The notes under the pieces: model-generated
Seen by the model: only the letters and a program-made list of their open reading frames with translations
Told to the model about the DNA's origin: nothing
Database searches by the model: none
Program-made: the position numbers and the translations under genes
Assembly (NCBI GenBank): GCA_030040965.1
Contig: JASHOT010000193.1
Coordinates: forward strand, 1-47,430
Direction: 5' to 3'
Length of the DNA stretch: 47,430 nucleotides
Source of the DNA: Candidatus Sulfotelmatobacter sp.
GTDB lineage: Bacteria > Acidobacteriota > Terriglobia > Terriglobales > Acidobacteriaceae
Shown here: positions 1-47,430 of the stretch, piece after piece
How the letters are laid out: every line of letters starts with the position of its first letter
Numbering within the stretch: position 1 is the first letter of the stretch

Positions 1-1628
1 CTGCTGGCCGTTCCCAACGGCTCGGCCACCGACCTGTACGCCGGCGCCATCAATCTTTACAAATGCTCGATCAACACACAGAACCCGACCTGCGCATCGT
101 CGCCATTTCTAAACCTTACCCACGTGTACGGATGCGACCCGATTGCCGCGCCTTCGCACGTGCATCCCGATCAGCACGCGCTCGCCTTCCTGATTCCAAC
201 CACCGGCAGCGACTCCGGCAACGAGTTGTTGTATTTCGCCAATGACGGCGGTATCTACCGCGCGCTTGACGGATTCACGGGCCTAACCACCGGCTCGTGT
301 TCGGGGACGAATCAGTTCGACGATTCCAATCAGGATCTCGGTTCGATGACACAGTTCGTCAGTTTCTCGAATCATCCCACCGATCCCAATACGTTGCTCG
401 GCGGCACGCAGGACAATGGCTCTCCCGCGACATCGCAGGCAACCACGAATCTGGCCTGGGGCAATGTCCTCGGCGGCGATGGCGGCTACAACGCCATCGA
501 TCCCAACACGCCAACGAATTTTTATGCTTCCAATCCCGACGTTCCTCCCGGCGGTCTCGGCATTCAGCTCTGCTCCGACGGTGTCAACTGCGTCGACAGC
601 ACCTTCAGCATGATGGTCACCAGCAGTTCGGTGGGCGGCGATGACGGAGCCTTTTACTTTCCGTACATTCTCGATTCGCAATCGACCTCGGCCCTGCTGG
701 TCGGTACTTGCCGCATCTGGCGCGGTGCGCGCACGGGCGGCAGCTACTCCGTGCTCAGCCCGAATTTCGATACGCTCGACTCGGGTACCTGCACGGGGAG
801 TGAAGTTAAGGAGGTCCGACCGACAGCAACGGCTCCCTCGTCGTCTACTCCACGACCAGCGGACTCGGGCCGCTTGACGGTCCTCTCACTTCGCCCATTG
901 AACCTGTTGGCAACGCATTCAATGCGCCGGTTACGCTCTCGTGTTCCGGACTTCCTCCGGGTGCGCAGTGCTCGTTCAATCCCTCGACACCGCAGGCGCC
1001 CGGCACGTCTACCGTCGATGTGGTGATGAGCGTTTCCACTTCGGCGACAACGAATTCACGGCGGCCGTGGCACAAGGCAAGGTTTCACGCAGCGGGCTGG
1101 TTGCTGCCGGGAATCGTCATTCTGTGGGGAACTGGCCGAAGCTGGCGCATGCGAACACCGCTCGTTTCGTTGATAGCTTTGCTCGCGCTGACGATTTTCC
1201 TTCTTTCATGCGCCGGAGTCAGCAACGGGGGTGGAGGTGGAGGAGGCGGTAGCGTATGTTCTTCTGCGCCAGACGTTCCGGCGGCGCCCACAGCTTCTAC
1301 GCCCACCGCCCTGCAGGGATCGACCACTGTAACCACCACGCTTACGTGGCCTGCTCCAGCCGCGAGCTCGGCGTGCACGGTGACGCAGTATCTTGTTTAT
1401 GAGAATGGGTCATCGACTCCACTCGCCACGGTCCCTACGCCGACCTCTGGCCTGCAATTAACACCCGGATCGTATTCATTTACGGTGGCGGCCCAGGACT
1501 CCTTTGGAACATCGGCACCAAGCACCGCATTGACTGTGCTCATTTCCCAAATCACGGTTACCGGGACCTCCCCGGGAGCGCCACCGGACTCCGGACAGAG
1601 CACGCAGGTGTTTCTCGTCGTAAACTAA
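1..1628 (+). pseudogene. Secreted beta-propeller/Ig-like repeat protein, 5'-truncated and frame-disrupted
   Basis: The gene enters from the left edge; its start is outside the window. Frame 1 is open from base 1 and reads like the acidobacterial BNR/sialidase-type secreted proteins (for example NELLYFANDGGIYRALDG and LLGGTQDNGSP). Near 803-818 homologous-looking coding switches to frame 3 (SDSNGSLVVYSTTSGLGPLDG), which runs to the TAA at 1628. Just after the switch the text jumps to an Ig-like segment (LSCSGLPPGAQCSFNPSTP), so some sequence between the propeller and the Ig-like part may also be missing. Further on come a hydrophobic helix (about 1165-1215), LLSCAG, a run of eight Gly, and a fibronectin-like tail ending TQVFLVVN. 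The helix plus Gly-run resembles the C-terminal anchors of this group. Either a real pseudogene or a sequencing indel would explain it; function is unknown. Confidence 0.6.
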
Positions 1629-1701
1629 CCAGTCACGGAACGAGCGCATTGAAAAAGGCATAGGAGTTTCACCGCTTCTTTCGCTCCTCTCCGCGCGGTG
1701 C

Positions 1702-2913
1702 ATGACCGACGCATCCTACAACGTTACGATCATTGGTGCCGGGGTTGTTGGCCTCGGTGTCGCGCTCGAAATCTCACGCCGATTTCCAGATTTCCGGCTG
1801 CTGGTCCTTGAGAAAGAATCCGGTGTCGGCCGCCATCAAAGCGGACACAACAGCGGCGTCATCCATTCCGGCGTCTACTACAAACCGGGATCGATGAAGG
1901 CTCGTCTGTGCGTCGCCGGCGCCGCTGCCATGATCGACTTCTGCCGAGATCACGGCATCGCGCACAATGTCTGCGGAAAAGTCATCGTCGCCACCGATGC
2001 AGCAGAACTTCCGCGCATCGAAGATCTTCGCCAGCGCGGCCAAGCTAATGGCTTGCAGGGACTCCGCCTGATCGGGCCCGAAGAACTCCGCGAAATCGAG
2101 CCGAACGCGAGCGGGGTGCAGGCTCTCGTGGTGCCCTCCACTGGAGTCACCGACTACGCGCAGGTCTGCGAAAAGTACGCACAGTTCATTTCCGCGCGTG
2201 GCGCCAAGGTCCTTACTTCGGCGCAGCTCACCGGCATCCGCCGATCCGCGAGCGAGATTGTTGTCGAAACCACGCGCGGCACCTTCTCCACCACCTCTCT
2301 TATCAACTGCGCCGGGCTGTTCAGCGATCGCATCAGCCGCATGGCCGGCGACGATCCCGGCGTCATGATCGTTCCCTTCCGCGGCGAGTACTACGACCTG
2401 GTTCCCGAACGTGCCTCGCTGGTTCGCGCCCTTATTTATCCCGTGCCTGATCCCCGTTTTCCATTTCTCGGCGTGCACTTCACGCGCCGCATCACTGGCA
2501 AGGTTGATGCAGGCCCGAACGCCGTGCTCGCTCTCGCGCGCGAGGGATATCGCCATCGCGACATCAGCTTGCGCGATCTTACTTCTTCGCTCGCCTTTCG
2601 TGGATTCTGGCGGATGGCCCGCCAGCATTGGCGCAGCGGAGTCGACGAGTGGCATCGTTCGCTCTCGAAAGCAGCTTTCGTGCGCGCGCTGCAGCGCCTG
2701 GTTCCGCAAATCACCGCCAGCGATCTCGTTCCTGGCGGCTCCGGCGTTCGCGCCCAGGCTCTTAAGCCTGATGGCGCTCTGGTCGACGATTTCCAGTTCG
2801 TGACTTCGGGTAAAGTACTGCATGTGCTCAACGTACCGTCGCCGGCCGCAACCGCCTCGTTGGCTATCGGCAAAGCGGTTGTCGACGCGGCGGCGCGTAC
2901 GATGGAGTGGTAA
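1702..2913 (+). CDS. lhgO: L-2-hydroxyglutarate oxidase
   Basis: FAD-dependent oxidase of the DAO superfamily that converts L-2-hydroxyglutarate to 2-oxoglutarate, passing electrons to the membrane quinone pool in characterised homologues. The N-terminus has the dinucleotide-binding fold VTIIGAGVVGLGVALEISRR (residues 8-27). It is followed by the family signature around residues 45-60 (HQSGHNSGVIHSGVYY) and a C-terminal SGVRAQAL segment near residues 346-353. The length of 403 aa is normal. The ATG at 1702 gives a full-length N-terminus, but no good Shine-Dalgarno is adjacent (an AGGAG lies about 40 nt upstream). Assignment is strong on sequence; physiological role is taken from the family. 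Confidence 0.93.
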   Translation: MTDASYNVTIIGAGVVGLGVALEISRRFPDFRLLVLEKESGVGRHQSGHNSGVIHSGVYYKPGSMKARLCVAGAAAMIDFCRDHGIAHNVCGKVIVATDAAELPRIEDLRQRGQANGLQGLRLIGPEELREIEPNASGVQALVVPSTGVTDYAQVCEKYAQFISARGAKVLTSAQLTGIRRSASEIVVETTRGTFSTTSLINCAGLFSDRISRMAGDDPGVMIVPFRGEYYDLVPERASLVRALIYPVPDPRFPFLGVHFTRRITGKVDAGPNAVLALAREGYRHRDISLRDLTSSLAFRGFWRMARQHWRSGVDEWHRSLSKAAFVRALQRLVPQITASDLVPGGSGVRAQALKPDGALVDDFQFVTSGKVLHVLNVPSPAATASLAIGKAVVDAAARTMEW

Positions 2914-2974
2914 GAAGATACGGGGGGATTTTTCGCGGTTCTTTTCCAAGGGTTGAAATTCTTCAGGAGCACTC

Positions 2975-3856
2975 ATGAGAGAAACGTTCCGACACGCGAC
3001 CATGCTCGCAGTCATCTCAATCCTTTGCGCCTGTGTCATCGCGCAAACGGCGGATTCGTCCAATTCAAAGAGTCTTGAATCCGGCTGGCAACTGGTCTGG
3101 AGCGACGAATTCAACGGTCCCAACGGCTCTCCGCCCGATCCCTCCAAGTGGAAGCTCGAGACTGGCGGCAGCGGCTGGGGCAACAACGAACTCGAGTACT
3201 ACACAAACCGTCCGCAGAATGCATACCAGCAGGACGGCAGTCTCGTCATCAAGGTGCTCGCCGAAAAATTCACCGGCCCCGACGGCGTCACCCGCAATTA
3301 CACGTCAGCGCGGCTCAAGACGCAGGGCAAATTCTCGCAAACCGGGGGCCGCTTCGAAGCCCGCATCAAAATCCCGCGCGGGCAAGGCATCTGGCCGGCA
3401 TTCTGGATGCTGGGCGCCGACATTTCAGATGTTAACTGGCCGAACTGCGGCGAAATCGACGTCATGGAAAATATTGGCAAGGAACCGGGCACCGTCCATG
3501 GCACTATCCACGGCCCCGGATACTCGGGCTCGCACGGCATCGGCTCACCGTTCAGCCTTCCCGCCGGACAGAACTTCGCCGACGATTTTCATATTTACGC
3601 CATCGAGTGGGAGGGTCAGTCCATCCGCTTCTTCGTCGACGACCACCTCTACGCCACGCGCACTCCGGCCGATCTGCCAACCAGAACGAAGTGGGTCTAC
3701 GATCATCCATTTTTTCTTCTGCTCAATGTCGCTGTCGGTGGAGGCTGGCCTGGCAGTCCCGACGCGAGCAGCACGTATCCGCAGACCATGCTTGTCGACT
3801 ACGTCCGCGTCTATCAGCGCTATGCCCGTATCGGTGTCACTCCGGCTCAACGATGA
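2975..3856 (+). CDS. Secreted glycoside hydrolase family 16 (laminarinase/endo-beta-1,3-glucanase type)
   Basis: Predicted extracytoplasmic beta-glucanase. Residues 1-24 form a signal peptide (hydrophobic core MLAVISILCACVIA). The mature protein starts with the GH16 opening WQLVWSDEFNG. The catalytic motif is EIDVMENIG near residues 161-169, where the two Glu are nucleophile and acid/base and the Asp assists. The extra Met in E-I-D-x-M-E is the beta-bulge form seen in laminarinases. The C-terminal strand (TMLVDYVRVYQ) closes the jelly roll; no carbohydrate-binding module is attached. AGGAG lies 8 nt before the ATG at 2975. Laminarin or other beta-1,3(4)-glucan is the likely substrate; exact specificity cannot be read. 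Confidence 0.93.
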   Translation: MRETFRHATMLAVISILCACVIAQTADSSNSKSLESGWQLVWSDEFNGPNGSPPDPSKWKLETGGSGWGNNELEYYTNRPQNAYQQDGSLVIKVLAEKFTGPDGVTRNYTSARLKTQGKFSQTGGRFEARIKIPRGQGIWPAFWMLGADISDVNWPNCGEIDVMENIGKEPGTVHGTIHGPGYSGSHGIGSPFSLPAGQNFADDFHIYAIEWEGQSIRFFVDDHLYATRTPADLPTRTKWVYDHPFFLLLNVAVGGGWPGSPDASSTYPQTMLVDYVRVYQRYARIGVTPAQR

Positions 3857-3881
3857 GGAGTAGCATACTCGTCCCCGATTG

Positions 3882-6653
3882 CTATCGAATTTTCAGATCA
3901 CCGTAGTGGGCGAAGCTGGAGAGTGCTACCTGATCGTCGCCCGGTATGTAGAAACCAAATTTGCCCGTGCCGAGATTCGTGCCGGGCTGCGCCCACCGAT
4001 CGAGCATGATCCACCTGTCGCCGTCCTTGATCTGATGGACGATCTCCGCACCGCTCACGCGGATTTGCAACGTACGGAAACTTTTTTTCTCCCCTTTGTG
4101 GGGAACGATGATTTCGTCTGTCTTCACGCCATTGCGCATGACGATGCGGTAAAAGTTGTTGTCGTCCATTTGGTAGAGGACGTAGTTCTTGGCATCGGTG
4201 TAGTTGAGCACCCATTGAAGAAGACGACCTTTGGTGAGCATCGCGGAAAAAACAAAGGTGCCCGAAGACGGAGCGGCTCCATACAGGACGAAGTCCCCTC
4301 CCTTGCGGACAAAAAAATCTTTTTCATGCTTCCAGCCGTTTGGGTCATCCCAGTTCGACATGCCGGCCGGGGCAAGAGACAAATCCAAAGTCTTGGATAC
4401 ACCGGCAACGACTTCCAGCGTGGATGAGCGCGTGAACCCGTCGCTGGTTCGCGCCGTAAGAGTGTAGGTGCCGGCAGAAAGGTTGAGCGGCGCACCACTA
4501 TTTACGATTTTCAGAAGCTCGCCTTTTACGATTGCAACTCTCGCATCGGCAGGCGCGAAGGTTATTTTCAACTCGCTGGAAGCGGCTTCCAGCACGGCAT
4601 CTGCTCGGGCGAGGGATATCGCTCCGCCAGCTGCGAAATGTTCGTTGAACTGACGGGATTGGAAGCGCTCTTTGCGCAATTCGACCGTATGATCTCCTGG
4701 CGTGACGGAGGAGACGGCGAGCGTGCCATCGGGCTGAATGGTGCCGACGAGCTTCTGATCAACGAAAACTGTGGTTCCGGAAAGTCCGCCCGAGATGTTC
4801 AGCGAGGCCATGCGGGGCACGGGCTGAGGCTGCGGTTGGGCGCGGAAGTTGAAAACCAGCCTGGCCTCTTCGCCGCGGCGAATGCGGATCTGCTGTTGGG
4901 GCGGATCCTGAAAACCGGTCTTCGAGACCTGTACAACATAATCCTTCGCCTCAAGATTGGGCAGGCGCAACTGGCCAGCTTGAGTGGGTTGCCGCTGAAG
5001 TTTTCCGTTGAGAAAAACTCTTGCGTTGTCCTGACCCGTGACCACCAGAAGCGCGCCAACGTTGTTGCCGGACGCGGCAGGTGGCTGACGATTGCTCGGC
5101 TGATCGTTTGCGACCGTAGGTTCAGGCGTGACTTTCCCGGCCGCGCTATCGGTGGCACCGCCTGAAGCGGGCAAAGATGGCTCGGGAGGTGTTTGTGCGG
5201 GAGCGGGAACGGTGGGAGCCGAGACAGCTGAGTTAGAAACGGCGGGTGCTGACACGGGGCTTGGCGAGATATCGGAAGCGGGTGCGGAGGTGTTCGCTAT
5301 TGGCGGAGCTTGATGTTTTCGCGCGAAGAAGAAGATCGCCCCGATCACGACTATTGCAGCGGCGGCGGAAATGAAGATCGGCGTGGTGGAGTTCGATTTT
5401 GTGGCCCGGCTTGGCTCGACTGATGATGACGGCGATGCCACTTTGGCCACCGGCATGGAGGACTCGGGGGTGGATGCAGTGGAGGCCGGCACCCCGGCGC
5501 GCTTCGGCTCCTGCGCAGTCCTGGCAACTTCGCTCGCCCTGGACGGAACACTGGTCTGCGCGACTTCGGCTGGCGGGACCTCGATGGGCGAAATCTTACT
5601 CGGCGCAATCGTGCCGTCAGCAACATTTCCGGGCGCGATCGGATTGGGCGTAGGCGGCACCGGCGCGACAGGGCTCGGCAGAACCTTGCTCTGAGGGATA
5701 GCACCGGTCTCAATCTTGGTTGGCCGAATCTCGCTGCTCTCGGCGCGGGAAGGTTTGGGAGTTGGAGCACCCGGCCGCGGGACGTGAAGAATCACGGTCG
5801 CGCCTTTGCCGCGCGGCGACGCGCTGGAACTCTCTTGGGAAACCAATCCCAAGCGGAGGAGCAGGGCGTTGGCAATGGACAAGATTTCGCCATCGGTCCA
5901 ATGCTTTGCAGCGACGGTTTGTATGCGTACGGCCAAAGCTTGTTTGGCGGCAACGTCGGTCGCGCTATCGATATCGCGCTGCAGGCGCCGTAGCTCATCC
6001 AGGTCGCCGCGGCGCGCCTGACGCCGCCGGGCGTCCTGGTCGCGCTGGATTTCGTCCTGAATCTGAAGCAACTTCGGATCGTGCGGATGAACCGCCAATC
6101 CTTCTGCAACCCAGGCCAGCGCCGCGAATAAGTCGCCCGAGGACTGCAGCTTACTCGCCTGCGAGACCCAATCCTCCACAGAGCTTGTTTTCTTCTGGTA
6201 GACGATCAAGCTGAGGACGGTTTTCGCCGTGGGATGCGCGGGGTTCAAGGCGAGCGCCTGATTAGTCAGCGTTTCGGCTTGCAGCCAATCGGCTTCCACA
6301 ATGGAATGCGCGTGCTCGACCAAAGCATTGGCCAGGATGGTGCGGGCCAGAGAATTGTTCTTATCTAGCTCGTAGGCTTTGCGCAACAGCTGAATCGCCT
6401 CGCCCGACTTCTGATGCGCGAACAGCTCCTGGCTTTCAGTGATCAGGCGTTGGGCTTCGGCATTATGCTTGACGCCATCCCGGACAAGCTTTCCCAGTTC
6501 GGTTAGTTCCGCATCGTTAGGAAACTCGACGCCCGCGTCTCGCAACAGATCCTGGGCGCGAGAATAGTTGCTCGAACGCAGACAAATGTTGATCTGCTCA
6601 ACGAACTCCGTCCGGGATTCGGGGCGAGCCTGCCGCTCGCGGTTCTTCTCCAA
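3882..6653 (-). CDS. TPR and PEGA-domain membrane protein with C-terminal LamG-like domain
   Basis: 923 aa from a TTG start, with GAGG about 11 nt upstream; no ATG or GTG exists in the in-frame extension back to the stop at 6764. Order: TPR-like helices (about 15-190), charged coiled coil (about 200-260), long Pro/Ser/Ala linker, one transmembrane helix (about 415-438, IFISAAAAIVVIGAIFFFA), a second Pro-rich linker, PEGA-type beta domains (about 525-610, 613-672, 693-751), and a C-terminal beta-sandwich resembling laminin-G/glucanase-like domains (about 765-923). The TPR part appears cytoplasmic and the PEGA part periplasmic. In many acidobacterial proteins these parts follow a Ser/Thr kinase domain, which is absent here. 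Function is unknown; a signalling or envelope-sensing role is inference. It converges with the GH16 gene, 25 nt away. Confidence 0.8.
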   Translation of the reverse strand: MEKNRERQARPESRTEFVEQINICLRSSNYSRAQDLLRDAGVEFPNDAELTELGKLVRDGVKHNAEAQRLITESQELFAHQKSGEAIQLLRKAYELDKNNSLARTILANALVEHAHSIVEADWLQAETLTNQALALNPAHPTAKTVLSLIVYQKKTSSVEDWVSQASKLQSSGDLFAALAWVAEGLAVHPHDPKLLQIQDEIQRDQDARRRQARRGDLDELRRLQRDIDSATDVAAKQALAVRIQTVAAKHWTDGEILSIANALLLRLGLVSQESSSASPRGKGATVILHVPRPGAPTPKPSRAESSEIRPTKIETGAIPQSKVLPSPVAPVPPTPNPIAPGNVADGTIAPSKISPIEVPPAEVAQTSVPSRASEVARTAQEPKRAGVPASTASTPESSMPVAKVASPSSSVEPSRATKSNSTTPIFISAAAAIVVIGAIFFFARKHQAPPIANTSAPASDISPSPVSAPAVSNSAVSAPTVPAPAQTPPEPSLPASGGATDSAAGKVTPEPTVANDQPSNRQPPAASGNNVGALLVVTGQDNARVFLNGKLQRQPTQAGQLRLPNLEAKDYVVQVSKTGFQDPPQQQIRIRRGEEARLVFNFRAQPQPQPVPRMASLNISGGLSGTTVFVDQKLVGTIQPDGTLAVSSVTPGDHTVELRKERFQSRQFNEHFAAGGAISLARADAVLEAASSELKITFAPADARVAIVKGELLKIVNSGAPLNLSAGTYTLTARTSDGFTRSSTLEVVAGVSKTLDLSLAPAGMSNWDDPNGWKHEKDFFVRKGGDFVLYGAAPSSGTFVFSAMLTKGRLLQWVLNYTDAKNYVLYQMDDNNFYRIVMRNGVKTDEIIVPHKGEKKSFRTLQIRVSGAEIVHQIKDGDRWIMLDRWAQPGTNLGTGKFGFYIPGDDQVALSSFAHYGDLKIR

Positions 6654-6937
6654 GCGCTCAAACCTCGAAGGCGATACCAGCGTAAGCGATACCGGGATTG
6701 TCGATACTTGGATTATCGATGGTAGATGAGGCGCAGGACCTATCGATTGTTCAGCCCATCGTTATAATCTTTGTTCTTCCCCTCAGATCGGTTTTGCACG
6801 TCTGACGACAATTTTCGGTCGTGAAATTCTACGCAGACGTGCCTGATTTCTTGATTGCCGGATGACGTGGTTTCTTGGAGGGAAATAGTCTTGACCGCCT
6901 CCGCGTGCTTCGGCCGCACCTGCAGCCAGACCGCGCG
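6654..6937. other. Intergenic region with repeated GTATCG words
   Basis: 284 nt without a convincing gene, between the TPR/PEGA gene and the mdtO-like gene, both on minus. On the minus strand upstream of the TTG start, the word GTATCG occurs three times within about 35 nt (around 6703-6708, 6688-6693 and 6673-6678). Two copies sit in similar contexts, CCGGTATCGCTTACG and CTGGTATCGCCTTCG. They resemble half of the 30-bp operators found further right, but the CAATAG half is missing. A TATAAT occurs on plus at 6772-6777 with no plus gene downstream. Confidence 0.4.
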
Positions 6938-9097
6938 TTAGCATTGATTCCGCAGCATGAGGAGAGAGGAGACCATTTTCTGACAGATATCAGCGATGAC
7001 CTGCGAGTCCGGGGAGCTGTCGTTCTCGAAGCTTTGCCGCCATAACCGGACAGAATCATCGGTGATGTGAGCTGGTGTGTCCTCTTCGTGTCCGATCCAT
7101 GCGGCAAGGTGCAAGAGTTCGTTGCTATATTCGTTGAGGAAATGATCCAGCACCTGATTTTGCTGCTGAGTTACTACGGAGTCGCTCTCACGTCGCCCAC
7201 GATGCGAGAGAAGACTGAGTTCCAGCAGGTAGATCGAACGCAATGCTGGCTGAGCCCTCTGGATCCGGTCACACTCGGCCACGTCTTGCTCGCGGCGATG
7301 GCGAAACTTAAACTCAAAGCGCACGGCATCCATCTGCGATTCCAGACTGGCGAAGTTGTCATTGATCTGACTGCGGAGTCGGCTGATCTGTGAAACCGCA
7401 ATGGCGTTTTCATTTCCACCCTTCGAAACCCGCGAAGGGTGGGACAAGCGGTCGACCGGTGCGGAAACTGCGAGCTGTGCCAACATTCGTACATTCCGCA
7501 CCAGCAGTTTCTGTAGCTGCTCGGCATCGCTCTTTGCTCCGAAACGGTCGAAGATAAAGCCCATAGCAAGAATACCCAACAACACGCCAATCACCTTGTC
7601 GCGCGCGATCGTGAGGTCAGTTTGGATTTGGGCATCCTGCAGGTTGACGAAGTAAAAAGAGATTGCCATCTCCACGCCAAAATAGGAAAGGCGTGGACTG
7701 GAGGTTGCAAACCAAGCGGCGAGCGCGGTACACGCTGCAAAGAAAACGGCAAACCCAAAAACGGTGTCGATACCGGGTAAGATCAGAATCTGCGCCGAAA
7801 TCCCCAGCACCAGCCCTCCGACGATAAATCCGGCAAGGCGGAGAAACTGCGCCTGGAGCGAAGTGCCGATGGTGCTCAGCGCGGTAACGATGCAAGTAAG
7901 AACGCTCGTAGTGCCGATGCCAGGCCAGTCGAGCGCATTGTAGAGTATGTAGCAGATGGTGGCGGCCAGGCATCCGGCCAAGGCGAAGCGTGTGTATTCC
8001 GGATTCTGGAATGTATCGGGCAGAAACAAAGTGCGCCACCAATTTTGTCTTGGCGTGGTCTGGGAACCATCGAGGAAACCGCGCTGAAAAACCTGGGGGA
8101 TGAGTGCAACCGCTTGCTCCATCTCTTGCAGCATGGTCAGGCCGGAGGAGGGCAGCTCCTCAAGCAGAGGAGAAGATGCGGAAATAACTCCACACTCGCG
8201 CAGCTCCGTTCGGATTGATTCGAGTCTCTCAGAGAGCACGCGTAGACGGATCGCGTCTTCGGCGCTGGGCTGTTGAGGAGAGCGCTCGAGATTCGCGGCC
8301 AGAGCAATGAGTCGGCCCGCCAGCGAAATCAGGGCGCTGCGCTGCGCCCGCTGGGCCGGATCCACACCTTGGCGCTGCAACGCCGTTCTGATTCGGCCAG
8401 TCCCGACCATATCGTATTGAAGAATTCTGTTGTGGATCGACTTCGGTGTGCTTTGGAGGGATGCGAGGCTTTCCACGACCTGCTGCACGGTCCGCAACAA
8501 TTCGTCGACGTCGGTGATAAGAGGATCGGAGCGATCGAAGATACGGTATAGCGCTTCGGTTAGCAAAGTAACGCCGGCGCCTACAGCGATTACCAGAACA
8601 GGCCAAAGAGTGCCCTCCACCTGTGCTTCGCTGGGCACGGAGCGGTCCCACACCGGCAGGGCGACGCCAATCGGAATGGCGAAAGCCAATGCGGCTGCGT
8701 AGTTCGTCGCCGCGCGCATCACGAAAAAGACCAAATACAGGCTTGCGATTACCCAGAAGAAATGAGTGATGGGGTAACCGCGGAACAGCATGATGCCGAC
8801 CAGCGTGTAGAGGCTCGCGCCGACGAATCCAAGGATGATCGTTCGCCCTCCACGCCACGTAGCAGCGAGATTTTCGCGAGCCAGGAGTATCGAAAAGAGA
8901 GCAGCCAGGAACGCGTTAGGAATGCGGAAGGTCACCGCGATGATCATGACCAGCGTCGCCGTGACCGTCATGCGGACGACCGTGTTCATACGGCCTGGAT
9001 ACGGAGCAACTTCCCACTGGATGAACTCCCGAAACCAGAGCCAATCGGCAGTTTGGCCGGCTGGTCGGCGGTGGAGTTGAGTGGCGTGGGTGGCCAT
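6938..9097 (-). CDS. mdtO: FUSC-family inner-membrane efflux protein (MdtO/AaeB-like)
   Basis: 719-aa inner-membrane component of a tripartite efflux pump of the fusaric acid resistance/aromatic acid exporter type. It has two clusters of membrane helices: residues about 40-185 (for example VVRMTVTATLVMIIAVTFRI) and about 375-530 (FALAGCLAATICYILYNALD onward). A soluble domain separates them and a long cytoplasmic helical tail follows. This duplicated architecture is typical of FUSC/ArAE proteins. ATG 9097 lies immediately after the stop of the membrane-fusion gene, so translation is probably coupled. The gene order ytcA-HlyD-FUSC, with a divergent TolC-like gene, matches E. coli ytcA-mdtNOP, a system linked to sulfonamide-type drug and dye resistance. 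The substrate here is unknown. Confidence 0.88.
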   Translation of the reverse strand: MATHATQLHRRPAGQTADWLWFREFIQWEVAPYPGRMNTVVRMTVTATLVMIIAVTFRIPNAFLAALFSILLARENLAATWRGGRTIILGFVGASLYTLVGIMLFRGYPITHFFWVIASLYLVFFVMRAATNYAAALAFAIPIGVALPVWDRSVPSEAQVEGTLWPVLVIAVGAGVTLLTEALYRIFDRSDPLITDVDELLRTVQQVVESLASLQSTPKSIHNRILQYDMVGTGRIRTALQRQGVDPAQRAQRSALISLAGRLIALAANLERSPQQPSAEDAIRLRVLSERLESIRTELRECGVISASSPLLEELPSSGLTMLQEMEQAVALIPQVFQRGFLDGSQTTPRQNWWRTLFLPDTFQNPEYTRFALAGCLAATICYILYNALDWPGIGTTSVLTCIVTALSTIGTSLQAQFLRLAGFIVGGLVLGISAQILILPGIDTVFGFAVFFAACTALAAWFATSSPRLSYFGVEMAISFYFVNLQDAQIQTDLTIARDKVIGVLLGILAMGFIFDRFGAKSDAEQLQKLLVRNVRMLAQLAVSAPVDRLSHPSRVSKGGNENAIAVSQISRLRSQINDNFASLESQMDAVRFEFKFRHRREQDVAECDRIQRAQPALRSIYLLELSLLSHRGRRESDSVVTQQQNQVLDHFLNEYSNELLHLAAWIGHEEDTPAHITDDSVRLWRQSFENDSSPDSQVIADICQKMVSSLLMLRNQC

Positions 9098-9098
9098 T

Positions 9099-10367
9099 TT
9101 ATGGCTTCCGTTTGTATCCGCGGATAACCACTACTGCGGATTCCCCGAGTCGAATGCCGGCAGAGGGTGGTGATTCAATCCGGATGCGGACAGGGTAGCG
9201 GCTGGCCAGGTGCACCCAACTCAGAGTGCGTTGTACGTCGGGCAGGCCGGAACTGATTCGTCCTACGAGCGAGGGATCGGGTATAACACCGTACCCGGTG
9301 CTCTCCACGACCCCAGTGAATCGCAATCCCGGGTCGGACATAACGTACACGTCCGCAGTCATACCTGGCTGAATGTGCTTCAGCTGCGTCTCGCGAAAAT
9401 TTGCCAGCACCCACCATACGCGAGTATCGATCAGCGTGAAGATCTCTTGTCCGACGTGTGCATAAGCGCCCTCGGAAATGATGAGGTTGGTTACACGCGC
9501 GTCGAATGGCGCATAGACTCGGCACTGGTTGTAGTTGTACTGGGCGTTGGCGATTGCCGCGGCCCGACCCTGCCGTTGGCCCACGAGGGGATCGAGCGTA
9601 AGTACACTGGACTGCGACTGCTGAAGCTGCGCCGTGCTCTGCTCTGCCGAAGCTTTGGCCTGCGCCAGAGCGGCCAGCATGGAGTTGAGGTGAGCTCGAT
9701 TGAGGGCCAATTGCGATTCCGCTTCGTGCACGGACTGCGCGCTGGCTCGCTCCGTCGTGCGTGCCTGATCCACCTGGTCGACAGTAACGAACTGTTTGAC
9801 GAGTAATGGTTCGACGCGGTGCAGGTTGTTTTCGGCGTATGCCCACTCGGCCTTGACTCGATCGAGCGCGGCCTCAGAGTGGGCGACATCGGCCTCTGCC
9901 TCACGGATCGAGGCTTGTGCCCGGTCGACGTTTGCGCTTGCGCTGCGTGTTGCCGCCCCGGAAGCGGTGACGGCATGCACTTCGGCTCGAATCCGCCGCT
10001 GTTCGTCGACGATTTGGCCCTCGAGGGCGGCTTGGTCCGACACGGCGCGGTCGAGGGCGTACTTATAGGGGCGATCATCGATTTCGAAAAGCAGATCGCC
10101 CTGCCGCACGCGCTGATTGTCGGCGACGTTCAGATGAAGTATTGGCCCTTCGACCACCGGGGCGATTCCGATGTAGTTGGCAAAGATTTCGGCGTCGTCG
10201 GTCTGGGGCCGCCAAGTTGTGACTAGATAGACTGCGATCAGGCCGACCGTCGCCAGCAGAACCATAGCTGCGGTGACGATGCGACCGTACCAGTGAAGTT
10301 TTGCGATGTGATTGTCGTGCTCACGTCCGAGATTATCTTGGATCGCCGTGACTTGGATTGTCCGCAT
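9099..10367 (-). CDS. mdtN: HlyD-family membrane fusion protein (MdtN/EmrA-like)
   Basis: Periplasmic adaptor linking the FUSC pump to an outer-membrane channel. It has one N-terminal transmembrane helix (ATG numbering about 28-48, IVTAAMVLLATVGLIAVYLV), then the biotinyl-lipoyl half motif (GPILHLNVADNQRVRQGDLLFEID, read in two parts around residues 73-97). A long alpha-hairpin rich in Ala/Gln/Glu (about 105-260) follows, then a beta-barrel (VYAPFDARVTNLIISEGAYA, about 280-300). The preferred start is ATG 10367: AGGTGG, which spans the upstream gene's TAG stop, lies about 5 nt before it. An in-frame GTG at 10376 would leave no room for that Shine-Dalgarno. It sits between ytcA-like and mdtO-like genes in one operon. 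Confidence 0.9.
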   Translation of the reverse strand: MRTIQVTAIQDNLGREHDNHIAKLHWYGRIVTAAMVLLATVGLIAVYLVTTWRPQTDDAEIFANYIGIAPVVEGPILHLNVADNQRVRQGDLLFEIDDRPYKYALDRAVSDQAALEGQIVDEQRRIRAEVHAVTASGAATRSASANVDRAQASIREAEADVAHSEAALDRVKAEWAYAENNLHRVEPLLVKQFVTVDQVDQARTTERASAQSVHEAESQLALNRAHLNSMLAALAQAKASAEQSTAQLQQSQSSVLTLDPLVGQRQGRAAAIANAQYNYNQCRVYAPFDARVTNLIISEGAYAHVGQEIFTLIDTRVWWVLANFRETQLKHIQPGMTADVYVMSDPGLRFTGVVESTGYGVIPDPSLVGRISSGLPDVQRTLSWVHLASRYPVRIRIESPPSAGIRLGESAVVVIRGYKRKP

Positions 10368-10376
10368 CGCTTCCAC

Positions 10377-10721
10377 CTAGCTGTAGAAGAATAGCCACAA
10401 CATGCACGCGAAGAAGATCGCAATGCTCAGATAAGCGAGCACGGGCGCACCCAGATATTCGGCGATGGCGGTGCGCGCGATCAGGGCGCGTGCGCCCACC
10501 ATCAGCAGGAGACCGCCGACGGAGCAGAAAATCCACGCCGGAAAAAAAGATCCGAATATGCTGTACTCGGGCGCGTGAGAACAACCCACCGACACCAACG
10601 GCACCGCCAGAGCCAAAAGAGCGACGTAGCGAGGTGGGGTCGGGCCTCCGACTTCTGGCGGGCATGGCCACAACTTAGAATTTTCTCTACGTCGATTACG
10701 GTTCGTCGATTTGATGTTCAT
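10377..10721 (-). CDS. ytcA: YtcA-like small membrane lipoprotein of efflux operon
   Basis: Small protein with a candidate lipobox (LVSVGC) after a hydrophobic stretch, then APEYSIFGSFFPAWIFCSVGG and a second hydrophobic segment ending MLWLFFYS. The pattern of CG...AP, G-S-FFPAW and a C-terminal W-L-F-F fits the YtcA family, which precedes mdtNOP-like genes. Start is uncertain. A GTG at 10748 would lie at or before the predicted transcription start, so ATG 10721 is chosen. A TTG at 10673 would give a more normal lipoprotein signal. The stop abuts the mdtN-like gene. A 30-bp operator lies upstream at 10781-10810 in the correct orientation. Its exact role in efflux is not known. Confidence 0.72.
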   Translation of the reverse strand: MNIKSTNRNRRRENSKLWPCPPEVGGPTPPRYVALLALAVPLVSVGCSHAPEYSIFGSFFPAWIFCSVGGLLLMVGARALIARTAIAEYLGAPVLAYLSIAIFFACMLWLFFYS

Positions 10722-10753
10722 TTCCAGCAGGTTCAGCTTCGATTCCACGTTTC

Positions 10754-10810
10754 GATTGAGCCACAGAGTTAATGCACGATCTATTGGACGAAGGTGTCGA
10801 TCAATACCTT
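10754..10810 (-). promoter_or_regulatory. 30-bp operator plus -10-like element upstream of ytcA-mdtN-mdtO
   Basis: The site occupies 10781-10810. Read on minus it is AAGGTATTGATCGACACC then TTCGTCCAATAG. TCAATC at 10759-10754 begins 21 nt beyond the site and is preceded by GGC. One base of the inverted repeat differs from the best copies. The predicted transcription start is near 10747. It is one of a pair of divergent copies between the efflux operons. Confidence 0.7.
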
Positions 10811-10858
10811 CGCATAAGGCGGCTGCCGCACCGAGTCAAGACGATCTCCACAGATACT

Positions 10859-10915
10859 TTGGGATCGATCAATACGTTTGTTCAATAGATTCACTTTGGC
10901 AGCTCTGCCTTAATT
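10859..10915 (+). promoter_or_regulatory. 30-bp operator plus -10-like element upstream of mdtP-like gene
   Basis: The site occupies 10859-10888: TTGGGATCGATCAATAC then GTTTGTTCAATAG. TTAATT at 10910-10915 begins 21 nt later, preceded by GCC. The predicted transcription start is close to 10922, almost at the ATG at 10925. The message could therefore be leaderless, or the true start could be a downstream codon. It is the mirror partner of 10781-10810, with 48 nt between the two sites. Confidence 0.7.
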
Positions 10916-10924
10916 ACATTTGGA

Positions 10925-12415
10925 ATGAACTGGAAGAAGTGTCGATTGATCGAATACAGCCCATCGGCGAATGTTCTGTTCGTGTCCCTGCTTCTCGCCT
11001 TCTGCGCGGCACAAGCTCTGGGGCAATGTGCCGGCAAGGTGTCTTCTCCGGCAGCCGCCGCCGACTGCGCCGCTCGCGAAACTCCGCGCGAGGGGACAGC
11101 GATTCTCGACCCAGCTCACCCGTACAGTCTGGCTGAGCTGATCGACGTTGCCGAGCACCACAACCCCAACACGCGCGTGATCTGGGAACGCGCAAAGCAG
11201 AAGGCGCGCGAGCTTGGAGTAGCTAAGAGTGCTTATTATCCCGAGTTAGAAGGTCTGGCTGTTTTCGGTGACGAGAGATTGATAAATCCGTTCCCGGAGC
11301 CGCTCGCTCCTCGCGGTTATGTCATGGTTGAGTTACCCGTCGTCAAGCCAGAAGTCACACTTCAATATCTGATCTTTGACTTTGGCAAACGTGAGGCCAG
11401 AGTGGACTCCGCCAAACAGGAGAAGTTCGTTGCCGGTGCGGACGTCATTCAGGTAAATCAAGCGCTGGCGTTTCGTGTCGCCAGTGCGTATTACCAACTG
11501 GTGACTGCACAGGAGAGATTGGAGGCCACTCAGGACACGCTACGAACCGCACAAACCACGCAGGATGCGGCTGAAAATCGACTGAACAATGGGCTTGCAA
11601 CTCTTCCTGATGTTCTTAACGCCCGGGCCGAAACGGCGCAGGCTGCGTTCGACGAGGAATCCGCGGATGGGGACGAAAAGATCGCGCGCGTGGCGCTGAC
11701 GGAAGCGGTGGGGGCAGATCCATCTCCCAATGTATTGATTGACAGCCAGAGGAGCGCGCCACTGCCGGAGAAGCTCACGATGTCCATCGATGCGCTGATC
11801 GATCGCGCGACGAAGGATCGTCCCGACCTTATGGCGCAAACGCTGCGTATCCGCTCCGAGGAGGCTCGCATTCGTGCGGCCCGGGCGGAGTATAAGCCCC
11901 AGATTGTTCTCTCGGGATCGGTGGCGCAGACTTCCCTTTGGCCGACGGCAGATTACGGCGTGCTCGGTTCAGCGAGCGAACCGACCTGGTCGGTGGCGCT
12001 CGGCATACGCTGGCGCATCTTTGACGGAGGTGCCCGCAAGAACGAGCTGTTGATCGCCGAATCGAAACGCCGGGAAGCAGGGGATGAACTTACGGCGAAA
12101 CGTGATGAGACCACGCGCGAGGTCTGGACCGCGTACATCGCATTCCGGACCGCGTTGCGAAAGCACGACGCCGCCGTGGCACTTCTCGAGTCCGCCAACG
12201 CCTCTTACTCGGCATCGCTCGAGGCCTATAAATATGGAGTCAAAAATCTGGTCGATGTTGTCACCGCGGAGGATCAACTAGCCAAGGCTCGACTGTCGAG
12301 TGTCTCTGCGCGATCGGAATTATTTCTGCAAGCGGTCAACCTTGAATTCGCGACAGGAAACCTGCTGAGGAATCAGCCACCAGCAACAAGACTCAAATCG
12401 CAGGACGCACATTAA
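10925..12415 (+). CDS. mdtP: TolC-like outer-membrane efflux channel (MdtP-like)
   Basis: 496-aa outer-membrane factor. After a signal sequence (core VLFVSLLLAFCAAQALG, cleavage near residue 35) come two OEP repeats. The first is around residues 60-260 (YSLAELIDVAEHHNPNTRV is the usual opening). The second is around 285-480, with WSVALGIRWRIFDGGARKN and a closing YKYGVKNLVDVVTAEDQL. The long Ala/Glu/Gln helices fit the trans-periplasmic tunnel. It is divergent from the ytcA-mdtN-mdtO operon and probably supplies its exit duct. The ATG at 10925 has no Shine-Dalgarno, and a predicted promoter ends just before it, so the start is uncertain by a few codons. Confidence 0.9.
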   Translation: MNWKKCRLIEYSPSANVLFVSLLLAFCAAQALGQCAGKVSSPAAAADCAARETPREGTAILDPAHPYSLAELIDVAEHHNPNTRVIWERAKQKARELGVAKSAYYPELEGLAVFGDERLINPFPEPLAPRGYVMVELPVVKPEVTLQYLIFDFGKREARVDSAKQEKFVAGADVIQVNQALAFRVASAYYQLVTAQERLEATQDTLRTAQTTQDAAENRLNNGLATLPDVLNARAETAQAAFDEESADGDEKIARVALTEAVGADPSPNVLIDSQRSAPLPEKLTMSIDALIDRATKDRPDLMAQTLRIRSEEARIRAARAEYKPQIVLSGSVAQTSLWPTADYGVLGSASEPTWSVALGIRWRIFDGGARKNELLIAESKRREAGDELTAKRDETTREVWTAYIAFRTALRKHDAAVALLESANASYSASLEAYKYGVKNLVDVVTAEDQLAKARLSSVSARSELFLQAVNLEFATGNLLRNQPPATRLKSQDAH

Positions 12416-12452
12416 TGATTTCGCCCAGCGCAATAAGGGATTTTGGCGACCT

Positions 12453-13181
12453 TTACTTCTCTGGGCCGAAGACCTCGCGTAACGCGACATTGAGGTCATC
12501 GAGGGCCCGGGCGCAGTCGCCTGTAAAGCTAGAGCCATGCATGATGGCGAGCGTTGTGGGCTTTAGATCGGCGAGCTCTTTCAAGTTCTGCGCAGTGAGG
12601 GGCGCGTAGGGCATATACTCCGCGAGAATGCCGACCTGATATCCTTCAGCGCATGACGCGAGCGGCCCACGACATCGGCACGCGTCAGGGGTTCGACGTC
12701 GCCAGCCTGATGGAACAGGTCCGAACAGAGCAGCGTTCTCTGCGTTTCTTCGAAGAGGACGCCGGCGTCCCAGCCGTGGGGCAGATGGGGAGTCCGGCAG
12801 TAGCGAAAGCGGTATCTCCCTGTCGCAAAGGTCCCGCCGTCAGCAAGAGCGCGTGACTCTCGGCCAATGAAGTCGTTCACGCAGACGAGCGCACCAACCT
12901 GGCTGCAGATCACATCGGCTTTGGGCGCTGCAGCCAGCCATTCGTTGAGCGACCCGCATTCGTCTGACTCAAAATGACTAAAGCTAATGTGGCGCAGCTC
13001 GGAAAGGTTGATAAGTTTCGAAACGGCTTCGCGAACTTTCCGCGCACATTCCGCGCAGCCCGGTGTGGAATAGCAGCGGTTCATCGTCTTTCACCAAAAA
13101 GTGGTTGAACTGCAAATTGTGTCGTTGAACAAAAATCGAGATGCGATAGATATCCGGAGCGATTTCCGTGGTGAGCGCCAT
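12453..13181 (-). pseudogene. MBL-fold diiron flavoprotein-like protein, broken by two frameshifts
   Basis: Three consecutive minus-strand frames together give one metallo-beta-lactamase-fold protein. Frame A from ATG 13181 reads MALTTEIAPDIYRISIFVQ to FHTGLRG (about 13050). Frame B carries [19 protein letters not shown] and [13 protein letters not shown] to SRHALK (about 12645). Frame C continues [17 protein letters not shown] and LAIMHGSSFTGDCARAL to the TAA at 12453. HxExDE matches the metal motif of oxygen- or NO-reducing diiron MBL proteins, but the flavodoxin domain of true flavodiiron proteins is absent. The remaining protein looks well conserved, so either recent inactivation or two sequence indels is possible. 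It follows the MOSC fusion by 18 nt in the same probable operon. Confidence 0.75.
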
Positions 13182-13199
13182 GCCAGTCTCTCCTCGTCC

Positions 13200-14957
13200 T
13201 CAAAGATCAAGAATCACGTTCGCGTCCGGCTGTGAGCAGCACAGCAGAACGTTTCCCGGCGCCGGCCTTTCCAGCGGTTCCGGGTTGCAACTGATCGATC
13301 CAGCAATCAGTCCCGTCATGCAGGTGTGGCACACTCCAGTGCGGCACGACCATCTGACCGGAACGTCGCATGCTTCCGCCAGTTCCAACAAGCTTTGATA
13401 TTTGGGGTCCCATGCGGCCGTGATCCCGCTGCGCGCGAATGAGACTGGCGGGCCGGATCCACGGGGGCCATTGGGCAGATGTGGCGTATGAACAACGCGC
13501 GCCATGCCGGGTGTAATGGCGTCAAGCGTACCGAAGATTTCCGCGTGCACATTCGCGGCGGGCGCACCCCACTTTCGCAGCCCATCGCGCATGTTCTTTA
13601 AAAACGAAGGTGGGCCACACAAGTAGAACTCGCTCTCGCGCGATACTCCAATCTTCTCCACCAAAGTTGCGTCGATGTGTCCTGACGCATCAAAGTCCAA
13701 TCCAAGCCGATCGGTAGCCACGGGTTGGCTGTACACGATGTAGCTTCGTGCGTGAGAGAGTTGTTTCAGCAATGCACGCGATTCTTTCGCGAATGGATGG
13801 TCGGCGCCATTGCGCGCCGCGTAGATCCACCAGATCTCTCGTTCGGATTTTTCCGCGGCGAGTGCGTGCAGCATCGACATCACGGGCGTTGCGCCTACTC
13901 CGGCGCTCAGCAAAACCACGGGACTCGCGCCGGGATGCACCGTAAAGCTTCCCCGAGGCGCACTCACATCCAATGCATCGCCTTCTCGCACGCGGTTGCA
14001 CAGAAACGAACTTGCAGCGCCATTCGATTCGCTCTTGACCGTGATGCGGAAATGATCTACCACCGGCAGATCAGACAAAGAATAGCTGCGAAGAACCGGA
14101 GGCTTGTCCGCATCGACCAGCAACCGCAAGACGACGAATTGACCTGCGTGGAAGACGGGAAGAGGCTGACCATCGATCGGCGCGAGAATGAAGGAAGTCA
14201 CGCTGTCGCTTTCCTTACGGATCTGCGTAACTCGCAATTGTCTAAATCCGGGCCATGCTGGAGCTTGCTCCTCATATGCGAGTCCCGGATTCCCCGCTGC
14301 CGCGTTGAAAGTCGATTCCTGCCCGAGCATCGCGCGGAACGAATCCTGCCAACCCTTGCTCAGCGCAGGAATCCGCAGCGCGCGTTGCAGTTGATCATGA
14401 GAGTGTCCCGGCAAGTACAGCAGCGCATCAATCTCGGCGACGGTGATCCGCTCGGGGCCGTCAGCGACTTTTATGATGTCATCGCCTCCGCCAACTTCTC
14501 CTTCCTGCAACACACGAAAATAGAATCCGGGTCGGTGATGTGCAACGAGCAGGGCTGCCATCCGAGGTTCGTTCATACGCATGCCAACGCGATAGCACGT
14601 CACGCGCGGCTGGGTCACTTCAAATAGCGCGTCACCAATCCGGTATCGATCACCGATGCAAACCTCGTCATCCGCAAGCCCGTCGACCGTGAAGTTTTCG
14701 CCGAACTGACCAAAAGTAAAATCATTCCGCCCCAGAAAGCGCTCCCAATAGCGATAGGAGTCCATCTGGTAAACAAAGACCGCGCGGTGCTCCCCTCCAT
14801 GACCCGCGAGATCACCTTGCCCGTCACCATCGATGTTGAGCTTGCGCACGATGCTCCGCCCGGCAACGGAAGATTTCCAAACCGCCGTTCGGACAGTCTG
14901 GCCGTTCCAGGTTACGTCGCGAGGAAGGCCGACATTCACTGAGAGCAGGCGAGCCAT
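13200..14957 (-). CDS. MOSC domain/flavin reductase/2Fe-2S ferredoxin fusion
   Basis: 585-aa three-part protein. Residues 1-225 form a YiiM-type MOSC domain plus 3-alpha domain, with the conserved Cys in QPRVTCYRVGMR near 143 and the GQFGENFTVDGL motif. Residues about 235-480 form a ferredoxin-NADP reductase-like module: FAD site RSYSLS, then a pyridine nucleotide fold with LLSAGVGATPVMSML and FYLCGPPSFL. Residues about 500-585 are a plant-type 2Fe-2S ferredoxin with CRTGVCHTC and a fourth Cys in LLCCSQP. The fusion would deliver NAD(P)H electrons through FAD and Fe-S to the MOSC site. Homologues of the MOSC part reduce N-hydroxylated compounds; the substrate here is unknown. The stop is 18 nt before the MBL-fold gene and the start 21 nt after the redoxin gene. 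Confidence 0.88.
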   Translation of the reverse strand: MARLLSVNVGLPRDVTWNGQTVRTAVWKSSVAGRSIVRKLNIDGDGQGDLAGHGGEHRAVFVYQMDSYRYWERFLGRNDFTFGQFGENFTVDGLADDEVCIGDRYRIGDALFEVTQPRVTCYRVGMRMNEPRMAALLVAHHRPGFYFRVLQEGEVGGGDDIIKVADGPERITVAEIDALLYLPGHSHDQLQRALRIPALSKGWQDSFRAMLGQESTFNAAAGNPGLAYEEQAPAWPGFRQLRVTQIRKESDSVTSFILAPIDGQPLPVFHAGQFVVLRLLVDADKPPVLRSYSLSDLPVVDHFRITVKSESNGAASSFLCNRVREGDALDVSAPRGSFTVHPGASPVVLLSAGVGATPVMSMLHALAAEKSEREIWWIYAARNGADHPFAKESRALLKQLSHARSYIVYSQPVATDRLGLDFDASGHIDATLVEKIGVSRESEFYLCGPPSFLKNMRDGLRKWGAPAANVHAEIFGTLDAITPGMARVVHTPHLPNGPRGSGPPVSFARSGITAAWDPKYQSLLELAEACDVPVRWSCRTGVCHTCMTGLIAGSISCNPEPLERPAPGNVLLCCSQPDANVILDL

Positions 14958-14978
14958 TGCGGCGAGAAATCTCCTCTC

Positions 14979-15585
14979 TTACATCTTCCGTCCAGGAGAA
15001 GCCGCTTCCCAGCTGGCCTGCTTGTTCCGTCCGTGGAAAGGCGAGAGGTTGCCTGCATTCCATGCCTCGCGGAGCCCCGGGCGGCTCAAATCCCAGTCTG
15101 GGCGGATTTCGCTGGTCACGGCGCGCAGGTCGTGCCAAAGATCTACGACCGACGGGCGGCCCCAGAACCAATAGCCGTTGTAAATCCTGTAGATCACGAG
15201 GCCCGGCTTGAAAACGAGCGTGTGCGGAATCATCGGGTTGTGCTCGGGGTCGGTGTACTCCTGGATATCGAGATCCTGCTGAACGATCCGGCCAGGATCG
15301 GACAGAAAGGTCCACTCCGCTCCCACTGATGCTCGAAATTCCTGGAGCATGTGGTGGTCGTCGGTGGCGATGGTGACGATTTGTGTGTATGCGACAGCGA
15401 TCTTCGGGTAGAACGCAGCGAGTTCCAGATGCTGCTGGTGTTCCTTGGGACAGTAGTGGCCGCGGGCAAGGGTGAGGATCAGCGGATCGTCGCCCTGCAA
15501 CTCACTGAGCTTGCGCAGCTCGTTCGTGTGATCGGGCAGTTCGAAGTCAGGAAAAACCTTTCCGGGCACAATATCAGAACGCATA
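14979..15585 (-). CDS. Redoxin (AhpC/TSA-like peroxiredoxin family)
   Basis: 201-aa thioredoxin-fold protein with a single peroxidatic-type Cys in LARGHYCPKEHQQH near residue 48, where typical peroxiredoxins have TxxC. Other fold markers are GKVFPDFELPDH near the N-terminus and IPHTLVFKPG in the second half. The C-terminal region (IYNGYWFWGRPSVVDLWHDL) is typical of a redoxin subfamily found beside oxidoreductases. ATG 15585 is preferred because GGAGG lies 10 nt upstream; an upstream in-frame ATG at 15617 lacks one. It probably shares a transcript with the YceI-like gene 76 nt upstream and the MOSC fusion downstream. A peroxide-reducing role is inferred from the family. Confidence 0.8.
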
Positions 15586-15661
15586 ATGGAGCCACCTCCG
15601 ATCGCACTCGCGCACATCGTCTACACGATGCAGCCGGAGAATATCTTTCTCCTCAGTTGTC

Positions 15662-16552
15662 CTAGCTCCCCGCCACTGATTGATCAGAACTTCTGGGCAA
15701 CAGACGCATATGAATCAGGATGTTCAGACGCTCTCCAACTATCGCATTGAAATCCGACGCCTCGGCGGCGCCAAGGTCTTCGGCGTTCGCCGCATGCGGC
15801 GGCTGCGGGAGCGAAGGCGCTTGCATCATCGTTCCCGTGCATGGAATCCCGTGATAGTCCTCACCCACCTGAGTCGGCTGACAGGTCACATCCTGAATCA
15901 CCGGCGGCCAGTACGTGGCCGTAACCGCCTTCAGCAACTGAGGAAAGTCTTCGCGGAATACTTTTGTCGAGGCCGACTCCTGGATCGAGCCGTCGTGTGT
16001 TTTTCCATCACTGCCCGGAGCATCGAAAACCAGCGTGACTTCATGCGTAACCCGGTGGATGACCGGGGGGCCGTACACCGGGCCGGCGTAGCCTTCTGTG
16101 GGATCGGCCTGCACACTGCGGTCGACTCGAGTTAGGGCCATCGTACCGGTGGTTTGCAGCCGGCCGTCCGCTGTCCGCGTCACTCCCTTGGAGTGAAAGC
16201 ACACCAGGGTGTGGTTGGCTACATTGGCCAACCAAAGACTCTTGAATTTTCCGTCTTCGGCGATGGGCGGCAGCATGGAAGTCGCCGGATAAAAGCGCAA
16301 GTCGACACTCGATCTCGCGGGGTCGGCGTCGTCAAGGATCAATGTGCCATTCACTCGAGCAAACCCCAAGGTGATGTCGATCTTTGTTTTGCCGAAGTCC
16401 GTGGTTGCATCGGTGATGAGTTGCGCATCGGAATGACGGGTATCGACCTGCCAAGAACCGGCCAAGGACGGAGGAGACGTGGAAACCCCCAGGGTAACAG
16501 CACCGAGAACGAGGATGGTTGCGATTGCGAGTAAAGCCACTGGCTTAGACAT
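15662..16552 (-). CDS. YceI-family periplasmic protein with extended C-terminus
   Basis: 296 aa from ATG 16552, which has AGGAGG 8 nt upstream; a longer ORF back to 16627 lacks a Shine-Dalgarno. Residues 1-30 are a signal peptide (KPVALLAIATILVLGAVTLG). SWQVDTRHSDAQLITDAT is the YceI opening, and residues about 33-205 cover the lipocalin-like barrel that binds isoprenoid-type lipids in characterised members. The C-terminal ~90 residues contain a Pro-rich stretch and have no match I recognise. A strong 30-bp operator lies 76 nt upstream of the start, so the gene probably heads an operon with the redoxin, MOSC fusion and MBL-fold genes. Confidence 0.75.
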   Translation of the reverse strand: MSKPVALLAIATILVLGAVTLGVSTSPPSLAGSWQVDTRHSDAQLITDATTDFGKTKIDITLGFARVNGTLILDDADPARSSVDLRFYPATSMLPPIAEDGKFKSLWLANVANHTLVCFHSKGVTRTADGRLQTTGTMALTRVDRSVQADPTEGYAGPVYGPPVIHRVTHEVTLVFDAPGSDGKTHDGSIQESASTKVFREDFPQLLKAVTATYWPPVIQDVTCQPTQVGEDYHGIPCTGTMMQAPSLPQPPHAANAEDLGAAEASDFNAIVGERLNILIHMRLLPRSSDQSVAGS

Positions 16553-16600
16553 TTTCTTTGCCTCCTGATCTTCGTAAGACGCACTTCTCTCTCCATCTCT

Positions 16601-16657
16601 GATTAAGCCAAAGGCGAAAGGTTGCATCTATTGGACGAACGTATCGAGCAATACCAA
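16601..16657 (-). promoter_or_regulatory. 30-bp operator plus -10-like element upstream of yceI-like operon
   Basis: The site at 16628-16657 reads on minus TTGGTATTGCTCGATAC then GTTCGTCCAATAG. TTAATC at 16606-16601 begins 21 nt beyond it and is preceded by GGC. The predicted transcription start is near 16594, giving a leader of about 40 nt with a good ribosome site. This is one of the clearest copies. Confidence 0.75.
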
Positions 16658-16738
16658 GGTAGGAGGGCTAGACTCCTCAACCCATGGGAAGATGGTTCTC
16701 GCCAGCGAGCGTGGCGGCCATAGGGCTGTAGCGATTGT

Positions 16739-17500
16739 CTAGGCGGCGACGAACTGCTGGCCGCCGTCAACGTCATAGGTTGCCCCTGTGAGCGCCGTGT
16801 TGGCCATAATGTGCACCGCCAGTGCAGCAACATCTGCTGGTTGAACAACCCGCCGAATGGGAAGTTTGGCGCGAAGCTGGCTGCGGCGGTTCTCGAGTTC
16901 ATCACCCAAAAGTGATGCCGACAACTGTGTGTCGACGAATCCGGCGGCGATCAGGTTCACGCGCACTGGTGCCAGCTCAAGGGCGAGATTGGCCGTGAGG
17001 GCAGGCAGTGCTGCGGTGACGGTCGATAGGATTCCAAGACCCATGGCCGGTCGGCGAGCGCCGGTGCCGCCCATGAATATCAAAGTTCCGCCGGCTTTTA
17101 CCTTGTCAGCGGCGTGCAGGGCGACTTCGATGAAGAGCGAAAAAAGCTCCTCCAGCGCACGGCGCGCTTGGGCGAAATCGAGATCGATGAGGCGGCCGTA
17201 ATAAGGCCGGCCGGCCGTCACCATGATGTGATCGACCGGGGTCGGCAAGTCGCGGAAAAACTGCGCGAGCTGCGCAGAATCCGCAGCGTCGAAGGCGGCG
17301 GTACTCAGCGCATCGACCTCGCTTGCGGCGCGTTGGAGGTGCTCAGGACTGCGGCCGGTGAGGATCAGCTTTGCTCCTTCCGCGGTTGCACGTCGCGCCG
17401 TCTCGAGTCCGATGCCCGCGCTTCCACCGATCACAACGACGGTTTGACCCAGGAGTTGTGGCTCATGCTGAATGCGATAAGGGGTGATTGCACTGCTCAT
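16739..17500 (-). CDS. Short-chain dehydrogenase/reductase lacking the YxxxK catalytic pair
   Basis: 253-aa SDR. The cofactor motif GGSAGIGLETARR sits near residues 26-38 and the family C-terminus is present (ALTGATYDVDGGQQF). Where classical SDRs have Ser-Tyr-x3-Lys, this protein reads LGILSTVTAALPALTANLAL, so the catalytic Tyr and Lys are missing although the Ser region is kept. ATG 17500 is chosen over a GTG at 17521 because GGAG lies 5 nt upstream. It is transcribed alone, divergent from the MEDS/kinase operon, with a strong 30-bp operator 52 nt upstream. A related SDR subgroup with this substitution may use a different mechanism or act by binding; the reaction is unknown. Confidence 0.85.
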   Translation of the reverse strand: MSSAITPYRIQHEPQLLGQTVVVIGGSAGIGLETARRATAEGAKLILTGRSPEHLQRAASEVDALSTAAFDAADSAQLAQFFRDLPTPVDHIMVTAGRPYYGRLIDLDFAQARRALEELFSLFIEVALHAADKVKAGGTLIFMGGTGARRPAMGLGILSTVTAALPALTANLALELAPVRVNLIAAGFVDTQLSASLLGDELENRRSQLRAKLPIRRVVQPADVAALAVHIMANTALTGATYDVDGGQQFVAA

Positions 17501-17523
17501 AGTTGCTCCGATTCGCTGCACTT

Positions 17524-17581
17524 GATTAGGCCAGCAGCACGACGAACGAATCTATTGGACGAACGTATTGATCGATACCAA
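17524..17581 (-). promoter_or_regulatory. 30-bp operator plus -10-like element upstream of SDR
   Basis: The site at 17552-17581 reads on minus TTGGTATCGATCAATAC then GTTCGTCCAATAG, very close to the consensus. CTAATC at 17529-17524 begins 22 nt beyond it, preceded by GGC. The predicted transcription start is near 17517, giving a short leader. It lies in the divergent region with the MEDS/kinase operon, but its orientation points to the SDR. Confidence 0.78.
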
Positions 17582-17674
17582 AGTGGGGGTTGGACATTTG
17601 CGCGCAGCGTAGTGCATCATTATCCAACCGCATTTATTTGGGGCGCCGTTTCGACATCCTGTGTGGGGGTATGC

Positions 17675-18331
17675 ATGAAGAAGACTACGGCTCCCATTCC
17701 TTTCGCTGGCTCACAGCTCGACCAAACGCGTCATGTCTGCGCTTTCTTCAACAACGACGACGAAGAGTACCGGGTCCTACTCCCATTCATAAGAGATGGG
17801 TTCCAGCGTGGCCACAAGGCGATTCATGTTGTGAATCCGGATCAGCGTGAGGATCATCTCCAGCGCTTGAGTGCCGCAGGAATCGACGCGGCGGCAGCGC
17901 AGCAGAGCGGACAAATGGAACTTCGCATCAACCGGGATGTCTACCTTCCGGATGGACGCTTCGATGCAGATCGGATGATCGCGGCGTTCGAGCAGTTGGC
18001 CAGCGGCAACGCGGGCGGGGAATTTCCGCTGAGTCGCATTTGTTGTCGAATGGACTGGACGGTTACAGATCAATCGCATATCGACGACGTCATTGAATTC
18101 GAATCGCGCGTGAACGATGTCTGGCGCCGTCACGAAGACGCGGTCATTTGCACCTATCATCTCGGGCAATTCCGCGGCGACGAGGTAATTGACGTCATGC
18201 GGACACACCCGATGGTCATCATCGGCGGCATCCTTCAACAGAATCCTTTCTACATTCCGCCAGACGAATTCCTGACTGAATTTCGCCAACGTCGAGCCCT
18301 GCGCGGTTCCTCGTCCTCCCCGGCGGCCTAA
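17675..18331 (+). CDS. MEDS-domain (DcmR-like) sensory protein
   Basis: 218-aa soluble protein that is essentially one MEDS domain (methanogen/methylotroph, DcmR sensory). Visible family features are HVCAFFNNDDEEYRVLLPF, FIRDGFQRGHKAIHVVNP, the central RMIAAFEQL segment and MDWTVTDQSHIDDVIEFESR, ending CTYHLGQFRGDEVIDVMRTH. MEDS domains are thought to bind small organic or hydrocarbon-related ligands. The ATG at 17675 has GGGGGT a few nt upstream; a GTG 12 nt earlier is possible. The stop is 2 nt before the histidine kinase ATG, so the two are probably translationally coupled and may form one sensing unit. Confidence 0.85.
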   Translation: MKKTTAPIPFAGSQLDQTRHVCAFFNNDDEEYRVLLPFIRDGFQRGHKAIHVVNPDQREDHLQRLSAAGIDAAAAQQSGQMELRINRDVYLPDGRFDADRMIAAFEQLASGNAGGEFPLSRICCRMDWTVTDQSHIDDVIEFESRVNDVWRRHEDAVICTYHLGQFRGDEVIDVMRTHPMVIIGGILQQNPFYIPPDEFLTEFRQRRALRGSSSSPAA

Positions 18332-18333
18332 TT

Positions 18334-20823
18334 ATGGAAGTGCAACCTGAACACTCCGGAGAGATCAAGCGCCTTCGGCGGTGCATCAACGATCTCGTGA
18401 GCCTCCTCGCTCTTTCGGCCATCTGGAGTGGTGGCGATCCATCCCAGGTTCTCCATACCCTGGTCGACGCCCTCATGCGCATGCTCAACCTTGACCTCGT
18501 CTGTGTGCGGGCGACAAATCCCGGCGGCGGGGCGCCCATTGAAATCGTCCGGATTGCGCAATTGCAAGGGCCGACGCCACCGCCGCGCGAGATCTTCGAA
18601 ACGCTCAGTCATTCGCTGCAAGACAGCTCACGGAAATTGCCTCCTTCCCTACGAAGTCTTATTGGCAAGGTAGACGTTTCGATCGTGGCTGTGCCACTCG
18701 GGCTGCACGGCGAGTTCGGCGTAATCATCGCAGCCGCGCAACGAACAGATTTTCCACAGCAAACGGAGACACTTCTCCTGAACGTAGCAGCCAATCAGGC
18801 ATTCATTGGGCTGCAGGAGGCACGGCTCCGGAGTCGGCAGAAGCGTATCTCCGACGAACTCGATCAGCGGGTCACGCAACGAACTGCGGAGCTCGGTGCG
18901 GCGAATGCAGAGCTGCAACTCCAGGTTGGACTGCTGCAGGATCTGCCTGTATCCGCGTGGACGCTCAAACCTGACGGGACACCGGATTTCGTGAATCGGG
19001 TTTGGCTTGAGTTCTCCGGCCAGACACTCGAGTTCGTCCGGTCGCATCCCGAGGCCTGGATGACTGCGGTCCACCCTGACGATCGCGAGGCGGCATCGAG
19101 GGTGTTTTGGGAAGGCGTACGCTCGGGGCAGGGTTTTGCGATCGAAACCCGGTCTCTCCGCGCAAGGGATGGCGTCTATCGCTGGCACCTGCAGCAAGCC
19201 GTGGCCTTGCGCGATGCGGAAGGGAAAGTCCTCAAATTTGTCGGTACGACCACCGACATTGACAACCAGAAACGCGCAGAAGAACCCCTCCGCGCACGCG
19301 AACTTAACTTACGTCGCGTTATCGATGCGATTCCGACGCTTGCGTGGTGCAACCTCCCCGACGGACCCAATGAATTCCTCAATAAAGGCTGGCACGAATA
19401 CACGGGTCTCTCTCCTGAAGAGTCGCACGGTTGGGGCTGGCAGACGGCGTTCCATCCCGACGACTTGCCCCCATTAATGGAGAAGTGGAAGAAGATGTTG
19501 GTCTCAGGAGAACCAGACGAAATCGAGGCGCGCCTTCGCCGCCATGATGGCGTATATCGCTGGTTTCTCATTCGCGCTCAGGCCCTCCGCGATGAGTCGG
19601 GCAAGATCCTTAGGTGGTACGGCACGAGCACAGATATTGAGGATAGAAAACGCGCGGAGCAGGCTCTGGCTGCAAGCGAGCGAAATCTCCGTCTCATTAT
19701 CAACACCATGCCAGCGCTGGCATGGTCTGCCCGGCCAGATGGGAGCGCCGAGTTTCTCGGCCAGCGGTGGCTGAATTACACGGGCATGACTGCGGCTGAA
19801 GCCCAGGATTGGGGATGGGTAAAAGCCTTTCATCCCGGCGACGTCGATCGCATAATTGTCTATTGGCGTTCCATTCTTGTTAGCGGCGAACCCGGCGAGA
19901 TCGAAGCAAGGCTTCGGCAGTTCGACGGCACCTATAGGTGGTTCCTGATTCGTGCAAATCCGCTGCGCGACGAGTCGGGCGAAATCGTCAAATGGTATGG
20001 AACCAACACGGATATTGATGACCGCAAGCGAGCAGAAGAGCAATTGCGCAACGCTCAGTCGGAGTTGGCAAGAGTGATGCGAGTCATGACGATGGGACAG
20101 CTGACCGCTTCGATCGCACACGAGGTGAATCAACCGCTTTCCGGCATCCTCACCAACGCCAGTACATGCCTGCGGATGCTGGATGCAAATCCTCCGAACT
20201 TGGAAGGCGCTAGAGAGACCGCACGACGGACGATTCGTGATGGCCATCGGGCCTCAGATGTAATCGCGCGATTGCGAACGCTTTATAGCAAAAAAGAGCC
20301 GGCCGTAGAACCGATGGACCTGAACGAGGTGGCACGAGAGGTGACGGCGCTCTCGGCGACTGAGATCCAGAGAAACGGCGTGATCCTGCGGCAAGAATTT
20401 GCAGATGATTTGCCGGCGGCACTCGGTGATCGCGTCCAGCTTCAGCAGGTCATCTTGAACCTGCTTCGAAACGCTACGGACGCAATGAGTGCAATCAACG
20501 ATCGCCCCCGAGAATTGCTGGTTAGGACCGAGCTGGACGAAGGGAATCGGGTCCGGCTAAGCGTGAAAGATTCCGGAGTCGGTCTTACGCCTCAGGCAGC
20601 GGACAAGATCTTTGAAGCGTTTTACACGACCAAAACCGACGGTATGGGAGTCGGACTCTCCATCAGCCGCTCGATTGTTGAGGCTCATCAAGGACGCCTT
20701 TGGGCGACACGGAACGATGGGCCGGGATCGACATTTTCGTTTTCGATCCCGTGTGTGCGCGAGGGTTTGGCCCAGGCGGAAATCCGTGTCAATCATGCTG
20801 ATCCGTCGACGGACGCCGCTTGA
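18334..20823 (+). CDS. Soluble hybrid-free sensor histidine kinase with GAF and three PAS domains
   Basis: 829 aa with no transmembrane helix. Residues about 1-165 are GAF-like and about 165-190 a coiled coil. Three PAS/PAC units follow, near 199-315, 329-445 and 454-575. HisKA lies near 588-655 with the phospho-His in SIAHEVNQPLSG. The ATPase has an N-box (LLRNATDAM), DSGVGL and MGVGLSISRSIVE. PAS2 and PAS3 are recent tandem relatives: both read EIEARLR..DG.YRWFLIRA and DESG. The kinase core is of the FixL/DctB-like group. No heme-binding His can be assigned with confidence. It is probably the partner of the two regulators downstream, with the MEDS protein as a possible ligand input. Confidence 0.92.
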   Translation: MEVQPEHSGEIKRLRRCINDLVSLLALSAIWSGGDPSQVLHTLVDALMRMLNLDLVCVRATNPGGGAPIEIVRIAQLQGPTPPPREIFETLSHSLQDSSRKLPPSLRSLIGKVDVSIVAVPLGLHGEFGVIIAAAQRTDFPQQTETLLLNVAANQAFIGLQEARLRSRQKRISDELDQRVTQRTAELGAANAELQLQVGLLQDLPVSAWTLKPDGTPDFVNRVWLEFSGQTLEFVRSHPEAWMTAVHPDDREAASRVFWEGVRSGQGFAIETRSLRARDGVYRWHLQQAVALRDAEGKVLKFVGTTTDIDNQKRAEEPLRARELNLRRVIDAIPTLAWCNLPDGPNEFLNKGWHEYTGLSPEESHGWGWQTAFHPDDLPPLMEKWKKMLVSGEPDEIEARLRRHDGVYRWFLIRAQALRDESGKILRWYGTSTDIEDRKRAEQALAASERNLRLIINTMPALAWSARPDGSAEFLGQRWLNYTGMTAAEAQDWGWVKAFHPGDVDRIIVYWRSILVSGEPGEIEARLRQFDGTYRWFLIRANPLRDESGEIVKWYGTNTDIDDRKRAEEQLRNAQSELARVMRVMTMGQLTASIAHEVNQPLSGILTNASTCLRMLDANPPNLEGARETARRTIRDGHRASDVIARLRTLYSKKEPAVEPMDLNEVAREVTALSATEIQRNGVILRQEFADDLPAALGDRVQLQQVILNLLRNATDAMSAINDRPRELLVRTELDEGNRVRLSVKDSGVGLTPQAADKIFEAFYTTKTDGMGVGLSISRSIVEAHQGRLWATRNDGPGSTFSFSIPCVREGLAQAEIRVNHADPSTDAA

Positions 20824-20886
20824 CAGAGTTCATCGGTGACGATCAGCCACAGGCAATACCAAAGTATAATGGACGCGCTTTAGGGA

Positions 20887-21300
20887 ATGGCGCATTGTCT
20901 CGCTATGGCGTCGCCGAATGGTAGGAGCGGTAGTGCGCGGCCGCTTCTGTCCGTAGTTGATGATGACGAGTCGGTTAGCGAGTCGCTGCCCGACCTGCTT
21001 GGCGAATTCGGTTTTACGGCTCGAGCTTTTTCGTCAGCGCAGGAATTTCTCTCATCGGGTTGTGTCGATGAGACCAGCTGCTTGATCCTCGACATTGCCA
21101 TGCCATGCATGAGTGGACCGGAACTTCAGCAGGAGCTGAAGCGTCGTGGGAAAAAGATCCCGATCATCTTCATTACCGGTCAAAGAGACGAAACGATTCG
21201 TGCTCGCTTACTCAAGCAGGGTGCGGCGGGATTTTTGCTCAAGCCATTCAATGACGCGGCTCTTCTTGCGGCCATCAAGACGGCCCTGCAAGCCACCTGA
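20887..21300 (+). CDS. Single-domain response regulator
   Basis: 137-aa receiver with no output domain. It has the acidic pocket VVDDDESV (near residues 23-30), the phospho-acceptor Asp in LILDIAMPCMSG (near 64) and the conserved Lys in LLKPFND. Two starts are possible: ATG 20887, with AGGGA directly adjacent and too close, or ATG 20905. Stand-alone receivers often serve as phosphate sinks or relay proteins. Here it is 63 nt after the kinase and 32 nt before the FixJ-type regulator, in the same operon. Confidence 0.88.
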   Translation: MAHCLAMASPNGRSGSARPLLSVVDDDESVSESLPDLLGEFGFTARAFSSAQEFLSSGCVDETSCLILDIAMPCMSGPELQQELKRRGKKIPIIFITGQRDETIRARLLKQGAAGFLLKPFNDAALLAAIKTALQAT

Positions 21301-21332
21301 GAGTTACGCTAGTCCTGCTCTAGGGGGATTCA

Positions 21333-22013
21333 ATGAATTCAGCGCGCACATTTGGTCATGAAGTGCGGACATTGGCAACGCCGAGTGCCGTGCCTGTCGT
21401 GTTCATCGTTGACGATGACGTGTCGGTGCGCGAGTCCGTGGAACTCCTGGTCCGAAACGAAAACTGGAAGCCCGAACCATTCGCGTCTGCACAGGAGTTC
21501 CTCAGTCACCCCAGAACACGTGTCCCGAGCTGCTTGGTCCTTGATCTATCACTTCCAGGACAGAATGGTCTTGAACTGCAGAAGCAGCTTTCTCTGCAGC
21601 ACATCGACATGCCGATCATCTTCATCACCGGCTACGGCGATGTGCCTAAGTCCGTACAAGCTATGAAAGCTGGCGCTCTCGAATTCCTAACGAAGCCGCT
21701 CGATTACAACGCCTTGGTAAACGCTATCCGAAAAGCCCTGGAGCGAAGTCGTCTAGCTCTCGCCCAGGATGCGGAGATGCAAGAACTCCGTACCCGCTAC
21801 GCCTTGCTCACTTCCAGGGAACACCAGGTTATGACGTTGGTTGTGTCCGGCCTGCTGAATAAACAAGTCGGTGGTGAACTCGGCATCAGCGAGATTACGG
21901 TCAAAGCGCATCGAAGGCAGGTCATGCAAAAGATGAAAGCGAATTCTCTAGCCGATTTGGTCAAGATGGCGTCCAAGCTTCGGCCGGGACGTCCGGCAAT
22001 CGACTTGACCTGA
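21333..22013 (+). CDS. FixJ-type response regulator with LuxR helix-turn-helix
   Basis: 226 aa. Receiver domain about 20-140, with FIVDDDVSVRESV, the phospho-Asp in LVLDLSLPGQNG and TKPLDYNAL. A linker helix follows, then a LuxR/FixJ DNA-binding domain about 150-215 (LTSREHQVMTLVVSGLLNKQ and LGISEITVKAHRRQVMQKM). GGGGGA lies a few nt before the ATG. FixJ relatives bind short inverted repeats and activate from sites overlapping -35, which is the geometry of the 30-bp sites around this gene. It is therefore the leading candidate to bind them; that link is inference from position and geometry. Confidence 0.92.
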   Translation: MNSARTFGHEVRTLATPSAVPVVFIVDDDVSVRESVELLVRNENWKPEPFASAQEFLSHPRTRVPSCLVLDLSLPGQNGLELQKQLSLQHIDMPIIFITGYGDVPKSVQAMKAGALEFLTKPLDYNALVNAIRKALERSRLALAQDAEMQELRTRYALLTSREHQVMTLVVSGLLNKQVGGELGISEITVKAHRRQVMQKMKANSLADLVKMASKLRPGRPAIDLT

Positions 22014-22041
22014 CGACAGCCCGGTCGGCCTGGGTTACGAA

Positions 22042-22164
22042 ATGCAAGGATTGAAAACCGTCTCTCTCGCCACACTCGTAAAACTAGCTTCCAAGCTGCA
22101 CCCGCCTTGCCAAAATTTTGCTCTTGCTCCTCACCCAATAATTTTGATCATACAAAGGTATTGA
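22042..22164 (+). pseudogene. Remnant of a second FixJ/LuxR C-terminal tail
   Basis: Right after the FixJ-type gene, frame 1 reads MQGLKTVSLATLVKLASKLHP, then an unrelated tail to TGA at 22164. It aligns without gaps to the end of the FixJ-type protein, MQKMKANSLADLVKMASKLRP, with 14 of 21 residues identical. The DNA is about 63% identical by hand count over 63 nt. No receiver or upstream HTH helices are present. It looks like the leftover 3' end of a lost paralogue, and its last codons run into the carbonic anhydrase operator at 22155-22184. Confidence 0.55.
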
Positions 22165-22211
22165 ACGATACCTTCGTCCAATAGGTTTCTTCCGTTCCTC
22201 GTGATGTGATC
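22155..22211 (+). promoter_or_regulatory. 30-bp operator plus -10-like element upstream of carbonic anhydrase operon
   Basis: The site at 22155-22184 is AAGGTATTGAACGATACC then TTCGTCCAATAG. GTGATC at 22206-22211 begins 21 nt later and fits the consensus only moderately. The predicted transcription start is near 22218, leaving a leader of about 100 nt before the chosen GTG start at 22322. Confidence 0.7.
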
Positions 22212-22321
22212 GCGAATGTGCATTGAGTATCGAAAGACTCGACACCGCAATGGGTATGCGAGATCAGGTAACTATGCCATTGGGATGGCGTCAAACTTCA
22301 CCCACCATCATGGAGGCTACG

Positions 22322-22843
22322 GTGAGTATTATCGATAAGGCACTAGAGGCAAACCGCAATTACGCAAAGAACTACAATCCAACGCTGGGAAAGCGTCCCG
22401 CCCCCAAAGTCGCAGTTGTAACCTGCATGGATCCACGGCTCTCCGACCTCACTGGAATCCTGGGGCTCCCGCAGGCCGATCTCGACGTTATTCGAACCGG
22501 CGGGCCTGCGGTAACTGAAGATGTTCTTGGCGAACTTGTCGTTTCTACCCGTGTGCTCGGAACCCGGGAGATACTGCTTCTCAACCACACCGGCTGCGGG
22601 TTCACCACATTCACCGATGACGAGCTGAACGCCAAACTGAGCGCTTCTACCGGAGATGCTTCACCGGCTCCAATGCGTTTCTTCTCCTACAAAGACCCCG
22701 AGGAAAATACCCGCGAACAGATCAAAAAAGTCAGATCGCATCCATGGATCGCCAAAGATGTCCCCGTGCGAGGCGTCATTTTCGACGTAGAGACCGGCAG
22801 ATTAAGTGAGGTCAAAGCGCTCGAACAGGAGCAGGCTGCCTGA
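22322..22843 (+). CDS. Beta-class carbonic anhydrase
   Basis: 173-aa enzyme interconverting CO2 and bicarbonate. Zinc ligands and active-site dyad are visible as CMDPRL (C-x-D-x-R) near residue 34 and HTGC (H-x2-C) near residue 88. The compact form and the context RTGGPAVTEDVLGELVVSTR resemble the Rv1284-type group. The best start is GTG 22322, with GGAGG at 22312-22316 and 5-nt spacing. In-frame ATGs at 22274 and 22310 would lengthen it slightly, and 22310 has no Shine-Dalgarno. It is first in an operon with the cytochrome P460, transketolase and aldolase genes and lies behind a strong 30-bp operator. Confidence 0.92.
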   Translation: MSIIDKALEANRNYAKNYNPTLGKRPAPKVAVVTCMDPRLSDLTGILGLPQADLDVIRTGGPAVTEDVLGELVVSTRVLGTREILLLNHTGCGFTTFTDDELNAKLSASTGDASPAPMRFFSYKDPEENTREQIKKVRSHPWIAKDVPVRGVIFDVETGRLSEVKALEQEQAA

Positions 22844-22915
22844 CTCGCGATCACTTTGCTCGTTCACTGGTCGGACGAGTTTTGCTTCCTTTCAGGGAGA
22901 ATCAAGGGATGCCCG

Positions 22916-23899
22916 ATGGCTATTAAAGAGTCGATGCTTGGCGTGATCGGTGTGATGCTGTGTGCTTTGCTTGCGGGTTGCACGGCGGGCAAAGCTCCTT
23001 CCCGGGGGGAAACAGGCCTGGCCAATGCCGCAAAAGACGTCACCATTCCATTGGAGGCAGGAAAGAAGAGGAACCCGCTGCCTGAGACGGATGAAATCGT
23101 AAGCCAGGGCCAGGAAGTGTTTCTTGGGTCTTGCGCCCAATGCCACGGTGCGGATGCGCGCGGGGACTCTAACATCGGTCCCAACATGGACCCGCCTGCC
23201 ATGGACCTGAGCTCACCCCACGTGCAGCACTGGAGCGACGCGGAACTGTTCTGGATCATACAGAACGGAGTGCGCCTCACAGGCATGCCTGCCTGGCGGT
23301 CGAGCATCTCCGATAGCGACACCTGGAAGCTTGTGCGTTTTATTCACAATCTTCCGCGCCTCGACGCGTCCTCCAGCTCCACCGCAGTCGTGCCACAGGC
23401 ACAATCCACCATTTCTACCGAGGACAAGTATGCCCTCAAAGTGCCAAATGGCCTTGCGTTCTCAGAGTTCCGGGGATACGAAAGCTGGCCGGTGATCGCA
23501 ATTAGCCATAACGGAGAGAAACTCGCTGCGATCCTCGGAAACTCAGTGATGATCGGCGCCTATAAGGCGGGCACTCCCGGGAACGGCAAGCTCTTTCCGG
23601 ACGGCGCCAAGATGGCGAAGGTGCATTGGAACGCGAAAGTGAATCCCGGCGAGCCCGGTGCGCCGACGTTGCCAGGGACACAGCACGACGTTGATCTCAT
23701 GGTGAAGGATAGCAAGAGATTCGTGGACAGCGGAGGATGGGGCTACGGCGCCTTCGAGTACGACGCGGCGTCCAACTCCTTCACGCCCGCCACCTTGAAA
23801 GACAAGCCACCGCAGGGAAACGACGCGAAGTGCGGGTTCGCATGTCACGCGGCAGTAAAGACAAAAGATTACGTTTTCACGGATTACGGGCACAGGTGA
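22916..23899 (+). CDS. Cytochrome c/cytochrome P460 fusion lipoprotein
   Basis: 327 aa from ATG 22916, with AGGGA 6-7 nt upstream. Lipobox LLAGC near residue 22 predicts an exported lipoprotein. Domain 1 (about 60-145) is a class I cytochrome c: [12 protein letters not shown], then GMPAW supplying the axial Met. Domain 2 (about 170-327) is P460-like ([40 protein letters not shown]) and ends [20 protein letters not shown]. The second heme motif is C-x3-C-H rather than C-x2-C-H. P460 proteins oxidise hydroxylamine or bind NO, so a role in nitrogen-oxide chemistry is plausible but unproven. It follows the carbonic anhydrase by 72 nt. Confidence 0.88.
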
Positions 23900-23955
23900 A
23901 GCGGCGAGAGCTTCCCAATCGCAGGAAATCAGCTGGAAAAAAGAGGAGCATTCCA

Positions 23956-25983
23956 ATGAATCAGATAGCCAGCCATGATCTTGATCAGCGTTGCATCAAC
24001 ACCGCGCGGGTCCTCTCGATCGACATGAGCGAGAAAGCGCACTCTGGTCACCCCGGATTGCCACTCGGCGCCGCCCCAATGGCTTACACACTCTGGGACC
24101 GGATTTTGCGACATAATCCCGCGAATCCTCGATGGGCCAATCGCGACCGTTTCGTCCTTTCCGCTGGTCATGGGTGCGAATTGCTTTACTCGTTGCTTCA
24201 TTTGACCGGTTACAAAATCAGCATCGATGACCTTCAGAATTTTCGCCAGTGGGGGAGCAAGACAACCGGCCATCCGGAATACGACCCGGATCTGGGGATA
24301 GAAGCGACCACCGGTCCTCTGGGACAGGGCATCGCTATGGCAGTCGGAATGGCCGCCGCGGAAGCCCATCTCGCCGCTCGTTTTAATCGGGAGGGGTTCC
24401 CGGTAGTTGATCATTTTACGTTTGTGCTGGCGGGCGACGGAGACCTAATGGAGGGGATTTCGTCGGAAGCAGCTTCTCTGGCTGGAACGCTGCAGTTGGG
24501 AAAGCTCATTGTTCTTTACGACGACAATCATGTATCGCTAGATGCGACCACCGACCATGTTTTCACCGAGGATCGCTGCGGCCGCTTCCGGGCGTTCGGA
24601 TGGCATGTCATTTCCGTCCCGGACGGAAATGACACCGAAGCCATCGAACGCGCCATTCACGAGGCTAAGGCTGAAACGCAAAAGCCATCGCTGATCGCCG
24701 TACGAACACACATCGGATACGGGAGCCCGCTGCACGACTCGCCGAAAGTTCACGGCGAACCCATGGGACCTGAGAACGTGCGTGCGACAAAGCAGTTCTT
24801 CGGATGGGACTTGCCACCATTCACCGTTCCCGCTGACGTCGAGACTCATTATCGTCAGGCCATTCCGCGCGGAACCGCACTCGAAACGGAGTGGACAGCG
24901 CTGCTGGGGCGTTACTCTGAGAAGTACCCCGATCTGAGCCGGCAACTCAAAGACATGATCGACGGAGTCGTCCCTGCGAATTGGGAATCCGGCCTTCCAA
25001 GCTTTTCGCCTAGTGAAGGAGCTATATCGACCCGCGACGCTTCGGGCAAGACGATGAATGCAATCGCGGCCGCACTGCCAGGTTTTATTGGCGGCTCTGC
25101 CGACCTTGCCGGTTCAAACCGCACGACGCTGAAGGGTCTAGGAGATTTCGGCTTCGTCGACAACCAGGGCAGGAATATTCACTTCGGTGTTCGCGAGCAT
25201 GCAATGGCAGCCATGGTGAATGGAATCGCGTGTCACGGTGGCCTCATCCCATTCGGCGCAACATTTTTTAATTTTTCCGATTACCTGCGACCTTCTTTGC
25301 GCCTTGCGGCCCTGATGGGAGTTCACAGCACTTTCGTCTTCACCCATGACAGCATTGGACTCGGCCAGGACGGACCGACACATCAACCCATTGAACACCT
25401 GACCAGTTTACGAGCAATGCCGGGGCTGACGGTGTTTCGTCCGGCAGACGGCAATGAAACCGCGGCGGCCTGGCGCGTGGCGATCGGGCTCCGCGGCCCG
25501 TCGGTGCTCGTCTTGACTCGTCAAGCCTTGCCCGTGCTGGATCCGAAACAGTACTCCGTCAGCGAGGGGGTTGCAAAGGGCGCTTATGTTCTCGTCGATG
25601 AGCCCCACCCCGACCTCGTACTCGTGGCAACCGGGTCCGAAGTCCAGCTGGCGCTGGAGGCGGGGCGTGTTCTGGCTAAATCAGGCGTAAGAACGCGTGT
25701 CATATCGATGCCTTCGTGGGAGCTGTTTGAAAAACAATCCGCCGAGTACAGGGATTCAGTTCTGCCCGTCAACGTCCCCACGCTGGCAATTGAGGCTGGC
25801 GCGACTCTTTGCTGGTACAAGTGGGTGGGTCGAACCGGCGATGTCATCGGGCTCGACCATTTCGGAGCGTCTGCACCCGGCGAAGTGGTAATGGATAAGC
25901 TCGGATTCAACGTCGATAACGTGGTCAAGCGTGCGCTGCGACTTGTACATCAGAAAATTGCGCCGGCCACCGCAGCAGCGTGA
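23956..25983 (+). CDS. tkt: Transketolase
   Basis: 675-aa thiamine diphosphate enzyme moving two-carbon ketol units between sugar phosphates. Motifs: [20 protein letters not shown] near residues 25-44, ThDP motif [19 protein letters not shown] near 161-179, [12 protein letters not shown], the pyrimidine-domain [13 protein letters not shown] and [20 protein letters not shown]. Length is normal. ATG 23956 has GAGGAG 8 nt upstream; a longer upstream reading only covers the end of the P460 gene in another frame. Co-location with the aldolase suggests a dedicated pentose-phosphate/glycolytic module in the regulon rather than the housekeeping copy, which is inference. Confidence 0.95.
24607..24633. 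repeat. Perfect inverted repeat with 13-bp arms inside tkt
   Basis: GTCATTTCCGTCC, one C, then its exact complement GGACGGAAATGAC. The repeat lies fully inside transketolase and encodes the normal segment [10 protein letters not shown]. It could form a strong hairpin in the mRNA. Confidence 0.6.
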
Positions 25984-26077
25984 CCCTGCGTCTAAGAAAA
26001 GTGTGAGTGGCTCTGAATGACCGTGCAGTTCTGGAGCAATATTGGTCGGCATCTGCGACACTGAAAGGAGTACCCTC

Positions 26078-26977
26078 ATGGACGCACTACGAAATGTTTT
26101 GACTCGTTTGCAACAAGAAGGCGCGGCGCTTGGCCATTTCAACGTTGCCGATCTGGTGCTGCTCAAGGCGGTTCTGGCAGCCGCGGTTGAGGTCGGAGTG
26201 CCGGTAATCGTTGGCGCGTCGGAAGGCGAACGAGACTTTTTTGGGACATATGAACTCGCAGCGCTTGTGAAAGTCATGCGCGAAGAATACGGCGTCCCAG
26301 TTTTCCTTAACGCAGATCATACCCACTCACGGGCAAAGGCAGAGGAAGCAGCGAGGGCACGATTCGATTCAGTCGTAATCGATTTCTCCGCGTTGCCCTT
26401 CGACCAGAACGTTTCTCGCACAAAAGAGACTGTCGAGGCCATTAAAGCAATCAACCCCGCAATCATCGCTGAGGGAGAGATAGGCAACATCGGAACCGGC
26501 TCCGAGATCCACGAAACCGTTAACAACGATTTCAGGAACCTGTCCACCCCCGACGAAGCTCGACAATTTGTTGACTCTACGAGGATCGACGTCCTTGCCC
26601 CGGCGGTCGGCAATATGCACGGCATGCTGGAAAGCATGGTCGAAGGCAAGAGCAAGAAGCGCCTGAATATCGAGAGAATCGCTCAGATCAAGAAGGCGGC
26701 CGGAGTCTTTCTCACTTTGCACGGTGGCTCGGGAACAGATGACGACGATTTCGTACATGCGATTGCTGCCGGAATCAACATCATCCACATCAATACCGAA
26801 TTGCGGGTCGCATGGCGCCAGTCCCTGCAGGGCAGCCTTACCACTCAGCCACGCGAAGTTGTGCCGTATAAGATCCTTCCGCCCGTCGTAGACGCGGTAA
26901 AGCAGGTCGTAAGTTCCCGGTTGAAACTGTTCAACACTCAACTGAAGTCCAACCGAATACATTCACTGGCTGGATGA
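26078..26977 (+). CDS. fba: Class II fructose/ketose-bisphosphate aldolase
   Basis: 299-aa zinc aldolase, cleaving or forming ketose-1,6-bisphosphates. It shows the class II pattern: GHFNVADLVLLKAVLAAA at the start, metal/catalytic NADHTHS near residue 84, AEGEIGNIGTG near 132, then GNMHGM and LHGGSGTDDDDF supplying further metal and phosphate ligands, ending IIHINTELR. Whether fructose- or tagatose-bisphosphate is preferred cannot be read. ATG 26078 has AAAGGAG 8 nt upstream. It is last in the carbonic anhydrase operon, 94 nt after transketolase, and converges with the 95-aa gene. Confidence 0.9.
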   Translation: MDALRNVLTRLQQEGAALGHFNVADLVLLKAVLAAAVEVGVPVIVGASEGERDFFGTYELAALVKVMREEYGVPVFLNADHTHSRAKAEEAARARFDSVVIDFSALPFDQNVSRTKETVEAIKAINPAIIAEGEIGNIGTGSEIHETVNNDFRNLSTPDEARQFVDSTRIDVLAPAVGNMHGMLESMVEGKSKKRLNIERIAQIKKAAGVFLTLHGGSGTDDDDFVHAIAAGINIIHINTELRVAWRQSLQGSLTTQPREVVPYKILPPVVDAVKQVVSSRLKLFNTQLKSNRIHSLAG

Positions 26978-26989
26978 CAAGGCACTCAC

Positions 26990-27277
26990 TCAGCTCAGCA
27001 ATACACGGACGATGCTAACCCATTCCTCATCGAGCGGTTCTCGACAAACGGGCTGGCGCGCTCGACTGTACCAATAGGCGGCGTTGTTCTGATCGCCTTC
27101 CTTCCGATGCAGGTGGGCGTGAACCCACGCGCCCTCGGCGCCTTCGTCCCGCTGCACGGATTCGTGCGCTTTCTTCCAATCGCCTCTGGCGTCCCACCAC
27201 AATCCAGTGAGTGCATCCGTGAGCCCGCTTGGCGGTTGGGTTGCGGTGAGCGATTGGCGAAATTCGTCCAGGGTCAT
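26990..27277 (-). CDS. Small conserved soluble protein (95 aa), function unknown
   Basis: Starts MTLDEFRQSLTATQPPSGLT and continues ALTGLWWDARGDWKKAHES and DEGAEGAWVHAHLHRKEGD, ending with a Trp/Tyr-rich segment (NAAYWYSRARQPVCREPLDE). I recognise this as a widespread small family without an assigned function; the two helices have a TPR-like look. ATG 27277 has only AGAGAG upstream. It is last in a minus-strand group with the MepK-like and L,D-transpeptidase genes, from which 134 nt with a perfect palindrome separate it. Confidence 0.78.
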   Translation of the reverse strand: MTLDEFRQSLTATQPPSGLTDALTGLWWDARGDWKKAHESVQRDEGAEGAWVHAHLHRKEGDQNNAAYWYSRARQPVCREPLDEEWVSIVRVLLS

Positions 27278-27351
27278 TGTTGCTCTCTGTTCTAAAGCCT
27301 ACCGGTTCGAAACTCGTGTCGATCGCAACTGATGTGGAACACACCCATTTG

Positions 27352-27369
27352 CCGGATTGCGCAATCCGG
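27352..27369. repeat. 18-bp perfect palindrome between mepK-like and 95-aa genes
   Basis: CCGGATTGCGCAATCCGG has no spacer and sits in the 134-nt gap between two minus-strand genes. No T-run follows on either strand, so it looks more like a dimer-binding operator than a terminator. It shares no sequence with the 30-bp operator family. Confidence 0.5.
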
Positions 27370-27411
27370 GTAGGCGGCTGAGCGGCACATTGATCATGTG
27401 GAGGAAGGCTT

Positions 27412-28020
27412 CTACCACTGGCGCACGCGTCCAACGTCGACGTGCACAAAGTCAGAGCTGCGATAATACCCCACTCCTCCTCGATGCAGGCGCAGGGCTG
27501 CATCGCGCAGCTCCGACGTTGGAATCCCAGGCAGCCGTATATCGATCGCTTCGGCCTGCATGTGCAAGCTGTGCTGCGCAACGCCAGTGTGCGGGCTCCG
27601 CGTACGCAGGAATTCATTGCTCCACGGGGTGCGGTAGCCACAAATCACGTCGATCTCGCCACCGGAATCTCCGAGCGACGCCGTCAGGTCGTATAGAAGA
27701 TCGAACAGCCGAGGATCGAAATGACGCACATCCCCGGTACGGTGGTCGCGCAGATAGTGGTCGAGCTCCGCGAGCGCTTCGGGGATGTATTGATCGCCAC
27801 GGCGATAGACGACATCCAAGCGCTCACCCGTGTGAGTGTGATAGAACCGCAGCCGGTATTCGTGCGCAGCTGGAGAACTAGTTTCCACGCCCGCGTGGAT
27901 AAGCAGCGGCGACAACAGAAACAACACAATCAGTGACAGGAAAATGAGATCGACCCTGCCAGTTTTTCTCCACGATGCCGACGAGGGTAATGTATTTGCA
28001 TTCAAAATGTATGTCTGCAC
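27412..28020 (-). CDS. mepK: MepK/YcbK-like murein endopeptidase (DUF882, M15 family)
   Basis: 202 aa. An N-terminal signal-anchor (about 24-43, LIFLSLIVLFLLSPLLIHAG) is followed by the DUF882 domain. YRLRFYHTHTGERLDVVY is the family opening. Zinc ligands are His and Asp in HMQAEAID (H-x6-D) and His in FVHVDVG near the C-terminus, and the typical ICGYRTPWSNEFLR lies between. E. coli MepK cleaves 3-3 peptidoglycan cross-links, the bonds made by L,D-transpeptidases. Here it lies 58 nt downstream of an LdtD-like gene, as ycbK follows ycbB in E. coli, so the pair probably makes and cuts the same bonds. Confidence 0.87.
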   Translation of the reverse strand: MQTYILNANTLPSSASWRKTGRVDLIFLSLIVLFLLSPLLIHAGVETSSPAAHEYRLRFYHTHTGERLDVVYRRGDQYIPEALAELDHYLRDHRTGDVRHFDPRLFDLLYDLTASLGDSGGEIDVICGYRTPWSNEFLRTRSPHTGVAQHSLHMQAEAIDIRLPGIPTSELRDAALRLHRGGVGYYRSSDFVHVDVGRVRQW

Positions 28021-28078
28021 TAAGGTTATTCTAGATTAGATGCAGTTCGCCAGGCGAGGACTGAAGACACCTGCAATC

Positions 28079-29806
28079 TTAGGGATAGCCGGCGGCAAGC
28101 GCTTTCTCGAGTTCTGCATCATAACCATAGATATCGTCGAAAAAGCGAATCTGATGCTCCTCGTTCACCGCGGCGGTGCCATACACGATCAAGACCGGAA
28201 TTCGCGTGACGAGGTTTATCCGCAGATTGTTTTTCTCGCCGTTCATGGTCGCGCTCACGCGCTCCAAATTCCAGCCGGGATTGTTGCGTAACACCCAGGC
28301 GACCAGATCGGCCGGCTTCTCAACGCGAATGCATCCGTGGCTGAGGTCGCGGATGTCTTCGGAGAACAACCCGGGAGCGTCGGTCCCGTGCAGATACACG
28401 TTCTCCGGATTGGGGAAAATGATCTTCACCAGACCCAGCGAATTCGTGGGCCCGGGTTTCTGCCGCACCATCAGGTGCAGGGATTTAATTCCCTCCAGGA
28501 CCTCCGCGCTCACTTGGTTGTCGGTAACTACCTCACCTCGGGAGGTGACCACTTCAAAGTTATTTTTCGCGATGTAGTTCGGGTCCTTCTGAATGTGAGG
28601 GACAATTTCGTTTCGCTGAATACTTGGCGGCACATCCCAGTAAGGCCGGAAGACAACATATTGGATCTCCTTCTCGAAAACCGGAGACTTATGTCCGTAG
28701 GCTTTTCCAATGATGACGTTCTTGTAGAAGGCGACACTGCCATCCGAGTTCATCGCACGCACACGATACTCAGGAAGATTCACGACCACGGGAGGCTGTG
28801 AAAAAGAATGCGGAATCCAGCGCCATCGTTCAAGTGTCAGCTTGATCTGACGAATGCGAACCGCTGGAGGGGTGTTGAGTTCATTGATGGTGCGCGCGTC
28901 CAGGTTGCCCGTGGGCGTTTCGCCATGTCTATCCTGATAATGCTTTACGCCATCGACAAGGGTGCCCGCATAGATCGTCGCATGCGGGTCGAGTTGTGTG
29001 TCCGCAGGAATATCGCCGATGCCCTGCAGAAACCTGCCGAGGCGCGCCACACCGGAGTAGGGTTGGCCCGGGTGGACCGTCTTGGTGATCACCGGTAGCT
29101 TGGGGCCGTCGCCTTGTTGTTTCGCATATCCTTCATATACCGGCAACAGCGCACGCAGCTCTCTGTACCTCGCGAACGGTGGTTCCAACTTCTCAATCTC
29201 AGCGACTGGATCGCTCGCATTCACGACATGGGCTTCGATGAATTCCGCTAAGGGCAACGGCTGGCCTCCCATGTCGAGCTGAAACTTGAACTCCTTTGGG
29301 TTTACCCGGCCACAGTGGACGGCACGGATATAGCGCATCGTCGAGATGGTAAGTCCCGTATCAAAGGACGCGAAGTCTTCTGGAGATGGGCCCTGACCCA
29401 ATTTGAGAAGGCGATTCTGCCATCGCGGTCCATCGTAATCTTCAGGTTCGAGCCCTTTGGCATTGGCGTTCTTAAGCAGTTCGATCACGGCGAGCCCTTG
29501 CGGGCGCACACGGCCGTTCTGAATCCACGCGAGCGAGTAACCGCTCATTTCGTAGAACTTCGAGACTTCCGCCTTGTATGAAGTGAAGTCGGGCCACCGA
29601 AGATCGGAATTACTGGCCGACTCCACAATGCTGCGCAGAGCCAAAACATCTTCTGAGGACGCCGTTGAACGCAAGAGAACGGCACGCTGCTGTGTGAAGA
29701 GGAGAGGAATAAATTGCCCTATTCCGACCAACATGCCCGCAATTGCGAGAACAGTTATTGGTCGAGACCGACGAAGAACAGCCATCGATGCTGGCAAAAT
29801 CCCCAT
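28079..29806 (-). CDS. ldtD: L,D-transpeptidase (LdtD/YcbB type)
   Basis: 575 aa, inner-membrane anchored and periplasmic (helix about 16-38). Then come an LdtD-type scaffold domain, a peptidoglycan-binding repeat (YAGTLVDGVKHYQDRHGETP, about 275-295) and a YkuD catalytic domain with VYLHGTDAP and the nucleophile Cys in SHGCIRV near residue 487. LdtD enzymes form 3-3 cross-links that strengthen the wall under envelope stress. Two starts are possible: ATG 29806 or the internal ATG 29785 (MAVLRRSRPITV). A predicted -10 element ends only 5 nt before 29806, which favours 29785. A weaker 30-bp operator sits directly upstream. Confidence 0.9.
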   Translation of the reverse strand: MGILPASMAVLRRSRPITVLAIAGMLVGIGQFIPLLFTQQRAVLLRSTASSEDVLALRSIVESASNSDLRWPDFTSYKAEVSKFYEMSGYSLAWIQNGRVRPQGLAVIELLKNANAKGLEPEDYDGPRWQNRLLKLGQGPSPEDFASFDTGLTISTMRYIRAVHCGRVNPKEFKFQLDMGGQPLPLAEFIEAHVVNASDPVAEIEKLEPPFARYRELRALLPVYEGYAKQQGDGPKLPVITKTVHPGQPYSGVARLGRFLQGIGDIPADTQLDPHATIYAGTLVDGVKHYQDRHGETPTGNLDARTINELNTPPAVRIRQIKLTLERWRWIPHSFSQPPVVVNLPEYRVRAMNSDGSVAFYKNVIIGKAYGHKSPVFEKEIQYVVFRPYWDVPPSIQRNEIVPHIQKDPNYIAKNNFEVVTSRGEVVTDNQVSAEVLEGIKSLHLMVRQKPGPTNSLGLVKIIFPNPENVYLHGTDAPGLFSEDIRDLSHGCIRVEKPADLVAWVLRNNPGWNLERVSATMNGEKNNLRINLVTRIPVLIVYGTAAVNEEHQIRFFDDIYGYDAELEKALAAGYP

Positions 29807-29811
29807 AGGCA

Positions 29812-29868
29812 GATGATGCGGACTTCAAGGTGAAAGATCTATTGTACGTTGGTATTGATCTGTCATTC
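29812..29868 (-). promoter_or_regulatory. Weaker 30-bp operator plus -10-like element upstream of ldtD-mepK
   Basis: The site at 29839-29868 reads on minus GAATGACAGATCAATAC then CAACGTACAATAG. The right half matches the family well and the left arm of the inverted repeat is degraded. ATCATC at 29817-29812 begins 21 nt beyond it. Orientation and distance agree with the strong copies. Confidence 0.5.
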
Positions 29869-29992
29869 CTAGGTGCCCTGGCGAGGAATGGAGCATCCAA
29901 CACAACATTTAAAAGATGGACGAGAGCTCGGGCGATCTTGCCACGCGCCGCAGGATCAGGGGTAGACAAGACGGGAGTCAAAGAGAATCATC

Positions 29993-30763
29993 ATGAAAAT
30001 CGTTGTGATCGGCGGGACTGGACTCATCGGGTCAAAGCTCATCAACAAGCTTCGGGCACACGGGCACGAGGCAGTCGCGGCAGCACCCGGTACAGGGGTC
30101 AACGCCGTCACGGGCGAGGGACTGGCCGAAGTGCTGACAGGTGCCACGGTCGTCGTTGATGTATCAAACGCTCCACAGCGGGAGGACACCGCCGTGCTGA
30201 AGTTCTTCGCAACATCAACCCGGAACCTGCTCGACTCGGAACGGACAGCGGCAGTGCGACATCACGTTGTATTGTCCGTCGTGGGATCCGAGCGCCTGCT
30301 TGAGAGCGGTTACATCCGCGCAAAAATCGTTCAGGAAAATTTGATCAATGGGTCATCGATTCCTTATTCCATTGTCCGGGCGACTCAGTTTTACGAATCC
30401 TTGAAGGATATCGCCGATTTTTCCACAGACGGCAACAAGGTGCGCTTGCCATCTGCGCTCATTCAGCCGATCGCGGCTGACGATGTGGCGAGGGTTGTGG
30501 GCCAGATCGCGATCGGCCCACCGGCGAACGGCACAGTTGAAGTTGGAGGGCCGGAACGCTTTCGTCTCGATGAGCTCGTTAGGCAAGCTTTCGCCGCGTG
30601 GAAGGATCCGCGCGAAGTCGTCACGGACCCACACGGGCGTTACTACGACATCGATGTGAAGGAGCGAACACTGGTCCCCGAAGACAACGCGAGGCACGGA
30701 ACGATCCGGTTCGAGGAGTGGCTGGCTCAGCGCGCCGAACAGATACCCCAGTCCGCCGCATAG
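29993..30763 (+). CDS. NmrA-like NAD(P)-binding atypical SDR
   Basis: 256 aa. Rossmann motif VVIGGTGLIGSKLINKLR at residues 4-21, then VLSVVGSERLLESGYIRAK with the Tyr-x2-Lys-like element YIRAK. SIVRATQFYESLKDIADF is typical of the NmrA/ycf39-like group. No classical catalytic Ser-Tyr-Lys triad is obvious, so it may be a redox sensor or a quinone/NAD(P)H-binding regulator. It is divergent from ldtD. The ldtD operator lies in the shared 186-nt region but points away, and I see no clear promoter of its own. GAGA lies before the ATG. Confidence 0.82.
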   Translation: MKIVVIGGTGLIGSKLINKLRAHGHEAVAAAPGTGVNAVTGEGLAEVLTGATVVVDVSNAPQREDTAVLKFFATSTRNLLDSERTAAVRHHVVLSVVGSERLLESGYIRAKIVQENLINGSSIPYSIVRATQFYESLKDIADFSTDGNKVRLPSALIQPIAADDVARVVGQIAIGPPANGTVEVGGPERFRLDELVRQAFAAWKDPREVVTDPHGRYYDIDVKERTLVPEDNARHGTIRFEEWLAQRAEQIPQSAA

Positions 30764-30786
30764 GTAGACCTGCGTGGATTGATACA

Positions 30787-30844
30787 AAAAGCGTGGCCGA
30801 TACCATCGTTTAATTGTTTCCGGCGCCTGATTTGTGTTGTCATC
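30787..30844 (+). promoter_or_regulatory. Degenerate 30-bp operator and -10-like element upstream of glgP operon
   Basis: Only the right half of the site at 30787-30816 is good: GCCGATACCATCGTTTAATTG against GATACC-TTCGT-CCAATAG, about 19 of 30 positions matching the carbonic anhydrase copy. GTCATC at 30839-30844 begins 22 nt later. Orientation and distance agree with the family, but the left arm is missing. Confidence 0.35.
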
Positions 30845-30930
30845 TTCTATCAAAAATTCGCATCTCTTCCTGTAGAAGACCAGCTATAGAAGGCTAGCCA
30901 AGGTCCCAGACTGTGTACGAGGATCGCAGA

Positions 30931-33459
30931 ATGAGCACAAAAAGTATTTCACGCCCGGATTCCGCAAAAGTCGTCCCCTTGACCACCAAGCCAGCGAATA
31001 TCGCCAAACTCCTTGAGCGTTATGGAACGGGGGAGATCCCATTCTCCGGAACCCAAGTGGGGCTTTACGACCGGCACCTGGTTTTTGACCGGGCGATCGA
31101 CCCCAAGGTCGCGAGTGCCCGCGAGCGCTTCGAAGCCGTTTCTCATGCCGTGCGTGATGTTCTGGCGCAGCGCTGGGTAAACACTAAGATGACATACGAG
31201 CAGAACAATGCGAAACGCATTTACTACCTTTCTATGGAGTTCCTTCTGGGGCGTTCGCTCACCAATAACATCAGGAATCTTCTGCTTGACCCTGTGGTAA
31301 AGGAAGTTGTCGAGAGGAACGGCATCGATTGGCTGGAATTGATCGACGAGGAGCCGGATGCGGGACTCGGAAACGGAGGTCTGGGACGCCTTGCGGCTTG
31401 TTTCCTGGACTCGATGGCCACGATGGAACTGCCCGGCACGGGCTATGGTCTGCGTTACGAGTACGGCATGTTCCGACAGTCGTTTGTGAACGGCTGGCAG
31501 CAGGAGAATCCGGATAACTGGCTCAGAGACGGGGATCCGTGGGAGATCCCCCGCCAACATGAGAAAGTGGATATCAAGCTCAACGTCACGTTCAAGCTGC
31601 GGGACGGTCGAGTTGAGGCGATACCGGGTCGTCCATCGACGCTGTTCGGCATTCCGTTTGACCGGCCAGTGGTGGGCTTTGGGGGGAAAACGATTAATAC
31701 CCTTCGCCTGTGGGCTGCGGCCGCAGCAGACTTCTTTGATCTCCAGGAATTTGACACGGGAGATTTCGTGGGCGCCCTGGGCGGGACTCTGGAAGCCGAG
31801 TCCTTGACCCGTGTGCTCTACCCCGATGACTCAACCACGGCGGGGCAAAATCTGCGTTTTGTGCAGGAATATTTCCTGGTGGCATGTTCTCTAGCCGATC
31901 TGATACGCCGGTTCCTCCGGCACAACAACGACTGGGGAAAGTTGCCCGAGAAAGCCGCCATCCAACTCAACGACACGCATCCGTCCATGGCAGTCGCAGA
32001 ACTGATGCGCATTTTACTGGATGATGCACACTTGGGCTGGGATGAGGCCTGGGATCTGACCACGAAGACACTGGCCTACACCAACCATACACTGCTGCCC
32101 GAGGCTCTCGAGAAGTGGCCGGTGGCGTGGTTTGAAACGCTTCTTCCGAGGCAGCTTGAGATCATTTATGAAGTCAATCGCCGCCTGCTCGACGAAGTTC
32201 GGGTGCGCTTTCCGAACGACGAGGGCCGCGTCGAGCGCATCAGTCTCGTGGATGAACAGAGCCCCCGCAAGATTCGCATGGCCAATCTCGCCATTGTCGG
32301 TTCGCACAGCACCAACGGCGTCGCGGCTGTTCATTCAAAATTGTTGCGCACCACGACGGTTAAGGATTTGGCCGACATGTTTCCCGAACGCTTCAACAAC
32401 AAGACGAATGGAGTCACGCCACGCCGGTGGCTGCTCCAGTCGAATCCCAGCCTGGCGCGCGTGATTACATCAGCGATCGGCGACAGATGGATCAGCGATC
32501 TGAGCCAGCTTCGCGATCTTAAACCGTTGGCCGAAGATGCGTCCTTTCGGCAGTCGTTCCTGGGAGCGAAGCGCGAAGCGAAGGTGCGCTTCGCCGACTG
32601 GCTCAAGCGAACGTCTGGGCAGATTGTTGATCCCGAGACGATATTCGACAGCCAGATCAAGCGCATTCACGAATACAAGCGCCAACTGCTGAACGCGTTG
32701 CGCATCGTTGTCGTTTACAACCGGCTGCGGAAGAACCCTGATCTGGAGATGGTGCCACGCACGTTCTTTTTCGCCGGCAAAGCGGCGCCCGCGTACCGAC
32801 TGGCAAAAGTTATCATCAAGTTCATCAACAATCTTGCGGGCACAATCGACAACGATCCAGTGGTGCGCGGTCGTATGAAAGTCGTCTTTTTGCCAGAGTA
32901 CAATGTGTCGCTTGCGGAGAGGCTCATTCCTGCCAGCGATGTTTCGAATCAGATTTCCACTGCCGGCTTTGAGGCCAGCGGAACCAGCAATATGAAGTTC
33001 ATGATGAATGGCGCGCTCACGGTCGGAACCAGGGACGGAGCAACGATTGAAATGGCGGAAGAGGCGGGAGAAGAAAATCTCTTCCTCTTCGGACTCACCG
33101 TGGAACAGGTCGAAAATAGCCGCTCCTGGTACAGCCCGGAGTGGCACTATGAGCACGAGCCCGAGACTCGCGCGGCCATCGACCTTATTTCTTCCGACTA
33201 CTTCAGCCACTATGAGCCGGGAGCGTTCGAACCGTTGCGCGATACACTTTTATTGTTCGGCGACCGCTATATGCATCTGGCTGACCTGACCTCATATGTT
33301 CAAGCGCAGGAGGGGCTGGGCGCACTCTACCGCGATCCCGGAGCGTGGGCGCAGAAAGCAATCCTGAATGTAGCGAGCTCGGGAAAATTCTCTTCCGACC
33401 GCACGATTCACGAATACACAACGGAGATTTGGAAGGTGGAACCATGCCCCATACCGTAG
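30931..33459 (+). CDS. glgP: Glycogen phosphorylase
   Basis: 842-aa PLP enzyme releasing glucose 1-phosphate from alpha-1,4-glucan. Visible family blocks: [18 protein letters not shown] near residue 89, [35 protein letters not shown], and the PLP-lysine region [20 protein letters not shown] near residues 680-700. Length is normal. ATG 30931 has GAGG about 8-9 nt upstream; a GTG at 30913 lies in frame but adds only six residues. It overlaps pgm by 16 nt and heads the operon glgP-pgm-malQ-glgX, which turns glycogen into glucose 6-phosphate. Confidence 0.96.
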
Positions 33460-35138
33460 AGACACCACAGGCAATTGTCGGCGAGTCGATCTCGCCCCTG
33501 GCAGGAAAGCCCGCGCCCAAGGAGTTGCTGATCGACGTTGCGCAGATGGAACGTGAGTACTACGAGCATAAGCCCGATGCAGGCGACCCTAACCAGTTGG
33601 TGAGTTTCGGCACGAGCGGGCACCGCGGATCACCTCTTCACGGGACCTTCAATGAAGCGCACATTCTGGCGATCACGCAGGCGATCTGCGAATACCGGCG
33701 AGGGCAAGCCATCGACGGCCCGCTCTACATGGGAAAGGATACGCATGTCGTGTCTGGGCCCGCACAGCGCACGGCTCTCGAAGTGCTGGCAGCAAATGGA
33801 GTGGACACCGTAATTCAGGAGAATGACGGTGTCACTCCAACTCCGGTCATCTCGCGAGCCATTCTGGCTTACAATCGCGGCCGCAAGGATCACTTCGCCG
33901 ACGGCATCGTCATCACGCCCTCGCACAATCCGCCTGAGGACGGCGGTTTCAAATATGACCCGCCAAGCGGTGGGCCGGCCGACACGGAAGTGACTGCCTG
34001 GGTCCAGAATCGTGCGAACGAACTTCTGCGCACGAAAAATGCAGGCGTCAAACGTGTGCCGTTCGAAAAAGCCATTCGAGCCGCTACCACGCGCCAGGAA
34101 GACTTCGTTCTTTCCTACGTTCTCGACCTCAAGAATGTCATTGACATCGACGCCATTCGCGGCGCCCATCTCAAGCTGGGGGTCGATCCTCTTGGTGGAG
34201 CATCGCTTCCCTACTGGGATCCGATTAACTCGACTTACGGTTTGAATGTTCAGGTCGTCAACCGAACCATCGATCCGACTTTTTCGTTCATGACCGTGGA
34301 CCATGATGGAAAAATCCGCATGGACTGCTCCAGCCCGTATGCGATGGCGAGGCTCGTGGGATTGAAGGATCAGTATCAGGTTGCGTTCGGCAACGACACC
34401 GACGCCGACCGTCATGGAATTGTCACTCCGGTTGCGGGCTTGATGAACCCGAACCACTATCTCGCGGTTGCGATTCGTTATCTCGTAACGCACCGGCCTG
34501 AATGGCGGCCGACGGTTGCGGTTGGAAAAACCGTGGTGAGCAGCAGCCTGATTGACCGTGTCGTTCAAAAACTCAGCCGTGAGCTGCGCGAAGTCCCCGT
34601 TGGCTTCAAATGGTTCGTGTCGGGATTGATCGACGGCTCGTATTGCTTCGGAGGGGAAGAGAGCGCCGGTGCAAGCTTTCTTCGCCGGGATGGGACCGTG
34701 TGGTCGACAGACAAAGATGGGCTCATCATGGTTTTGCTGGCCGCTGAAATTGCCGCTCGCACCGGTAAGGATCCTGGCCAGCACTACGAAGAACTGAGGA
34801 CGGAGTTCGGCACTCCCTACTACACACGCATCGACGCGCCCGCGACTCTCGAGCAAAAGCAAAAACTTGCGGCGCTGTCTCCAGACTCAGTGAAGGAGTC
34901 GGAATTGGCGGGCGAGCCAATTGCCGCCAAACTGACTCAGGCACCGGGTAATCACGCTCCAATCGGCGGACTGAAAGTCGTAGCAAAGAGCGGCTGGTTC
35001 GCGGCCCGGCCCTCCGGCACCGAAAATATCTACAAGATTTACGCGGAGAGCTTCAAGAGTGCTTCACACCTGAATGCCATCCTGAGTGAGGCGGAGCAGA
35101 TCGTGAACAACGCGCTGGGTCCAGGAGGTGGGCAGTGA
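33444..35138 (+). CDS. pgm: Phosphoglucomutase (alpha-D-glucose phosphate specific)
   Basis: 564 aa, interconverting glucose 1- and 6-phosphate, the step after GlgP. Phospho-Ser loop [20 protein letters not shown] near residues 157-176, metal loop DTDADRHG near 318, sugar-binding GGEESAG near 403 and phosphate-binding [12 protein letters not shown] near 522 are all intact. AAGGTGG lies about 5 nt before ATG 33444. The start overlaps glgP by 16 nt and the stop overlaps malQ in GTGA, showing coupled translation. Confidence 0.95.
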
Positions 35139-36739
35139 GCGGTGATGGTGCGAGTGGCAGCGTTCCGCCATTCCCGCCCGGATATCGCGCTTCGGGAGTG
35201 CTCTTGCATGTGACGTCGTTGCCGTCGCCCTACGGCATCGGCGATCTGGGGCCCGCGGCGTTTTCCTGGATCGATCTTCTTCACAGCGCCGGCCAACGCT
35301 GGTGGCAAGTGCTTCCGCTCGGGCCTACGGGCTACGGAAATTCCCCCTATCAGTCGATGTCATCATTCGCGGCCGATCCCGGGCTGATTAGTCCAGATTC
35401 ACTCATCGCAGACGGGCTGCTGGAGATGGGGGATTCCAAGGCTGATTTCGCTCCCGATTTTGTCGACTATGACACCGTGATTCCCTTTAAGGCCCGTCTA
35501 CTCCGAACAGCTTGGGCGAATTTCAAGGCGGGGACACGCAAGGATTTGCGCGCGGCCTATGGCGAATTCCGCTCACAACAGGAGCATTGGCTCGCCGACT
35601 ACGCACTATTCGAGGCGCTGAAAACCAAATTTCGCGGCGAGTGGTATCTCGAATGGCCGAAAGAGTTCGTGGAGCGCCGAAACGACGCTCTGAACGCGGC
35701 ACGAAGAGAATTGGCAGATCAAATCGACCAGGTCAGCTTTGCCCAGTTCCTCCTGTTCCGCCAGACCGATCAACTGAAGGAGTATGCGCATTCAAAGAAC
35801 GTGAAACTGATCGGAGATGTGCCGTTTTTTGTTTCCCCAGATTCCAGCGATGTTTGGGCGGACCCTGAATTTTTTCTTCTCGACGAAAGGCGTCATCCAC
35901 GCTTCGTCGCTGGCGTTCCCCCGGATTATTTCAGCGCCGAGGGTCAGTTATGGGGTAACCCTGTTTACAACTGGGATGCGCTGCGTGCCACCGGCTACCA
36001 GTGGTCGATTGACCGGCTGCGCGCTCTCCTCGCTCATGTGGATGCGATTCGTCTGGATCACTTCCGGGGATTTGCCGCCGCCTGGCACGTTCCAGCGCAA
36101 GCTTCTACCGCTCAGTCAGGTCAATGGGTGCCGGGGCCAGGTTCAGCTTTCTTCGAAGCAGTGAAAAAAGAACTCGGCGGCCTGCCGTTCATTGCCGAAG
36201 ATCTGGGATTCATAACATCTGACGTCTATGCGTTGCGCGATCAATTCCAACTGCCCGGAACCAGGGTTCTTCAGTTCGCGTTTGACGGCCAAACCGATAA
36301 TCCATATCTCCCCAACAACTTTGTCACGAACACGGTCGCCTACACGGGCACACACGACAATGCACCAACTCGGGAATGGTACGAGGAATTGCCCGAGTAT
36401 CAGCGGCAGAACTTCTGGAATTCTCTGAAACGCGCGCCGGGCACGAGTGACGATGCCGCCCCATCGTTAATAAATCTGGCTTGGTCGTCGAGGGCCGCAC
36501 TGGCAATTGCGCCATTGCAGGATCTGCTTAATCTCGGAGCAGACAGCCGCATGAACATCCCGGGCCGCGCCGGCGGAAATTGGCGTTGGCGATGTCCGGG
36601 CAATATGGCGGCCAACCCTTCATTTCGATGGTTGCGCGACCTGACGGAAATTTCCGGGCGCGTGGAACCGGAGACGGTCGATCAGCCAGCAAAGGTAGAG
36701 CGTTCCATTGTCGCTAGCAAGATTGTTTCCCAAGTCTGA
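35135..36739 (+). CDS. malQ: 4-alpha-glucanotransferase (amylomaltase)
   Basis: 534-aa GH77 enzyme recycling short maltodextrins left by phosphorylase and debranching. Motifs: [20 protein letters not shown] at the start, [41 protein letters not shown] carrying the nucleophile Asp, [11 protein letters not shown] carrying the acid/base Glu, and [14 protein letters not shown]. The start is GTG 35135, overlapping the pgm stop by 4 nt, with GGAGGTGG just upstream. The last ~35 residues after the usual NWRWR end are extra and low-complexity. Confidence 0.95.
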
Positions 36740-36742
36740 GCC

Positions 36743-38884
36743 ATGACAGCAAACAAGGTGGCAGAGCTCGCTGTTGACCACGGATCTCAAGAACTAAGCT
36801 CGATCCTCGATCGCTCCAGTGCCATTGAGCAATCTGCGAAGGCCGCAACCTGGGAACAGGTCGAGGGCAGCCCATTGCCACTCGGCGCCACTTGGATTGC
36901 AGAGGAGCAAGCGTTCAATTTCGCAGTCTGTGCCGAACACGCCGAAAGCGTGTCGTTGCTGCTCTACACTCCAACTGAACTGGTGATTCCGGCGTTTGTC
37001 TACCGTTTCGACTTTTTGCGGAACAAGTCCGGCCATATATGGCATTGCCGGATTCCGATCGCCGATATCGGCGAGTGCCTCTACTATTCGTACTCAGTTT
37101 CCGGAGAAGATCCCTCTGGCGTTCATGGCTTTGATCCGCAAAAGGTGCTGCTGGATCCATATGCGAGAGCTGTGTTCTTTCCGCCCCAGTTTGACCGTAC
37201 CTTGGCCATGCGGGAAGGATCGAATGCCGGAAAGGCACCGCTCGGCGTGCTCCCGAGCCCGACAACAGAGTTTGATTGGGGGGAATCGCGTCCACCTCAG
37301 CATGAAGCCGATGCGATCATTTACGAATTGCATGTGCGAGGTTTTACCGAGAATCCAAATTCAGGTGTAGACCCATCCCGGGCAGGCACTTATGCGGGCC
37401 TGACCGACAAGATCCCTTACCTCAAAGATCTCGGTGTGACCGTGGTCGAGTTGATGCCGATATTCCAGCGCGATCCCCAGGAAAACGACTACTGGGGGTA
37501 CATGCCCCTGAACTTTTTTTCCCCGCATGCGCAATACTCGAGCGATCGTGATCATGGACAGCATGTTGAATTCAAGAAGATGGTAAAGGCGTTTCACAAC
37601 GCGGGAATCGGCATTGTGCTCGATGTGGTCTATAACCACACCTGCGAAGGAGATCACCGCGGGCCGATTTACAGCTACAAAGGGTTGGGGAGCGCAAGCT
37701 ATTACATGATGACTACCGACCCGACAAATCCGTATGCGAATTACTCGGGTACCGGTAACACTTTGAATTTTGGCAGGAGTCACGTGCGCAAGATGGTGAT
37801 GGACAGCTTGCGTTATTGGAAGAAAGAGATGCACATTGACGGCTTCCGCTTCGATCTGGCCTCGGTGTTCAGCCGCAACGCCGATGGATCGCTGAACTGG
37901 GGGCACGCTCCGATTTTTGCCGAAATTGCCAGTGACCCGGAGTTGGGCCCGTTACGTCTGATCGCTGAGCCCTGGGACACGGGGGCGTATCAACTCGGAC
38001 GAGGGTTTCCCGGCATCACCTGGCTCCAGTGGAATGGCCGGTTCCGCGACGACGTACGCCGGTTTGTGAAAAGCGACCCGGGGATGGTTCCCGACTTGAT
38101 GCGGCGGATCTACGGAAGCGACGATTTTTTCCCTGACAACCTCGCGGACTCGTATCACGCCTATCAGAGTGTCAACTACATCACTTCGCACGACGGCTTC
38201 ACCCTGTATGACCTTGTCTCCTACAACCAAAAACATAATTGGGCCAACGGTCAAAACAACCAGGACGGGATGAGCGAGAACTACAGCTGGAACTGCGGAT
38301 ATGAAGGCGATCGGGGCGCTCCTGCCGAAGTACTCTCGCTCCGCCGGAGGCAGGTGAAGAACTTCTTCTGCCTGCTGATGCTATCGAATGGAACACCGAT
38401 GTTTCGCGCTGGAGATGAATTCCTCAATACACAATTCGGGAACAACAATCCCTATAACCAGGACAACATAACAGGGTGGCTCGACTGGTCCCAGCTCGAA
38501 TCCAATCGGGATGTTTTTCGCTTCTTCAAGAGGATGATTGACTTCCGCAAGAGCCACCCTTCCCTTTGCCGCAGCCGCTTTTGGCGAGAAGATGTTGCGT
38601 GGTACGGAACTGGGGCAGTGGCGGACTTGTCGCCGGATTCTCACAGCCTAGCGTTCTGCCTCCGCGGCGCTTCTCAAAACGACCAGGATATCTACGTCAT
38701 GATCAATGCCTACTGGGACAAATTGGACTTTCAGATCCAGCAAGGCAGTGCATCAGAGTGGACCAGAATCGTCGATACGGCCCTACCAACCCCAAACGAC
38801 TTCTCGAACTCCACGGAGCCGCTCAAATCGCTAAGTTATCTGGTGGCAGCGAGATCGGTGGTGATTTTCGTTCGTATGAGCTAG
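36743..38884 (+). CDS. glgX: Glycogen debranching enzyme (isoamylase type)
   Basis: 713-aa GH13 enzyme hydrolysing alpha-1,6 branches of phosphorylase-limit dextrin. An N-terminal CBM48-type domain (about 45-170) precedes the barrel, which carries DVVYNHT, GFRFDLAS (nucleophile Asp near 371), IAEPWD (acid/base Glu near 411) and YITSHDGFTLYDLVSYN (transition-state Asp). FRAGDEFLNTQFGNNNPYNQ is typical of GlgX/TreX. The N-terminal ~40 residues are an unusual charged extension. It starts 3 nt after malQ and is last in the operon. Confidence 0.94.
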   Translation: MTANKVAELAVDHGSQELSSILDRSSAIEQSAKAATWEQVEGSPLPLGATWIAEEQAFNFAVCAEHAESVSLLLYTPTELVIPAFVYRFDFLRNKSGHIWHCRIPIADIGECLYYSYSVSGEDPSGVHGFDPQKVLLDPYARAVFFPPQFDRTLAMREGSNAGKAPLGVLPSPTTEFDWGESRPPQHEADAIIYELHVRGFTENPNSGVDPSRAGTYAGLTDKIPYLKDLGVTVVELMPIFQRDPQENDYWGYMPLNFFSPHAQYSSDRDHGQHVEFKKMVKAFHNAGIGIVLDVVYNHTCEGDHRGPIYSYKGLGSASYYMMTTDPTNPYANYSGTGNTLNFGRSHVRKMVMDSLRYWKKEMHIDGFRFDLASVFSRNADGSLNWGHAPIFAEIASDPELGPLRLIAEPWDTGAYQLGRGFPGITWLQWNGRFRDDVRRFVKSDPGMVPDLMRRIYGSDDFFPDNLADSYHAYQSVNYITSHDGFTLYDLVSYNQKHNWANGQNNQDGMSENYSWNCGYEGDRGAPAEVLSLRRRQVKNFFCLLMLSNGTPMFRAGDEFLNTQFGNNNPYNQDNITGWLDWSQLESNRDVFRFFKRMIDFRKSHPSLCRSRFWREDVAWYGTGAVADLSPDSHSLAFCLRGASQNDQDIYVMINAYWDKLDFQIQQGSASEWTRIVDTALPTPNDFSNSTEPLKSLSYLVAARSVVIFVRMS

Positions 38885-38917
38885 CCGGAACAACTTGTCG
38901 TCACCCATCGATGGTCA

Positions 38918-39151
38918 TCACCTATATATCTTCTCTGCCGAGTTCCGAGAGTCATTCGCGGATTGGGTTATCAAACCTGACGCTACCAACGACGAGTACA
39001 CAGCCTGCTCCGCACGGAACCAGTCGACTTCAGGCGAACCACACGGGCGGCCCCTTTCTTCCCAAAACTGGTAAGCCAGTTTTGCCACAAACTCATGCCG
39101 ATCCTCACCGAGGAAATCGGGGATGAGGTCTGGCGGTTGTTTCAGATTCAT
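38918..39151 (-). CDS. DUF2934 small protein
   Basis: 77 aa. The DUF2934 signature is clear: FVAKLAYQFWEERGRP followed by GSPEVDWFRAEQ. Such short proteins are common in Acidobacteria and some Proteobacteria and have no assigned function. ATG 39151 has only a weak GAGA upstream. It converges with glgX, 33 nt away. A short perfect hairpin (39063-39082) lies within it but is explained by coding. Confidence 0.8.
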   Translation of the reverse strand: MNLKQPPDLIPDFLGEDRHEFVAKLAYQFWEERGRPCGSPEVDWFRAEQAVYSSLVASGLITQSANDSRNSAEKIYR

Positions 39152-39423
39152 AAAATTGTTCTCGTTATCTGGTCTTTCATCATTCTCAGGTTCTTACTGC
39201 CGGACCTGCGCACATCCCAAATGGAGCTTGGCGGCGGAGTCCCACCATTCGACACCTTTAGGGATACGACGCCAGTTCCTATTTCGAGCGACCACTGTTG
39301 TGAGTTCCAAAAGGGCCAGAAGGGTTCACGGTGCGCCCTAAGAATGTTCGTTTTTCGACCGCGTGAGTTTTCGGCCGCAAGAGCAGCATGCGACGTATTT
39401 TGATTGAGATCATCTAAGTCTAT
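39152..39423. other. Intergenic region, no gene assigned
   Basis: 272 nt between the divergent DUF2934 and phosphatase genes. A minus-strand ORF of about 36 codons (39195-39310, TVVARNRNWRRIPKGVEW within it) has a protein-like composition but no start with a ribosome site and no family I recognise. No operator of the 30-bp family is present. Confidence 0.4.
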
Positions 39424-40065
39424 GTGGCGAGAATTAGCGTTCGAGCTTTACTTTGTTGTCTTGTTTTAGTTTTCCTGGTTGCTGCGTGGGGGCAGCCCGC
39501 CTGGTCCCAAACACCCGGGCCGGATCTCCCGAATTTTGGCCAGGTCACAGAGAGACTTTTCCGCGGTGGCCAGCCCAGTCCAGGTGGCTTCGCCACGCTG
39601 CGGTCGATGGGTGTAGGACTTGTCATCAACTTCCGCCAGAATCGATCGGAAACAGCGCTCGAAAAGGATCAGGCTGAAGCCCTCGGCATGGAGTACATCT
39701 CAATTCCTTGGAGTGCGCATGACGCACCTTCAAACGCCAAGGTGGCGGAATTTCTTGAAGCCATTCGGGCCCATCCAACGACGAAGGTTTTTGTTCACTG
39801 TAAGCTGGGCGCGGATCGCACGGGAGTCATGGTTGCGGCTTACCGGATTGCGGTCCAACAGGAGAAAGTAGCTGACGCCATCTCTGAAATGAAGCGATTC
39901 CATTTCCACAGCTTTTGGCATCCGCAGCTCGCTCGCTACGTGAGGTCCCTCCCGTATTTATTGCAGAACGAAAAAGCTTTTGAGAACCTTGCTGCACTGG
40001 AGAACCGGCCGCATCCTACTCCCTTACAAGAATCATCAGCGCAAATAAGAACGGAAGATAAATGA
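39424..40065 (+). CDS. Secreted dual-specificity/tyrosine phosphatase-like protein
   Basis: 213 aa with a signal peptide (ALLCCLVLVFLVAAWGQPAW, residues about 8-27). The phosphatase P-loop is HCKLGADRTGV (C-x5-R) near residue 126, preceded by the fold-opening VTERLFRGGQPS and VGLVINFR. Cys and Arg are intact, so it should be active; the substrate is unknown and the location is probably periplasmic. The start is GTG 39424 with a poor ribosome site. Its last 50 nt overlap the end of ctaB on the opposite strand. Confidence 0.83.
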   Translation: MARISVRALLCCLVLVFLVAAWGQPAWSQTPGPDLPNFGQVTERLFRGGQPSPGGFATLRSMGVGLVINFRQNRSETALEKDQAEALGMEYISIPWSAHDAPSNAKVAEFLEAIRAHPTTKVFVHCKLGADRTGVMVAAYRIAVQQEKVADAISEMKRFHFHSFWHPQLARYVRSLPYLLQNEKAFENLAALENRPHPTPLQESSAQIRTEDK

Positions 40066-40990
40066 TCGAGGCGCGAAGAAGCTGCCGCGCCGAAGAATTC
40101 GTCTTTCGAAGGACAAACTGCGCTCCGGCGTACAAGAAACCAGCATACAGGAGCGCAGCCCCAATGCAGTAAGTAGTACTCGCTTCGCTTCTCCAAGCTG
40201 GCAAACAAATGATGAGCCCGAGGAGCAAGAGCGGCAACAGAGTTTGCCAAGCCACAACGCGGCCCCTTGCCGCCTCGTCACGCGGCAGCACCAGAAAGCC
40301 GGCGCGATCATAATCCTCGCGATAGATCCACGCGATCGACATAAAGTGCGGGAACTGCCAAAGAAAAAGCACGCTGTAAAGTATCCCCGCCTCGAGGCTA
40401 AGCCCGCCAGATGCAGCGGCCCATCCAATCAGCGGCGGCATCGCGCCCGGAATCGCTCCGACCAAAGTACATAATGGCGACTTTCTTTTCAGTGGTGTGT
40501 AGAGGAACAAATAAGACAACAATGTGCTCAGCGCGAGCGTGCTCGCAAGCAAGTTGACCGCAGCGGCAAGATAAACGATTCCGAGAACCGATAGGGCAAT
40601 GCCGAACCACAAAACCGCAGAAGGCTTGAGCCGGCCGGCGGCCAATGGACGCCGGGAAGTCCGGCGCATTTGCGCGTCGAAGTGTCGCTCGATGTACTGA
40701 TTCAGAGCTCCCGTCCCGCTGGCCACCAGTAATGTCCCCAGCACTGCGTTGATCGATCGCAACAATGGAAAATCGTGCCACGCCGAAGCGCCGCCCAAAT
40801 AAAAGCCCACAAAGGTCGTCGCCACGATCAGAAAATTGACTTCCGGCTTGGTAAGTGCCAAATAGTCAAGCCAGACCTTTGAATGCCAGAAGCCACTGCG
40901 CTCTGCGACTCGCAGACCGAATACCGTGAGTATGGGTTCACTGGCCAAGGCTGATCGAAGCCTCCAAGCTCTGTGAAACGCTGGGGGCAA
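40016..40990 (-). CDS. ctaB: Protoheme IX farnesyltransferase (heme O synthase)
   Basis: UbiA-family membrane enzyme adding the farnesyl tail to heme B for the oxidase encoded upstream. Motifs: LALTKPEVNFLIVATTFVGF, LVASGTGALNQYIERHFDAQ with RTSRRPL after it (first Asp-rich loop), YTPLKRKSPL and FLWQFPHFMSIAWIYREDYD (second loop). About nine hydrophobic helices. The annotated start is TTG 40990, which overlaps ctaG by 53 nt; a TTG near 40948 is an alternative. Its 3' end overlaps the phosphatase gene tail-to-tail. Confidence 0.92.
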   Translation of the reverse strand: MPPAFHRAWRLRSALASEPILTVFGLRVAERSGFWHSKVWLDYLALTKPEVNFLIVATTFVGFYLGGASAWHDFPLLRSINAVLGTLLVASGTGALNQYIERHFDAQMRRTSRRPLAAGRLKPSAVLWFGIALSVLGIVYLAAAVNLLASTLALSTLLSYLFLYTPLKRKSPLCTLVGAIPGAMPPLIGWAAASGGLSLEAGILYSVLFLWQFPHFMSIAWIYREDYDRAGFLVLPRDEAARGRVVAWQTLLPLLLLGLIICLPAWRSEASTTYCIGAALLYAGFLYAGAQFVLRKTNSSARQLLRASIIYLPFLFALMILVRE

Positions 40991-41834
40991 TTCTTGCCTC
41001 CACCACCAATTTTGATTGCGCGAATTCGAACTGAGAGAAACTTTTGGGCGACAGCAGACGCGCGGTTAAGATCGCTCCGGCCACAAGGTAAACGATTGTC
41101 ACGCACGTCCACATCAAGGCAGCCGCGCATTGCTGATCGACCAGAGCTGTAAACCCCAACAGGTGGGACGAGGAAAAGTAGATCGGGTAAACCACGCGAT
41201 CGGAAAAAACCAGAAATCCCGACAGGATGTCGCACGGTAACGTGGCAAAAAACAGGTACAAGATCATCGATTCGCCGGCGGAGGATTGGACAACCGGCCA
41301 CCAGAAAAGAAGACCGGTCGCAAGAAACGACAGGTGTTCGACCAAATGCCATGAAGCCGATTGCATTCCGAGCGCGAAGAGTTTCGGAATATGCCATCCA
41401 ACCAGGGCAGCACAGGCGGCGAGCCAGGCTAATTTAGGTCTTCGTGCGACTCTCGCAAAGCCATTCCCTACCTTTGACTGCCACAATCTACGAAGCGGAC
41501 TTTCTGTAAATCGTCGCGGCAAACCATGCGATACCGGATCCGCGGGTGCACCGAGCCAGATCAGCGGAGGAGCGATCGTCATCAGCAGCAGATGTTGCAG
41601 CATGTGGACGGTCAGCAACTCGTGGTCCAGGTGGGCGATTGGCGAGGCCATGGCGAACCAGATGAAAAACAGTCCCACCAGAAAACTGCAGGCGCGCCAC
41701 CTTGACGTGACCTTCAAAATATTCGAACGAAGAGACAGCCATCCCCGCAGGTAAATCAGCGCCGTGGAAACAAGAGTCAGCGTAAGAAACATAGATTGGG
41801 ATGTACCCAACGCGGCGTGATGCAGGTGTGACAT
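40938..41834 (-). CDS. ctaG: Cytochrome c oxidase assembly protein, caa3 CtaG family
   Basis: 298 aa with about seven transmembrane helices. Family pattern: MASPIAHLDHELLTVHMLQH (several His, probable copper-delivery face), APPLIWLGAP, LVGWHIPKLF, then HLVEHLSFLATGLLFWWPV. This group helps copper insertion into subunit I or II. It starts 12 nt after the cytochrome b/c gene and overlaps ctaB, so all belong to one respiratory operon. Confidence 0.9.
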   Translation of the reverse strand: MSHLHHAALGTSQSMFLTLTLVSTALIYLRGWLSLRSNILKVTSRWRACSFLVGLFFIWFAMASPIAHLDHELLTVHMLQHLLLMTIAPPLIWLGAPADPVSHGLPRRFTESPLRRLWQSKVGNGFARVARRPKLAWLAACAALVGWHIPKLFALGMQSASWHLVEHLSFLATGLLFWWPVVQSSAGESMILYLFFATLPCDILSGFLVFSDRVVYPIYFSSSHLLGFTALVDQQCAAALMWTCVTIVYLVAGAILTARLLSPKSFSQFEFAQSKLVVEARIAPSVSQSLEASISLGQ

Positions 41835-41845
41835 GGCTCTTACTC

Positions 41846-43345
41846 CTACGGTTTCACACCAGTTTGGCTTTCCTCACTGAGTACGACGTCGCGCGAAGCA
41901 TCCCGCGCAGGCGCCTGCCCCTTGGGGTGCAGGGTTTCAAGAAACGCTACCAGTGCTGTTGTCTCTGCTGGACTCAAGTTTTTCCCATACGCTGGCATAT
42001 TGCCTCCGCCTTGAATGACCTGGCGAATGAGTTGGTCTTCGGTGAGCCGCACCGCAACGGTATCGAGAGCGGGTCCTCTTTGTCCGCCACTGTTTCCGAG
42101 CGAGTGGCAATTCCGGCATTGCTTGACCTGAAAAACCAGCGCACCTTGGCGCTCAAGTGCAGTTGCGTGATTTATATATTGGTCGGGCACGGGATCGCCA
42201 CTCCATGCATTCATATGCGGACTCCAGGGCGTGAACCCACCAAGATACGTAAAGGTCCCGAGTGTGATCGCGATCAGCGACACAGTCAAAACCGCGATCG
42301 GACGCCGCTTCCAGCTCTTTTCTCCTTCGCCAGACAGAAATGGAAGCAGCAGCAACCCGCCAATCACCAGAACCGGGCCGATCAGAAGCACGGGTGTCTC
42401 GAGCGAAGGCGGAAGCAGAGAGAGCAGCGCATAGAGCCACAAGAAAAAGTAATCTGGCTTTGGAACCGTTTGGATGATCGTAGGATCAGGCTGGCCGGTC
42501 GGCCCAAATGGACCGAAGTACAGGGCGCAGGCGGCGACCGCCAGGATGACGAATGCGGCGAAAAACATGTCCTTCCAGACGGCGTAAGGAACGAACGGCG
42601 CGCCAGCTTGCTTTGTAAGCGCGTGATATTCGGCCTCGTAGGTTGCCCGTCGCACAATGCGTCCTGGCACTGGCCAGTCGTTGATGCCCAGCTTCAGCAC
42701 CATTAACAAATGGAGGCACACGAAGCCGATCAGCAATCCCGGAATTACGAAGACATGCAGCGCAAAGAATCGGGACAAAGTCGCGCCGGCGATGATCGGC
42801 CCGCCTAGCATCAACTTCACGATTGCCGGACCCAAGATGGGAACGCGGCTCGAGATGGATGCACCGATTCCCAACCCCCAATAAGCGTCCTGATCAAAGC
42901 GCAACACCTGGCCACTGAAGGCCATGCCCAGGGTCATCAGCAACAGAAAGACCCCAATGATCCAGGTGAATTCGCGCGGAAACTTAAATGCGCCAAAAAG
43001 AAATACCTGGACCATGTGGATGAGGACGATCGCAATCATGAAGTTCGAACCCCACCCATGCATCGCGCGGATGAACCAGCCGAGCGTAACAGTGTGATTC
43101 AGTGCCTCGAGGCTGCTCCAGGCCTCCGCACCCGAGGGAACATAAACCAGCGCGAGCAAAATTCCGGTTACGACTTGAAGCACGAACACGGTCAGCGCTG
43201 CCGTGCCGAACACGTACCACCAGCTCGCCGCATTTCGCGGTACGCGATGTTCGGCCATTTCGCGGACTGGTGCGGCAATCTGTAACCGATGATCGAACCA
43301 GGCCCCGATCTTTCGAAGCTGGGCTCTTCCATTCATGAAGCGCAT
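41846..43345 (-). CDS. Cytochrome b (b6-like) with fused C-terminal cytochrome c
   Basis: 499 aa. Heme b ligands are two His pairs: MHGWGSNFMIAIVLIH in helix B (13 residues between) and LHVFVIPGLLIGFVCLH in helix D (14 between). The 14-residue spacing is the cytochrome b6 pattern. A subunit IV-like part with PKPDYFFLWLYALLSLLPPS follows (near residue 295). A cytochrome c domain lies at about 400-480: CRNCHSLG, then GNMPAYG giving the axial Met. It is the quinol-oxidising core of a bc complex with a tethered c heme. It overlaps the Rieske gene by 13 nt. Confidence 0.9.
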   Translation of the reverse strand: MRFMNGRAQLRKIGAWFDHRLQIAAPVREMAEHRVPRNAASWWYVFGTAALTVFVLQVVTGILLALVYVPSGAEAWSSLEALNHTVTLGWFIRAMHGWGSNFMIAIVLIHMVQVFLFGAFKFPREFTWIIGVFLLLMTLGMAFSGQVLRFDQDAYWGLGIGASISSRVPILGPAIVKLMLGGPIIAGATLSRFFALHVFVIPGLLIGFVCLHLLMVLKLGINDWPVPGRIVRRATYEAEYHALTKQAGAPFVPYAVWKDMFFAAFVILAVAACALYFGPFGPTGQPDPTIIQTVPKPDYFFLWLYALLSLLPPSLETPVLLIGPVLVIGGLLLLPFLSGEGEKSWKRRPIAVLTVSLIAITLGTFTYLGGFTPWSPHMNAWSGDPVPDQYINHATALERQGALVFQVKQCRNCHSLGNSGGQRGPALDTVAVRLTEDQLIRQVIQGGGNMPAYGKNLSPAETTALVAFLETLHPKGQAPARDASRDVVLSEESQTGVKP

Positions 43346-43941
43346 GGCGGTTTTTCTCCGGTGAACTCGGCGATTGCTGCTCCCGGCGTGGGCAGTTCGC
43401 CAGCCTGGATGGCGATGAGGCCGTTCTCAACTTTGTATGAATATTCAAACAGGCCGCGCTCCGGGGGACCGGAAGCGCGCGAACCATCGCGGTAGTAGGC
43501 TCCGCCATGACACGGACACATGAACAGACCCGATTGCGGAAACCAGCGAACCGGGCAGCCCAGGTGCGCGCAATTGACGGCAAAGACCTGGAATTGTTCT
43601 CCCGCAATGCGCCGTACCCAGCAAGCGGTATCCGCTGTCTTGCCATCGGTCGGCATGACGTAAGGATTTTGAAACGTAGCCAGCCGCGTTTCGCCCTCTG
43701 GAAATTCGCTGACCTTCCCCAGCGCAACCCAGGAGAGATATCCGTTGGCGCGGCCGCGAGTGATTGAGGAAAAGAGAAATCCCACGATCGGTACAGCCAC
43801 CACGGCCGCGGCAAGAGCATTGAACAGAATTCCCAGCTTCATGAGGAACCCTCGCCGGGAAATCGTTGCATCGGTCGTTCGATCGGTTGGTGCATCGGCC
43901 GCTGCCTCGATCAGAGGGGCAACTTTAGATTCGGTGGCCAT
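43333..43941 (-). CDS. Rieske 2Fe-2S subunit of bc complex
   Basis: 202 aa. An N-terminal membrane anchor (about 29-55, RRGFLMKLGILFNALAAAVV) has a twin-Arg-like SRRGFL in front. The cluster-binding loops are CAHLGC and CPCHGG, with the usual 2 Cys + 2 His ligands near residues 120-145. It passes electrons from quinol to cytochrome c. It lies between the di-heme cytochrome c and the cytochrome b genes. Confidence 0.93.
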   Translation of the reverse strand: MATESKVAPLIEAAADAPTDRTTDATISRRGFLMKLGILFNALAAAVVAVPIVGFLFSSITRGRANGYLSWVALGKVSEFPEGETRLATFQNPYVMPTDGKTADTACWVRRIAGEQFQVFAVNCAHLGCPVRWFPQSGLFMCPCHGGAYYRDGSRASGPPERGLFEYSYKVENGLIAIQAGELPTPGAAIAEFTGEKPPCAS

Positions 43942-43952
43942 GGTTCGAACTC

Positions 43953-44678
43953 CTACTGTTGGGCGTTATTCGCGACAGAATACGGCTGGCCGGGATTCGG
44001 CACCCGGTGTGACGCGAGCCATGCAACTACATCGGTAATTTCCTGGTCCGACATGGGTTTTCCGGGCACGTTTCCGCGCCAGTCGGGCGCCCCCAACTCC
44101 GGTCGGCCAAAGATGACAATCGTCCGCAACTCCTGATCGCTCACCAGTGCCAAAAATGAATCGTTCGTGATGGCGCTGCCTTTGGGCCCACCCTGACCGC
44201 CCGGGCCGTGGCAGGATGCACAATACCGGCCGTAGACCAGTTCCCCATGCGCTGCGGTGCCTGGATTTCTTGCCGTATAAGAAGGCCGATCAGCACCATC
44301 GAGAATTCCTTTTTGCGCCCATCGCGAAAAGATTCCGCGCGAGATCATCTCAATCTGCTCATCGGTCAGCATTCCTCCCGCATTCTGAGCAAAAGCTGGC
44401 ATCGAAGTTCCATGGGCGCCATTGGCGGTGATTTTGCGCAAGGAGGGTTCATCAATGATCGCGAGATAAATGGGACTTGCAAGCGCGATGGCTGCGCCTC
44501 CGCGTCCTTGTGCCCCATGACAGCCGGCGCAGTTCTGGGCATAGAGAATGCCGAATTCCAGAATCCGGCTGGGCGCCACAGGTTCCGAATTTTTCTGAGG
44601 CTGCCCATGCGGGGAGCTGCAAGCCGCGAGCAGTAGGCTCAGCAGGACGGCTGCGCATTGCGAGCAAGATCGGTTCAC
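43953..44678 (-). CDS. Di-heme cytochrome c lipoprotein
   Basis: 241 aa from GTG 44678, which overlaps the preceding stop in GTGA and has AAGGAGG about 12 nt upstream. A longer ORF to 44834 only re-reads the upstream gene. The lipobox is LLAAC near residue 18. Two class I cytochrome c domains follow, with CAGCH (near 51) and CASCH (near 151) and axial-Met candidates TSMPAF and GKPMSD. It is the likely electron carrier between the bc complex and oxidase in this operon. Confidence 0.9.
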   Translation of the reverse strand: MNRSCSQCAAVLLSLLLAACSSPHGQPQKNSEPVAPSRILEFGILYAQNCAGCHGAQGRGGAAIALASPIYLAIIDEPSLRKITANGAHGTSMPAFAQNAGGMLTDEQIEMISRGIFSRWAQKGILDGADRPSYTARNPGTAAHGELVYGRYCASCHGPGGQGGPKGSAITNDSFLALVSDQELRTIVIFGRPELGAPDWRGNVPGKPMSDQEITDVVAWLASHRVPNPGQPYSVANNAQQ

Positions 44679-45541
44679 CGTCGTGCGCCTCCTTCTCGCG
44701 GTGGAGTAATTCCCGGAGCCTCGATGCCCGAGCGGATGGCGAAGGACAGGTTCTCGCGCGTGGGCATTCGCTCCTGGCGCAAGACCACGAAACCCGCCAC
44801 GATTCCGAAGCCCACCTGCGACGCCATGAACCACGGCCAGTCAATGTGAGTCGCGAGCAATGGATTCAGCAAGCCGAGAATGGTGTAAATCAATGCGGAC
44901 CAAAGCGCAGGAGCGATGAGCCCTCCAAGAACAATCGGCCTGCGCGGAAACATGGGAAGCATGGCGCCATACAGCACCCCCACTAGCGTCGACACGAGAG
45001 CGTGAAGACCAAGGGCAATTGCGAAACTGTCTGCATGAAACGAATAGAGCTGTGCCGGCCCGAGCTTCAGCGATTCGGAGTAAACTGCAGCAGCAAGAAG
45101 GTTGATCGGATACCATATGCTTTTGGCTTTCAGCACGCCGTACGCACAGGCGAGCATCGCCATGGCTACGCCGCCGGCAAGTCCACCCTTCACTCCCGCC
45201 GAAACTGGGTAAGTGTGAACCGGAAGCCAGACGCGCTGGTACGCCGGAATGGGAACCCGCTCAACCACACGCCGTTCGGTCGTGATGCGAATCTCTTCGT
45301 CAACCACTGGCACAATCTCTTCGTGCTCGTGCGGTAAGACTTCGCGAAACCAGCCGATGGTTCCCGCTAGAGCGAGCACCGCGCCAAGGAAACTTACAGA
45401 AACGCTGGTGACTAGTCCTGCAAATAACAAGGTGCATCCAAAAGCCAGGACAAAAGGCCAGGCTGTGGGCGCGGGCACCTCGATCGCACGTGGAGTCTGG
45501 CGGCTTTGGACGAATTGTTCCGTTGTCAGCAGCGTCGCCAT
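44675..45541 (-). CDS. Multi-pass membrane protein of respiratory operon
   Basis: 288 aa with about six to seven transmembrane helices. The N-terminal part (PTAWPFVLAFGCTLLFAGLV, then GWFREVLPHEHEE) resembles small oxidase subunit IV-type proteins. The rest (about 120-270) is an uncharacterised helical domain. It lies 9 nt after coxC and overlaps the di-heme cytochrome gene by 4 nt, so it is probably a structural or assembly part of the bc-oxidase system. No catalytic motif is visible. Confidence 0.7.
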   Translation of the reverse strand: MATLLTTEQFVQSRQTPRAIEVPAPTAWPFVLAFGCTLLFAGLVTSVSVSFLGAVLALAGTIGWFREVLPHEHEEIVPVVDEEIRITTERRVVERVPIPAYQRVWLPVHTYPVSAGVKGGLAGGVAMAMLACAYGVLKAKSIWYPINLLAAAVYSESLKLGPAQLYSFHADSFAIALGLHALVSTLVGVLYGAMLPMFPRRPIVLGGLIAPALWSALIYTILGLLNPLLATHIDWPWFMASQVGFGIVAGFVVLRQERMPTRENLSFAIRSGIEAPGITPPREGGARR

Positions 45542-45550
45542 TTCCTTCCC

Positions 45551-46147
45551 TCAGCGCCCCAGAACGTAAACCACGGTAAAAACGACGACCCAAACCGCAT
45601 CCACAAAATGCCAGTACATTGAGAGCACCTCTACGCGACGGGAGTGCTCGATGCCAACCCGGCCGGCAAGAGCGAAAGTCGCCACAATGACGAGCATGAT
45701 TATTCCTGCCGTGACGTGAAAGGCGTGCAGACCGACCAGTGAGTAATAGGTTGTCCCGAAGAGATTAGTGGAGATCGTCAGGCCATGCTCGTAGATCAGC
45801 CGATGCCATTCCTGTCCGGTTCCAAACAAGAACAGTCCACCGAGCAGAATCGTGACGGACCACAAGCTTAGGAATGCGCCGTGTCTGCCTCGTTGAAGAA
45901 ATCTTCCCGCATAGTGAATCGTCAGGCTGCTGGACAACAGGCAGATCGTAAAGAAAATCGGCGTTTCGAGCACTTCAGTTGGAGTTGGACCCGTTAGGCT
46001 CTTGCCGACGTAGAAAAGATAGGCGACTACAAAAATCGTGAAAATCGACGACTCTGCGATGATCAGGGACGCCATCGCGACCTTGCCGCGATCGGGAAGA
46101 TCCCACGGTCTCTGTGTTTCCGGGAGTGATATTGCTGTTGCGATCAT
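45551..46147 (-). CDS. coxC: Cytochrome c oxidase subunit III
   Basis: 198 aa with five transmembrane helices. Family blocks: MASLIIAESSIFTIFVVAYL with the conserved Glu, LFGTTYYSLVGLHAFHVTAG and VLSMYWHFVDAVWVVVFTVV. The five-helix form is the short subunit III of caa3-type oxidases. It starts 12 nt after coxA. Confidence 0.93.
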   Translation of the reverse strand: MIATAISLPETQRPWDLPDRGKVAMASLIIAESSIFTIFVVAYLFYVGKSLTGPTPTEVLETPIFFTICLLSSSLTIHYAGRFLQRGRHGAFLSLWSVTILLGGLFLFGTGQEWHRLIYEHGLTISTNLFGTTYYSLVGLHAFHVTAGIIMLVIVATFALAGRVGIEHSRRVEVLSMYWHFVDAVWVVVFTVVYVLGR

Positions 46148-46159
46148 TGCATTCTGCTT

Positions 46160-47430
46160 TCACTCATATTGGCTGTCCGGATCTTCCGGATGTTTCAAAT
46201 CCCACAGGGGACGACGGCTCGCGACCAGCGGCACCGTGGCAAAGTTGTACGCTGGCGGCGGGGAACTGGTAGACCACTCGAGAGTCCAGGCGTCCCAAGG
46301 ATCGTTCCCCGCTTTTGCTCCTTTGAAATAGGAGATGACAAGGTTGGCGATGAATACGAGAATCGCAATCGCTTGAATGAACGCGCCGATTGAAACGATC
46401 AGGTTCAAGGTATCCCAACCACGCCCGGGTTCGTAGGTGTAGATGCGACGCGGCATACCCAGCAATCCGGGAATGTGCATCACATCGAAAGTGAGGTGGA
46501 AACCGATAAAGAAGAGCCAGAAATGCCATTTGCCCAGACGCTCGCTTAGCATCCGGCCGGTCATCTTCGGATACCAGTAATAAAACGCTCCAAAGAGAGC
46601 AAACAAGATTCCACCGACGATTACATAGTGAAAATGCGCCACCACGAAATAAGACAAACTAAGCTGCCAATCGAAAGGCACGGCAGCCAGCATAATTCCA
46701 GTCAGGCCGGAGATGAGGAATTGGAATAAAAAACCGATGCAGAACAGCATTGCGGTTTTGAACTGAATCTGCCCGCCCCACATCGTACCAATCCAGTTGA
46801 AGATCTTAATCCCGGTGGGAACACCGATAGCCATGGTAGTGATTGCGAAAAAGCTATTGGCGTACGAGCTCATGCCAACTGTGAACATGTGGTGAGCCCA
46901 TACGCTTAAACTGATAAACCCGATGCACACCGTGGCCGCTACCATCACGGGATATCCAAAAATTGGTTTGCGGGAAAAGACTGGGATGATTTCAGACACG
47001 AAGGCAAAAGCTGGAATGACCAATATGTAAACTTCCGGATGCCCAAAGATCCAGAAGAAGTGCATCCAGAGCACCGCTGAGCCTCCGGCCTGCGCGTCGA
47101 AGAAATGGCCTCCCAGATATCTATCGATCAGCAGCATGATCTGCGCAGCAGACAACGGTGTGATCACAATTAGAACCATGCCCGCCATCACAAGATTGAG
47201 CCAAGCGAACAGAGGCATGCGATTGAGCTTCATGCCGGGACACCGCAGGCAAAGAATTGTCGCGATGATGTTGATCCCCGTTCCAATGCTCCCGAACCCG
47301 GAAACCAGCAGCGCAAGCGTCCAATAGTCTGAACTATGCCCCGGCGAAAACGCACGTGCGGTTAAAGGTGCATAGGCCCACCAACCAACATCAGGGGCAT
47401 TCCCCGCACCATACAGGCCGCTTCCGCCAA
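46160..47430 (-). CDS. coxA: Cytochrome c oxidase subunit I, 5' end outside window
   Basis: 422 codons of the catalytic subunit are present; the frame is open to the right edge, so the ATG at 47233 is internal. Upstream codons read GWWAYAPLT and SDYWTLALLVSGFGSIGTG. HFFWIFGHPEVYILVIPAF contains the CuB His, the Glu of the D-channel and the cross-linked Tyr of A1-type oxidases. WAHHMFTVG gives the CuB His pair, and the heme a/a3 His pair lies in SYFVVAHFHYVIVGGILFAL. No C-terminal cytochrome c or subunit III fusion. CoxB is presumably upstream, outside the window. Confidence 0.94.
   Translation of the reverse strand, partial: GGSGLYGAGNAPDVGWWAYAPLTARAFSPGHSSDYWTLALLVSGFGSIGTGINIIATILCLRCPGMKLNRMPLFAWLNLVMAGMVLIVITPLSAAQIMLLIDRYLGGHFFDAQAGGSAVLWMHFFWIFGHPEVYILVIPAFAFVSEIIPVFSRKPIFGYPVMVAATVCIGFISLSVWAHHMFTVGMSSYANSFFAITTMAIGVPTGIKIFNWIGTMWGGQIQFKTAMLFCIGFLFQFLISGLTGIMLAAVPFDWQLSLSYFVVAHFHYVIVGGILFALFGAFYYWYPKMTGRMLSERLGKWHFWLFFIGFHLTFDVMHIPGLLGMPRRIYTYEPGRGWDTLNLIVSIGAFIQAIAILVFIANLVISYFKGAKAGNDPWDAWTLEWSTSSPPPAYNFATVPLVASRRPLWDLKHPEDPDSQYE

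Follow-up and report, generated by a model that had tools for sequence, protein, structure and literature searches.

Response regulators of the NarL type recognise 7-2-7 sites, in which paired heptamers form an inverted repeat around a 2-bp centre, and the site of StyR has the sequence ATAAACCATGGTTTAT. In Pseudomonas, StyR/StyS serves one catabolic operon, that for styrene, and according to a published abstract the activating STY2 site lies at about −40 bp. As excerpted, PMC2442086 reports that StyR-P bound at STY2 is an activator and that it represses once STY1 is occupied as well. The same excerpts state that TodT/TodS of toluene catabolism strongly resembles StyS/R; TodT differs from the system described here in using three sites at one promoter, together with IHF, and in controlling other genes (PMC2442086).

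We analysed 47,430 nt of Candidatus Sulfotelmatobacter sp. (Acidobacteriota; GCA_030040965.1, contig JASHOT010000193.1, positions 1–47,430), hereafter the window. It carries a kinase–receiver–regulator cassette and a repeated operator (Table 1). The regulator consists of a receiver domain (PF00072) and a GerE (LuxR-type) HTH domain (PF00196). Its best PDB match (E 1.9e-55) is 1yio, a 'response regulatory protein' entry which we take to be StyR. The two differ in the recognition helix, VTVKVHR in 1yio and ITVKAHR here, the StyR site is unlike the operator GGTATYGATCRATACC, and many dispersed units stand here against the one operon of StyR. With FixJ/FixL of rhizobia the regulator shares domain order and family (5xso, E 6.8e-39), whereas the FixJ helix reads RTIEVYR and our regulator remains below the FixJ equivalog cut-off (192.3 versus 255 bits, NCBIfam NF006900). 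The kinase reaches 263 bits on the FixL model, whose cut-off is 850, and a simple hydropathy scan gave at most one borderline hydrophobic stretch, at approximately residues 115–135. Like NarL sites, the operator contains two inverted heptamers with a 2-bp centre, but it differs in heptamer sequence, in an added asymmetric arm and in the 1-bp centre of some copies. As in FixJ/NarL-type regulons, a receiver-HTH regulator, an adjoining kinase and a common operator before the targets occur together.

Table 1. Operators, −10-like boxes, target genes and cassette genes in the window (whole-genome profile scores of the five strong operators, 52.4–63.5 bits)
Feature	Position	Strand	Remark
Operator of ytcA-mdtNO	10781..10810	-	strong, 55.4 bits
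-10-like box of ytcA-mdtNO	10754..10766	-	CTGTGGCTCAATC
Operator of mdtP	10859..10888	+	strong, 52.5 bits
-10-like box of mdtP	10903..10915	+	CTCTGCCTTAATT
Operator of yceI-ahpC/TSA-MOSC run	16628..16657	-	strong, 60.1 bits
-10-like box of yceI run	16601..16613	-	CTTTGGCTTAATC
Operator of SDR gene	17552..17581	-	strong, 63.5 bits
-10-like box of SDR gene	17524..17536	-	TGCTGGCCTAATC
Operator of carbonic anhydrase run	22155..22184	+	strong, 52.4 bits
-10-like box of carbonic anhydrase run	22199..22211	+	TCGTGATGTGATC, weaker
Possible operator of glgP	30787..30816	+	weak, 18.5 bits, partial match, E 0.006
Box of glgP site	30832-30844	+	TTGTGTTGTCATC
mdtO-like FUSC permease	6938..9097	-
mdtN-like membrane fusion protein	9099..10376	-
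ytcA	10377..10748	-	exact start uncertain
mdtP-like outer membrane efflux protein	10925..12415	+
MOSC-flavin-ferredoxin reductase	13200..14957	-
AhpC/TSA-redoxin protein	14979..15617	-
YceI-like protein	15662..16552	-	proposed start
SDR	16739..17500	-	proposed start
Carbonic anhydrase, cytochrome P460, transketolase, class II aldolase	22223..26977	+	start of carbonic anhydrase uncertain
Histidine kinase (PAS repeats, HisKA, HATPase_c)	18334..20823	+
Receiver-only response regulator	20887..21300	+
FixJ/StyR-type response regulator	21333..22013	+	proposed operator binder, helix ISEITVKAHRRQVMQKM

The initial annotation had listed seven copies of the operator and judged their likeness to go beyond chance. 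All seven sequences are present at their coordinates. A search with GTATYGATCRATACNTTCGTCCAATAG (at most three mismatches) returned exactly the five strong sites in the window and no hit in 100 dinucleotide shuffles, and the shared 12-mer TTCGTCCAATAG is identical in four copies, against a chance mean of 0.19 at up to one mismatch. The operator scores of the five strong sites (51.6–60.9) are followed by 22.1 for glgP and −5.3 for ldtD. The ldtD sequence (29839..29868, minus strand), which also lacks a box and did not appear in the profile search at E ≤10, was rejected as a member, and the glgP site is a possible operator of the regulon. Among the relatives' loci compared, no orthologous support was found for the glgP site; the strong site L055:5533, considered as its orthologous counterpart, heads a sigma54 activator gene and was discarded. 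The repeat had been proposed to head most transcription units over 20 kb; with ldtD excluded and glgP no more than a possible member, the number of window units with a site comes to five or six. The profile search found no strong site in the window before the cassette itself.

A scan of the whole genome had been suggested as a check, and the profile detected ten strong sites (E <1e-8 each), five in the window and five elsewhere, all ten of which head an ORF in the correct orientation. The sites outside the window precede genes for a sigma54 activator, an EmrAB-like pump, a zinc alcohol dehydrogenase and Mla proteins as well as an unnamed ORF; except at the last, the palindrome centre is one base shorter. 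Nine of the first ORFs behind the ten sites have a Pfam match, and the tenth is the unnamed ORF of 96 aa. No strong site was found inside a gene or in the opposite orientation, the pattern that would have spoken against a regulon. Below the ten, the best matches in the genome were one palindrome read on the reverse strand (E 0.0016) and then the glgP site (E 0.006).

Conservation upstream of orthologous genes was found for SDR, mdtP, ytcA, yceI, carbonic anhydrase and the sigma54 activator, with some misses: no site precedes the SDR gene of L094 or the carbonic anhydrase genes of L057, L095 and L216. Genes for epoxide hydrolases likewise follow sites in Acidobacteriota, and they do so on two plasmids of rhizobia, where the same cassette lies alongside. 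Within the window, the longest-ORF start of yceI (16627) abuts the operator and that of SDR (17521) lies 2 bases past the box. Both starts are probably wrong; Shine-Dalgarno-like sequences accompany the alternative starts at 16552 and 17500, respectively. The genes at 22223..26977 appear by inference to form one run.

Conservation extends beyond 30 bp and follows a defined order. The palindrome GGTATYG-N2-CRATACC is followed by STTCGTCCAATAGATTC and then, at nearly constant spacing, by a −10-like box (TTCTGGCYTAATC), whose TAATC starts 22–23 bp past the end of CAATAG. We aligned 58 sites selected by operator patterns blind to the box, four near-duplicates and one site at an edge having been dropped beforehand. 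The box lies at offset 61 or 62 in 54 of them. Because the patterns fix a 2-bp centre, 57 of the 58 sites have this centre and none has a 1-bp centre only, and the same pattern search under-counts relatives with a 1-bp centre. When half-split cross-validation with de novo box finding was repeated 50 times, the box was recovered at the modal position in 79% of 1450 held-out tests and one base beyond it in 8.3%, where uniform chance over 38 positions is approximately 2.6%. Less weight is given to a further result of 54 out of 57, which is partly ascertained since its 40 stretches were chosen by a profile that rewards the box. The box departs from the canonical −10 element; its copy before carbonic anhydrase is weak, and it is variable in Kribbella and in G370, a genome from another acidobacterial family. 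Since its distance is nearly fixed, the operator occupies the −35 place. A TTGACA-like element is not kept there; the conserved AATAGATTC fills the place of the −35 hexamer, which suits an activator-dependent promoter.

Across 300 genomes of the family, sites were found in 34 of 39 genomes with the regulator compared with 25 of 261 without it (Fisher p 1.3e-23, kinship ignored), and of the 28 genomes carrying at least three sites, 27 have the regulator. At the cut-offs used, five of the 39 regulator genomes had no site and 25 of the 59 site-bearing genomes no regulator, the regulator searches having scored few candidates per genome and the profile searches over 40 genomes having used stricter filters. 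Thirteen of these 25 were rechecked with all candidates scored: eight, including the near-complete G109 and G095, were without a regulator at 1e-30, the copy is cut or interrupted in two (G218, G249), and three have only proteins of 49–53% identity. Regulator and sites are also linked by position. Among the 150 sites listed, 69 have a regulator gene within 15 kb; the nearest site is at most 140 bases from the end of the regulator match in Kribbella and Caballeronia, and in G370 sites surround the cassette. Cassette gene order is identical in S. fredii and M. ciceri. Among 24 loci picked by the regulator, a profile match occurred in 10 of 14 with a TVK[A/T]HR helix and in none of the 10 others, which carry V, I or F at this position (Fisher p 5.8e-4, kinship ignored; threshold E <1e-5, chosen after the matches were seen). 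This count leaves out the motif-picked loci L082–L129 and scores the L070 match (13.8 bits, E 0.011) as a miss. That the FixJ-type protein binds the sites, as first suggested for the window, is a prediction from sequence that its genomic link in presence and position supports.

Most probably, then, the operator is read by the FixJ/StyR-type response regulator. A signal, which we infer to be reactive electrophile, solvent or oxidant stress, would lead the histidine kinase to phosphorylate the regulator, perhaps via the receiver-only protein. A regulator dimer would bind the heptamers GGTATYG and CRATACC across their 2- or 1-bp centre and probably contact the asymmetric STTCGTCCAATAG arm at the −35 place. 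Bound in this way, it may act as a class II activator, recruiting RNA polymerase to promoters that have a TAATC box but lack a −35 hexamer. Its joint control would extend to about ten units: MdtNOP-type and EmrAB-like efflux, Mla genes, SDR, alcohol dehydrogenase, the YceI/peroxiredoxin/MOSC reductase run, carbonic anhydrase with sugar-phosphate enzymes, the sigma54 activator and the unnamed ORF. We consider this explanation as a whole, activation of these units by the cassette regulator, to be probable, and the likely role of the operator is to activate the promoters of a regulon for reactive compounds and efflux.

The same sites and regulator might instead serve repression, or both activation and repression as in StyR. 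StyR-P at STY2 and STY1, as excerpted in PMC2442086, is a precedent for a dual role, and a protein bound over the −35 place could block the polymerase. The filling of that place by AATAGATTC argues for activation, and we regard repression, alone or in a dual role, as unlikely.

That another transcription factor binds the sites, the FixJ-type regulator being a mere neighbour, would agree with the site-bearing genomes in which no regulator was detected. Recurrence of the regulator beside sites across phyla and the association of sites with a recognition-helix residue make this very unlikely.

An alternative sigma promoter, with STTCGTCCAATAG as −35 and TGGCYTAATC as −10 element, would account for the fixed distance between arm and box. 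One of seven ORF clusters has ECF sigma genes downstream of its sites, and some ECF match at 1e-25 was found in 36 of 36 genomes, with closeness varying widely and a single ECF protein as query. A sigma factor has no need of the upstream palindrome, however, and it is the regulator whose presence and position follow those of the sites. The genome of the window has ten sites but one moderate ECF match to this query (E 1.4e-35, 45%), on a contig (C162) without strong sites. These points weaken the sigma promoter reading, which we consider very unlikely.

Several similar copies in one genome would also fit a dispersed MITE, REP or other mobile repeat, a reading that was rejected because conservation is confined to operator and box with differing flanks and the strong sites all precede ORFs in a single orientation; a known RNA element was rejected as well, with no Rfam match at gathering score in 10000–31500.

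In the portions of open-access text reached by the motif letters and related topics, no earlier description of the operator or switch was found. Genome scan, orthologue conservation and regulator link together support the original proposal of an undescribed operator that defines a regulon. Regulator, sites and targets are kept together in several phyla. Whether the TVK[A/T]HR cassette spread as a portable regulon among Acidobacteriota, rhizobia, Burkholderiales and an actinomycete is, in our view, evenly balanced. It would have carried its own promoter grammar, in which a palindrome (centre of 2 or 1 bp) precedes an arm at −35 and a −10-like box, together with target genes handling epoxide, aldehyde and peroxide; if so, a stress response would be moving as a wired circuit. 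The helix data offer a residue-level hypothesis for changes of DNA specificity in FixJ-type regulators. To our knowledge, regulons of Acidobacteriota have been little studied. For members of this widespread soil phylum, the analysis defines a regulon, points to its likely regulator and gives the exact operator and the layout of the promoter, and loosely assorted genes for efflux and oxidoreductases become one testable response. Because the record of Granulicella mallensis X5P3 (L113) carries both cassette and sites, the regulon is open to tests in a named strain.

All seven site sequences reported in the initial annotation were present in the window; five of these copies are strong, while the glgP copy is weak (profile E 0.006). 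With up to three mismatches, the annotated consensus matched exactly the five strong sites in the window and nothing in 100 shuffles of it. Across the whole assembly (5.87 Mb, 437 contigs, 93.6% complete) this pattern gave six matches, five of them within the window, and it matched in 10/100 family genomes. A reversed control pattern had no match in the 5.87-Mb assembly or in any of the 100 family genomes.

Alignment of sites with their flanks revealed a second conserved block 3′ of the operator, TTCTGGCYTAATC, and the consensus from 58 sites was CCnACTnATACnAAGGTATCGATCGATACCTTCGTCCAATAGATTCGTCTnCGCGCTTCTGGCnTAATCGC. This box lay at an offset of 61 or 62 in 54/58 sites and scored at least 6 there in 46/58 (shuffle mean 0.8, largest 4). 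With de novo box finding on the training half of each of 50 random half-splits, the box occupied its modal position in 79% of 1450 held-out tests and one base further on in 8.3%, against a uniform chance of about 2.6%. The proposed SDR start codon, preceded by CGGAG, lies only 23 bases 3′ of the box, which leaves little space for an alternative −10. Because of this and of its spacing, the box reads as a putative non-canonical −10, with the operator arm occupying the −35 place.

Ten strong sites (E < 1e-8) were found in the whole assembly using a sequence-only profile of operator and box; next came one of the palindromes read on its reverse strand (0.0016), then the glgP site (0.006). Strong sites on other contigs of this genome (C-numbers; L-numbers are fetched loci) are listed in the table. 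The palindrome has a 2-bp centre in six of the ten and a 1-bp centre in four (C126, C37:7714, C37:13009 and C87), which the first pattern missed for that reason. Among the 150 best profile matches from 64 chosen sources, the 2-bp form alone fitted 73 and the 1-bp form alone 43; the other 34 fitted both forms or neither. By sequence, the palindrome one base shorter is a putative second operator class. The ORF of ~96 aa clusters with post-site ORFs of L056 and L209; a Pfam search with the longest member of this cluster gave no match.

Strong sites outside the window in its own genome (all profile matches)
Target	Site	Site in locus	Gene
sigma54 activator (AAA+)	C126:3243	L151:3243-3312	L151:3377-4513
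unnamed ORF of ~96 aa	C37:7345		L061:7418-7708
outer-membrane/HlyD/MFS pump	C37:7714	L061:7714-7788	
zinc alcohol dehydrogenase	C37:13009	L061:13009-13078	
MlaE-ABC-MlaD	C87:4881	L152:4881-4954	

Genes for a PAS histidine kinase, a receiver-only response regulator and a regulator of FixJ/LuxR type lie between the window sites. Among 300 family genomes, 59 had a profile match at 1e-6, 39 the regulator at 1e-68 and 34 both (Fisher p 1.3e-23), with means of 5.1 sites per genome with and 1.2 without the regulator. Among the 150 sites listed, a listed regulator is encoded on the same contig for 82 and no more than 15 kb away for 69. Absences of the regulator are soft, since its search scored few candidates per genome; of the 25 genomes that have sites but no regulator, 13 were rechecked, and 8 of these lacked any match at 1e-30. 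Two near-complete genomes, G109 (L266) and G095 (L267), carry strong sites and no detected regulator, with either orphan sites or a diverged regulator as alternatives.

The recognition helix was compared in 24 loci fetched by regulator similarity, taking the best-matching regulator per locus. TVK[A/T]HR occurred in 14/24 regulators, and 10/14 of their loci had a profile match; two of the four without one are contigs 11 kb and 4 kb long. The remaining 10/24 have V, I or F at that position, and 0/10 of their loci had a match, even at E 1 (Fisher p 5.8e-4, kinship ignored). StyR (1yio) has TVKVHR; the window regulator has TVKAHR. In NarL, the corresponding position (Val189) contacts bases.

The site is kept upstream of orthologues of SDR (L102, L215, L224, L084), mdtP (L102, L212), ytcA (L102, L117/L212), yceI (L227) and carbonic anhydrase (L120, L055/L083, and L207 via the profile), as well as of more distant carbonic anhydrases (L218, L205, L211, L231). 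No site was found at the SDR of L094 or the carbonic anhydrases of L057, L095 and L216, and the yceI of L082 counts as a miss by score. No site lies immediately upstream of the MOSC orthologues, which fits a position within an operon. Short partial matches to adjacent aldolase and NAD-binding homologues at L055:4826-5389 suggest a rearranged or decayed stretch in this MAG.

The window and 62 chosen loci together contain 88 sites with an operator score of at least 24, and 79/88 have a box score above 6. Downstream ORFs of 86 sites with a combined score of at least 32 were clustered and named by Pfam on one representative per cluster. The largest clusters were SDR (13), epoxide hydrolase (8) and ECF sigma (7), followed by carbonic anhydrase (6), outer membrane efflux (5) and glyoxalase (4); OsmC, alcohol dehydrogenase, metallo-beta-lactamase fold, aldo-keto reductase, cytochrome P460, DoxX and COX2 also occurred. 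ECF sigma genes follow the site in seven loci (L050, L067, L201, L209, L210, L216, L238); through these, the regulon of some relatives may reach a second tier of regulation. In the window's own genome, an ECF match of no more than moderate strength was found, away from these sites. A sigma54-type AAA+ activator is headed by a strong site in two genomes, the window's own (C126) and that of L055 (L055:5533-5697), which hints at a possible regulatory cascade.

At 1e-7 the profile matched in 7/297 genomes of a phylum-wide sample, six from the window's family (its own genome included) and one, G370, from another family, with three sites near a cassette. The exact degenerate pattern, 2-bp centre only, found 48 stretches in 84,980 species genomes, 44 of them acidobacterial as judged from titles. 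L107, one of the four others, is near-equal to an acidobacterial stretch, and L107 and L110 look like contamination. In Kribbella and Caballeronia, no more than 140 bases separate the site from the end of the regulator match, which is 62-65% identical. Regulator matches occurred on 610 plasmid records, of which the best four were examined. Sites were present on the S. fredii, M. ciceri and one Cupriavidus plasmid, the copies read having 1-bp centres (L130, L131, L132); a second Cupriavidus plasmid had none. Both rhizobial plasmids carry a site upstream of epoxide hydrolase genes, and that of S. fredii another upstream of a VOC-GST-MsrB-MsrA run; its profile matches are partial, without the box part.

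FixJ/StyR-like two-component regulons are a known kind. Searches with the motif letters and related topics found no description of this operator in the open-access texts searched, among which most subscription journals are missing. The sites share sequence and spacing, are conserved upstream of orthologues and are linked to the regulator gene. We favour class II activation, in which the phosphorylated regulator would activate the operator promoters, and for which we infer regulator binding, the sign of control, the phosphorelay and its signal. Since the targets include epoxide hydrolases, SDR, alcohol dehydrogenase, glyoxalase, OsmC, peroxiredoxin, efflux and Mla, the target list points to a regulon that would respond to reactive or solvent-like compounds.
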